Shown here: piece by piece, positions 1-46,936 of the stretch
Position numbering within the stretch: position 1 is the first letter of the stretch
Layout: each line of letters begins with the position of its first letter
NCBI GenBank assembly: GCA_031291075.1
Contig: JARLJS010000162.1
Location: 1-46,936 of the forward strand
DNA: 46,936 nucleotides
Direction: 5' to 3'
DNA from: Nevskia sp.
GTDB taxonomy: Bacteria > Pseudomonadota > Gammaproteobacteria > Nevskiales > Nevskiaceae
Made by a program: the position numbers and the translations under genes
The notes under the pieces: model-generated
Seen by the model: the letters and a program-made list of their open reading frames with translations, nothing else
The model's database searches: none
Told to the model about the DNA's origin: nothing

Positions 1-83
1 CGGATGGCCAGCCGTGCCATCAGTTCGGCACGTTCCGCATCGGTCATTGCAAGCTTCGTTGCTGGGCGTCCCGTTCTGGCCAT
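1..83 (-). CDS. IS630-type transposase, N-terminus only (cut by window edge)
   Basis: The minus strand reads MARTGRPATKLAMTDAERAE and continues to the window edge, so only about 27 N-terminal residues are visible. The basic MARxGRP opening followed by a T-D-A/E-E-R-A segment is the usual start of IS630-family (Tc1/mariner-like, DDE) transposases. Family assignment is supported by the context: the presumed element ends at position 162, next to a TA inside CTAG, the known target habit of IS630 elements. Catalytic DDE residues lie outside the window, so whether the enzyme is intact cannot be judged. Confidence 0.65.
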   Translation of the reverse strand, partial: MARTGRPATKLAMTDAERAELMARLAI

Positions 84-162
84 CGCTGTAGTTTCCCGCA
101 CTTGGAAAGTCATGCGACAGCCATGGGTCTATTTAGTTCATGTTACTTTTGAGACATGACAC
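1..162 (-). mobile_element. End of an IS630-family insertion sequence
   Basis: This is the terminal part of an element entering from the left edge. Its outer end on the minus strand begins GTGTCATGTCTCAAAAG at position 162 and abuts the TA at 163-164 of a CTAG, as expected for insertion into TA with target duplication. The transposase starts about 80 bp inside. The element cuts an NCS2 permease gene: the permease frame runs through GLNLV and then enters element sequence, giving a chimeric tail that stops at 133. The other end is not in the window. Confidence 0.6.
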
Positions 163-771
163 TAGGTTAAGGCCGATGATTGCAACGATGACGCCGGTCA
201 CTACTGGGGGCATGAGACGGTCTATCCAACCGTAACCGATCGCTGAGACAATCGCTCCTATGACGCAATAAAGCGCACCCGCCGCGACAATGCCCCCCAA
301 TGCAACAGGGATGTTTGGATTCGGGCCGTGGCCAGAATATGCTGTAGCAGCAACAACTGCTGCGATGAAGGAAAAACTCGACCCTAGATAGCTGGGGATG
401 TGGCCACGTAGTAGAAGGTAGAACAGGATCGTAGCGACGCCAGAGAAGAAAATAGCGACGTTCGGGTCAAACCCCATAAGCAGAGGCCCCAGCACGGTTG
501 CCCCGAACATGGCAACAACATGTTGGGCGCCGGCAAAGACGTTCTGTGCTAGTGTGGTGAGTTGGAAATTCGTTAACTAAATTTCTTCGTCATTCCCGCG
601 CAGGCGGGAATCCAGTTTTCGATTTTGCACGAAGCTCCAAAGCAGACTGGGTCCCCGCCTCCGCGGGGACGACAGTCCCAACTTAATAAACGGATTTCCA
701 ACTCACCACACTAGAGGTAGTTTGTCCTCCGGGTAAACTATCGCTCCGTCTCGATTTGCCGTTGAAGTCAT
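163..771 (-). pseudogene. NCS2 family uracil/xanthine permease, disrupted twice
   Basis: Reading from an ATG at 771 (preceded by a G-rich ribosome-binding site) gives a short N-terminus ending YPEDKLPL, then a MITE at 552-711. Beyond it the same frame resumes with LAQNVFAGAQHVVAMFGATV and continues through hydrophobic segments (LGSSFSFIAAV, VTGVIVAIIGLNLV) typical of UraA/PbuX transporters of the NCS2 family. Reading into the MITE meets TGA at once, so the gene is broken there. At 163 an IS630 element removes the rest, so most of the roughly 450-residue transporter is missing. Substrate (uracil versus xanthine) cannot be told from this fragment. Confidence 0.85.
552..711. mobile_element. 160-bp MITE with IS630-like ends, TA duplication
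   Basis: CTAG at 549-552 and 711-714 bound a 160-bp segment with perfect 21-bp inverted repeats (549-569 and 694-714, including the CTAG). There is no coding capacity. Inside are two hairpins: ATTCCCGC...GCGGGAAT (about 592-611) and GTCCCCGC...GCGGGGAC (651-670). The TA at 550-551 and 712-713 is the target duplication. Removing the element with one TA copy rejoins the permease codons CTA-GCA in frame, so this is a clean insertion. Its termini begin GTGT like the neighbouring IS but otherwise differ, so a different IS630-type transposase probably moved it. Confidence 0.85.
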
Positions 772-962
772 ACCCCCCCCTGAAGGATGCCATTTCACAT
801 GCGTCAGAAAAACCATTGCCCCCTGCTCGTAAGCTAGAGGATCGAATCGGCTTTCGGAGTGGGAAACGTCCCTGCTGCCCCTAAGAAAGACCTGAACTTT
901 CTACGAGCTTGTGGCCCTCGAAGTCAATATACAGGCAAAATATGCTCCTGAGAATGGCTTGC
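772..962. other. Intergenic segment with no recognisable gene
   Basis: This stretch is lower in GC than the rest of the window. I see no convincing coding frame, RNA or repeat. It contains the upstream region of the broken permease (G-rich ribosome-binding site just above 771) and otherwise looks like decayed sequence. Confidence 0.5.
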
Positions 963-1405
963 TCACCGCTCAGCCAGACTCGCCATTTCGGACCTAATCC
1001 ACCCATTCATGGTCCGTGATAGAACATCCCGAACATAGCCCAAAACAGCGCGAGCGTGCCGTTTCGCAGGTGGTATTCGTACAGTTCGGCGGCGGAGCTG
1101 TAATTCCGCCGGGACCCCAGTGGTGCCGGCAGTGGTTGCCCATGCTGTGGCGGTGGGCGCCGAGGCGCGCGTTTGCGCCGCACTGGTGCCGAGGATGCGT
1201 TTGCCGAGGGCATGCAAGCCGCTCTCCTGGTCGATGACGACGTAATCGCGCCGCTCGTCTTTGGCGAGCATCAGCCCCCGGTCGGCCAGAGCGGCGGCAA
1301 AGGCTTGCCCGTTGTCCGACCGTTCCGAGGCGTCGCGGATTTCCGCGCGGATGGCTTTCGGATCGACGCCCAGGCGCGAGGCCTGCTCGTACGCGTCGCG
1401 TGTCG
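963..1405 (-). pseudogene. Relaxase/mobilisation protein C-terminal remnant
   Basis: A minus-strand frame encodes SDNGQAFAAALADRGLMLAK followed by DERRDYVVIDQESGLHALGKRILG. This pattern (aSDsgqaFaaaLaerGl.LakgdrRdyVviD..G..haLgkri.G) resembles the C-terminal region of plasmid/ICE relaxases of the MobA/RlxS type. After about 1210 the frame turns to low-quality sequence, and another frame carries a plausible continuation (YHLRNGTLALFWAMFG, near 1010-1070), suggesting a frameshift. No relaxase catalytic domain is present and the frame stops upstream at about 1454. I read it as a decayed fragment of a conjugative or mobilisable element. Confidence 0.5.
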
Positions 1406-1469
1406 GGCCTTCGGCTCGCCGGGTTCGCGCTCGTTGCGCGCCCTCACCGGCGTCTCACGGCGCGGCCTC

Positions 1470-1520
1470 TCCCAAGGGGGAGGGTGACATGAGATACTGG
1501 TGCCTTGATGGGACATCACA
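1470..1520 (-). mobile_element. IS630-like terminus abutting the GH3 stop codon
   Basis: On the minus strand the sequence next to CTAG at 1521-1524 reads GTGTGATGTCCCATCAAGGC. It matches 11 of the first 13 bases of the IS630-type end at 162 (GTGTCATGTCTCA), and again the junction is a TA in CTAG. The inner limit is uncertain and the other end was not found, so this is one terminus of a deleted or unrecognised element. Confidence 0.4.
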
Positions 1521-3665
1521 CTAGGCGAGCAGCCGCACGCTCCCCACCAGCAGCCGCGACCGGTCGGCGCAGGGTCCGACGAGGATCTCGACTTCCCCGG
1601 GCTCGAACACCGGCGCGAGGTCGGCGCCGAGAAAGCGCAGTTCCGCCGCCGGCAACGACAACCTCACCGTGCCGGTTTCGCCCGGGCGCAACTCGACCTT
1701 GGCGAAGCCGCGCAGTTCAAGCAGCGGACGCGCCACGCTGGCCAGCTTGTCGCGGGTGAACAGGAACACGGTCTCCACCGCGCTGTGTGCGCCCTCGTTG
1801 GTGACATCGACCTTCACTTCGATGGTGCCGCTCTCCGTCACGCTGTCCGGCGCGACGCGCAGGTTGGATTGGACGAGGCGCCCATAACCCAGGCCGTGGC
1901 CGAAGGGGTAGAGGGGTTCGTTGGGAACGTCGAGGTACTTGCTGGTGAAGTGATCCTTCGGATCGGCCGGGCGTCCGCTGGGACGCTGGCCGAAGAAGAT
2001 CGGCACCTGCCCCAGTGCGCGCGGCCAGGTGACCGGCGTGCGGCCGCTCGGCGACACGCGCCCGGCGAGGATGTCGGCCAGCGCCGGACCGGTCTCGCTG
2101 CCGAGAAACCAGGCGGCGAGCAGGGCGTCGGCCCGCTCGGCCAGCCAGGGCACGATCAGCGGCCGGCCGGAGAAGAGGATCGCGGTCACCCGCTTGCCCA
2201 TGCCGTGGGCGCGGTCCAGTACCGCCTCGGCCAGCGTGCGCTGGGGGCCGGGCAGTTCGGGGCAGGCGCGGCTGGCGGCTTCGCCGCTCATGTTCGCCCC
2301 TTCGCCCAGGCACAGCACGATGGCGTCGACGTGATCGCACAGCTCGACCGCCGCGGCGATATGGCCGCAGTCGTCGCCGACGATGGCGGAGCCGGGGGCA
2401 TGCAGGACCTCGATGCCTTCCAGCTCGCGGCTCAGTCCCGCCAGCACGCTGACCTGCCCTTCGGGCACTCCGGCGGCCCACCAGGGGCCGCGCATCTCGG
2501 CCGGCGCGTCGGCCAGCGGGCCGATCAGGGCCAGCCGGCGCACCTTGGCCAGGGGCAGGGTGTCGCGGTCGTTCTTCAGCAGTACCGCCGCGCGGGCGGC
2601 GATCGAACGCGCCAGCAGGCGGCGGCGTCCCACCGTCTCCTGGTCCTCGGGCTGGCTGCCGCGGCGGTAGGGATCGTCGAACAGGTCGAGCCGCTCCTTC
2701 AGCGCGAGCACCCGGCGCACCGCGGTGTCGATCTGCTCCATCGTCACCAGGCCGCGCTCCAGCGCGACCGGCAGGCCTTTGCGGTAGGCGTCGGCCATCA
2801 TGTCGATGTCGATGCCGGCCTTGAGCGCCAGCGCCGCCGCCTCGGCCAGGTCGGCGGCGACGCCGTGACGGATCAACTCGCCGATGGCGTTGTAGTCGCT
2901 GATCAGCACGCCGTCGAAGCCGAACTCGCCGCGCAGCGTATCGCGCAGCAGTGCGGTGTGGGCCGTCATCGGGATGCCGTTGAGATCGGTGAAGGCGGGC
3001 ATCACCGTGGCCACGCCGGCCTTTACCGCCGCGGCGAAGGCGGGCAGGTGGATTTCGCGCAGGGTCCGCTCCGAGATGTCCACTGCGGCGTATTCACGTC
3101 CCGCCGTCACCGGGCCGTAGGCGCAGAAATGCTTGGCGCAGGCGGCGAGCGAGTCCGCACAGGCGAGGCCGCCGCCCTGGAAGCCACGCACCTTGGCGGC
3201 GGCGATCTGCGCGCCCAGCCAGGGGTCCTCGCCCGGACCTTCGGCGGTGCGGCCCCAGCGCGGATCGCGCGAGACGTCCAGCATCGGCGCGAAGGTCAGG
3301 GCCAGGCCGTCGGCGGCGGCCTCGACGGCGGACGCGCGCGCGGTGAGTGTCCAGGCGTCGCGGTCGAACAGGGCCGCTTCCCCCAGCGGGATGGGAAACA
3401 GCGTGCGATGACCGTGGATGATGTCCAGCCCGATCAGCAGCGGGATGCCGAGGCGCGACTCCTCCACTGCCAGCCGCTGCATCTCGTGGATCGGCCCGGG
3501 CCCGATCAGGTTGAGCAGGTTGCCGATGGCGCCGGTTTTGATCGCCTCGGTGGAGTCGCCGGCGATGATCGGCCCGGTCACGGCGTAGCCGGCCGCGGTC
3601 ATGGTGAGCTGGCCGAGCTTCTCCGGCAGGGTCATCTTGCACATCAGTTCGTCGATGCGGCTCAT
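1521..3665 (-). CDS. GH3 beta-glucosidase (BglX-like)
   Basis: A 714-residue glycoside hydrolase family 3 enzyme that should release glucose from the non-reducing end of beta-glucosides. The N-terminal barrel domain carries the substrate motifs GRTAEGPGEDP (about 138-148) and AKHF (177-180), and the nucleophile aspartate in SDYNAI (Asp257). The middle sandwich domain has the loop GEGANMSGEAASR (about 454-466), which holds the candidate acid/base Glu455 or Glu462. A fibronectin type III-like domain ends the protein. The frame stays open to 4064, but translation from the ATG at 3665 (GGAAG upstream) gives a family-like start; the upstream part is low-complexity and overlaps the divergent gene. 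No signal peptide is visible, so it is probably cytosolic. It diverges from the GH144/GH15 operon, suggesting shared substrate, possibly beta-1,2-gluco-oligosaccharides. The TAG stop lies in a CTAG insertion site. Confidence 0.93.
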   Translation of the reverse strand: MSRIDELMCKMTLPEKLGQLTMTAAGYAVTGPIIAGDSTEAIKTGAIGNLLNLIGPGPIHEMQRLAVEESRLGIPLLIGLDIIHGHRTLFPIPLGEAALFDRDAWTLTARASAVEAAADGLALTFAPMLDVSRDPRWGRTAEGPGEDPWLGAQIAAAKVRGFQGGGLACADSLAACAKHFCAYGPVTAGREYAAVDISERTLREIHLPAFAAAVKAGVATVMPAFTDLNGIPMTAHTALLRDTLRGEFGFDGVLISDYNAIGELIRHGVAADLAEAAALALKAGIDIDMMADAYRKGLPVALERGLVTMEQIDTAVRRVLALKERLDLFDDPYRRGSQPEDQETVGRRRLLARSIAARAAVLLKNDRDTLPLAKVRRLALIGPLADAPAEMRGPWWAAGVPEGQVSVLAGLSRELEGIEVLHAPGSAIVGDDCGHIAAAVELCDHVDAIVLCLGEGANMSGEAASRACPELPGPQRTLAEAVLDRAHGMGKRVTAILFSGRPLIVPWLAERADALLAAWFLGSETGPALADILAGRVSPSGRTPVTWPRALGQVPIFFGQRPSGRPADPKDHFTSKYLDVPNEPLYPFGHGLGYGRLVQSNLRVAPDSVTESGTIEVKVDVTNEGAHSAVETVFLFTRDKLASVARPLLELRGFAKVELRPGETGTVRLSLPAAELRFLGADLAPVFEPGEVEILVGPCADRSRLLVGSVRLLA

Positions 3666-3727
3666 CGCGTACTTCCGCGGCAGGTACCCGGGCATGATAG
3701 TCGGCGCGGCGCGCACGGGCATCGAAC

Positions 3728-3733
3728 TATAAT
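3728..3733 (+). promoter_or_regulatory. -10 hexamer TATAAT for the glycan operon
   Basis: A perfect TATAAT lies 17 bp before the ATG at 3751, with a strong GAGGAGG ribosome-binding site between (3739-3745). The -35 region is GC-rich and not recognisable, so an activator may be needed. On the opposite strand TATCAT (3694-3699) could be the -10 of the GH3 gene. Confidence 0.5.
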
Positions 3734-3750
3734 CCGGCGAGGAGGTGGTC

Positions 3751-5058
3751 ATGCCCAGAGGCGACCGGATCACGAAGTCCAAGAAACTGAGCCCCGCGGC
3801 GCTGGCGGCCCTGCCGGACGAACTGCTGATCGAGGCCGTGCAGCGGCAGACCTTCCGTTTCTTCTGGGAGGGCGCGCACCCGGTCAGCGGGCTGGCGCTG
3901 GATCGCCGCAGCGTCCGTGACAAGACGGCCGACGACAAGATCGGGGTGGGTGGCTCGGGCTTCGGCGTGATGGCGCTGATCGTGGCGGTCGAGCGCGGCT
4001 GGGTTACGCGCGAGGCGGCGCTGCTGCGCCTGGGCGGCATGCTCGACCTGCTGTACCGCGCCACCTGCTACCACGGCGCCTTCCCGCACTTCATGGATGG
4101 CCGCACCGGCGCCACCATCCCGTTCTGGCGCAAGGACGACGGCGGCGACCTGGTGGAGACCGCCTTCCTGTGCATGGGCTTGTTGTGCGCGCGTCAGTAC
4201 TTCGACCGCGACACGCCGGTCGAAGCCTCCCTGCGTAACCGCATCAACGGCCTGTGGGAGGAGGTGGAGTGGGATTGGTACACCCAGGACGACCGCAAGC
4301 TTCTCTATTGGCACTGGAGCCCCACCAACGGCTGGGCCATGAACCACGAGATCCGCGGCTGGAACGAGTGCCTCATCGCTTACGTGCTGGCGGCCTCGGC
4401 GCCGCGCTATCCGGTCGATCCGCTGGTCTACCACCGCGGTTTCGCCGGCGGCCGCGACTTCCTCAACGGCCGGTCCTACTATGGCATCGAGCTGCCGCTG
4501 GGCATGCCCTACGGCGGGCCGCTGTTTTTCGCTCACTATTCGTTCTGCGGCCTCGATCCGCGCGGCCTGAAGGACCAGTACGCCGACTACTGGGAGCAGA
4601 ACCTCCGTCACGTGCGTATCAACCACGCCCATTGCGCCGCCAACCCGGGCCGCTACCAAGGCTATGGCGCGGCCTGCTGGGGGCTTACCGCGAGTGACGA
4701 TCCGGACGGCTATGTCGCGCATGCGCCCGACGAGGACAACGGCACCATCACGCCCACCGCTGCGCTGGCGAGCCTGCCCTACGCGCCGCGCGAGGCGCTG
4801 GACGCCGCGCGGCATTTCCTGCGTCACCACGGCAGCCGGCTGTGGGGACGCTACGGCTTCGCCGACGCGTTTTGCGAGGACCGCAACTGGTACGCCGAAC
4901 ACTACATCTCCATCGACCAGGGGCCGATCGTGGTGATGATGGAGAACCACCGCAGCGGGCTGCTGTGGAAGCTGTTCATGAGCGTGCCCGAGGTGCGCAA
5001 CGGCCTGCGCCGGCTCGGCTTCAGCAGCCCCTGGCTGGCACAGGAGGGCGGCCCTTGA
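3751..5058 (+). CDS. Glycoamylase-like protein, GH144 (beta-1,2-glucanase type)
   Basis: A 435-residue protein with the glycoamylase-like domain (PF10091) shared by GH144 endo-beta-1,2-glucanases. The acidic cluster KDDGGDLVETAF contains Asp129, Asp133 and Glu136, with the D-x3-D-x2-E spacing of the residues reported as important in GH144. Other family blocks are TFRFFWEG near 35, YWHWSPTNGW near 190 and WGLTASDDPDGY near 310. No signal peptide is seen, which argues for cytosolic action. The ATG at 3751 has GGAGG 5 bp upstream; a GTG at 3745 is a less likely start. It overlaps the next gene by 4 bp. Adjacent GH3 beta-glucosidase fits a two-step breakdown of beta-1,2-glucan to glucose, though the actual linkage is inferred. 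Confidence 0.85.
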   Translation: MPRGDRITKSKKLSPAALAALPDELLIEAVQRQTFRFFWEGAHPVSGLALDRRSVRDKTADDKIGVGGSGFGVMALIVAVERGWVTREAALLRLGGMLDLLYRATCYHGAFPHFMDGRTGATIPFWRKDDGGDLVETAFLCMGLLCARQYFDRDTPVEASLRNRINGLWEEVEWDWYTQDDRKLLYWHWSPTNGWAMNHEIRGWNECLIAYVLAASAPRYPVDPLVYHRGFAGGRDFLNGRSYYGIELPLGMPYGGPLFFAHYSFCGLDPRGLKDQYADYWEQNLRHVRINHAHCAANPGRYQGYGAACWGLTASDDPDGYVAHAPDEDNGTITPTAALASLPYAPREALDAARHFLRHHGSRLWGRYGFADAFCEDRNWYAEHYISIDQGPIVVMMENHRSGLLWKLFMSVPEVRNGLRRLGFSSPWLAQEGGP

Positions 5059-6383
5059 GCCAGCCGCTCGACCACTGGCTGGCGGCCGGGCACCGCCAGG
5101 CCGCGGCGGCGATGCTCGCCAGCATTTCGCCGGTCGGTATCGTCAAGAGCCGGCCCGGCTTCGGCCAGACCGTGCATGCCGTCCCGGGTTCGATCGTCGC
5201 CTCGCCGGTGCTGGCCTCGTACGACCCGGACCCCGACTACTTCTTCCACTGGTACCGTGATTCGGCGGTGGTGATCGACGCGCTGCGCCTGTTGTACCGG
5301 GATGCCACCGTCGGTCAGGGCGCGCTGGCGCAGGTGGCCGACTTCGTAAGCTTCAGCCTGGTCCTGGGCCGGCTGGACGGCCGCGCGCTGGCGGCCTCGC
5401 CGGAGTGGCGCGCGGCGGCGGCGCCGGACTTCGTGCGCTTCCTGCGTGACGACGCGGAACTCGCCGCCGTGCACGGCGAGGAGGCGGTGGCCGCGGAGAC
5501 GCGGGTCAATCCCGACGGCACGCTCGACATCTCCCGCTGGGCGCGGCCGCAGCACGACGGCCCGCCGCTGCGCGCGCTGGCGGTGCTGCGCTGGCTGCGC
5601 ACCGCCTCGTTCGAGTCCGGCGCCGAGGCGGACGCGGCGCGGCTGATCCGCGCCGACCTGGCGTTCACCCTGCATCGCTGGCGCCAGCCGTCCTTCGACA
5701 TCTGGGAGGAGGAGCCGGGCCAGCACTACTACACCCTGCGCGTCTCCGCCGCGGCGCTGGAGGAGGGGGCGGCGTGGATGGAGGACGCCGGCCAGCTACG
5801 CGAGGCCCAGCCCTATCGCGCCGCGTCCGAAGCGATCCGCCACCTGCTCGACGGCTTCTGGCTGGAGGGCGAAGGCTATTACCGCTCGCGCATCCTTCCC
5901 TCCGGCGCGCGCTCGCCCAAGGAGCTCGACATTGCGGTGATCCTCGCCGCCATCCACGCCGGCGGCGAGGGCGGGCCGCACACGGTGCACGACCCGCGCC
6001 TGCAGGCGACCCTGACCCGGCTGGAGGATCTGTTCGACACCGCCTATCCGATCAACCGCAACCGCCCGCCGCACACGCGGCCGGCGATGGGCCGCTATCC
6101 CGGCGACGTGTATTACTCCGGCGGTGCCTACTACTTCTCGACCCTGGGCGCCGCGGAATTCTGCTACCGCGCGGCGGCTGGCGCCGACGCGGGCGCCTGG
6201 ATCGAGCGTGGCGACGGCTTTCTCGCCACCGTGCGCGCCCACACGCCGGCCAATGGTGAATTGTCGGAGCAGTTCGACCAGCGCACCGGCGCCCAGACCT
6301 CCGCCCGCCACCTGGCCTGGAGCTACGCCGCGCTGATCTCCTGCGCGGCGGCCCGCCGCGCCGCCCTGGACCAGGCCGGATGA
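5055..6383 (+). CDS. GH15 glucoamylase family protein
   Basis: A 442-residue GH15 (alpha/alpha)6-barrel exo-hydrolase of the fungal glucoamylase type, releasing glucose from alpha-glucans or related oligosaccharides. The substrate motif PDYFFHWYRDSAVV lies near 60-73. The general acid is Glu218 in FDIWEEE, matching DLWEEV of fungal enzymes; the general base is Glu405 in GELSEQFDQ. I chose the TTG at 5055, which overlaps the upstream stop as TTGA and has GGAGG about 8 bp before it; upstream residues in this frame are antisense-like. No signal peptide or starch-binding domain is present, so it probably acts on imported or stored oligosaccharide in the cytosol. It overlaps the ABC gene by 4 bp (ATGA). 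Confidence 0.88.
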   Translation: MSQPLDHWLAAGHRQAAAAMLASISPVGIVKSRPGFGQTVHAVPGSIVASPVLASYDPDPDYFFHWYRDSAVVIDALRLLYRDATVGQGALAQVADFVSFSLVLGRLDGRALAASPEWRAAAAPDFVRFLRDDAELAAVHGEEAVAAETRVNPDGTLDISRWARPQHDGPPLRALAVLRWLRTASFESGAEADAARLIRADLAFTLHRWRQPSFDIWEEEPGQHYYTLRVSAAALEEGAAWMEDAGQLREAQPYRAASEAIRHLLDGFWLEGEGYYRSRILPSGARSPKELDIAVILAAIHAGGEGGPHTVHDPRLQATLTRLEDLFDTAYPINRNRPPHTRPAMGRYPGDVYYSGGAYYFSTLGAAEFCYRAAAGADAGAWIERGDGFLATVRAHTPANGELSEQFDQRTGAQTSARHLAWSYAALISCAAARRAALDQAG

Positions 6384-8182
6384 CGGAGCCGGTGCAGAAC
6401 GCCAGCGCGGCGCCGGAGGCGGACGAGCCTTACCGCATCGGCCTCCTGCGCCAGTTGCAACTGATGCTGCAGGCCTTGCGCGCTTCGACGGTGGGCCGGC
6501 GCCTGCTGGTCCTGGTGGGGGCCATCGTGGTGGTGGTGGTGGTCACCGCCTACGGCCAGATCCGCCTGAACCGTTGGAACAAACCGTTCTACGACTCCCT
6601 GTCGCGGCGCGACTTCCGCGATTTCATGGTCCAGCTCGGCGTGTTCTTCGTGATCGTCGGCGGGCTGCTGGTCCTCAACGTGGCGCAGCGCTGGCTGACG
6701 GAAATGCTCAAGCTGCGCCTGCGCGAGAGCCTGGTGCAGGACCTGGTGGGCCTGTGGATGATGCCGCGCCGCGCGTTCTGGCTGGCGCGCGCCGGCGCGA
6801 TGGGTGTCAACCCCGACCAGCGCATGCACGAGGACGCGCGCAAGCTGTGCGAGCTGTCGGCCGACCTCGGCGTCGGGCTGTTCCAGGCCTCGATCCTGTT
6901 CACCACCTTCGCCGGCATCCTGTGGGTGCTGTCCTCCGACTTCAGTTTCCGCATCGGCGGCGACGATTATCCCGTACCGGGCTTCATGCTATGGGCGGCG
7001 ATCCTCTATGCCAGCCTCGGCTCGCTGCTGAGCTACTGGGTGGGGCGGAGCCTGATCGGCCGCAACGCCGAGCGCTACGCGCGCGAGGCGGACCTGCGCT
7101 CGGCCCTGGTGCACGTCAACGAGCACCTGGACGGCATCTCGCTGGCCGCGGGAGAGGCCGACGAGAGGCGGCGCGTGGAGCTGGTGCTGGTCGACGTGCT
7201 GCATGCCACCCGCCGCCTGGTGGCCGGCCTCACCAATCTCACCTGGATCACGGCCGGCTTCGGCTGGATCACCCTGGTGGCACCGATCCTGGTTGCCGCG
7301 CCGTTGTTCTTTGCCGGCAAGATCTCGTTCGGCGGCCTGATGATGGCGGCCTCCGCCTTCACCCAGGCGCAGTCCTCGCTGCGCTGGTTCGTGGACAACT
7401 TCAGCGTCATCGCCGACTGGCGTGCGACCCTGCTGCGCGTCGCCGGCTTCCGTCATGCCCTGGTGGCGGGGGAGGAGCTGCAAGATACGCGGCACCGGAT
7501 CGAACTGGCTGAGGGCGAGCCGGGACGCTTCGTGATCGAAAACCTCGAGATCGAGTCGCGCGCCGGGCGCGACCGGCTCAAGGAGACCGACGTCGTGGTC
7601 AACGCCGGCGAGCGCGTGCTGGTGACGGCGGCGCCGGGCACCGACCGCACGCTGTTGTTCCGCGCGCTGGCCGGGCTGTGGCCGCGCGGTACCGGCCGCA
7701 TCGCGGTGCCGCCCGAGCACATTCTCTATCTGCCGCACGGCACGCCGTACCTGCCGCGCGGCACCCTGCGTGAAGTGCTGGCCTACCCGATGAAGCCCGA
7801 GGGCTTCGGCGACGAGGCCTGCGCCCACGCTCTCAGCCGCGGCGGCCTCGAGCGGCTGACCCCGCTGCTCGACACGGTGCGCCGCTGGAACCGCGAGCTG
7901 AGCCCGGAGGAGCAGCGCAGCCTGGCCTTCGCCCGCGTCGTGCTACAGGCGCCGCGGTGGGTGGTGGTCGACGAAGCCCTGGCGCCGCTCGAAGTCGAGG
8001 CGCTCGACCGCGTGGTCGACGTGCTGGCGCATGAGCTCGCCGCCACCGCCATCATCCACATTGGCCGCGCCGGCGAGGGCCGCGACGCGCTGTTCACCCG
8101 CGTGCTACACCTGATCAAGGTCGAAGACGCACCCGCGCCCGAGGCGGCGCTTCCCCCCCAAGATCCGGCAACCGGTCCATGA
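6380..8182 (+). CDS. SbmA/YddA-type ABC protein with degenerate ATPase site
   Basis: A 600-residue half-transporter: an SbmA/BacA-like membrane domain with helices near 40-60, 84-104, 165-185, 200-222 and 285-325, containing QIRLNRWNKPFYDSL, followed by a nucleotide-binding domain from about 385. The P-loop reads TAAPGTDRT (416-424) where the family has GxSGxGKS, so the lysine is Arg423. The signature is LSPEEQ (507-512) instead of LSxGEQ, the D-loop is APLE, and the switch histidine is Arg563 (IHIGR). Only Walker B VVVDE (528-532) looks normal. The frame is intact and coupled on both sides (ATGA overlaps), so the protein is probably made but may not hydrolyse ATP. Family members use ATP or proton force to move peptides or other solutes; the substrate here is unknown. 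Confidence 0.88.
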   Translation: MTEPVQNASAAPEADEPYRIGLLRQLQLMLQALRASTVGRRLLVLVGAIVVVVVVTAYGQIRLNRWNKPFYDSLSRRDFRDFMVQLGVFFVIVGGLLVLNVAQRWLTEMLKLRLRESLVQDLVGLWMMPRRAFWLARAGAMGVNPDQRMHEDARKLCELSADLGVGLFQASILFTTFAGILWVLSSDFSFRIGGDDYPVPGFMLWAAILYASLGSLLSYWVGRSLIGRNAERYAREADLRSALVHVNEHLDGISLAAGEADERRRVELVLVDVLHATRRLVAGLTNLTWITAGFGWITLVAPILVAAPLFFAGKISFGGLMMAASAFTQAQSSLRWFVDNFSVIADWRATLLRVAGFRHALVAGEELQDTRHRIELAEGEPGRFVIENLEIESRAGRDRLKETDVVVNAGERVLVTAAPGTDRTLLFRALAGLWPRGTGRIAVPPEHILYLPHGTPYLPRGTLREVLAYPMKPEGFGDEACAHALSRGGLERLTPLLDTVRRWNRELSPEEQRSLAFARVVLQAPRWVVVDEALAPLEVEALDRVVDVLAHELAATAIIHIGRAGEGRDALFTRVLHLIKVEDAPAPEAALPPQDPATGP

Positions 8183-10410
8183 CCAAGATCACCACCGCGC
8201 TCGGCCTCCTTTTGCTTGCGCTCGCTGCGGCGGCAGCCCCCGCCGAGGAGCCGGCGCAGCAGCCGGCCGCGCAGTTCGATTTCCACGCCCCGCAGGGCGC
8301 CGCCGATTCCGCCGCGCCCGCCGCCATGCGCGACTTGGCCGAGCGGATCCTGCCGGTGTACCAGGACGCCGACCGCGAGCGCTATCTCGACACGCTGTCG
8401 GTGCTGCAGCTCGCGGCCGGCAACTATGCGGCGGCCGACGATTCGCGCCAGTCGCTGCGCGAGCGGCGCCAGGGCGCCAAGGCGGGCGTGGACGGCCCTG
8501 GCGTGGGCCTGGATCTATATACCCACGCCAAAGCGGTCGAGGCGGCCAGCGGCGTGCCGTTCGCGCGCGCTTTCAAGCAGGCTTTCCACGACACCGTATC
8601 GCGGCTCGGTGATCGCGAGGCCTATGGCACCCTGGCCTGGCTCGGCACCCCGCTGCCGCCGCTGCGGGATGCCCTGCAGCAATCGCTGGACCGGCTGCGC
8701 GGCGGAGACCGCGTCGCCCTGGAGCCGGCGCTGGAGCTGATCCGGGCCTGGCTGTCCTATGACGTGCACGGCGCCTGCGCTCCGCTGATCGAAGCGCTCG
8801 CGGAGGAGGACGACCGGCGCCGCTACCTCGCCGAGGCCACCAGCATCGCCGGCCATGACGGTTTGATCCAGGTGCGGCTGGTACGTCCCAAGGCGGGGCC
8901 CAAGCCGCTGCCGGCGCTGCTCGAGTTCGCGCTCGCCGGTGACCCCGGGCAGGCGCGCGCCAGCGCGGCGCACGGCTACGTCGGCGTGCTGGCCACCGCG
9001 GATAACGTCGCGGTTCCGTTCGAACGGGACGGCGAGGATGTGCGCGCGGTGATCCAGTGGATCGTGCGTCAGCCCTGGAGCGACGGCCGCGTCGGCATGT
9101 ACGGCGACGGCTACGGCGGCTTCGCCGCCTGGGCCGCCGCCAGGCACCCGCCGGCCGGACTCAAGGCCATCGCCAGTTCGGACGCCATGGTTCCCGGCAT
9201 CGACTTCCCCATGCAGGGGCGCATCTACCGCAACGACGCCTATCGCTGGGCGCGCGAGGCCGCAGGGGAGGCCGGCGGGAACGACGCGCAGTGGCGCGCA
9301 CTCGACCAGCGCTGGTACCGCAGCGGTCGTTCCTTCCGCGACCTCGACCTCGTCGCCGGGGCGCCGAGCCGTATGTTCCGCCGCTGGCTCAACCATCCCA
9401 GCTACGACCGCTATTGGCAGAAGATGATCCCGTTCCAGGAGCAGTTCGCCAAGGTACACATCCCCGTGCTGGCGATCGCGGGCTACTACGCCGAGGGCGA
9501 GGCGGGGGCGCTGTACTACTTTTCGCAGCATCGCCATTACCAGCCGGACGCCGACCACACCCTGCTGATCGGTCCGTACGACGACAACGCCGCGCGCGGC
9601 ACGCCGCCGCCGCTGCTGCGCGGTTATGCGCTCGATGCGGCGGCGCAGGTCGATCTGCGCGAGCTGCGCTACCAGTGGCTCGACCACGTGTTCCGCAACG
9701 CGCCGCTGCCGCCCCTGCTGCAGGACCGCGTCAACTACGAGGTGATGGGGGCCAACCAGTGGCGACACGCAGCTTCGCTGGACGCGGTGGCCGGCAGCCG
9801 GCTGCGCTTCTACCTGGACGGCACCGGATCAGGCGACCGGCTCCGCCTGATCCAGGCTCCGCCCAAGGGCGTGGCGGCGCAGCAGAAGATCAGACTGGCC
9901 GACCGCGGCGACGCCGAATTGCCAGCTCCGCCCGCCATCGTCGGCAAGGCACCCACCGCCCGCTACAGCCTTAGCTTCGTCAGCGACGCCTTGCCACAAC
10001 CGCTGGAGGTCGCCGGCCTGCCCGCCGGGCAGCTCGACTTCAAGATCAACAAGATGGACCTCGACCTCAACCTCGCGCTCTACGAGCTGCAGCCCGACGG
10101 CACCTGCGTGGAGCTGTTCGACCCGTACGAATTCCGCGCCAGCTACGCCCACGATCCTGTGCACCGCCACCTGCTCAAGGCCGGCGAACGCCAGCAGCTC
10201 AAGTTCACCGTCGAGCGCATGAGCGGGCGCCTGCTTCAGGCCGGCAGCCGCCTGCTGCTGGTGCTGGGCGTCAACAAGCGGCCGGACCGGGAGGTCAACT
10301 ACGGCACCGGCAACGACGTCAGCGCCGACTCCGCCGCCGACGCCGGATCGCGCCTGAAGATCGAATGGTATGGCGAGGGCAGCTACATCGAACTGCCGGT
10401 GCGGAAATAG
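8179..10410 (+). CDS. Secreted CocE/NonD (S15) hydrolase homologue lacking the catalytic triad
   Basis: A 743-residue protein with a signal peptide (hydrophobic LGLLLLALAAAAAPA, 8-22). An extra N-terminal helical region (about 45-215) precedes the S15/CocE alpha/beta-hydrolase domain (about 220-510) and the C-terminal jelly-roll domain (about 540-740, ending GSYIELPVRK). The nucleophile elbow, normally GMxGxSYGGF, reads GMYGDGYGGF with Gly311 at the Ser position. The acid position, GYYDGG in relatives, is GYYAEG (Ala438), and the His of GPYDH is Asp469. All three catalytic residues are therefore replaced while the fold motifs remain. It closes the GH144 operon, overlapping the ABC gene by 4 bp. 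Likely a periplasmic pseudoenzyme, perhaps binding ligand or scaffolding. Confidence 0.88.
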   Translation: MTKITTALGLLLLALAAAAAPAEEPAQQPAAQFDFHAPQGAADSAAPAAMRDLAERILPVYQDADRERYLDTLSVLQLAAGNYAAADDSRQSLRERRQGAKAGVDGPGVGLDLYTHAKAVEAASGVPFARAFKQAFHDTVSRLGDREAYGTLAWLGTPLPPLRDALQQSLDRLRGGDRVALEPALELIRAWLSYDVHGACAPLIEALAEEDDRRRYLAEATSIAGHDGLIQVRLVRPKAGPKPLPALLEFALAGDPGQARASAAHGYVGVLATADNVAVPFERDGEDVRAVIQWIVRQPWSDGRVGMYGDGYGGFAAWAAARHPPAGLKAIASSDAMVPGIDFPMQGRIYRNDAYRWAREAAGEAGGNDAQWRALDQRWYRSGRSFRDLDLVAGAPSRMFRRWLNHPSYDRYWQKMIPFQEQFAKVHIPVLAIAGYYAEGEAGALYYFSQHRHYQPDADHTLLIGPYDDNAARGTPPPLLRGYALDAAAQVDLRELRYQWLDHVFRNAPLPPLLQDRVNYEVMGANQWRHAASLDAVAGSRLRFYLDGTGSGDRLRLIQAPPKGVAAQQKIRLADRGDAELPAPPAIVGKAPTARYSLSFVSDALPQPLEVAGLPAGQLDFKINKMDLDLNLALYELQPDGTCVELFDPYEFRASYAHDPVHRHLLKAGERQQLKFTVERMSGRLLQAGSRLLLVLGVNKRPDREVNYGTGNDVSADSAADAGSRLKIEWYGEGSYIELPVRK

Positions 10411-10457
10411 GGGATGTTGTTTCGTGCGCACGCCGTGCTCGCGTTCCGGCTGCGGCC

Positions 10458-10510
10458 GTAGGGCGGGCCATGCCCGCCGAAAAAAGAATGGCGGGCACGG
10501 CCCGCGCTAC
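10458..10510. repeat. REP-like palindrome between convergent genes
   Basis: Arms at 10458-10478 (GTAGGGCGGGCCATGCCCGCC) and 10490-10510 pair with 2 mismatches in 21 around an A-rich loop. Each arm also contains a smaller GGCGGGC/GCCCGCC palindrome, as in repetitive extragenic palindromes. It lies between the convergent S15-like and DnaJ-like genes and may protect or terminate both transcripts. Confidence 0.6.
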
Positions 10511-10523
10511 AAGAAGATTGGTC

Positions 10524-11372
10524 TCACCCGCCATGCTCCTTGGCGGCAGCCGCATTCTTCAGCAGCCGCACCAGCGCCGCATCATTGCACAACTCATGTG
10601 GCCGCCGCCCAGCCAGGTTGACCGTGTCGGCCCGCGCTCCATGCTGCAGCAGAAACTCCGCCGCCGATAGCAGGTCGGCCTCGGCTGCCACGTGCAGCAG
10701 GGTGTTGCCGCGCACCCGGTCCACCGCCTTGAGCAGGTGCTTGTCGGAACCGGCGGCGCGCACCAGCTTCTCGATCTCGTCCCGGTCGAGACGGCTGCCC
10801 GAGGTGAACACGGCCTTGAGAGCCTTGGCCTGATCGGTCTGGCGCGCCCGTTCGCGGGCGCGTTTCTCAGCCATCTCCAGGTCGAGCCGCGCCTTTTCGG
10901 TGGTGCGGAGCTGGTCCAGGCGCATCTCGACATAGTGCAGCTTCTGCCGGGTGGGGTCGCCGCCGCTCAGCACGAAAGCCTTGAGCCAGAAGCCCCGGTC
11001 CATCCGCTGGGTTTCCAGCTCCTTGTCGATCACCTCGTAGGCGGCATGCTCGTCGAACTCCACCTCCTCGTGCTCCAGGGCCTCCATGTTGCGGTAGGCA
11101 TGCGCCTGGCGCGCGCGGCGCGTTTCGGCACTGGCCGCGGCGGGTTGGTGCTGGCCCAGCCAGCGGTCGTAGGCTTCGCGCGCCTGCGGGTCCGACAGGG
11201 TCTCGTAGGCCTCGTTGACCATCTGCATCACGCGCTCGCACTGCTCGCGCAGTTCCGGCGGATTGCGATCGGGGTGGAGCTTCTGGCACAGGCAGCGGTA
11301 GGCCGCCCGGATCACTTCCGGGCTGGCGTTGGGCATCACCTGGAGGTTGTCGTAGTGGGTGGTCTGGGACAT
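10524..11372 (-). CDS. J-domain protein with C-terminal ankyrin repeats
   Basis: A 282-residue protein. Residues about 6-70 form a J domain with the HPD motif (LHPDRNP near 33-39), which stimulates DnaK/Hsp70 ATPase. A charged helical middle (about 85-205) includes a Lys/Arg/Glu-rich coiled segment, and residues about 210-275 form ankyrin-type repeats (GNTLLHVAAEADLLSAAEFL, then GARADTVNLAGRRPHEL). No zinc-finger or client-binding domains of classical DnaJ are present, so it is a type III J protein whose ankyrin part probably chooses the client. It is monocistronic, convergent with the glycan operon and divergent from the FixL-like kinase. Confidence 0.85.
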   Translation of the reverse strand: MSQTTHYDNLQVMPNASPEVIRAAYRCLCQKLHPDRNPPELREQCERVMQMVNEAYETLSDPQAREAYDRWLGQHQPAAASAETRRARQAHAYRNMEALEHEEVEFDEHAAYEVIDKELETQRMDRGFWLKAFVLSGGDPTRQKLHYVEMRLDQLRTTEKARLDLEMAEKRARERARQTDQAKALKAVFTSGSRLDRDEIEKLVRAAGSDKHLLKAVDRVRGNTLLHVAAEADLLSAAEFLLQHGARADTVNLAGRRPHELCNDAALVRLLKNAAAAKEHGG

Positions 11373-11643
11373 GCGGAGTGCGACCTGATCATTTATTCAC
11401 ATTATGCGCGTGGCGTGGCCGGCGGGCTTGCAGCGCGCCGCCGGCGTCCCCATGCGTATACCGTCGCAGCGTTATCGGCCGGCGGCGCAGATTCTGGAGT
11501 GCGCGCCCGCAGTGGACTGGGTCACGGTTCTACCTTGCTTGCCCCGGTGGCTTGCAGCATCATGCAGCATCATTATCGGTGCCTGGACCACGGTTACAGG
11601 TACGCGGCCATCCTGAGACGACGAGTAAAGCCAGGAAACCACG
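11373..11643. other. Divergent intergenic region of dnaJ-like and fixL-like genes
   Basis: This 271-bp stretch holds the promoters of both flanking genes. I see no TTGAY-N4-RTCAA site here, unlike the regulon genes downstream, and no clear RNA or repeat. AGGA lies 8 bp before the kinase ATG. Confidence 0.4.
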
Positions 11644-13131
11644 ATGCCAGGGCGGACATTTGTCATCATCGCCGGTCCCGACGGCGCCATCCGGCAGCTC
11701 AACCAGTATTGCCAGAGTGTGACGGGTCTGACCCCGGCCCAGGTCCAGGGGCAACGGGTGTGGGAAATTCTGCCGACACCGGAACATACCGAGTCCATGC
11801 GTACGGGTTTTCTCCGCGCGGCTGCCGGTGACATCCCCGAGGACCAGCGCGGCTATTGGCGCGGCCGCGACGGCGGAATGTTCCCGGCGCACTGGGGTTA
11901 TTCCTGCCTGCTCGATGCCGAGGGCGGAGGCATGGGCGTGGTGGTGACGGGTGCGGACCTGCGCCTGTCCAACCGCATGCAGGCGGAGCTGACCGATGCG
12001 CTGGACCGCCAGCAGGCCATCCTCGACACGGCGGTGGACGGCATCCTCACCATCGACGAGACCGGGCTGATCCAGTCCTTCAACCGTGCCGCCGAGCGCA
12101 TCTTCGGCTACCGTGCCGGCGAGGTGGTGGGGCGCAACGTGTCGATGCTGATGCCGCAGCCCTACCGCGCCGAGCATGACGGCTACCTGCACAACTACCA
12201 GACCACCCGCCGCAAGAAGATTATCGGCATCGGCCGCGAGGTGGAGGGCCTGCGCAAGGACGGCACCACCTTCCCGCTGGAGCTGGCGGTGGGCGAGGTG
12301 GTGGTGTCGGGCCAGCGCATCTTCACCGGCATCATCCGCGACATCACCGACCGCAAGCAGATCGAGCTCGAGGCGCGGCGGCGCCAGGACGAGCTGGCGC
12401 ACCTGACGCGGGTGCACTCGATGGGAGATCTCGCCGCCGGCCTTGCGCACGAGATCAACCAGCCGCTGACCGCGATCCTGGGACACTCGCGTGCCTGCCT
12501 GCGCATGATCGGGGCGGGCACCGCCGACATGGACCTGCTGCGGGAATCGATGGAGCAGATCGCGCGCCAGGGCGAACGGGCCGCGGAGGTGATCCGGCGC
12601 CTGCGCAAGTACGTCGAGAAAGGCGAGATCGAGAAGCAGCCGAGCGACCTGCCGGCCAGCGTGCAGGAAGTGCTTGGCCTGCTGCAGCACGAGCTGCGCG
12701 AGCACGGCGTGAGGGTGCAGGTGAAGGCCCCTTCCTACCTGCCGCCGCTGCTGCTGGACCGTGTCCAGATCGAGCAGGTGCTGGTCAACCTGGTGCGCAA
12801 CGCGGTCGAGGCCATGGCCGAGGCGCGGGTCGAGGGGCCGGAGCTGGAGCTGGTCCTGGTCCAGTCGGAGGCACCCGCGGGTGTCCGTACCAGCGTGGTG
12901 GACAACGGTCCCGGCTTCGGCGCCAAGCAGCCGGACGATCTGTTCGCGCCGTTCTTCACCACCAAGAAATCCGGTCTGGGCCAGGGCCTGTCGATCTGCC
13001 GGCGCATCGTCGACGCCCACGGCGGACGCATCTGGGCCGAATCCAACCAGCCGCGCGGCGCGGTGTTCCACGTCTGGCTGCCCCTGCCGGCGCGCGACGG
13101 CCGCAACGGCGGCCTGCGTGGTGCCGCCTGA
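11644..13131 (+). CDS. FixL-like soluble haem-PAS sensor histidine kinase
   Basis: A 495-residue protein without membrane segments. PAS-A spans about 5-110 and PAS-B about 122-238. PAS-B closely resembles the FixL oxygen-sensing domain: MLMPQPYRAEHDGYL contains His178, aligning with the proximal haem ligand, and KKIIGIGR contains Arg198, aligning with the FixL arginine that contacts bound O2 (spacing 20, as in FixL). The arginine six residues after the ligand in B. japonicum FixL is Asn184 here. HisKA follows with His269 in GLAHEINQPL, then HATPase with NLVRNAVEAM, VVDNGPGF and GLGQGLSI. It should autophosphorylate when O2 leaves the haem. A receiver-only protein lies downstream. AGGA precedes the ATG. 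Confidence 0.9.
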   Translation: MPGRTFVIIAGPDGAIRQLNQYCQSVTGLTPAQVQGQRVWEILPTPEHTESMRTGFLRAAAGDIPEDQRGYWRGRDGGMFPAHWGYSCLLDAEGGGMGVVVTGADLRLSNRMQAELTDALDRQQAILDTAVDGILTIDETGLIQSFNRAAERIFGYRAGEVVGRNVSMLMPQPYRAEHDGYLHNYQTTRRKKIIGIGREVEGLRKDGTTFPLELAVGEVVVSGQRIFTGIIRDITDRKQIELEARRRQDELAHLTRVHSMGDLAAGLAHEINQPLTAILGHSRACLRMIGAGTADMDLLRESMEQIARQGERAAEVIRRLRKYVEKGEIEKQPSDLPASVQEVLGLLQHELREHGVRVQVKAPSYLPPLLLDRVQIEQVLVNLVRNAVEAMAEARVEGPELELVLVQSEAPAGVRTSVVDNGPGFGAKQPDDLFAPFFTTKKSGLGQGLSICRRIVDAHGGRIWAESNQPRGAVFHVWLPLPARDGRNGGLRGAA

Positions 13132-13191
13132 CTACTGAGCGGCACCGCCGGTCGGCGCATTCCGCTGCGCATCCCTGGTGGCCCGGCTACG

Positions 13192-13205
13192 TTGACGCAC
13201 ATCAA
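13192..13205 (+). promoter_or_regulatory. FNR/FixK-type box upstream of the receiver gene
   Basis: TTGAC-N4-ATCAA, both half-sites full, between the kinase stop and the receiver ATG at 13330. An AT-rich CAATAT lies 31-36 bp downstream of its centre, consistent with a class II site near -41.5. It suggests the receiver gene has its own low-oxygen promoter. Confidence 0.7.
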
Positions 13206-13329
13206 TGCCGTAGCGCGCGGGGAACGATCCAATATGGGCAAGACTCTTGACTTTCGAGGAAGGCGCAGCCTCTGACCGCATCCGCCGGAACCATCAACCT
13301 GACCCGCGCCGCTGCGAGCTGCAACCAGA

Positions 13330-13701
13330 ATGAACGACACAGTAATCCACATCGTGGACGATGACGAAGCGGTGCGTTCGGCCATGCGGCTGCTGCTGCG
13401 TTCGTATGGCTGGCGTTCGCGTGCCTTCGCCTCGGCGGAGGAATTCCTCGAGGCGCTCGTCGAGGAGGTTCCCGACTGCCTGCTGCTCGACCTCAACATG
13501 CCGGGCATGAACGGCGCCGAGCTGCTCGAAGTATTGGGGACGCGCCGGTCCGCGGTGCCGGTGATCGTCGTCACCGGCGAGGGTAGCTCCGCCCTGGCGG
13601 CGCGCGCCCGCGGCGCCGGGGCCGAGGCGGTGCTGGACAAGCCGTTCAGCGAGGAAGACCTGAAGGCTTCGATCGACCGGATCCTGGCCGACTCCCACTG
13701 A
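13330..13701 (+). CDS. FixJ-like single-domain response regulator
   Basis: A 123-residue receiver only. Acid pocket Asp10-Asp12 (HIVDDDEAVR), phosphoacceptor Asp54 (LLLDLNMPGMNG), Thr82 and Lys104 (DKPF) are all present. The sequence resembles the FixJ/NodW receiver group, but the LuxR-type DNA-binding domain of FixJ is absent: the frame ends naturally at SIDRILADSH. It follows the FixL-like kinase by 198 bp with its own FNR-type box. It may relay phosphate to another protein, act as a phosphate sink as FixT-like inhibitors do, or control by protein contact. Confidence 0.9.
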   Translation: MNDTVIHIVDDDEAVRSAMRLLLRSYGWRSRAFASAEEFLEALVEEVPDCLLLDLNMPGMNGAELLEVLGTRRSAVPVIVVTGEGSSALAARARGAGAEAVLDKPFSEEDLKASIDRILADSH

Positions 13702-13792
13702 GCCAAGCCAGGCGCGGCATACGCGCCCGCCCGGATGCGGCCTACGGTCTTCGCCCGTCCCGGACGGCTTTTCCCACGACGACTGCGTTCGG

Positions 13793-14491
13793 CTACGCGG
13801 CGATATCGTGGGAACGGCTGCGTGGATGCCGGCGCCGATCCAGCAGTTCCCGCACCTCGGCATCGCCGACCTCGGGGTAGTCCCGGTAGAACTGGCCCAC
13901 CGAGCGGAAATTGCGCAGCGTGTGCACGCAGACGAACTCGTCCGCCAGACCGCGCAGCGAGGCGGCGGCATCGGCCGGCGCCACCGGCACCGCGACCACG
14001 ATGGCGGCGGGGTTGAGCGTGCGCAACACCGCCACCGCCGCGTGCATCGAGGACCCGGTGGACAAGCCCTCGTCCACCAGGATCACGGTGCGGCGGCGCA
14101 CGTCCAGCGCCGGCCGGGTGTCGCGCAGGAGACGCTCCTGCCGGCGCAGTTCCTCCCGTTCCTCGGCGAAGGCGGCCTGCAGCCGGGCCTTGCTGACGCT
14201 GGTCATGCGCAGCACGTCGTCGTTCAGATGGAGGGCGCCGCCGGAGGCGATGGCACCCATGGTCAGATCCTTCTGATGCGGCACGGCGAGCCTGCGCACC
14301 AGCAGCAGGTCGAATTCCACGCCCAGCGCCTGCGCCACCTCGTGGCCCACCGGCACACCGCCGCGGGGCAGGGCCAGCACCAACACGTCCCGGCGCCCGC
14401 GGTATGCTTCCAGCAACCTGGCCAGCGCCCGGCCGGCGGCGGCGCGGTCGGTGAATACGGTATGGCGGCCTTCGGGGGGGGCCGTGCTCAT
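13793..14491 (-). CDS. Phosphoribosyltransferase family protein
   Basis: A 232-residue type I PRTase-fold protein. The N-terminal part has LVLALPRGGVPVGHEVAQAL (near 35-55) and the PRPP-binding loop is VILVDEGLSTGSSMHAA (near 130-146). The same family includes mycobacterial Rv0571c. Base specificity is not evident, and some members are only regulatory. The frame could be extended upstream, but the ATG at 14491 starts at the family position; the extension would run through the FNR box. It diverges from nrdJ and shares one FNR-type box with it, with TCATAT at the -10 position and a predicted transcript start about 20 bp before the ATG. Confidence 0.85.
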   Translation of the reverse strand: MSTAPPEGRHTVFTDRAAAGRALARLLEAYRGRRDVLVLALPRGGVPVGHEVAQALGVEFDLLLVRRLAVPHQKDLTMGAIASGGALHLNDDVLRMTSVSKARLQAAFAEEREELRRQERLLRDTRPALDVRRRTVILVDEGLSTGSSMHAAVAVLRTLNPAAIVVAVPVAPADAAASLRGLADEFVCVHTLRNFRSVGQFYRDYPEVGDAEVRELLDRRRHPRSRSHDIAA

Positions 14492-14546
14492 TTGCGCACC
14501 TCGTCGGTTCGTCGCCCAATATGAACGGCCGGGACGCGGTGCGGCA

Positions 14547-14560
14547 TTGACGTGCGTCAA
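14547..14560. promoter_or_regulatory. FNR-type box shared by the PRTase and nrdJ genes
   Basis: Perfect palindrome TTGAC-GTGC-GTCAA. On both sides, about 32 bp from its centre, there is a -10-like hexamer: TCATAT (14519-14524, minus) and GATGAT (14583-14588, plus). One dimer could therefore activate both divergent genes as a class II site. Confidence 0.75.
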
Positions 14561-14676
14561 TTTTCGTCGCCCGGTGTGCGCGGATGATTGGCCGCCGGCG
14601 ATCCCGCTCGGAAGCGGCCGGGTTCATGCGCGAAACCAGCGCAAGCTCGCGTGGTCAATCAGGATTTGGAGGCCGA

Positions 14677-17577
14677 ATGCTGCACAGGACACAGAGCGAA
14701 CAGGACCGCTATTACGACGGCATCCTGCGCGACAAGTACGCCAAGGGCGACGAGCGCAGCGTGATCGACGTATTCCGGCGCGTGGCCAAGGGTTTGGCCA
14801 GGGCCGAGGCCAAGGCCGAGCGCGGCCGCTGGGAGGAAGCGTTTTTCGAGGCGATGAACGGCGGTTTCTATCCCGCCGGCCGCATCATGAGCGCCGCCGG
14901 CACCGCCAGCGGCTCGACGCTCATCAACTCCTTCGTGCAGCCGGTGGGCGACTCGGTGTCAGGGGTGAGCGGCGGCAAGGTGGGCATCTACACCGCCCTG
15001 CTGCAGGCCGCCGAGACCATGCGCCGCGGTGGCGGCGTGGGCTATGACTTCTCCGCCATCCGGCCGCGCGGGGCGCGGGTGCAGAGTTCGCACAGCCGCG
15101 CCAGCGGCCCGGTGTCCTACATGCGCGTGTTCGACCGCTCCTGCGAGACGGTGGAATCCGCCGGCGCCCGCCGCGGCGCGCAGATGGGCGTGCTGCGGGT
15201 GGATCACCCGGACATCGAGCAGTTCGTGCGCGCCAAGGACATCCGTGACGTGGCGCGGCGCCTGCGCGAGGCCGGCTTCGACGGCCGCGAGCTGGACGAC
15301 ATGCTGCAGAAGCTGCGCACCCTGTCCAACTTCAACATCAGCGTGGCGGTGAGCGACGAGTTCATGCGCCTGAAGAAGAGCGGCGGCGAGATCGAGCTGT
15401 GCCACGCCGCCGAGCCGGACAAGGGCGAGTTCCCGGAAGCCTACCGCCGCGGCGATGGCCAGTGGGTGTACAAGCGGATCAAGGCCGCCGAGCTGTGGGA
15501 CCTGATCCTGCGCACCACCTACGAGACCGCCGATCCCGGCGTGGTGTTCATCGACCGCATGAACGCCGAGAACAATCTGGCCTACTGCGAGCGGATCGAG
15601 GCCACCAATCCCTGCGGCGAGCAGCCGCTGCCGGACTACGGCTGCTGCTGCCTCGGCTCGGTCAACCTGGCGCGCTTCGTGGTCAAGCCGTTCTCCACCG
15701 CGGCGCGGCTGGACTGGACGCGGCTGGAGCGCACCGCCGCCACCGCCGTGCGCATGCTCGACGACGTGCTCAGCGTCAGCCCCTGGCCGCTGCCGGAGCA
15801 GGAGCGCGAGGCGGCCTCCAAGCGCCGCATCGGCCTGGGCTTCACCGGCCTCGGCACGGCGCTGATGATGCTGCGCATCCGTTACGGCTCCGACGCCGCC
15901 ATCAAGCTGGCCACCAAGCTGGCGCAGACCCTGCGCGACAGCGCCTACCGCGCCTCGGTGGCGCTGGCCAAGGAGCGCGGCGCGTTCCCGCTGTTCGACG
16001 CCGTGCGCTACCTGGAAAGCCCATTCGTGCAGCGCCTGCCCAAGCCGCTGCGCGAGCAGATCGCCAAGCACGGCATCCGCAACAGTCACCTGCTGTCGAT
16101 TGCGCCTACCGGTACGATCTCGCTGGCCTTCGGCCGCAACGTCACCGGCGGCATCGAGCCGGCTTTCGCCTGGGAATACACCCGCCGCACCCGCGGCAAG
16201 ACCGGGCAGTCCGCCGAGTACCCGGTGCAGGACTACGGCTACCGCCTGTACCTGGAGATGCACGGCGGCAACGCCGCCAAGCTGCCGCCGTACTTCGCCA
16301 GCGCGCAGACGCTGCAGCCGCTCGACCACCTGCGCATCCAGGCGGCGGTGCAGCCCTACGTCGACTCCTCCATCTCCAAGACCGTCAACGTGCCGGTGGA
16401 GTGCGGCTTCGAGGAGTTCAAGGGCATCTACGACAAAGCCTACGAGTGGGGCTGCAAGGGCTGCACCACCTACCGGCCCAACGACGTCACCGGCGCCATT
16501 CTGAGCGTGGGCGGCTCCGCCGCCCCGGTGCGCACGCCGACGCTGGCGCTGGACCCTTCCGACCGCCGGCTGCAGCTCGACAAGCTGCCGGCGCCGCCGC
16601 TGGCATCCCTGAAGTGGCCGGGGCGCCCCGACTTCGCCCACGGCAACCCGGCCTGGACTTACATGGTCGATGCCGGGGCCGGCTGCCGCTTCGCAGTGTT
16701 CGTCGGCAACACCGAGAGCGGCGACCGCTTCCCGTTCGAGGTGTGGGTCAACGGCGCCGAACAGCCGCGCGGCCTGGGCGCCACCGCCAAGCTGTTGTCG
16801 ATGGACCTGCGCTCGCGCGACCGCGCCTGGATCCGGCTCAAGCTGGAAACCATGATCAAGACCCACGGCAACCCGGTGACGGTGGCGTTGCCGCCTTCCG
16901 GCAAGAAGACGGTGATGGCCAGTCCCACCGCGGTGCTGGCGCGGCTGGTGTTATACCGTTGCAAGGAGTTGGGCCTGTTCGAGAAGATCGACGCCACCCC
17001 GGTGGTGGACGCTCTCATCAGCGCCGAGGAGCCGGCCACCGGCACCGAGGGCACCATGTCCTGGACGGTGGACGTGAAGAACCCCGCCACCGGCGAGGAC
17101 TGCTCGCTGGTGCTGAAGGAGCTGCAGATGCCGGACGGCCAGCGCCGCCCGTACGCGATGGGCCTCTACGGCGAGTACCCGCGCGATCTCGATGGCCTGT
17201 GCGGCCTGCTGTCGCTCGACATGCGCGTGATCGACCCCGCCTGGATCGGTGCCAAGCTGAAGAAGCTGCTGAGCTTCCCCGAGACCGGCGCCAGCTTCCT
17301 GGCGCGCATCCCGGGCCAGGACAAGGGCCGGATCTATCCGTCCACCGTCTCCTACCTGGCCGCGCTGATGCTGCACCGCTACCAGATGCTGCGCATCCTC
17401 GGCCCCGACTGCCTGCCGCTGCAGCCGCTGGGCGTGCTGCAGAGCCCGGCCGACAGCGAAGGCCAACAGGAAGCCGTACTGGGCGCGCCCTGCCCGGACT
17501 GCGGCGCCCACGCCGTGGTCAAGCGCGAAGGCTGCCAGGCCTGCACCAGCTGCGGCTGGATTGGGAATTGTGGGTGA
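14677..17577 (+). CDS. nrdJ: Class II (adenosylcobalamin) ribonucleotide reductase
   Basis: A 966-residue B12-dependent reductase that makes dNTP precursors with or without oxygen. The catalytic barrel has NPCGEQ (thiyl-forming Cys313), a Cys run 323-325 before LGSVNLARF (second redox Cys), and SIAPTGTISLAFG (phosphate loop, near 474). The first redox cysteine, expected in the LINCFV block, is Ser85 here (LINSFV, codon TCC at 14929). Two TSCPD-like repeats follow (about 660-770 and 785-905), then a C-terminal CPDCG...CxxCG tail that re-reduces the active site. ATG 14677 has GGAGG 5 bp upstream. It is divergent from the PRTase gene with a shared FNR-type box and ends in a perfect hairpin. No cobalamin riboswitch is visible in the leader. 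Confidence 0.95.
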   Translation: MLHRTQSEQDRYYDGILRDKYAKGDERSVIDVFRRVAKGLARAEAKAERGRWEEAFFEAMNGGFYPAGRIMSAAGTASGSTLINSFVQPVGDSVSGVSGGKVGIYTALLQAAETMRRGGGVGYDFSAIRPRGARVQSSHSRASGPVSYMRVFDRSCETVESAGARRGAQMGVLRVDHPDIEQFVRAKDIRDVARRLREAGFDGRELDDMLQKLRTLSNFNISVAVSDEFMRLKKSGGEIELCHAAEPDKGEFPEAYRRGDGQWVYKRIKAAELWDLILRTTYETADPGVVFIDRMNAENNLAYCERIEATNPCGEQPLPDYGCCCLGSVNLARFVVKPFSTAARLDWTRLERTAATAVRMLDDVLSVSPWPLPEQEREAASKRRIGLGFTGLGTALMMLRIRYGSDAAIKLATKLAQTLRDSAYRASVALAKERGAFPLFDAVRYLESPFVQRLPKPLREQIAKHGIRNSHLLSIAPTGTISLAFGRNVTGGIEPAFAWEYTRRTRGKTGQSAEYPVQDYGYRLYLEMHGGNAAKLPPYFASAQTLQPLDHLRIQAAVQPYVDSSISKTVNVPVECGFEEFKGIYDKAYEWGCKGCTTYRPNDVTGAILSVGGSAAPVRTPTLALDPSDRRLQLDKLPAPPLASLKWPGRPDFAHGNPAWTYMVDAGAGCRFAVFVGNTESGDRFPFEVWVNGAEQPRGLGATAKLLSMDLRSRDRAWIRLKLETMIKTHGNPVTVALPPSGKKTVMASPTAVLARLVLYRCKELGLFEKIDATPVVDALISAEEPATGTEGTMSWTVDVKNPATGEDCSLVLKELQMPDGQRRPYAMGLYGEYPRDLDGLCGLLSLDMRVIDPAWIGAKLKKLLSFPETGASFLARIPGQDKGRIYPSTVSYLAALMLHRYQMLRILGPDCLPLQPLGVLQSPADSEGQQEAVLGAPCPDCGAHAVVKREGCQACTSCGWIGNCG

Positions 17578-17616
17578 GCCCAAAAAACGATGACTCAATG
17601 TCATCGTTTTTTGGGC
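17578..17616. terminator. Strong hairpin terminator after nrdJ
   Basis: Perfect 17-bp stem (17578-17594 with 17600-17616) and 5-nt loop, starting one base after the nrdJ stop. A6 and T6 runs sit inside the stem, so it could work in both directions and also end the minus-strand hpf-cytochrome transcript. A second smaller palindrome, CCAGGCCA...TGGCCTGG, lies just right (about 17622-17641). Confidence 0.8.
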
Positions 17617-17722
17617 GAACCCCAGGCCAGGGATGGCCTGGCCGGGGGTTAGTGGATAAGACGAGGTCCCGCCAGGGATGGCAGGGAACCGTCACCACAT
17701 GGATGGCGGATTCAGGTTCTGA

Positions 17723-18046
17723 CTACTGCCTGAGCACCCACAACACCAGGGCCCGCGCCTCCTCGTCGGTCAGGGGCTTGCCCAGCATCCTGGCCGACGG
17801 CATGGCGATGTCGCCCCAATGCTGGGTGCCGCCGTTCTGCAGCTTCCTGGCCAGCATGCCGACGTCGTCCTTGGTGTACTTCTTCGCCAGGTCCTTGAAC
17901 GCCGGCGCAATGCCGGTGGTGTCCACCGCATGACAGGTGAAGCACTGCCTGGACTTGGCCAGCGCGGCGGGGTCGGGCGAGGCGGCCTGTGGGGCCGTGA
18001 CGGCGGTGCTCAGGATGGTGGCCGCCAGCAGGGTCAGGGGGCGCAT
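17723..18046 (-). CDS. Class I c-type cytochrome (c551/c552-like), periplasmic
   Basis: A 107-residue monohaem cytochrome. A signal peptide (MRPLTLLAATILSTAVTAPQ) is followed by haem site CFTCH (about 34-38) and the distal methionine in DIAMPSARML. The mature size of about 85 residues fits small electron carriers that feed terminal oxidases, nitrite reductases or peroxidases. ATG 18046 has GAGGAGAT upstream; the in-frame upstream extension is inside hpf. It lies 10 bp downstream of hpf, so the two are one operon under the FNR-type box at 18473. No oxidase or reductase lies nearby, so the partner is unknown. Confidence 0.9.
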   Translation of the reverse strand: MRPLTLLAATILSTAVTAPQAASPDPAALAKSRQCFTCHAVDTTGIAPAFKDLAKKYTKDDVGMLARKLQNGGTQHWGDIAMPSARMLGKPLTDEEARALVLWVLRQ

Positions 18047-18056
18047 GTGGATCTCC

Positions 18057-18404
18057 TCAGGGGGCGTGGGATCCGTCGTGGCGGGCCTCTTCACGCGCCT
18101 TGTTCATGCGGGTCTCGAGCTGGCGCTCCGCCGCATCGAAGGCATCGCCGATCGCCACGTAGAGATCCTCGTGTGGTTTGTGGCCGCGGTTCACTGCGAT
18201 CTCCGCGCCGGGCACGGTGAGGCGCACGTGCACCTGGTAGGCGTTGCCCTGGTGATGATGGTGGTGCGGCGCCTCCAGCACCACGTGGCACCCGACCAAG
18301 CGCGGGCTCATGCGCTGCAGCCTGGTGACGCGCTTGCGAACGGCCTCGTCGATGGCGGCGGAGGATTGGACGTTGCGGTAATCGATTTCGAGCGGTAGCT
18401 GCAT
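18057..18404 (-). CDS. hpf: Short ribosome hibernation factor (HPF/RaiA family)
   Basis: A 115-residue protein with the beta-alpha-beta-beta-beta-alpha HPF/YfiA fold signature: QLPLEIDYRNVQSSAAIDEA at the start, a His run HHHHH near 47-51, then YQVHVRLTVPGAEIAVNR and EDLYVAIGDAFDAAERQLE. It lacks the long C-terminal dimerisation domain, so it belongs to the short class that stalls ribosomes in the decoding centre. ATG 18404 has AGGAG upstream. The FNR-type box centred at 18479.5 places a start about 34 bp before the ATG, with CATACT at -10. Its pairing with cytochrome c suggests low-oxygen stationary expression. Confidence 0.88.
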   Translation of the reverse strand: MQLPLEIDYRNVQSSAAIDEAVRKRVTRLQRMSPRLVGCHVVLEAPHHHHHQGNAYQVHVRLTVPGAEIAVNRGHKPHEDLYVAIGDAFDAAERQLETRMNKAREEARHDGSHAP

Positions 18405-18472
18405 GGCGATCTCCTCTGGAGAGGGTGTCTTGTGTCTGTCCAACCAGTATGAACCCGGCCGGCTATGAGACA

Positions 18473-18486
18473 TTGATTCAGATCAA
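18473..18486. promoter_or_regulatory. FNR-type box shared by hpf-cytochrome and DUF6763 genes
   Basis: TTGAT-TCAG-ATCAA, the full E. coli-type FNR consensus. CATACT (18446-18451, minus) and TATCGT (18509-18514, plus) sit 31-32 bp from the centre on either side, so both divergent transcripts fit class II activation. Confidence 0.78.
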
Positions 18487-18577
18487 GGCCGCGCAGCACC
18501 TGCCGTCCTATCGTGAACTGGCGCGGCGGGTAGCTCAGACGCCGGCGCAACGCCATCCACCCATGGGAGGAGCAGCA

Positions 18578-18922
18578 ATGAGACAGAGACCGAACTCCGA
18601 ATTGCCACCGGTGGTCGGCGGCTGGTACCGGCGCGTGGACCGGCCGCAGCCGTTCCAGGTGGTGGCCTTCGATCCGGAGGCCCGCACCGTGGACATCGAA
18701 TACTTCGACGGTACCGTGGACGAATGGCCGAGCGAGCACTGGTATAGCCTGGAGCTGGAGCCCTGCGCCGCGCCGCAGGACTGCTCCGGCGCGTTCGATG
18801 ACATCGAGCCGGACGAGTTGTCGCCCAACGACGGCAACCTGCCGATTGGCGAGGCGCCGGGGTCGCTGGAGAGCCTGCTTGACCAGGCCGAGAAAAGCGC
18901 GCCGGATCTCGAAGTGGACTAG
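18578..18922 (+). CDS. DUF6763 family small acidic protein
   Basis: A 114-residue protein without signal or membrane segment. The N-terminal part (VVGGWYRRVDRPQPFQVVAF and YFDGTVDEWPSEHWYSLELE) matches the small DUF6763 family of gammaproteobacteria, probably an SH3/Tudor-like beta fold by its Trp/Tyr pattern. The C-terminal half is very acidic (DDIEPDELSP, DQAEKSAPDLEVD). Start ATG 18578 has GGGAGGAGC just upstream. Function is unknown; the divergent FNR-type promoter shared with hpf suggests a role in the same low-oxygen response. Confidence 0.75.
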   Translation: MRQRPNSELPPVVGGWYRRVDRPQPFQVVAFDPEARTVDIEYFDGTVDEWPSEHWYSLELEPCAAPQDCSGAFDDIEPDELSPNDGNLPIGEAPGSLESLLDQAEKSAPDLEVD

Positions 18923-19170
18923 CCTCTGGGGAAGCCGGCAGGCTTTCTTCGCCGAGCCAGCCGGTCCTCGAGGATCCGCGGGGGACCAGTCCCTTGCATG
19001 GCTTGCAAGTAGGCGAGCCAATCCGGACACTTACTCATGGCTCGTACAAGGACCTCTGGAGCTATGACCTTTGCCGGCGTTCCGACGGATCGGGGTGGAT
19101 GGCCGGGTACTTGTGCCGGCTGCGCCGCCGGGCGATGCGGCGGCCGGCTTGACGGGATTCCCCACACACC
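18923..19170. other. Intergenic region before the hybrid sensor kinase
   Basis: This 248-bp stretch has no gene I can support. Near 19151 there is TTGACGGGATTC, which has only one FNR half-site. No clear ribosome-binding site precedes the ATG at 19171. Confidence 0.35.
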
Positions 19171-24075
<4,905 letters not shown>

Positions 24076-24079
<4 letters not shown>

Positions 24080-25008
24080 GCCTGTCGGCTCCCGATCCCG
24101 CCGGTCCGAACGGCATCCGTCCGCGCCTGCTGATCGTGGATGACCAGCCGGTCAACATCCAGGTCCTGTACCAGCTCTTCGCGCGCGACCACGACGTGTT
24201 CATGGCCACCAGCGGACGCCAGGCGATCGAGGTGTGCCGCCGCGAGCTGCCGGACCTGGTGCTGCTCGACATCATGATGTCGGACCTCGACGGCCTCGAG
24301 GTGTGCCGCGCACTCAAGGGCGAGGCGGCGACGCGCGACATCCCGGTGATCTTCGTCACCGGCCAGGAGTCGCCCGAGGAGGAGACGCGCGGCCTCGCCG
24401 CCGGGGCGGTCGATTTCATCTCCAAGCCGATCAACCCTGCCGTGGTGCAGGCCCGCGTGCACACCCACCTGACGCTCAAGGCCCAGGCCGACCGCCTGCG
24501 CGACCTGGCCTTCGTCGACGGCCTCACCGGCGTGGCCAACCGGCGCCGCTTCGACGAACGGCTGGCGCAGGAATGGCGCGCCTGCGCCCGCACGCGTGAG
24601 CCGCTGGCGGTGGCGCTGGTCGACGTGGACCACTTCAAGCAGTTCAACGATTACTACGGCCACCAGGCGGGGGATGCCTGCCTGCAGACCGTCGCCACGC
24701 AGCTCGTCAAGGTGCTGCGGCGCCCGCGCGACTTTGTCGCCCGCTATGGCGGCGAGGAATTTGTCTGCCTGCTGTCCGGCGTGCAGGCCAGCCGCGCCGG
24801 CCACGCGGCCGAGCTGCTGCGCGCCAGCGTGGAGGCCGCCGCCGTGCCGCACCAGCGCTCGGACTGCGCCCAGGTGGTGACGGCGAGCATCGGGCTGGCC
24901 GTCGCCGTGCCCACGGCCGACACCAGCCCGGCGGAACTCCTCGCCGCGGCCGACGCACGCCTGTACCAGGCCAAGCAGGCCGGGAGAAACCGTTCCTGCG
25001 TCGGGTGA
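24076..25008 (+). CDS. Response regulator diguanylate cyclase (REC-GGDEF)
   Basis: A 310-residue protein. The receiver domain (about 14-130) has LLIVDDQPVNIQ, phosphoacceptor Asp in LVLLDIMMSDLDG and a Lys in SKPINP. The GGDEF domain (about 145-305) carries the active RYGGEEFVCLL motif, with an RPRD I-site five residues before it, so product inhibition by c-di-GMP is expected. VALVDVDHFKQFNDYYGH is the metal/substrate block. The start overlaps the kinase stop (ATGA), indicating translational coupling; the kinase Hpt is the likely phosphodonor. It is a WspR/PleD-like output that converts the multi-PAS input into c-di-GMP. Confidence 0.93.
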
Positions 25009-25027
25009 GCGCGGCGGCCGTCTTCAT

Positions 25028-25267
25028 TTGACCGCGGACGCGCTGTTTTCCCTCGGCTTTGCCGGCATGTGTGCGCTGATTTTCGGGCTGCCCGCGGGCC
25101 TGCTGCTGCAGGCCGCGGGGGTGTATTTCACCGGGTATCTGTGCCTGGTGTTATTCGTGCTGCTTGCCGCATGGTGGATCCGGCGGCCGCAGAGCCTGCC
25201 GCGAATCCACGGTGTGCCGCGCTTCTCTCCGGCGTCGGCCGCAACCGCGGACAGCCCGGGGAACTGA
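25028..25267 (+). CDS. Small two-helix membrane protein, function unknown
   Basis: A 79-residue frame starting at TTG 25028. It has two hydrophobic helices (LFSLGFAGMCALIFGLPAGLLL and YFTGYLCLVLFVLLAAWWI) followed by a basic, Pro-rich tail (RRPQSLPRIHGVPRF). There is no good ribosome-binding site for the TTG; an internal ATG at 25067 is possible. It lies 20 bp after the diguanylate cyclase and may be co-transcribed. The hydrophobic pattern argues for a real gene, but I recognise no family. Confidence 0.45.
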   Translation: MTADALFSLGFAGMCALIFGLPAGLLLQAAGVYFTGYLCLVLFVLLAAWWIRRPQSLPRIHGVPRFSPASAATADSPGN

Positions 25268-25288
25268 TCGGCCTCTAGGGCTTTACTT

Positions 25289-27676
25289 CTACAGCGCCTT
25301 CTCCGCCTCCGCCACGTTGTTCTTTACGGCGATGAAGCTGGCCGGGGTGACCGAGATGGAGTCGATGCCGGCGTGCACGAGGAACTGCGCGAAGGCCGGG
25401 CGGCTGCTCGGCGCTTCGCCGCACAGGCCGACGCTGGCGCCGGCCTTGTGGGCGCGGCCGATGACGCTCTCGATCATCCAGGTCACCGCGGCATTGCTCT
25501 CGCTGAACAGCGGCGCGAGTTCGTCGGAGTCGCGGTCCACGCCCAGGGTGAGCTGGGTGAGGTCGTTGCTGCCGATGGAGAAGCCGTCGAAGCGCCTGGC
25601 GAATTCCTCAGCCAGGATCACGTTGGAGGGGATCTCGCACATGACGTAGACCTTCAGGCCGTTGTCGCCGCGCTTCAGGCCGCAGTCGGCCATCACCGCC
25701 AGCACCTGGTCGGCCTCGTCCGGCGAGCGGCAGAAGGGGATCATCACCACTACGTTCCTGAAGCCCAGGCGCTCGCGCAGCTGCTTGATGGCGCGGCACT
25801 CCAGGGCGAAGCCGTCGCGGTAGCGCGGCGAGTAGTAGCGCGAGGCGCCACGGAAGCCGATCATCGGGTTCTCTTCCTTGGGCTCGAACGGCGCGCCGCC
25901 CAGCAGGTTGGCGTACTCGTTGGTCTTGAAGTCGCTCATCCGCACGATCACCGGCTTGGGATGGCAGAACGCCGCGATGCGCGCCAGCCCGCAGGACAGG
26001 CGGTCGACGAAGTACTCGGTCTTGTCGGGGTAGCCGCGGGTCAGCCGCTCGATCTCCTCGCGCGCCGCCGGGTCGGTGACGCGGTCGAAGTGGGCCAGCG
26101 CCATCGGGTGCACCTTGATCGAGTTGCTGATGACGAACTCCATGCGTGCCAGGCCCACCCCGTCGGCGGGCAGGCGCCACCAGCGGAAGGCCGCCGCCGG
26201 GTTGGCCATGTTCAACATGACGCGGGTGCGGGTGGCGGGGATGCGGTCGAGCGCGATCTCCTGCGTCTCGATCTTGGCGCTGCCTTCGTAGACGCAGCCG
26301 ATGTCGCCCTCGGCGCAGGACACGGTGATGTCCTGCTCGTCGTGCAGATGGTAGGTGGCGCTGCCGGTGCCGATCAGCGCCGGCACGCCCAACTCGCGGC
26401 TGACGATGGCGGCATGCGAGGTGCGGCCGCCGTGGTCGGTGACGATGGCGGCGGCCTTCTTCATGATCGGCACCCAGTCGGGGTCGGTGTTCTCCGCCAC
26501 CAGGATGGCGCCCTGCGGGAATTCCTCGACGCTGCGCGGATCGCGCACGATGCGCACGCGGCCGGTCACCGCGGCTTCGCCGATGGCGAGGCCGGTGAGC
26601 AGCCGGGGCGCCTGGGTCTCGACGCGGTAGCTCTTGAGCGTGGAGCCGGCCTGGCGCGACTTCACCGTCTCCGGGCGGGCCTGCACGATGTACAGCGCGC
26701 CGGTCTCGCCGTCCTTGGCCCATTCCATGTCCATCGGCATGCCGTAGTGGCGCTCGATGGTGCAGGCCCAGCGGGCGAGCTGCAGGATCTCGGCGTCGGA
26801 CAGCACGTAGCTCTCGCGTTCCCTGGCCGAGGTCGGCACGGTGCGGGTGCTGCGGCCGCCGTCGAAGCCGTAGATCATCTTGATCGACTTGGCGCCGAGC
26901 CGGCGGTCGACAATCGGCTTGAGCGCGGAGTCGTCGAGCAAGGGCTTGAACACCGTGTACTCGTCCGGATCCACCTGGCCCTGCACCACGGTTTCGCCCA
27001 GGCCCCAGGACGCGTTGATCAGCACCACGCGGTCGAAGCCGGTCTCGGTGTCGATCGAGAACATCACGCCGGCTCCGGCGCGGTCGGAACGCACCATCTG
27101 CTGCACGCCGATCGACAACGCCACCTTGAGGTGGTCGAAGCCGTGCGCCTGGCGGTAGCTGATGGCGCGGTCGGTGAACAGCGAGGCGAGGCAGCTGCGG
27201 CAGGCGTCGAGCAGGGCGGCCTCGCCGCGGATGTTCAGGAAGGTCTCCTGCTGGCCGGCGAAGCTGGCGTCGGGCAGGTCCTCGGCGGTCGCGCTGGAGC
27301 GCACCGCGACGCTGGCCTCGGCCACGCCGATGCGGGTGGACAGTTCGCGGTAGCCGCGGCGGATCGCCTCGCTCGTGGCGGCCGGCCAGTCGGCGCGCAG
27401 AAAGGCGCGGCGGATGGTATCGCCGGCCTCGGCCAGGGTGATCTTGCTGGCCGACCACGCGGCCAGAGTGTCGCGGATCAGCGGGCCGAGCTTGTTGGCT
27501 TCGACGAAGCCGCGGTAGGCCTGCGCGGTGGTGGCGAAGCCGGGCGGCACGCTCACCCCCTGCGCTTGCAGGGCCTGGATCATTTCACCCAGCGAGGCGT
27601 TCTTGCCGCCGACGCGGCTGACGTCGCCCCTGCCCACGCTGCTCAACGGTACGACTTCTTCGCCCTGATTGCGCAT
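25289..27676 (-). CDS. ppsA: Phosphoenolpyruvate synthase
   Basis: A 795-residue enzyme making PEP from pyruvate and ATP (with AMP and Pi), the entry to gluconeogenesis. The N-terminal ATP-grasp domain has GGKNASLGEM and VAVRSSATAEDLPDASFAGQ; the central phosphohistidine domain has GGRTSHAAIVSRELGVPALIG; the C-terminal barrel has VRMSDFKTNEYANLLGG, ENPMIGFRGASRY and GSNDLTQLTLGVDRDS. The length is usual for PpsA. The frame extends upstream to 28162, but the ATG at 27676 is the family start. An FNR-type box lies 62 bp upstream with GAAACT at the -10 spacing. Expression under low O2 suggests recycling of fermentative pyruvate into PEP. Confidence 0.95.
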   Translation of the reverse strand: MRNQGEEVVPLSSVGRGDVSRVGGKNASLGEMIQALQAQGVSVPPGFATTAQAYRGFVEANKLGPLIRDTLAAWSASKITLAEAGDTIRRAFLRADWPAATSEAIRRGYRELSTRIGVAEASVAVRSSATAEDLPDASFAGQQETFLNIRGEAALLDACRSCLASLFTDRAISYRQAHGFDHLKVALSIGVQQMVRSDRAGAGVMFSIDTETGFDRVVLINASWGLGETVVQGQVDPDEYTVFKPLLDDSALKPIVDRRLGAKSIKMIYGFDGGRSTRTVPTSARERESYVLSDAEILQLARWACTIERHYGMPMDMEWAKDGETGALYIVQARPETVKSRQAGSTLKSYRVETQAPRLLTGLAIGEAAVTGRVRIVRDPRSVEEFPQGAILVAENTDPDWVPIMKKAAAIVTDHGGRTSHAAIVSRELGVPALIGTGSATYHLHDEQDITVSCAEGDIGCVYEGSAKIETQEIALDRIPATRTRVMLNMANPAAAFRWWRLPADGVGLARMEFVISNSIKVHPMALAHFDRVTDPAAREEIERLTRGYPDKTEYFVDRLSCGLARIAAFCHPKPVIVRMSDFKTNEYANLLGGAPFEPKEENPMIGFRGASRYYSPRYRDGFALECRAIKQLRERLGFRNVVVMIPFCRSPDEADQVLAVMADCGLKRGDNGLKVYVMCEIPSNVILAEEFARRFDGFSIGSNDLTQLTLGVDRDSDELAPLFSESNAAVTWMIESVIGRAHKAGASVGLCGEAPSSRPAFAQFLVHAGIDSISVTPASFIAVKNNVAEAEKAL

Positions 27677-27737
27677 GTTTCCCTCCGCGGGTGCCGTTCG
27701 TGTGCGGACAGTTTCCGGGGCGTGGAGGGAGGGCGCA

Positions 27738-27751
27738 TTGATCCCGGTCAA
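27738..27751 (-). promoter_or_regulatory. FNR-type box upstream of ppsA
   Basis: TTGAT-CCCG-GTCAA. GAAACT on the minus strand (27710-27715) lies exactly 32 bp from the centre, the same hexamer at the same distance as at the 41129 box. The gene on the other side ends here, so only ppsA is served. Confidence 0.75.
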
Positions 27752-27812
27752 GCCCCGCTCCGGCGACTGCAAGTGCTTGATCGGGCGGAGGCGAATGCCC
27801 CCGGCGGACGGC

Positions 27813-28616
27813 TCAGGCGCTGCCTTCGGCGCTGTAACGGGCGAGCAGTCCGCTGCGTACGGCGTGGCGGAACACGCGGGCGAAGACCCAGGCGGCGAGC
27901 AGCATCTGCGCGGCGGCGAGCGCGGCACCGCCCCATAGCGTGGTGGCGGGGAAGCTGCCGCCGCCGATGACCGTGCGCAGCCCCTCGAACACGTAGGACG
28001 GCGGCAGCAGCCGCGATACCGCCTGCATCCAGTGAGGCAGCGTGGAGACGGGATAGAACACCGCCGCGAACGGCGACAGCAGCGCCGGCAGCGGCCACAC
28101 CAGCCATTCCGAGGCCGGCCCCAGGCGCAGCACCATGGCGCTGGCGAGGATGCCGAGCGCAATGCCGAACAGGAACAGCACCAGCAGCAGCGGCACCAGC
28201 AGCAGGCCGAAGGCGAAGAACGGCAGGCCGAACACCGCGGTCGCCAGCACCAGCATCACCAGCAGGCCGATCAGGCTGGTGGTGACGCTGGTCAGCACCA
28301 GCCCGCCCAGGTACTGCCGCAGCGACAACGGGGTGGCGAAGATGTTGATGAAGTTGCGCGACCACACGTCCTCCAGGAAGGCGGTGGTCACGCCCTGCAT
28401 CACGCGGGTGAAGAAGTCCCAGAACAGCACCGCACCGAGCAGGCGCGGCACCAGGTCGACCCCCGGCGCGCTGAGGGTGTTGAGATAGCGGGTAATGAAA
28501 CCCCACAGCACGATGTCGATCGCCACCCAGGCGAACAGCGGGATCACCCGCACCGGGCTGCTGCGCATCAGGTAGAACTGGCGCAGTGCCACCGCTGCGG
28601 CCGGACGCAGTCTCAC
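27813..28616 (-). CDS. ABC-2 type exporter permease
   Basis: A 267-residue integral membrane protein with about six helices (for example VIPLFAWVAIDIVLWGF, LIGLLVMLVLATAVFGL, LLLVPLLLVLFLFGIALGIL and LPALLSPFAAVFYPVS), typical of ABC-2 membrane subunits (PF01061) including the TLPHWMQAVSRLLPPSYVFEG segment near the end. Its start overlaps the stop of the ATP-binding subunit by 4 bp, so the two form one exporter. The cargo is unknown; drug, polysaccharide or lipid export are all possible for this family. Confidence 0.9.
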   Translation of the reverse strand: MRLRPAAAVALRQFYLMRSSPVRVIPLFAWVAIDIVLWGFITRYLNTLSAPGVDLVPRLLGAVLFWDFFTRVMQGVTTAFLEDVWSRNFINIFATPLSLRQYLGGLVLTSVTTSLIGLLVMLVLATAVFGLPFFAFGLLLVPLLLVLFLFGIALGILASAMVLRLGPASEWLVWPLPALLSPFAAVFYPVSTLPHWMQAVSRLLPPSYVFEGLRTVIGGGSFPATTLWGGAALAAAQMLLAAWVFARVFRHAVRSGLLARYSAEGSA

Positions 28617-29356
28617 GCTGCCGCCTCCGCCGCCAGCGGCTCGCGCGCCAGGCGGATGAACAGTTCCTCCAGGCTGGCCGCGCCGTGCTGGCCCGGCAGC
28701 TGGCGCGGGTCACCCTCCAGCAGGATCCTGCCCTTGGACAGGAACAGCACGCGGTGACAGACCTCCTGCACCTCGTACATGTTGTGCGAGGTCCACAGGA
28801 TGCCGCGCTCGCCGTCCGCCGCGATGGCGCGGATCATGGCCCGCACGTCCTGCGCCGCCGCCGGGTCGAGCGAGGCGGTGGGCTCGTCCAGCAGCAGCAG
28901 CTGCGGCCGGTTGAGCAGCGCCTTGGCCAGGCACACCCGGGTCTGCTCGCCGGAGGAGAGCAGGCCGCAGCGGGTGCGGCGCAGGCGCTTGAGGTCGAAC
29001 TGCTCGATCAGCGTCTCGATGCGGGCGGCGAGCCCGGGCACGTCGTAGACCAGGCCGAACACGCACAGGTTCTGCTCCACCGTGAGGTTGCCGGGCAGCG
29101 GCGCGTACACCGCCATGAAGTTGGTGCACGCCAGCGCCCGGCTGCGCTGGCGTGCCAGGTCGTGGCCCTCGATCGACACGCTGCCCGCGCTGGGCTCCAG
29201 CACGCCCAGCACCATGTTGATCACGGTGGTCTTGCCGGCGCCGTTGGGCCCGAGCAGGCCCACGATCTCGTTGCGCCGCACCTCGAACGACACGCCGTCC
29301 ACCGCTGTCAGGCTGCCGAAGCGCTTGGTCAGGCCGCTGGCCTTGAGCACGCTCAT
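28613..29356 (-). CDS. ABC exporter ATP-binding subunit
   Basis: A 247-residue ATPase. Walker A GPNGAGKT (near 36-43), signature LSSGEQTR in place of LSGGQ (near 133), Walker B LLLLDEPTASLDP (near 152-164) and switch His in TSHNMYEVQ are all intact. It pairs with the ABC-2 permease downstream (4-bp overlap). The frame is open far upstream, but the ATG at 29356 overlaps the rhomboid stop (ATGA), indicating a three-gene coupled operon: rhomboid, ATPase, permease. Confidence 0.93.
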   Translation of the reverse strand: MSVLKASGLTKRFGSLTAVDGVSFEVRRNEIVGLLGPNGAGKTTVINMVLGVLEPSAGSVSIEGHDLARQRSRALACTNFMAVYAPLPGNLTVEQNLCVFGLVYDVPGLAARIETLIEQFDLKRLRRTRCGLLSSGEQTRVCLAKALLNRPQLLLLDEPTASLDPAAAQDVRAMIRAIAADGERGILWTSHNMYEVQEVCHRVLFLSKGRILLEGDPRQLPGQHGAASLEELFIRLAREPLAAEAAA

Positions 29357-29958
29357 CGCCAACCGCCGTCGCGCGGGAGCGCCGCGCGATCCTGGTCCCG
29401 GCGGCGCCAGTAGCGCAGCAGCGCCACGCCGCCGACCAGCCCGCCCAGGTGGGCGAAGTGGGCGATGCCCGGCATGGTGCCGGTGACACCGGCGAACAGC
29501 TCCAGCAGCGCGTAGAGAAACACGAACACCCGCGCCGGCATCGGGATCGGCGGGAACAACAGCATCACCTTGCGGTTCGGGTACAGCACCGCGAACGCCG
29601 CCAGCACGCCGAACACCGCGCCGGACGCGCCCAGGGTGGGGACCTTGTCCGGCAGCAGGCTGGTCACCAGCAACTGCGTGGCCGCCGCGGTCGCCAGGCT
29701 CGCGGAATACAGCGCGAGGAAGCGGCCGGATCCCAGCGCCCGTTCCACCGGCCGCCCGAACATCCACAGCGCGAACATGTTGGTGGCCAGGTGCGCCACG
29801 TTGCCGTGGAGGAAGGCGCTGGTGAGCGGCTGCCAGAGGTGGAAGCCGGCGCCTAGCGGCCACAGCACCAGCGGTGTCAGGAACGTATTGCCGAGCTGGG
29901 TTTCCAGCACGAACATGGCGAGGTTCGCCGCCAGCAGGGCGTAGGTCAGCGGGGTCAT
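29353..29958 (-). CDS. Rhomboid family intramembrane serine protease
   Basis: A 201-residue six-helix protein. The catalytic Ser is in GASGAVFG (near 122-129), His in IAHFAHLGGLVGG (near 168), and the oxyanion/L1 motif is LHGNVAHLATNMFALW (near 50-65). No extra N-terminal domain is seen. It cleaves membrane proteins within the bilayer; the substrate is unknown. It heads an operon with an ABC exporter through 4-bp overlaps, so the protease may mature or quality-control the exporter or its cargo. No FNR-type box lies upstream; a REP-like element does. Confidence 0.92.
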   Translation of the reverse strand: MTPLTYALLAANLAMFVLETQLGNTFLTPLVLWPLGAGFHLWQPLTSAFLHGNVAHLATNMFALWMFGRPVERALGSGRFLALYSASLATAAATQLLVTSLLPDKVPTLGASGAVFGVLAAFAVLYPNRKVMLLFPPIPMPARVFVFLYALLELFAGVTGTMPGIAHFAHLGGLVGGVALLRYWRRRDQDRAALPRDGGWR

Positions 29959-30048
29959 GGTCTTTGAGCGATGGGATCGGCCATCGGCAACGGCGGCCGG
30001 CAGTAGTCATAGCATAACCGCTGCGGGGCACGGGATTGAGCAGCACAT

Positions 30049-30162
30049 GTAGGTCCGAACCGCCGAAGGCGTTTCGGACGCATTTGGTGCGGCGATACTT
30101 CGGCTTCGGTCGTTGGGGATGAGTGACATGCGTCCGAACCGCCTTCGGCGTTTCGGACCTAC
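30049..30162. repeat. BIME-like pair of inverted REP units
   Basis: Two 35-bp arms (30049-30083 and 30128-30162) are inverted copies with 2 mismatches, and each arm is itself a hairpin around CGCCGAAGGCG or CGCCTTCGGCG. They lie between the rhomboid start and the GspE-like stop, so they probably end the GspE transcript or are just resident extragenic palindromes. The 45-bp spacer between them has no feature I recognise. Confidence 0.75.
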
Positions 30163-30176
30163 GCCGGCTGCGCTGG

Positions 30177-32756
30177 CTACTCCACCCGCACCCGATACGC
30201 TTCCGCCAGCGAGATCGTCCCGGCCCGCGCCAGCTCCACCGCGCGGGCGGTGATCGATACCATGCCGGCGGCCTCCGCGGTGGCGTGGATGGTGTCGCCG
30301 TCGGCGTTGGGGACGATCAGGCGGCGGATGTCGGCGGTCACCGGCAGCAGTTCGTACACCGCCAGGCGGCCGCGCACGCCGGTGCCGTGGCATTGCGGGC
30401 AGCCGATGCCGCGGTAGAAGGTCTCGTCGGCGCCCACGCCCAGGGCGGCGCGTACGAACGGCGCCACCCGCTCCGGCTCGAGGCAGTGGCGGCAGTTGCG
30501 GCGCGCCAGGCGCTGGGCCAGCACGCCGAGCAGGGTGGAGCGCAGCAGGAAGGATTCCACCCCCAGGTCGAGCAGGCGGGTGACGGTGGTGGCGGCGTTG
30601 TTGGTGTGCAGGGTGCTCAGCACCAGGTGGCCGGTGAGGGCGCACTCCACCGCGATCTCGGCGGTCTCGTGGTCGCGGATCTCGCCCAGCATGATGACGT
30701 CGGGGTCGTGGCGCAGGATGTTGCGCAGGATGCGGGCGAAGTCCAGCTCGATATCGTGCTGCACCTGGATCTGGGTCACGTCCGGGATGTGGTATTCGAC
30801 CGGGTTTTCCACCGTGATGATGTTGACGTTCTGCTTGCGCACTTCCATCAGCGCGGCGTACAGCGTGGTGGACTTGCCGCAGCCGGTGGGGCCGGTGACC
30901 AGCAGCATGCCGTTGCTGCGCGCCAGAATGTCGCGGAATACCTCCTCGTCGTGGGCGCTGAAGCCGATCTCGGCGATGTTGCGCAGGCCGCCGCTGGTGT
31001 CGAGCAGGCGCAGCACCACGCTCTCGCCGTACACCGAGGGTATCACCGAGATGCGCAGGTCGATCTGCTTGCCGGCGTATTGCACCGACACGCGGCCGTC
31101 CTGTGGCAGGCGGTGCTCGGCGATGTTCATGGTGCCGATCACCTTGATGCGGCTGACCACCGCGCGCAGCAGCGGCTTGGCGAAGGTGCGGACCGGGATG
31201 AGGGTGCCGTCGATGCGGAACAGCACCTCGAAGTCCTCGGCGCGGGGGCGCACATGGATGTCGGAGGCGTGGCGCCGCACGGCGTCCTCGATCAGCCCGG
31301 TGACCAGACCCACCACCGGCTTTTCGCGGGCCAGGCGCTCGTTCTCATGCGTGGCCTGCTCGCTGTCGTCGTTGCCGTCCGGGCGCAGGTCGAGAGACCT
31401 GAGCAGCACCGCGTCCTCGAAGCGGTCGAACTGCTGGCCGATGGTGGCCTCCACCGCGCCGGGTGGGGCGAGCAGCGGCAGCACGCGCAGGCCGGTGGCG
31501 AATTCGATGCTGGTGGTGGCCTCGGTATCGTGCGGGTGGTCGGTCACCACCGCCAGCACGCCCTGGCGGATGCGCAACGGTACCATGCGGGTGCGCCGCA
31601 CCAGCTGCGGCGACACCGTGGCCACGGCGGGCGCGGCGCACTCGACGTGGTGCATGTCGATCAGCGCCAGGCCCAGGCGCTGCGCCAGGCGGAAGGCCTC
31701 GTGGGCGGCGGGCGAGTCGCCGGCGCAGGACTGCCAGCCCTGCAGGTCGGTGAGCAAGTGGCCTTCCACCACGGCGGTCTGGCCCTGCAGTGACGCCGCC
31801 AGGTAGGCGTCGAGGTCGGCATTGCTGCGCACCAGCGGCACGTGCTGGCGGGCTTCGCGGGCATCCGCCACCATGCCGCGCAGCGCCGGCAGCATGGTGT
31901 ATACCACCGCCGCCAGTGCATGCATCGCCACGTACAGGGTGAGTTGCTGGCCGTCGCGTCGCCAGTGCAGCCAGACGCCGTCGGCGCCCAGGTGCGTGCC
32001 GAGCACCTCGCCCTGCAGGCGCCGGCCGTTGGGCAGCACCACCGTCGCGGCCAGCGGCGCGGCGCGCGTCACCAACTCGGCCGGCGGCGCCGCGTCGGTC
32101 TCGGCCATCCACAGGTCGTCGGAAGTGATGAGCCAGGATTGTCCGCCGATGCTCAGGTGCCAGCTGCCGTCGGAAAGCTGTCGCGGCGAGGCGTCGCCCT
32201 GCACCAGCATGCCGTCGCCGACCACCACGAAGCCGGCGCCGGCCACCTCGGTGCCAACGGCCTGCTCAGGCAGCGGCGGGCTGCGCGTGGCGAAGGAGCG
32301 CAGGGCCGGGGTGCCGGGCGGGCGCAAGGAGATTTCCAGCCTGGCCAGGGCCGCATTGCGGATGCGCACCGAGCGCTCGTGGCCGTTGCGCCAGCGCAGC
32401 CAGGTGTGGTCCGGGTCGATGCTGCCGCCAAGCAGGTTGCCTTCCAGGCGGCCGCGGTCGGGCAGGATCACCTCCGCGTGCAGCGGACGCGGCGGTGTCA
32501 CGCCGCCGTCCGGCACCGGTGCCTGCATTTCGCTGAGCCACAGGTCGGCATCGCGCACCACGCTGGTGCCGGACACGGTTGTCAACTCCCAGTCGCCGTC
32601 GGGCAGGCGCTTGGGCTCCTGCGTCAGGAGCAGCTTGGTGCCGTCGGCCAGCACCGCCAGGGCGCTGCGGGCGCGCAGGCGCTCGTCCACCTCCGGCGCG
32701 GGCCTGCCCCCCGGCGCGGCGGCCGGTACCTGTTCCTGGTCTGCGTGGTCTTCCAT
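30177..32756 (-). CDS. Orphan GspE/PilB-type secretion ATPase with duplicated N-terminal domain
   Basis: An 859-residue protein. Two similar domains come first (about 30-150 and 165-290), each ending in a block like ATVVLPNGRRLQGEVLGTHL then WLHWRRDGQQLTLYV. A GspE N-terminal-like region follows (about 370-470), then the hexameric ATPase: Walker A GPTGCGKST (near 625), Asp box DPDVIMLGEIRD, His box LSTLHTNN, and a tetracysteine zinc motif CRHC...CPQC (about 755-790). No pilin, secretin or inner-membrane platform genes are near, so the machine it drives is unknown. ATG 32756 is the likely start; with TATACT at 32767-32772 and the FNR box at 32794, transcription would begin within a few bases of it. 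Confidence 0.88.
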   Translation of the reverse strand: MEDHADQEQVPAAAPGGRPAPEVDERLRARSALAVLADGTKLLLTQEPKRLPDGDWELTTVSGTSVVRDADLWLSEMQAPVPDGGVTPPRPLHAEVILPDRGRLEGNLLGGSIDPDHTWLRWRNGHERSVRIRNAALARLEISLRPPGTPALRSFATRSPPLPEQAVGTEVAGAGFVVVGDGMLVQGDASPRQLSDGSWHLSIGGQSWLITSDDLWMAETDAAPPAELVTRAAPLAATVVLPNGRRLQGEVLGTHLGADGVWLHWRRDGQQLTLYVAMHALAAVVYTMLPALRGMVADAREARQHVPLVRSNADLDAYLAASLQGQTAVVEGHLLTDLQGWQSCAGDSPAAHEAFRLAQRLGLALIDMHHVECAAPAVATVSPQLVRRTRMVPLRIRQGVLAVVTDHPHDTEATTSIEFATGLRVLPLLAPPGAVEATIGQQFDRFEDAVLLRSLDLRPDGNDDSEQATHENERLAREKPVVGLVTGLIEDAVRRHASDIHVRPRAEDFEVLFRIDGTLIPVRTFAKPLLRAVVSRIKVIGTMNIAEHRLPQDGRVSVQYAGKQIDLRISVIPSVYGESVVLRLLDTSGGLRNIAEIGFSAHDEEVFRDILARSNGMLLVTGPTGCGKSTTLYAALMEVRKQNVNIITVENPVEYHIPDVTQIQVQHDIELDFARILRNILRHDPDVIMLGEIRDHETAEIAVECALTGHLVLSTLHTNNAATTVTRLLDLGVESFLLRSTLLGVLAQRLARRNCRHCLEPERVAPFVRAALGVGADETFYRGIGCPQCHGTGVRGRLAVYELLPVTADIRRLIVPNADGDTIHATAEAAGMVSITARAVELARAGTISLAEAYRVRVE

Positions 32757-32766
32757 GTTCGAGCCC

Positions 32767-32807
32767 AGTATAGAGGGGCGGTACCTGCCGGCATTGACCG
32801 GCGTCAA
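32767..32807 (-). promoter_or_regulatory. FNR-type promoter of the GspE-like gene
   Basis: Perfect palindrome TTGAC-CGGC-GTCAA (32794-32807) with TATACT at 32767-32772, 31 bp from the centre. The predicted start near 32759-32760 leaves a leader of only 3-4 nt before the ATG at 32756, and no ribosome-binding site is seen, so the mRNA may be leaderless. Confidence 0.75.
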
Positions 32808-32813
32808 GCCGCT

Positions 32814-34442
32814 TCAGCGGCCCAGCAGGGTCCGCAGCTGCGCCAGCAGGGCGTCGAACGGCGGCGCGCGGGTGGTATCCACGGTCAGCGTGTGGGCGCG
32901 CTCGGCGTCGTCGAGGGGGTCGTTGTGACCGAGCTGGTGGCGCAGCACCGCGACGTCGGCCTCGGAGGCGTCTTTGCCCTCGCGGGCGCGCTCGACCAGG
33001 CGCCGCTCCAGCTCTGCGGGCGGCGCCTGGCAATCCACGATCGCCATCGGCACGTCGAGCTGCTGGGCCAGGGCGGCAAAGTGGCGTCGCGCGGCCTGGT
33101 GGAGGAAGGTGGCGTCGATGATGGCGGTTTCGCCGCCCTCGATGAGGGCGCGCGCCAGGTCCACCAGGTGGGAATAGACCTGGCGGCCCGCGTCCACGGT
33201 GTAGATGCCGGCGCCGACGCCGGAGCCGCTGCGCCCTTGCGGAGCGATGCCGTGCATGCGCTTGCGCTCCACGTCCGAGCGGACGCGGATCGCCGGCAGG
33301 CGTTCGGCGAGCTCGCCGCTGTAGCGGGTCTTGCCGGAGCCGGCCAGGCCGTGCATCAGGATCAGGCCCGGGCGCGCCCGGCGGGTCCAGTAGAGCGCCT
33401 GGCGCACGTAGTCGATGCACTCGTCCAGATGCTGGCGCCGGCGCTTGTCCACCGCCAGTGACTGCCAGCGGATCATGGCCACCTTGGCGCGTACCAGGGC
33501 GCGGTAGACCGCGTAGTAGTGCAGGGTGCGCACGCCGGCATAGTCGCCGCCGGCTTCCAGGTAGCCGTTGAGGAAGGCGTAGCCGAGGCCGGGATGGCCG
33601 CGGTGCGCCAGGTCCATCAGCAGGAACGCGGTGTCGCTGACGGTGTCGATCCAGCGTAGTCCCGGGCTGAATTCGATGCAGTCGAACGGCACGATGCCTT
33701 GATCGAGGCTTACCAGGTTGGCGAGGTGCAGGTCGCCGTGGCACTCGCGGACGCAACCGGCAAGCCGGCGCGCGTCGAACACCGGCGCCAGCTCGGTGCC
33801 CCGCCGCGTGACCCACTGGCCGATCTGCTCCAGCCGGCTCCGCAGCGCGTCGTCCCCGGTTCCTTGCAGCAGGTCATGCAGGCTGTCGCGCAGGGGTGTC
33901 TGCACCTGGCTCGGCAGGCCGTATTCCGTACCGGCGGCCGCCGACGGCAGCGTGGCATGGAGCGCGGCCAGCGAGCGGCCGAACTGCTCCATGTCGCGCG
34001 GCGACAAACCGCCGGCGTCGAGCACGCGGTCGAGCTGCCGATCTGCCGGGAACTGGCGCATCTTCACCGCGTATTCGAGCGGCACGCCTTCGCCGCCCAC
34101 CAGCGGGTGCTCGGCGCTGCCGGTGATGGGCACCACGTCCAGGTACAGCTCCGGGGCGAAGCGGCGGTTGAGCCGCAGCTCCTCCCGGCAGGCGTCGAGT
34201 CGCAGCTGCAGCGAGGAGAAATCGAGGAACGGCAGCTTGACCGGCTTCTTCACCTTGTAGGCATAGGCTCCGGTCAGCAGCACCCAGGAGATGTGGGTCT
34301 CCGCCAGCCGCACGCGGTGGGCGCCGTGGCTGTACGCGGACGGGCGCAGCAGCGCCTGGATCAGCGGCGGCAGGTGGATCTTGCGCAGGCGCTGTTCCCG
34401 CCGCCGTCCTTCCTGCTGGTCGGAATGGCGGATGGGTGTCAT
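32814..34442 (-). CDS. APH-like plus P-loop ATPase fusion protein (Rv2004c type)
   Basis: A 542-residue protein of two parts. The N-terminal half resembles aminoglycoside phosphotransferase/kinase folds, with YAYKVKKPVKLPFLDFS (nucleotide lysine region) and the catalytic loop CHGDLHLANLVSLD followed by FDCIEFSPGLRWIDTVSDTAF (near 232-260). The C-terminal half is an AAA/zeta-toxin-like P-loop kinase with MHGLAGSGKTRYSGELAE (near 365-382). The same architecture occurs in mycobacterial Rv2004c, a DosR-regulon member; the phosphorylated substrate is unknown. The start is ATG 34442 or GTG 34454. It lies 24 bp after ftsH, so it should share the ftsH FNR-type promoter. Confidence 0.85.
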   Translation of the reverse strand: MTPIRHSDQQEGRRREQRLRKIHLPPLIQALLRPSAYSHGAHRVRLAETHISWVLLTGAYAYKVKKPVKLPFLDFSSLQLRLDACREELRLNRRFAPELYLDVVPITGSAEHPLVGGEGVPLEYAVKMRQFPADRQLDRVLDAGGLSPRDMEQFGRSLAALHATLPSAAAGTEYGLPSQVQTPLRDSLHDLLQGTGDDALRSRLEQIGQWVTRRGTELAPVFDARRLAGCVRECHGDLHLANLVSLDQGIVPFDCIEFSPGLRWIDTVSDTAFLLMDLAHRGHPGLGYAFLNGYLEAGGDYAGVRTLHYYAVYRALVRAKVAMIRWQSLAVDKRRRQHLDECIDYVRQALYWTRRARPGLILMHGLAGSGKTRYSGELAERLPAIRVRSDVERKRMHGIAPQGRSGSGVGAGIYTVDAGRQVYSHLVDLARALIEGGETAIIDATFLHQAARRHFAALAQQLDVPMAIVDCQAPPAELERRLVERAREGKDASEADVAVLRHQLGHNDPLDDAERAHTLTVDTTRAPPFDALLAQLRTLLGR

Positions 34443-34466
34443 GGTCGCGCCCACGGTCCTGCGGCC

Positions 34467-36335
<1,869 letters not shown>

Positions 36336-36390
36336 CGGTACCGGGTTCCGTGACCTTGGCACAGGTTGCCACAAGCGGCGGTGCCGGCAA

Positions 36391-36404
36391 TTGATCTGGG
36401 TCAC
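36391..36404 (-). promoter_or_regulatory. FNR-type box upstream of ftsH (one mismatch)
   Basis: TTGAT-CTGG-GTCAC, last base off consensus. CAACCT on the minus strand (36363-36368) lies 32 bp from the centre. It would place the transcript start about 20 bp before the ftsH ATG. Confidence 0.6.
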
Positions 36405-36434
36405 GAGGCGCCAGGGAGGGGCCGCCGCTGCGTT

Positions 36435-36448
36435 TTGACCTGGGTCAA
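36435..36448 (+). promoter_or_regulatory. FNR-type box upstream of the cytochrome c gene
   Basis: Perfect palindrome TTGAC-CTGG-GTCAA. TAACCT (36472-36477) lies about 33 bp downstream of the centre, giving a start near 36484 and a leader of about 30 nt. Confidence 0.75.
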
Positions 36449-36512
36449 TCGCCGGCGGCCGCCGGCTCGGCTAACCTTGGCCTGCCTCCCCTGGCCCGCA
36501 ACAAGGATTGCC

Positions 36513-37301
36513 ATGCCCAAGTTCAAACCGCCGATGGCCGCGTTGTGCCTGTTCCTGCTCGCGGGCGCCGCAGTGGGCACGGACACGCCCGCGGCGGCCG
36601 CACCCAGACAGGACGCGGCGGACCGTCAGCTCACGGACCTGCAGCAGCGCCTGCGCGAACTCATCGGCCAACTCGACGAGATGGCGGAACTGCATGACGC
36701 CGCCGGCCGCCGCAGCCTGATGCACCGCCATTGGCACGCCCTGCAGGACTACATGCGGGAGGTGCAGAAGACGCTGCCGCCGCAGCCCGCCGGCAGCGAA
36801 CAGATGCACCTGGCCTTCGGCTCGGCGGCAGGCTGCGGCCTCGCCGCCGACATGGACGCGGACCGCTACGTCTCGCAGACGCGCGACCTGTTGTGGAGCA
36901 TGCGCGAGCAGCTCGCGGCGGTGCGCCAGGCCGGCAGCGCGGCCGAGCGGCAGCGCCGGCTGCAGGCGCACGCAGTCGACGCCTATCACGGCATGCAGGC
37001 GATTCGCGGCCTGGGCTGGATGTACGGCAAGACAGCGCCGAGCGGCGAAAACCAGGGTCCGGTGCCCGATGCGGCCTCCACCGGCGCCTACCTGGTCCAC
37101 CAGTACTGCGGCCAGTGTCACGCGCCGCCGCCGGCGGTATTGCACAGCGCCGCTGAGTGGTCTGGCGCGGCGGCCCGCATGCAGGGGCACATGAACCTGG
37201 CCAATGCCCAGAATCCGCACGAGGTGCAGGTGCCGAGCCAGCGCGAGATGACCGCGATCCAGACCTACCTGGAGGCGAACGCCTGCGAAACGGTCGATTG
37301 A
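36513..37301 (+). CDS. Secreted c-type cytochrome-like protein
   Basis: A 262-residue protein with a signal peptide (MAALCLFLLAGAAVGT). A helical, charged middle (about 35-190) contains repeated Gln/Leu/Arg heptads (QLTDLQQRLRELIGQLDEM). The C-terminal part has one haem site CGQCH (near 207-211) and candidate axial methionines in ARMQGHMNLAN. The long N-terminal helical domain is unusual for a monohaem cytochrome and may dock a partner. ATG 36513 has AAGGA upstream. It has its own FNR-type box and is divergent from ftsH. No neighbouring reductase shows which electron path it serves. Confidence 0.8.
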   Translation: MPKFKPPMAALCLFLLAGAAVGTDTPAAAAPRQDAADRQLTDLQQRLRELIGQLDEMAELHDAAGRRSLMHRHWHALQDYMREVQKTLPPQPAGSEQMHLAFGSAAGCGLAADMDADRYVSQTRDLLWSMREQLAAVRQAGSAAERQRRLQAHAVDAYHGMQAIRGLGWMYGKTAPSGENQGPVPDAASTGAYLVHQYCGQCHAPPPAVLHSAAEWSGAAARMQGHMNLANAQNPHEVQVPSQREMTAIQTYLEANACETVD

Positions 37302-37321
37302 GCCAGCCGGGCGGCGCAAGG

Positions 37322-37354
37322 CAAAAATAGCCGCCGGCGCTCCGCCCCGGCGGC
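37322..37354 (-). terminator. Rho-independent terminator of the hsp20 gene
   Basis: On the minus strand, GCCGCCGG and CCGGCGGC (37330-37354) form an 8-bp GC stem followed by a T-rich run (TATTTTTGC). It lies just past the Hsp20 stop and between convergent genes. Confidence 0.75.
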
Positions 37355-37364
37355 CGCAACGCGC

Positions 37365-37787
37365 TTATTGCACTTTGATTTGGGTGGTCGAGGACCTCTT
37401 GACCTCGGTTTTCGGCAGGTGGACGGTCAGCACGCCGTCATTGGACTCGGCGGTGATGGCGTCCTGCTGCACGTTCTCCGGCAGGCTGAAGCTGCGGCTG
37501 TAGGCGCCGTAGGTGCGCTCGACCCGATGGACGCGCGCGTCCTTCTCCTCGTGCTCCGACCTGCGTTCGCCCGAGATGGTAAGCACGCCATTCTCGACGC
37601 TGACCTTCACCTCTTCCTTCTTCACGCCCGGAAGCTCGGCCTTGACCGTGTATTCCTTGGGCGTTTCGGCGATGTCCACGGCCGGAGCCCAGGCGTCGCC
37701 TGCGCGGTTGGCAACGGCGCCACCGCGCTGGAAGCGGTTGAGAAGCTCATCCATCTCGCGAAACGGATTCCATTGAACCAGAGCCAT
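37365..37787 (-). CDS. Small heat-shock protein, Hsp20/alpha-crystallin family
   Basis: A 140-residue ATP-independent holdase chaperone. The start MALVQWNPFREMDELLNRFQ is typical of class A bacterial Hsp20. The alpha-crystallin domain (about 38-130) has PAVDIAETPKEYTVKAELPG and GVLTISGERRSE, and the C-terminal arm contains GVLTVHLPK and the I-x-V anchor (QIKVQ). ATG 37787 has GGAG upstream; a longer frame to 37871 runs into the FNR-type box. The gene is single and ends in a hairpin terminator. Hsp20 under hypoxic control recalls HspX of the DosR regulon. Confidence 0.93.
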   Translation of the reverse strand: MALVQWNPFREMDELLNRFQRGGAVANRAGDAWAPAVDIAETPKEYTVKAELPGVKKEEVKVSVENGVLTISGERRSEHEEKDARVHRVERTYGAYSRSFSLPENVQQDAITAESNDGVLTVHLPKTEVKRSSTTQIKVQ

Positions 37788-37857
37788 GATGTCGTCTCCA
37801 TCTGATCGCCGGCGGACTGCGGCAGACCAATGGTGAAACCCGCGCCGGAACTTGGCA

Positions 37858-37871
37858 TTGACCTGGATCAT
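37858..37871 (-). promoter_or_regulatory. FNR-type box upstream of hsp20 (one mismatch)
   Basis: TTGAC-CTGG-ATCAT, last base off consensus, centred 77 bp before the Hsp20 ATG. The -10 region (CACCAT or CCATTG) is weak. It is one of a pair with the site at 37904. Confidence 0.55.
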
Positions 37872-37903
37872 GTGCCCCGTTTCAAGTGCCGCCGGCGCCG
37901 CTT

Positions 37904-37917
37904 TTGACTCAGATCAA
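37904..37917 (+). promoter_or_regulatory. FNR-type box upstream of the DUF6455-acyltransferase operon
   Basis: TTGAC-TCAG-ATCAA, both half-sites full. TTAATA (37941-37946) lies about 33 bp downstream of the centre, giving a start near 37952 and a leader of about 28 nt. Confidence 0.75.
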
Positions 37918-37979
37918 TGAGCGACGGAGCGCGCCTGCGCTTAATAGCAGGTGACACGAGAACCTGTTGAGAGATCGAG

Positions 37980-38381
37980 ATGAACGCCAGCCTGTTGCAA
38001 ACCGTTGACCTGTACGTCGCCGTGCTCCTCGCCGCATTCGGCATGAGCTTCCTGACCCTGACCATTGTCGTGCTGCTGGACAGCGACGCCGTGCGGGAGC
38101 TGGCGCATGCCTGGGAGTCGAAGCAGCTCGACCGCGTCCGCATGGGCAGGATGCTGGCCCTGCGCGGCATCGACCGGCGTATCTACCTGCGCGGCACGCC
38201 GATGTCCGAAGTGCGCCACCAGGTCGCCAGGTGCCGTAACTGCAGCCAGCAGAGCCGCTGCGACGCCGACCTCGCGGCGGGTACGCCCACCCGTGCCGGC
38301 TACTGCCCCAATGCCAGGGCCCTCGACACGCTGGCCGTGCTGCACCGGCATGGTAGCGCGCAGACTCTGCAGCCGCGCTGA
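37980..38381 (+). CDS. Membrane-anchored Cys-rich protein, DUF6455-like
   Basis: A 133-residue protein. One N-terminal membrane helix (VDLYVAVLLAAFGMSFLTLTIVVLL, about 9-33) precedes a basic cytosolic region. It then has CRNCSQQSRC (C-x2-C-x6-C) and a further Cys in YCPNARAL. This resembles DUF6455 proteins, in which the cysteines may bind a metal or Fe-S cluster; no ligand has been shown here. ATG 37980 is preceded by GAGA. It is the first gene of a two-gene unit with the wax-ester/DGAT gene 11 bp downstream, under an FNR-type box. A redox-sensing or electron-carrier role is a guess. Confidence 0.7.
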   Translation: MNASLLQTVDLYVAVLLAAFGMSFLTLTIVVLLDSDAVRELAHAWESKQLDRVRMGRMLALRGIDRRIYLRGTPMSEVRHQVARCRNCSQQSRCDADLAAGTPTRAGYCPNARALDTLAVLHRHGSAQTLQPR

Positions 38382-38392
38382 GCGGAGCCTCC

Positions 38393-39850
38393 GTGACCAA
38401 CGCGGCGGGGTCCGGCAGGAAAGCGCGCGCGCCGCGGCCCGGACGTGAGCGGCCGGCGCTGGCGGCCGGCGAGTTGATGCATTCCATCGACCGGGCCTGG
38501 CTGGAAATGGACCGGCCGCGGAATCCGATGGTGGTGAGCGGGCTGTTTCAGGTCGACGGCAATGTCACGCCTCTGCGTTTCAAGCGCACCCTGGCGGAAC
38601 GCCTGCTGCGCTTTCCCCGTTTCAGCCAGCGACCTGAACGGCACCACTCGCCGCCGTTGTGGGTGACCGAAACCGAGCTTGACCTCGACTACCATATCCA
38701 CATCCGCCGGCTGCCGGCCGCCGGCTTCGAGCCGGCCCTGCGCAAGGCGGTGTCGGCTGAACTGACCGGCGAGTTGGATCCCTGCCGCCCGCTGTGGCGC
38801 GCGATGATCTTCACCCGCAAGGGCCGCCCGGTGATGGTCATGTTCCGCGCCCATCACGCGGTGGCGGACGGCATCGCCCTGCTGCGCGTGCTGCTGGCCT
38901 GCACCGACGCCGCGATGCGCCGGCGCGGCCCGGCCGTCCCGGCCGCCACCGGGCACCCGCGCCACGACGGGCCGCTGGCGCCGGTGATCGATCGCCTGGA
39001 GGGTGCCAACGCCGCGCTGGAGGTGCTGCACGACCTGGTGGCCGAAGACCTCAAGCACCCGGGCGAGTTGATCAGGCACCTGCGGCAGGGACGCGACGCG
39101 CTCGGCGCCATCGCCCACATCCTGCAACTGCCCAACGACAACCCGCCCGAACTGCGCTTGCCGCTGACCGGCAAGCGCTCGCTGGTGTGGGCCAGCGACT
39201 TCCGCTCCACCGCCATCCGCAGGGCGGCCCATGCGCGCGGCGTGAAGATCAACGACCTGCTGATGGCCGCGCTGGCCGGCGCGTTCGGCAGCTATCTGCG
39301 CGGCGAAGGCGTGGCGGTGGCACCCGAGCAGAGTCTGCGCGTCTCGATCCCGGTCAACCTGCGCGACGACCATTTGCATGGCGAGCTGGGCAATTGCTTC
39401 GGGCTGGTGCTGCTCGATCTGCCGGTCGGCATGACCGACGCCGCGGCGCGCTTGGCTCTGGTGGCGGAACGCATGAACCGGCTCAAGACCTCGGGCGAAG
39501 CGCGCGCCACGCTGCTGGCGCTGGCGGCGGTCGGGCATCTGCCGATGGCGCTGGAGAAGGGCCTGGTGCAGCACGTGGCGGACAAATCCTGCGCCGTGGT
39601 ATCCAACCTGCGCGGGCCGCAGCGCTCGGTGCGCATCGGCGGAGCGAGGTTGAGCAACCTGGTGTTCTGGCCGCCGCAGTCCGGGCATATCGGCATCGGC
39701 GTCAGCCTGATCAGCTATGCCGGCGCGCTCAGCGTCGGCATCTCCGCCGACACCGGCGTGGTCAAGCAGCCGCAGCGACTGCTGGACGAACTGGTCAAGG
39801 CGTTGCGCGAGCTTGGCTGCAAGGGCTCGTTGCGCCGAGCGGGCGCCTGA
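38393..39850 (+). CDS. Wax ester synthase/diacylglycerol acyltransferase (WS/DGAT)
   Basis: A 485-residue enzyme that joins acyl-CoA to fatty alcohol or diacylglycerol, making storage wax esters or triacylglycerol. The catalytic HHAVADG motif is at 154-160, PLWRAMI near 133-139, and the C-terminal SNLRGP block near 404. The GTG at 38393 has GGAG upstream; an internal ATG at residue 29 (LMHSIDRAWLEM) aligns with the usual family start, leaving a basic 28-residue extension. It sits directly after the DUF6455 gene and shares its FNR-type promoter. Mycobacterial Tgs1, a DosR-regulon TAG synthase, is in the same family, suggesting lipid storage when respiration stops. Confidence 0.92.
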   Translation: MTNAAGSGRKARAPRPGRERPALAAGELMHSIDRAWLEMDRPRNPMVVSGLFQVDGNVTPLRFKRTLAERLLRFPRFSQRPERHHSPPLWVTETELDLDYHIHIRRLPAAGFEPALRKAVSAELTGELDPCRPLWRAMIFTRKGRPVMVMFRAHHAVADGIALLRVLLACTDAAMRRRGPAVPAATGHPRHDGPLAPVIDRLEGANAALEVLHDLVAEDLKHPGELIRHLRQGRDALGAIAHILQLPNDNPPELRLPLTGKRSLVWASDFRSTAIRRAAHARGVKINDLLMAALAGAFGSYLRGEGVAVAPEQSLRVSIPVNLRDDHLHGELGNCFGLVLLDLPVGMTDAAARLALVAERMNRLKTSGEARATLLALAAVGHLPMALEKGLVQHVADKSCAVVSNLRGPQRSVRIGGARLSNLVFWPPQSGHIGIGVSLISYAGALSVGISADTGVVKQPQRLLDELVKALRELGCKGSLRRAGA

Positions 39851-39857
39851 GGCGCGT

Positions 39858-40769
39858 TCAGGTTTCCCAGAAGGGTTCGAGCCGGCGGAAGCTGTGCCAG
39901 GCGTGGCGCAGTTTGCGCTGCTTGCCCGATCCCGCGCCGTGGCGGTCCACTGCGGCGACACGGTGCTTGCCGAGCCGGCGCTTGAGCTGTGAGGCCAGCG
40001 CGCGTCCCGAGGCGGCATCCTGGATCACCCCGAGCCGCCCCTGCAGCTCGCTCAGCGCAGTGAGGTAGGGTTGCACCCGGCGGTGCGCATACAGCGGTTC
40101 CAGCATCTCGCTGGCGTAGCGCAGCCGTTTCAGGCTCATGCGCAGGCGGTGCAGCTCCTTGCGCCGCAGCCCGCGCAGGTGGCGGCCGCGCTGGCGCACC
40201 TCCCGCAGCCGCTGGCGCAGGACGACACTGGCAGCGGGACGCAGGCTGTCGCCGGCGTGGTGGGAAGTCCGCGGCGGGAGCACGGACGCGGCCCCGGGGT
40301 GACCGTGCATGGCCCGCAGGCGGGTCAGCAGCGCGCCGCAGCGGTGCGAGTGGAAGACCGCCCGTGCCTGCTCCAGCGCCTGCGCCCGGCAGGCGGCTGC
40401 CGCTGCCGCGCTGGTGCCGTGGCGGGGGAAACGCGGCGTCAGGTTCTGCTCGGCCAGGAACACGTCCCATTCGCGGGTTGCCGCCAAGCCGTGCATCAGC
40501 CATTTCAACTCGTTGCCCAGCCGCTGGGCGCGGTGGTCCGGCAGGAACCCGGCGAACGCGCTCAGCGCGGTGCGCAGGCGGGTGATGTCGATGCGAAGCT
40601 GGTGGATCGCGTCGGCGCTTCCGCTGCGGTCCGCGGTTTCCACGCCGGCCACCACCTGCGCCGCCAGGGCAGCGAAGATCTGCCGGAACAGGGTGCCGGC
40701 GGCGGGCGGCCGCGGCTGACGGCCCGCGGCGCGGGGATGCCGCGCCGCGGCACCGGCCCTGGCGTCCAT
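39858..40769 (-). CDS. CHAD domain protein
   Basis: A 303-residue helical protein with the conserved histidine-alpha-helical (CHAD) pattern: AIHQLRIDITRLRTALSAF (about 54-72) and LHRLRMSLKRLRYASEML (about 206-223), rich in His, Arg and Lys. CHAD proteins bind polyphosphate and locate to polyphosphate granules in bacteria studied. No CYTH triphosphatase domain is attached. No clear ribosome-binding site precedes ATG 40769. The gene lies 28 bp after a small coiled-coil gene and should share its FNR-type promoter; it converges on the WS/DGAT gene with a 7-bp gap. Confidence 0.88.
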   Translation of the reverse strand: MDARAGAAARHPRAAGRQPRPPAAGTLFRQIFAALAAQVVAGVETADRSGSADAIHQLRIDITRLRTALSAFAGFLPDHRAQRLGNELKWLMHGLAATREWDVFLAEQNLTPRFPRHGTSAAAAAACRAQALEQARAVFHSHRCGALLTRLRAMHGHPGAASVLPPRTSHHAGDSLRPAASVVLRQRLREVRQRGRHLRGLRRKELHRLRMSLKRLRYASEMLEPLYAHRRVQPYLTALSELQGRLGVIQDAASGRALASQLKRRLGKHRVAAVDRHGAGSGKQRKLRHAWHSFRRLEPFWET

Positions 40770-40797
40770 ATCCGAACGCCGGTGGCTTGCGGCTGGA

Positions 40798-41067
40798 TCA
40801 GCTCTTGAGCGCGTTGCGCATATCGGTGTAGCTGGTACGCAGCGCGTTGAGCAGCTTGCTGGCGGCTGCCTCGACCTCCTTGCGGCTGTCCTCGGCGGCG
40901 ACCTCGGCGCGGCCGATGTGCTCGCGCAGGGTGGCGAAGTCGGCTTCCAGTTTGTTCCAGCGGTCTTTCAGCTCGGCTTTCAGCAACGAGGTGTGCAGCG
41001 CCAACTCGTCGCGGAGCAGGCAAAGGGCTTTGTAGTCGTTGCTCAGGGCGGTGGAGAGACGTGACAT
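40798..41067 (-). CDS. Small coiled-coil protein, phasin-like in character
   Basis: An 89-residue protein, almost entirely helical with heptads (LLRDELALHTSLLKAELKDR, then WNKLEADFATLREHIGRAEV), no signal or membrane segment. I recognise no named family; length and amphipathic helices recall phasins or apolipoprotein-like granule proteins. ATG 41067 has GGAG 7 bp upstream; the in-frame extension to 41142 is the FNR box. It heads a two-gene unit with the CHAD protein. Placement between polyphosphate- and lipid-linked genes makes a granule-surface role plausible but unproven. Confidence 0.75.
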   Translation of the reverse strand: MSRLSTALSNDYKALCLLRDELALHTSLLKAELKDRWNKLEADFATLREHIGRAEVAAEDSRKEVEAAASKLLNALRTSYTDMRNALKS

Positions 41068-41128
41068 GACAGGACTCCATTGGTTGGGGGAGGTGCTGTC
41101 AGTTTCGTCGCCGGACAGGACCGCCGCC

Positions 41129-41142
41129 TTGATCTGCGTCAA
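41129..41142 (-). promoter_or_regulatory. FNR-type box upstream of the coiled-coil/CHAD operon
   Basis: TTGAT-CTGC-GTCAA. GAAACT on the minus strand (41101-41106) is 32 bp from the centre, identical in sequence and distance to the ppsA promoter. The predicted start lies about 27 bp before ATG 41067. Confidence 0.75.
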
Positions 41143-41157
41143 GGTTGCGTCGCGTCT

Positions 41158-42066
41158 CTAGGCCGCGGCCGCCAGCCGTGCCCGCGGCAGTATCGTCTTC
41201 TTCAGCTGCGTCCTCAGCTCGCCGTGCTCGCCGAACAGGCGCGCCTGCATGTCGCGCAGCAGCGTGTCGGTATCGTGCTGGCTGGGGTGGAAGCCGGGCT
41301 TGAAATAATCCAGGAAAGCTGGGATCAGGCCGGCCCACAGGCCGCGCGGGCCATAGATGTGGCCGACGCCGCGCAGATGCCGGCGCAATTGCCAAAGCGT
41401 GCCGTCGGCGGCGAGGATGCGGAGCTGGAACGCGAGCAGCGTGCCGAGCAGGATAGCGGTCATCGGGATCATCGTGCCGGCGCGCACCAGGTAGCTGCCG
41501 CCGGTGCTGCGGAACACGTCGAAGGCCACCGCCTTGTGCTCGGTCTCCTCCATCATGTGCCAGAGGGTGAAGCGCAGCGCCTCCGGCGCGAAGCGGGCCT
41601 GCATTTCGGGATGGCGGAAGGTGTATTCGGACACGATCGCGGTGTGGTGCTCCAGCGCCACCGTCATGGCGAGCTGGATACGCAGCGGCAGCCATCTGCG
41701 GGCGAGCTTGAGGCCACGCCGGGACAGCCGGTCCAGCCGCTTCATCGGAAAGCCCATGGCCTCGTAGATGGCGTTGGAGATGTCGTGCTCCTGGCCGTGC
41801 ATCGCCTCCTGGCCGATGAAGCCGGCCACGCGCTGCTGCAGTTCGGGATCGCGGACGCGATCGCGGTAGTTGCGCACCGAATCGATGAAGAAGCGCTCGC
41901 CGTGGGGGATCACGGCCGAGAAGGCCATGAAGAACGCCGAGGCGAACGGGTCGTTGTCGTAGAAGTAGCGCGGCAGATTGCCGCGGTCGCCGCTGAAGTC
42001 CATGTGGCGGATCGGGACCTCCGGGTTGGGGTGCGCGTCCGTGCTGCGGTCCGTGCGGGCGATCAT
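41158..42066 (-). CDS. PF10118 metal-dependent hydrolase-like protein
   Basis: A 302-residue protein of the predicted metal-dependent hydrolase family PF10118. Candidate metal ligands recur in helices: FIGQEAMHGQEH (about 88-99), LEHHTAIVSEY (near 139-149) and HMMEETEHKAVAFD (near 171-184), a Glu/His pattern reminiscent of di-iron helical bundles. A hydrophobic stretch (MIPMTAILLGTLLAFQL) may lie against the membrane. ATG 42066 has AGGAG upstream. It lies 35 bp after the SDR gene, forming an operon divergent from an AraC regulator. The reaction is unknown. Confidence 0.85.
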   Translation of the reverse strand: MIARTDRSTDAHPNPEVPIRHMDFSGDRGNLPRYFYDNDPFASAFFMAFSAVIPHGERFFIDSVRNYRDRVRDPELQQRVAGFIGQEAMHGQEHDISNAIYEAMGFPMKRLDRLSRRGLKLARRWLPLRIQLAMTVALEHHTAIVSEYTFRHPEMQARFAPEALRFTLWHMMEETEHKAVAFDVFRSTGGSYLVRAGTMIPMTAILLGTLLAFQLRILAADGTLWQLRRHLRGVGHIYGPRGLWAGLIPAFLDYFKPGFHPSQHDTDTLLRDMQARLFGEHGELRTQLKKTILPRARLAAAA

Positions 42067-42101
42067 GGAACTCTCCTGTGGGTGTCGATGAAGGGCGGCG
42101 T

Positions 42102-42932
42102 TCAGCCCCCGGTCCTGGCGACCAGACGGCCGATCAGGCCGGAGCCGCGGTTGTAGCTGACCGGCGCGTAGCGTTTCAGGCGCCACACCAGGCGCGCGTC
42201 GAACTGCGGCAGCACGTAGAGCTTGCCGTGGTCGAGGGCGTCGAGGGTGAGGCGGCCCACCTGCTCGGGTGACCAGCCGCTCAGTGCCATCAGCCGCTGC
42301 GCCAGGCGCGATTGTGCCTCGGGGATGCGGCCGTCGCGGGCAATGTTGGTCTTGACGAACGTTGGACAGAGCACGGTCACGCCGACCCCGGTGCCCGCCA
42401 TCTCCGCCGCCAGCGTCTCCGACAGGGCCAGCACCGCCGCCTTGCTCGCGTTGTACGGGCCCATGCCGGGCGCGGCGGCGAAACCGGCGGCGGAGGCGAC
42501 GTTGATGATGCCGCCGCGCCGCAGGATGCGCAGCTTGGGCGCGAACACATGGCAGCCGTGGATAACGCCCCACAGGTTGACGCCCATGGTCCAGTGCCAG
42601 TCCTCGATCGGGAACTCGCCGATGTTGTGGCCGCCGATGCCCACGCCGGCGTTGTTGACCACCAGGTCGACCGGATCGCCCAGCCAGTCCTCGGCCTGCC
42701 CGGCCAGGGACTCGACGTTGGCCAGCTCGCTCACGTCGCACTGCACCGCCAGCGCCCGGCCGCCCTTGGCTACGATTTCGTCGGCCGTCTGCCGGGCGGT
42801 CTCCAGCTTGATGTCGGAACAGACGACGCGGCCGCCGCGCGCGGCGAGTTCGAGGGCGAAGCCGCGGCCAATGCCGCTGCCGGCTCCGGTGACCACCGCA
42901 CAGGCGGCAGCCGAGCGCTTTTTCCTGGACAC
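42102..42932 (-). CDS. Short-chain dehydrogenase/reductase (SDR)
   Basis: A 276-residue classical SDR. The cofactor motif TGAGSGIG lies near 15-22, NNAGVGIGG near 92-100, and the catalytic set includes Ser in NVASAAGF and Tyr/Lys in YNASK. The Asp after beta-2 (VVCSDIKLE) favours NAD(H). The start is uncertain: GTG 42932 has a G-rich upstream stretch, while the frame is open to 43088 without a better codon. A 5-bp palindrome GGGGGTTCCCCC at 42936-42947 overlaps the likely ribosome-binding region. It is followed by the PF10118 gene and divergent from the AraC regulator, which probably controls both. Confidence 0.88.
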   Translation of the reverse strand: MSRKKRSAAACAVVTGAGSGIGRGFALELAARGGRVVCSDIKLETARQTADEIVAKGGRALAVQCDVSELANVESLAGQAEDWLGDPVDLVVNNAGVGIGGHNIGEFPIEDWHWTMGVNLWGVIHGCHVFAPKLRILRRGGIINVASAAGFAAAPGMGPYNASKAAVLALSETLAAEMAGTGVGVTVLCPTFVKTNIARDGRIPEAQSRLAQRLMALSGWSPEQVGRLTLDALDHGKLYVLPQFDARLVWRLKRYAPVSYNRGSGLIGRLVARTGG

Positions 42933-43049
42933 TCCGGGGGTTCCCCCAATGTCTTGATGTGTTTCCGGCGGTTCGCCGCCGGGTCTTTGCCTGGCCCCAC
43001 TATGCGGAGCGGCACCCGTTTGCTGTGAGGACGATCTATGCCAAAATCC

Positions 43050-43055
43050 TTGACA
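43050..43055 (+). promoter_or_regulatory. -35 like TTGACA before the AraC gene
   Basis: TTGACA lies 32 bp before the ATG of the AraC-type regulator in a 154-bp divergent region (42933-43086) that is AT-richer than its flanks. No clear -10 follows at the usual spacing. This region should also contain the SDR promoter and AraC binding sites, which I cannot define from one copy. Confidence 0.3.
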
Positions 43056-43086
43056 ATATAGGCCAATACCGCATCGCAACATCGGC

Positions 43087-44136
43087 ATGGTGGAACGGCG
43101 TACGAAGTCCGGTAACCGCGGCGGCAGCCCGCGCTTTTCGGCCGTGCCCGCCAGCTATCTCAACCAGGTCCTGGAACTCGGTCGTGGCTGGGGGTTGAGC
43201 GACAGCCAGATGCTCACCGGCACCGGCATCCAGGCGGAAGCGCTGCGCGAGCCGGCCGCGCGCATGCCGGTGGAGCAGGCCGGGCGCCTTGCCCTGAACG
43301 CGATGCGGCTGGGGCAGCGGCCGGGCTTCGGCTTCGAACTGGGCCTGCACCTCAAGTACACCTCGCACGGGCAACTCGGCTATGCGGTGCTCAGCGCCGG
43401 CACACTGCGCGAGGCGCTGGAGTTGGTGAACCACTACGCGCGCACGCGCTGGGGCGCGGTCAAGCTGGAGTTCGCTCCCGCCGGCGAGATGGCCGAGGTG
43501 CGCGTGGTGGAGAACGTGCCGCTGGGCCCGTTCCGCACCGCTGTGCTGGAAGCCATGCTGGTGCTGCTGTGGCGACACGGCTCGTTCGTGCTGGGCGTGA
43601 ACGGCTCCGCTGGCGAGCTGTGCTTCGAATGGGCCGAGCCGCCGTACTTCGCGGCCTACCGCGAGCGCCTGCCGGCGGTGTCCTGGCGCCGGCCCGCCAA
43701 TATGATCCGCTTCCCGCTGAAGGACTTCGACCAGGGCCTGGTATCGGCCGACGCCCTGGCTTCGCGTCAGGCGCTGCGGGAAGTCGAGCGCGAGATGTCG
43801 CTGCTGGGCGAAGCTGGGGACAACCTGGTGGATCGGGTCCGCGCCGAGCTCAGATCTCACGAGCGGGGCTTTCCGGACCTGGACCAGGTGGCGGCGCGAC
43901 TGCATCTGTCCAGCCGCACCCTCAAGCGCAAGCTGCAGGCAAGTGGCACCAGCTTCCAGGTCCTGCTCAACGAGGTGAAGCGGCAGGAGGCGCTGCACCT
44001 GATGCAGCACTCCGGGCTCAAGCTGCACGAGATCGCGGCCCGGCTGGGCTACGATGATCCGGCCTGCTTCACCCGCGCGTTCCAGCGCTGGACCGGGCAG
44101 TCGCCGAGCAGTGCGCGGCAGAAGGCCGGTTCCTAG
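43087..44136 (+). CDS. AraC family regulator with OruR-type N-terminal domain
   Basis: A 349-residue transcription factor. The N-terminal domain (about 20-205, with RLALNAMRLGQRPGFGFELG and YAVLSAGTLREALELVNHYA) is the PF12625 arabinose-binding/OruR-like sensor type. The C-terminal AraC DNA-binding domain (about 255-345) has VAARLHLSSRTLKRKLQ and IAARLGYDDPACFTRAFQRW. It is divergent from the SDR/PF10118 pair, the usual arrangement for an activator responding to the pathway substrate. The ligand is unknown. Its stop overlaps the convergent multicopper oxidase gene by 4 bp. Confidence 0.93.
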   Translation: MVERRTKSGNRGGSPRFSAVPASYLNQVLELGRGWGLSDSQMLTGTGIQAEALREPAARMPVEQAGRLALNAMRLGQRPGFGFELGLHLKYTSHGQLGYAVLSAGTLREALELVNHYARTRWGAVKLEFAPAGEMAEVRVVENVPLGPFRTAVLEAMLVLLWRHGSFVLGVNGSAGELCFEWAEPPYFAAYRERLPAVSWRRPANMIRFPLKDFDQGLVSADALASRQALREVEREMSLLGEAGDNLVDRVRAELRSHERGFPDLDQVAARLHLSSRTLKRKLQASGTSFQVLLNEVKRQEALHLMQHSGLKLHEIAARLGYDDPACFTRAFQRWTGQSPSSARQKAGS

Positions 44137-45407
44137 CTCTTATTCACGCGGTACGCCCGGGTGCCGTGCGGCTGCCGGTACCAGCCGGGGTCGGTGTCGC
44201 CCTGCAGGTCGTCGCGCACCTTCAGCACGGTGAACATGCCGCCCATGCCGACGCTGCCGTAGGGGCCGTTGCCGGCGGCCATCGGCAGGGTGTTGGTGGG
44301 GCCTTTCATGGCCATGCCGTCCATGTCGTGCATGCCGTCGCGGCCCATCGCCATGTAGTCCGGCAGCAGCGCGCGGATGCGGTTCTCCACCTGCGACTGG
44401 TCCACGCCGACCGGGTTGGGGATGCCGTGGCCCATCGCGTTCATGGTGTGGTGCGACATGTGGCAGTGGAAGGCCCAGTCGCCGGGATTGTCGGCGACGA
44501 ACTCGAGATCGCGCATCTGGCCCACGCCGACCAGGTGAGTGACCTCCGGCCGCCAGCTGCTGCGAGGCCAGCGGTCGCCGTCGCTGCCGGTGACCCAGAA
44601 ACGGTGGCCGTGCAGGTGCATGGGGTGGTTCCACATCGACAGGTTGCCGAGGCGGATGCGCACGCGCTCGCCGGTCTTCGCCAGCAGCGGCGCCGTGGCC
44701 GGGTAGACCTTGCTGTTGAAGCTCCAGAGGTCGAAGTCCTGCATCACCGAAGGATCGGGCCGCGAGGTGCCCGGGTGCAGCGCCCAGTTGTGCAGCAGGA
44801 TGGCGTAGTCGCGGTCCACCGGCGGGTTCCAGTCGGCGTTGCCCTCGCGCGGGTGGACGATGAACAGCCCCATCATGCCCAGCGCCATCTGCACCATTTC
44901 GTCGGCGTGCGGGTGGTACATGTGGCTGCCGGCTTGGCGCAGGGTGAACTCGTAGGCCCAGGTCTCGCCCGGCTGGATTGCCGGCTGGGTCAGGCCGGAC
45001 ACGCCGTCCATGCCGTTGGGGAGCAGGATGCCGTGCCAGTGCACGCTGGTCGGTTCCGGCAGGCGGTTGCTGACCAGGATGCGCACGCGTTCGCCCTCGG
45101 CCGCCTCGATGGTCGGCCCGGGCGTGACGCCGTTGTAGCCCCAGCAGCGGGCGCGGCAGCCGGGCGCGAACTCGTGCTCGACTTCCTCCGCCACCAGGTG
45201 AAACTGCTTGACGCCGTCTTCCATCGTGAAGGGCAGGCTGCGGCCGTTCGGTGTGCGCACCGGCGTATAGCCGTGGCGGCGTCCTTCGGCCAGGGCCTGC
45301 AGCGACAGCCCGGTGACGGGGTCGAGTTCCTGCGCTGGCGCGGGCGCGGCAGCCCCGGCCAGCGCGCCGGCGCCGAGCAGCTGGATCAGGCCACGGCGCG
45401 TCATCAT
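44133..45407 (-). CDS. Tat-exported multicopper oxidase (CopA-like)
   Basis: A 424-residue periplasmic oxidase. The twin-arginine signal is MMTRRGLIQLLGAGALAG. Copper-binding blocks are HWHG (near 122), HMYHPHADEM (near 165), HPMHLHGHRF (near 258-267) and HCHMSHHTM (near 313-321), giving the trinuclear and type 1 sites. A Met-rich tail (MHDMDGMAMKG) may hold extra Cu(I). The protein likely oxidises Cu(I) to the less toxic Cu(II). Its start overlaps the stop of the upstream TolC-family gene (ATGA), so the two are coupled and both should be copper-induced. Confidence 0.93.
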   Translation of the reverse strand: MMTRRGLIQLLGAGALAGAAAPAPAQELDPVTGLSLQALAEGRRHGYTPVRTPNGRSLPFTMEDGVKQFHLVAEEVEHEFAPGCRARCWGYNGVTPGPTIEAAEGERVRILVSNRLPEPTSVHWHGILLPNGMDGVSGLTQPAIQPGETWAYEFTLRQAGSHMYHPHADEMVQMALGMMGLFIVHPREGNADWNPPVDRDYAILLHNWALHPGTSRPDPSVMQDFDLWSFNSKVYPATAPLLAKTGERVRIRLGNLSMWNHPMHLHGHRFWVTGSDGDRWPRSSWRPEVTHLVGVGQMRDLEFVADNPGDWAFHCHMSHHTMNAMGHGIPNPVGVDQSQVENRIRALLPDYMAMGRDGMHDMDGMAMKGPTNTLPMAAGNGPYGSVGMGGMFTVLKVRDDLQGDTDPGWYRQPHGTRAYRVNKS

Positions 45408-46780
45408 GGGTGCTCTCCCGTCACGGCGCCGTCGCTGGGCAGGCGCGCGCCGACCTCGCGCGCCAGCTCGCTGCGTGCCAGCCAGTAGTCGCGCAGGCTG
45501 TCGAGGTAGCCGCGGTAGCCGTCGTATTCCTCCCGCCGCGCGCGGATCAGCTCGAACGGTCCGATCAGCATGAAGTTGGCGCGCTCCTGCGCCAGCGCGA
45601 CGACGCGTTCGCGCCGCGGCACGACGTCGCGGTGGTAGCGTTCGGCCCGTTCGCGGGCGGACGCGACACGCGACTGCGCCAGCGCGATCGTGTTGGCGGC
45701 CTGCAGTTCCAGCACGTCCAGCTCGGCGCGGGCCTGTTCCAGCCGCGCCTGCGCCCGCAGCTTCGTCCCTTCGCCCTGGTTGAACAGCGGCAGCTGCAGC
45801 GACAGCGTGGGGCCGAGCAGGTGGGTGCCGTCGGCGTCGCGTTCGCCCTGCACGCCGATCGCGGCGTCGCCGAGCAGGCGGTAGGAGCGGGCCACCCCCA
45901 AGGCGTCTTCCAGCGCCGCCAGCTCGCGGCGCTTGGCGGCGAGGTCGAGGCGGCTGCGCTCCGCCAGCGTCCGCAGCTCGGCCAGCGAGTCCTCCTGCGC
46001 CGGCGGCGCGGGCAGGTGTTCGGGCACGCGCCAGCCGTCGCGGTCGGGCGTCAGGCCCATGAGCTGCCGCAGATCGATCCTGGCGGCCAGCGCCTCCTGG
46101 TGGGACGCGGCCGCGTCGGCCTGTGCCTGCGCCGCCTCCGCCAGGTTCAGCTCCAGTTCCAGCTCGGGCAGGTTGCCGGCATCGAAGTAACGCTGCGCCA
46201 GTTGCGCCGAAGTGTCCGCCGCCTCGGCTACGATCTGTTGCAGCCGCTGCGCTTCCTGCGCCGCGATCAGCCGGTAGTACGCCGCTTGCACCGTGGCGGA
46301 ACGGGCGAGGATCGCGGCGCCGACCTCGAGCCGCGTGCGTTCGAACTCCGCCTGCGCCAAGCGCGAGCGCGCCGGCAGCAGCAGCAGGCCGAGGAAGTCC
46401 TGGCTCAGGCCGTAGTCGTAGCGGTCCACTGCGCCGGGCGTGCCGGTGAACAGCACCGCGCCGGACAGCACCGGGTTGCTGAGGCGTCCGGCGTCGTAGA
46501 CCTCGGCGGCGCTGAAACCGAGGCGGGCGTAGTCTGCACGCAGCTCGGGGCTGGACAGCAGCGCCACGCGCACCGCGTCGTCGGCGGACAGCGGGTTCCC
46601 CGCCAGGATGCCGTCCACCAGCTTCGCGCTGGCCTTGTCCGGGGCGGATACGGCGGGCAGGCCGCGCTCCTGCAGCAGCGCCTGCACCTGCGGCATGCCG
46701 CGATCCTCGGGCAGGGCGGCGCAGCCGGCCAGCAGCGCGGCAGACAGGAGGGTGCTGGCGATGCGCCCGGGTCGCGGCAT
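45404..46780 (-). CDS. TolC family outer-membrane efflux lipoprotein
   Basis: A 458-residue outer-membrane factor. The signal ends in lipobox LLAGC (near residue 20), so it is a lipoprotein. Two OEP repeats follow, with long helices (for example AQAQADAAASHQEALAARID and LEQARAELDVLELQAANTIA). Start: ATG 46780, or TTG 46792 in the same frame, which has AGGA 7 bp upstream and is at least as likely. It pairs with a multicopper oxidase, as in CopB/CusC-type copper systems. The inner-membrane pump and adaptor are not in the window. The promoter upstream looks MerR-type. Confidence 0.9.
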   Translation of the reverse strand: MPRPGRIASTLLSAALLAGCAALPEDRGMPQVQALLQERGLPAVSAPDKASAKLVDGILAGNPLSADDAVRVALLSSPELRADYARLGFSAAEVYDAGRLSNPVLSGAVLFTGTPGAVDRYDYGLSQDFLGLLLLPARSRLAQAEFERTRLEVGAAILARSATVQAAYYRLIAAQEAQRLQQIVAEAADTSAQLAQRYFDAGNLPELELELNLAEAAQAQADAAASHQEALAARIDLRQLMGLTPDRDGWRVPEHLPAPPAQEDSLAELRTLAERSRLDLAAKRRELAALEDALGVARSYRLLGDAAIGVQGERDADGTHLLGPTLSLQLPLFNQGEGTKLRAQARLEQARAELDVLELQAANTIALAQSRVASARERAERYHRDVVPRRERVVALAQERANFMLIGPFELIRARREEYDGYRGYLDSLRDYWLARSELAREVGARLPSDGAVTGEHP

Positions 46781-46815
46781 GAACGTCTTCAAGTGCGTGT
46801 CCTGATTGGGAGGGA

Positions 46816-46847
46816 CACTAAACCCTGCATGCAAGTCCAGGGTCAAG
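46816..46847 (-). promoter_or_regulatory. MerR/CueR-type promoter of the copper operon
   Basis: On the minus strand, -35 TTGACC (46842-46847) and -10 TAGTGT (46816-46821) are 20 bp apart, longer than normal. Inside is the dyad ACCCTG-N10-CAGGGT (46823-46844). A 19-20 bp spacer with a dyad is the hallmark of promoters untwisted by MerR-family activators such as CueR. No merR-type gene is seen in the window. Confidence 0.7.
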
Positions 46848-46851
46848 CGTT

Positions 46852-46936
46852 CAGGGCGGCGCTGGCGACTCTTCCTTCCCGCCGCCGCCGTCCTCGTCCT
46901 GCGGTCGCGGCAGCAGGCTGCGCCGCAGCAGGCTGC
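46852..46936 (-). CDS. C-terminal end of an unidentified upstream protein
   Basis: A minus-strand frame open to the right edge ends with RRSLLPRPQDEDGGGGKEES and APP, then TGA at 46852-46854. A basic stretch followed by an acidic, Gly-rich tail is common at the cytosolic end of membrane proteins, but only 27 residues are visible and no family can be assigned. It precedes the copper operon on the same strand. Confidence 0.4.

Follow-up and report, generated by a model that had tools for sequence, protein, structure and literature searches.

What holds together the stress, redox and metabolic genes that crowd this locus of a Nevskia genome, and where does the set come from? The window, that is, the whole stretch of DNA that was analysed (46,936 nucleotides), comprises positions 1-46,936 of the forward strand of contig JARLJS010000162.1 from Nevskia sp. 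(assembly GCA_031291075.1), and the island occupies positions 13192-41142. The assembly consists of 302 contigs, and gene order is readable within the window only. According to the original prediction, the content mirrors the mycobacterial DosR dormancy regulon under a different operator, either by convergence or by spread between phyla. In our reading, the locus of this Nevskiaceae bacterium is very probably an FNR/ANR island for survival at low oxygen, in which an iron-sulphur regulator acts on TTGAY-N4-RTCAA boxes by class II activation.

The contig contains eight exact TTGAY-N4-RTCAA boxes, all of them within the island, while shuffling leads to an expectation of 0.02. In the whole genome (5.65-Mb) there are 77 such sites against four for a reversed control pattern. 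With an expectation of 0.64 boxes for the contig the Poisson P is 4e-7, a value uncorrected for the fact that this window was one singled out. Box 1 (13192-13205) lies in front of a single-domain, FixJ-receiver-like response regulator without an output domain (13330-13701, plus strand). Box 2 (14547-14560) is common to a phosphoribosyltransferase, or PRTase (13793-14491, minus strand, likely start ATG 14491), and to NrdJ, a B12-dependent class II ribonucleotide reductase (14677-17577, plus strand, start ATG 14677 or 14626, frame open from 14584). Box 3 (18473-18486) separates the divergent genes of an HPF/YfiA ribosome hibernation factor (18057-18404, minus strand, likely start ATG 18404) and a DUF6763 protein (18563-18922, plus strand, start at either 18563 or 18578). 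Box 4 (27738-27751) precedes ppsA, encoding phosphoenolpyruvate synthase (25289-27676, minus strand, likely start ATG 27676), and box 5 (32794-32807) a GspE/PilB-like ATPase with an MshEN domain according to Pfam (30177-32756, minus strand).

The remaining boxes are found at the far end of the island. Box 6 (36435-36448) is shared by the divergent genes of an FtsH protease with intact HExxH and Walker A motifs (34467-36335, minus strand, likely start ATG 36335) and a second cytochrome c-like protein (36513-37301, plus strand, likely start ATG 36513), the latter with one CxxCH motif (CGQCH) and no Pfam match. Box 7 (37904-37917) lies between the small heat-shock protein Hsp20 (37365-37787, minus strand, likely start ATG 37787, frame open from 37871) and, in the other direction, a DUF6455 protein assigned by Pfam (37980-38381, plus strand), followed by a WS/DGAT wax ester/triacylglycerol synthase (38393-39850, plus strand) whose frame opens 12 bp 3' of DUF6455. 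Box 8 (41129-41142) is located in front of a small coiled-coil-like protein (40798-41067, minus strand), a homologue of which, on contig C116, is likewise found behind a box.

Other genes have no box of their own, and either belong to assumed operons or may not be members: a small CxxCH cytochrome c recognized by Pfam and by motif (17723-18094, minus strand), a multi-PAS hybrid histidine kinase with two receivers and an Hpt domain (19214-24079, plus strand), a response regulator with a GGDEF (diguanylate cyclase) domain (24076-25008, plus strand), an ABC-2 permease (27813-28616) with its ABC ATPase (frame 28613-30046; together 27813-30046, minus strand), an APH-like and AAA_33 ATPase fusion with an intact Walker A motif (APH-AAA; 32814-34454, minus strand) and a CHAD-domain protein (39858-40769, minus strand). 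The membership of the hybrid kinase and of the ABC transporter is uncertain. Relatives of the hybrid kinase and of the GGDEF regulator adjoin WS/DGAT in another genome (G723). As for the gene families predicted at the outset, all were recovered with Pfam and NCBIfam models (NrdJ, Pribosyltran, HSP20, AAA_33, WS_DGAT, S30AE for HPF, PpsA, FtsH, Cytochrom_C, CHAD, DUF6455 and DUF6763), the second cytochrome c by its CxxCH motif only.

The boxes are placed as in promoters. In 12 gene-facing directions, picked from 16 by gene position, matches to a -10 element peak 22 bp past the box, a spacing that is that of class II FNR promoters. The best match averages 3.58 of 6 positions, as against 2.19 at randomly chosen sites, and no resample out of 20,000 reached the observed mean. 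The 22-bp peak recurs in 60 other directions of the same genome and in 92 from Nevskiaceae relatives, and is found at 21 bp in 148 directions from other proteobacteria, both directions of each box being pooled in these sets. At the FtsH promoter, the -10 element at the expected place is weak (2 of 6). Elsewhere in the genome, boxes adjoin genes for GroEL, nitroreductase, universal stress protein (Usp), BON and host-attachment-like proteins. Such families also figure in the FixK2 and lxa sets, and at the level of a regulon they speak for the FNR reading. Usp is a hallmark of both lxa and DosR; none was found with Pfam among the window ORFs scanned, and nine Usp-matching stretches lie on other contigs of the genome, at least one of which (contig C103) follows a box.

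Which regulator reads these boxes? An FNR-type protein, matching solved FNR-type regulators at E 1e-28, is encoded on contig C194, and an N-terminal C-x2-C-x4-C cysteine cluster was recognized in its sequence; in E. coli FNR the last spacing is x5. Boxes of FNR, FixK and DNR look alike, and FixK2 is not known to have the FNR cysteine cluster. The boxes could be of the FixK or DNR type, serving microaerobic respiration or denitrification and the response to NO instead of FNR-dependent survival. A complete FixLJ pair elsewhere in the genome, FixL-like kinases and a Crp-family protein on contig C93 without N-terminal cysteine cluster fit with this idea. On the other hand, the cysteine-cluster protein is the one with an upstream box among the two PF00325 matches in the genome, a search that proteins without this short motif would escape, and no denitrification families are present among the Pfam matches in the window. 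We consider a FixK or DNR assignment unlikely as a replacement for FNR, but the two may also be true together.

A second oxygen input might be located next to the island. The cluster had been predicted to include a haem-PAS kinase; such a FixL-like PAS histidine kinase exists, but at 11644-13131 (plus strand), just outside the interval of the island. It combines a haem PAS domain, containing the proximal His and the distal-side Arg, with HisKA/HATPase domains, and the haem-pocket His and Arg segments, to which we presume the roles known from FixL, are conserved in an alignment to FixL structures.

An association of the island's families with boxes elsewhere had been proposed as a check, and is borne out around the PRTase. 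Its 18 neighbourhoods of 20 kb (the places that scored best in the 54 genomes, out of 398, that gave a match; one further place in G672 is omitted) contain 33 boxes, 10 of the 18 having at least one, while the controls contain two boxes, in 2 of 20 (Fisher P 0.0045). Relatives of Hsp20, HPF, FtsH, PpsA or APH-AAA occur in 9 of these 18 neighbourhoods and in none of the 20 controls (P 3e-4); five APH-AAA matches in this count cover about 270-315 residues at 30-32% identity, and one of the nine neighbourhoods is counted through such a match alone. A species of the same genus has nine boxes in 40 kb, with NrdJ, DUF6455, APH-AAA and FtsH alongside a FixO/COX1 oxidase, FixG, a metal P-type ATPase and HemN.

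The conservation is partial, and some of the individual associations do not hold. NrdJ is a class II reductase of the NrdJ/Z type (TIGR02504, 583 bits), and its position beside the PRTase had been taken as an echo of Rv0570/Rv0571c. These two genes are convergent in M. tuberculosis, whereas the pair in the window is divergent. A PRTase was encountered at none of the best 80 of 579 NrdJ loci, several of which are on short contigs, nor in the fetched neighbourhoods of seven close Nevskiaceae NrdJs, so a conserved DosR-like NrdJ-PRTase unit was rejected. Among the same best 80 loci, Hsp20 together with HPF was seen at one, and a box within 400 bp upstream at eight; matches to the kinase, receiver, ABC ATPase and GspE families are uncounted in this survey. 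A plasmid-borne origin was also considered; in four plasmid stretches, the NrdJ relatives have replication or transfer genes around and are without boxes.

The WS/DGAT displays an intact HHxxxDG active site and both WS/DGAT domains, and scores 295.6 bits against TIGR02946, below the cut-off of 309.95. Around window-type copies, 20 boxes were counted in 364 kb, compared to one in 360 kb around paralogues; the 19 regions involved are related and non-independent, seven of them being from one genus. Eleven of the 19 are boxless, and gene content and order vary between relatives; ppsA followed by WS/DGAT, with a single box ahead, was seen twice. The proposal that every WS/DGAT lies near a box was rejected on this count and on that of the genome itself, where an upstream box is present for three of the eight copies checked (of nine matches), the window copy being boxed only via DUF6455. 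Such variation, like the mostly unrelated surroundings of the best 80 NrdJ loci, could be imagined to reflect a loose set of stress genes that share a regulator without any selected linkage. The excess of boxes around window-type as compared to paralogous WS/DGAT genes, and of partner families around the PRTase, argues against this, and we regard it as rather improbable, somewhat more so than the FixK or DNR assignment.

Returning to the FNR survival island, we therein see somewhat better than even chances that neutral-lipid synthesis has been placed under FNR in some Nevskiaceae: a WS/DGAT would have been carried into the survival island and regulated with it, sometimes as a ppsA-WS/DGAT pair behind one box, so that stored acyl chains could take up electrons and carbon once respiration ceases. 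This would be an independent proteobacterial counterpart of the DosR-tgs1 lipid dormancy programme. From the gene neighbourhoods, a WS/DGAT subfamily travelling with an FNR island in some Nevskiaceae is apparently new. Among the literature matches listed, none joined FNR to WS/DGAT in bacteria in its title or abstract opening; a paper on M. smegmatis holds both words (PMC8440910).

How far does the likeness to DosR extend? NrdJ, PRTase, Hsp20, APH-AAA, WS/DGAT and HPF are families of the DosR regulon, and tgs1 of M. tuberculosis is a WS/DGAT. These shared families make up the part of the predicted mirroring that stands; the NrdJ-PRTase unit was rejected, and a recent kinship of APH-AAA and WS/DGAT to actinobacterial copies is not supported. 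The operator is indeed different, as predicted: next to the excess of TTGAY-N4-RTCAA boxes, the palindrome that we take to be of the DosR type is found without excess (two matches at one place, 3.6 expected). The families in common, partly similar clusters on Rhodococcus plasmids, a very long-branched Rhodococcus WS/DGAT next outside the group of the window copy (95/84) and one Rhodococcus PRTase in the same poorly split part of the tree as the window copy would fit an actinobacterial DosR cassette, transferred or shared, with its operator swapped. However, four actinobacterial APH-AAA rows form a clade of their own (100/100), and the window WS/DGAT groups with four gammaproteobacterial rows, including its own paralogue (100/98). 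Its identity is 43-55% within the Nevskiaceae subfamily and 27-28% to three Mycobacteriales copies. These trees, of APH-AAA, WS/DGAT and PRTase, were built without M. tuberculosis rows, and leave out duplicates among the PRTase rows as well as four rows that internal stops shorten to under 200 residues (L009, L010, L090 and L093). The APH-AAA, which we liken to Rv2004c and whose N-terminal half scores 21.0 bits for APH (cut-off 23.2), is present in 130 of 274 genomes of the class and is too widespread to indicate DosR. Spread between phyla, as had been proposed, is thus disfavoured for APH-AAA and WS/DGAT, and we consider a DosR cassette highly improbable. The likeness to DosR is functional, and is most simply read as convergent.

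For the FNR survival island, the following course of events can be envisaged. On falling oxygen, the FNR/ANR-type regulator from contig C194 would gain its cluster and bind the boxes, whose centres would lie some 41.5 bp upstream of the transcription starts, so that the eight boxed promoter regions are switched on. Their products would let the cell survive while it does not grow: HPF may park ribosomes, protein quality may be looked after by Hsp20 and FtsH, the B12-dependent NrdJ may supply deoxynucleotides without oxygen, PpsA may redirect pyruvate, the cytochromes c may serve low-oxygen respiration, and WS/DGAT may store acyl chains, together with reducing power, in the form of neutral lipid. 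The second oxygen input might come from haem kinases of the FixL type, and the regulator behind box 1, which consists of a receiver only, may serve for feedback or as a phosphate sink.

If this is true, DosR in Actinobacteria and FNR in Proteobacteria, with unrelated oxygen sensing, have gathered much the same toolkit for the loss of oxygen, consisting of chaperones, a way of parking ribosomes, dNTP synthesis that needs no oxygen, and storage lipid. This would point to functions that are essential for hypoxic dormancy and would provide a model of lipid storage under hypoxia in Proteobacteria. Box density combined with a few marker families is suggested as a way of finding such islands.

FNR/ANR low-oxygen survival islands are a known kind, represented by the Burkholderia lxa locus and a Bradyrhizobium FixK2 cluster. 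The lxa locus clusters low-oxygen survival genes, including a small heat-shock protein, has an Anr/FixK-type regulator proposed for it and has already been likened to DosR (PMC6127331). In the window, too, FNR boxes accompany a cluster of genes for stress, redox and metabolic functions. On a B. stagnalis replicon, a 50 kb stretch whose content resembles lxa has 15 boxes, and its genes include FtsH, NrdJ, cytochrome c, Hsp20 and APH-AAA. Judged by this description, lxa differs in having six Usp, with none found in the window, while WS/DGAT, HPF, FixL and a GGDEF branch are additions of the window. In Bradyrhizobium diazoefficiens, the bll4634-blr4659 cluster comprises FixK2-boxed hspC2, Usp, nitroreductase, DnaJ, ppsA and groEL5, and several of its genes are induced by microoxia (PMC9104804, PMC6515984). 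With the exception of DnaJ, these families have members that follow or adjoin boxes, be it in the window or at other places of the Nevskia genome; the regulator differs, being FixK2, and NrdJ, WS/DGAT and HPF are not named in the rows of the cluster covered. The alphaproteobacterial FNR/FixK regulons predicted by Dufour in 2010 contain Hsp20, cytochrome c, FixL, Usp and the cbb3 oxidase, and are described, in the portion covered, without mention of WS/DGAT, NrdJ or PRTase (PMC2908626). Finally, the DosR (DevR) regulon of M. tuberculosis has another regulator and another operator, and the window APH-AAA and WS/DGAT show no special kinship to the actinobacterial copies used for comparison, but several families are held in common, with the same presumed use.

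The genes named by the original prediction were borne out by Pfam and NCBIfam profile matches in the window, which is a complete contig (C40, 46,936 bases) of a 5.65-Mb assembly in 302 contigs. The wax ester/triacylglycerol synthase (WS/DGAT) retains HHxxxDG, FtsH both HExxH and Walker A, the APH-like/AAA_33 ATPase fusion (APH-AAA) Walker A, PpsA its phosphohistidine motif and both cytochromes CxxCH. The scanned genes before 10.5 kb look unrelated (glycosidases, an SbmA/BacA-like transporter, an S15 peptidase). Close to the contig start, a 35-nt inverted repeat (549-583 and 680-714, 89% complementary) could represent a repeat or what is left of an insertion element. A GspE/PilB-like ATPase (30177-32756) lies behind an FNR box and carries an MshEN domain, a c-di-GMP-binding module; no secretion or pilus partner for it is present among the families found in the window. 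A GGDEF regulator is encoded about 5 kb away.

The exact FNR-type box TTGAYNNNNRTCAA occurs 8 times, against 0.02 expected from shuffles, and all 8 occurrences fall inside the predicted island (13192-41142). Genome-wide, 77 exact boxes compare with 4 for the reversed pattern. Of the 12 directions that face a gene, 6 (from 6 of the 8 boxes) have a start codon at a distance of 62 to 76 bp from the box centre, several times accompanied by a ribosome-binding-like stretch; the remaining directions have their likely start closer in or further out, at 44 to 132 bp. A TATAAT-like hexamer peaks 22 bp past the box, with a mean best match of 3.58 out of 6 in these 12 directions versus 2.19 in the control, a value that 20,000 resamples never reached. 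Exactly this spacing results when a 14-bp box is centred at -41.5 and the -10 element starts at -12. Elsewhere in this genome (60 directions) and in relatives (92 directions) the peak is again at 22 bp, and in other proteobacteria (148 directions) it is at 21 bp; these are loci picked for holding boxes, with both directions pooled, and give a peak position without a significance value. The window boxes thus look like real promoter elements, as judged from sequence.

A candidate regulator is encoded on contig C194 of the same genome. Its sequence is similar to that of FNR-type regulators of known structure, 5cvr of Aliivibrio fischeri among them (E about 1e-28); it has C-x2-C-x4-C near its presumed start and a further cysteine aligned with one in 5cvr, and its gene has a box upstream. 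A second Crp-family protein, on C93, is without N-terminal cysteines. The PAS domain of the window kinase aligns with FixL structures (E 3e-36) and retains the EHD and IIGIGR segments. A kinase 70% identical to it is found with a receiver-only partner on C284, and C205 holds a complete FixL-FixJ pair (loci L367 and L369 cover these two contigs). Given these FixL-like kinases and both pairs, the protein behind box 1, which consists of a receiver alone, probably provides feedback in a FixL branch.

The regulon seems to extend beyond the window. The 20 scanned ORFs adjoining other boxes of the genome, 5 of them without a Pfam match, include GroEL, nitroreductase, DNA polymerase X-like, erythromycin esterase-like, LonB-like protease, DksA/TraR, deoxyhypusine synthase-like, fatty acid desaturase, Usp, BON and host-attachment-like proteins, among others. 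A second phosphoribosyltransferase (PRTase) is encoded on C189, a contig with three boxes. On C116 (locus L368, box at 1040), a homologue (44%) of the small coiled-coil-like protein at 40798-41067 stands directly behind a box.

Similar islands occur in other genomes. One 40-kb stretch with 9 boxes, in a species of the same genus, encodes the oxidase subunits FixO and COX1, FixG, a metal P-type ATPase, HemN and hemerythrin together with NrdJ, DUF6455, APH-AAA and FtsH, which ties the latter four to the classical FNR core set. Families of the island do accompany boxes in other Proteobacteria. Around the best-scoring PRTases (18 places, in 17 further genomes of this phylum), 33 boxes were found in 10 stretches. 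The 20 control stretches, of which 18 come from the same contigs and 2 from genome G291, gave 2 boxes, in 2 stretches. Partner families lie in 9 of the PRTase stretches and in 0 of the 20 controls, the five APH-AAA matches among them being partial; 8 of the 18 PRTase stretches hold no box. A PRTase stretch from a different class has 9 boxes with FtsH, PRTase, a ribosome hibernation factor (HPF), Hsp20, PpsA, Usp and GroEL. On a 3.17-Mb replicon of Burkholderia stagnalis, 15 boxes in 50 kb accompany FtsH, cytochrome c, Hsp20, APH-AAA and an NrdJ 41% identical to that of the window, with a box about 118 bp upstream. Comparable Usp/alcohol dehydrogenase/APH-AAA clusters lie on Variovorax, Paraburkholderia and Leisingera replicons; the stretches of Variovorax and Paraburkholderia contain boxes, that of Leisingera does not.

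NrdJ itself occurs mostly outside such islands: a box lies within 400 bp upstream in 8 of 80 loci (the best 80 of 579). NrdJ relatives also figure in large-plasmid cargo of Pseudomonas, Sulfuricystis, Hydrogenophaga and Burkholderia (loci L160, L161, L162, L164), near replication and transfer genes. In Nevskiaceae relatives, NrdJ orthologues carry an in-frame LAGLIDADG-domain insertion at the active-site motif NPC/GEQ (L113:15026-16018 of genome G309, with the junction read; L115:14013-15134 of G284; G298 and G291, by split match only). The insertion is most likely an intein; Intein_splicing matches fall below the curated cut-off. The window NrdJ is without it.

Each of the 58 genomes of the family that were examined has WS/DGAT genes. 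Copies with 43-55% identity to that of the window were taken as its subfamily; the 19 neighbourhoods of this subfamily (including the own paralogue on C74, and one of only 4.3 kb) contain 20 boxes in 363,617 bp, versus 1 in 360,000 bp for 18 neighbourhoods of distant paralogues, near which the window families gave only four ABC ATPase matches and one RR-GGDEF match at 36%. Subfamily neighbours are FtsH (G284, 71%), PpsA (G721 and G729, 68-69%, with WS/DGAT 74 bp further on and a box about 170 bp upstream), FixL-like kinase (G308, 64%), hybrid kinase and RR-GGDEF (G723, 58-63%), DUF6763 and APH-AAA (G720, 61% and 51%), the small coiled-coil-like protein (G308 and G720, 41-50%), CHAD (G734, 33%), Hsp20 (G308, 28%) and HPF (G723, 27%). 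Boxes occur in 8 of the 19 and are missing from 11, and the regions are linked by descent, hence non-independent. Among six other same-genus species with a subfamily copy, only G284 has an island partner beyond generic kinase/GGDEF matches. In the window's own genome a box lies upstream of 3 of the 8 copies that were checked; at the paralogues G000:C28:167298 and C88:8773 an exact box precedes the aligned start by about 165-169 bp. None of the literature matches listed (titles and abstract openings) joins FNR to wax ester or its synthase in bacteria. A possible new twist on a known kind of island is that a proteobacterial family has put neutral-lipid synthesis under the control of oxygen.

The likeness to the mycobacterial DosR regulon had been ascribed to convergent assembly or to spread between phyla. 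Trees were built for APH-AAA, WS/DGAT and PRTase, with plasmid copies of Rhodococcus, Nocardia, Embleya, Streptomyces and Mycobacteriaceae as actinobacterial rows (M. tuberculosis not among them); those of APH-AAA and WS/DGAT speak against spread. Four actinobacterial APH-AAA rows form a separate clade (100/100). The window WS/DGAT pairs with its own paralogue (100/100), then with three further gammaproteobacterial rows (100/98), and a very long-branched Rhodococcus row is next to join (95/84). The nearest rows to the window PRTase are two copies from a single gammaproteobacterial genome (94/75), in a poorly supported part of the tree that also holds one Rhodococcus row. As far as tested, the APH-AAA and WS/DGAT genes of the island do not appear to come from Actinobacteria.

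There is good support for assigning the island to a type already known, and its regulator, FixL inputs and promoter architecture can be read from sequence. The Burkholderia low-oxygen survival locus lxa comprises 50 genes and is compared with the DosR regulon in the Discussion (PMC6127331); a B. cenocepacia H111 anr double mutant, in a strain without lxa, does not survive anoxia (PMC8509486, PMC3759415, PMC9104464); Bradyrhizobium FixK2 targets with boxes include hspC2, ppsA, Usp, groEL5 and nitroreductase (PMC9104804, PMC6515984); and further FNR/FixK regulons are described (PMC2908626). The likeness of the window island to the DosR regulon is functional and most simply convergent.
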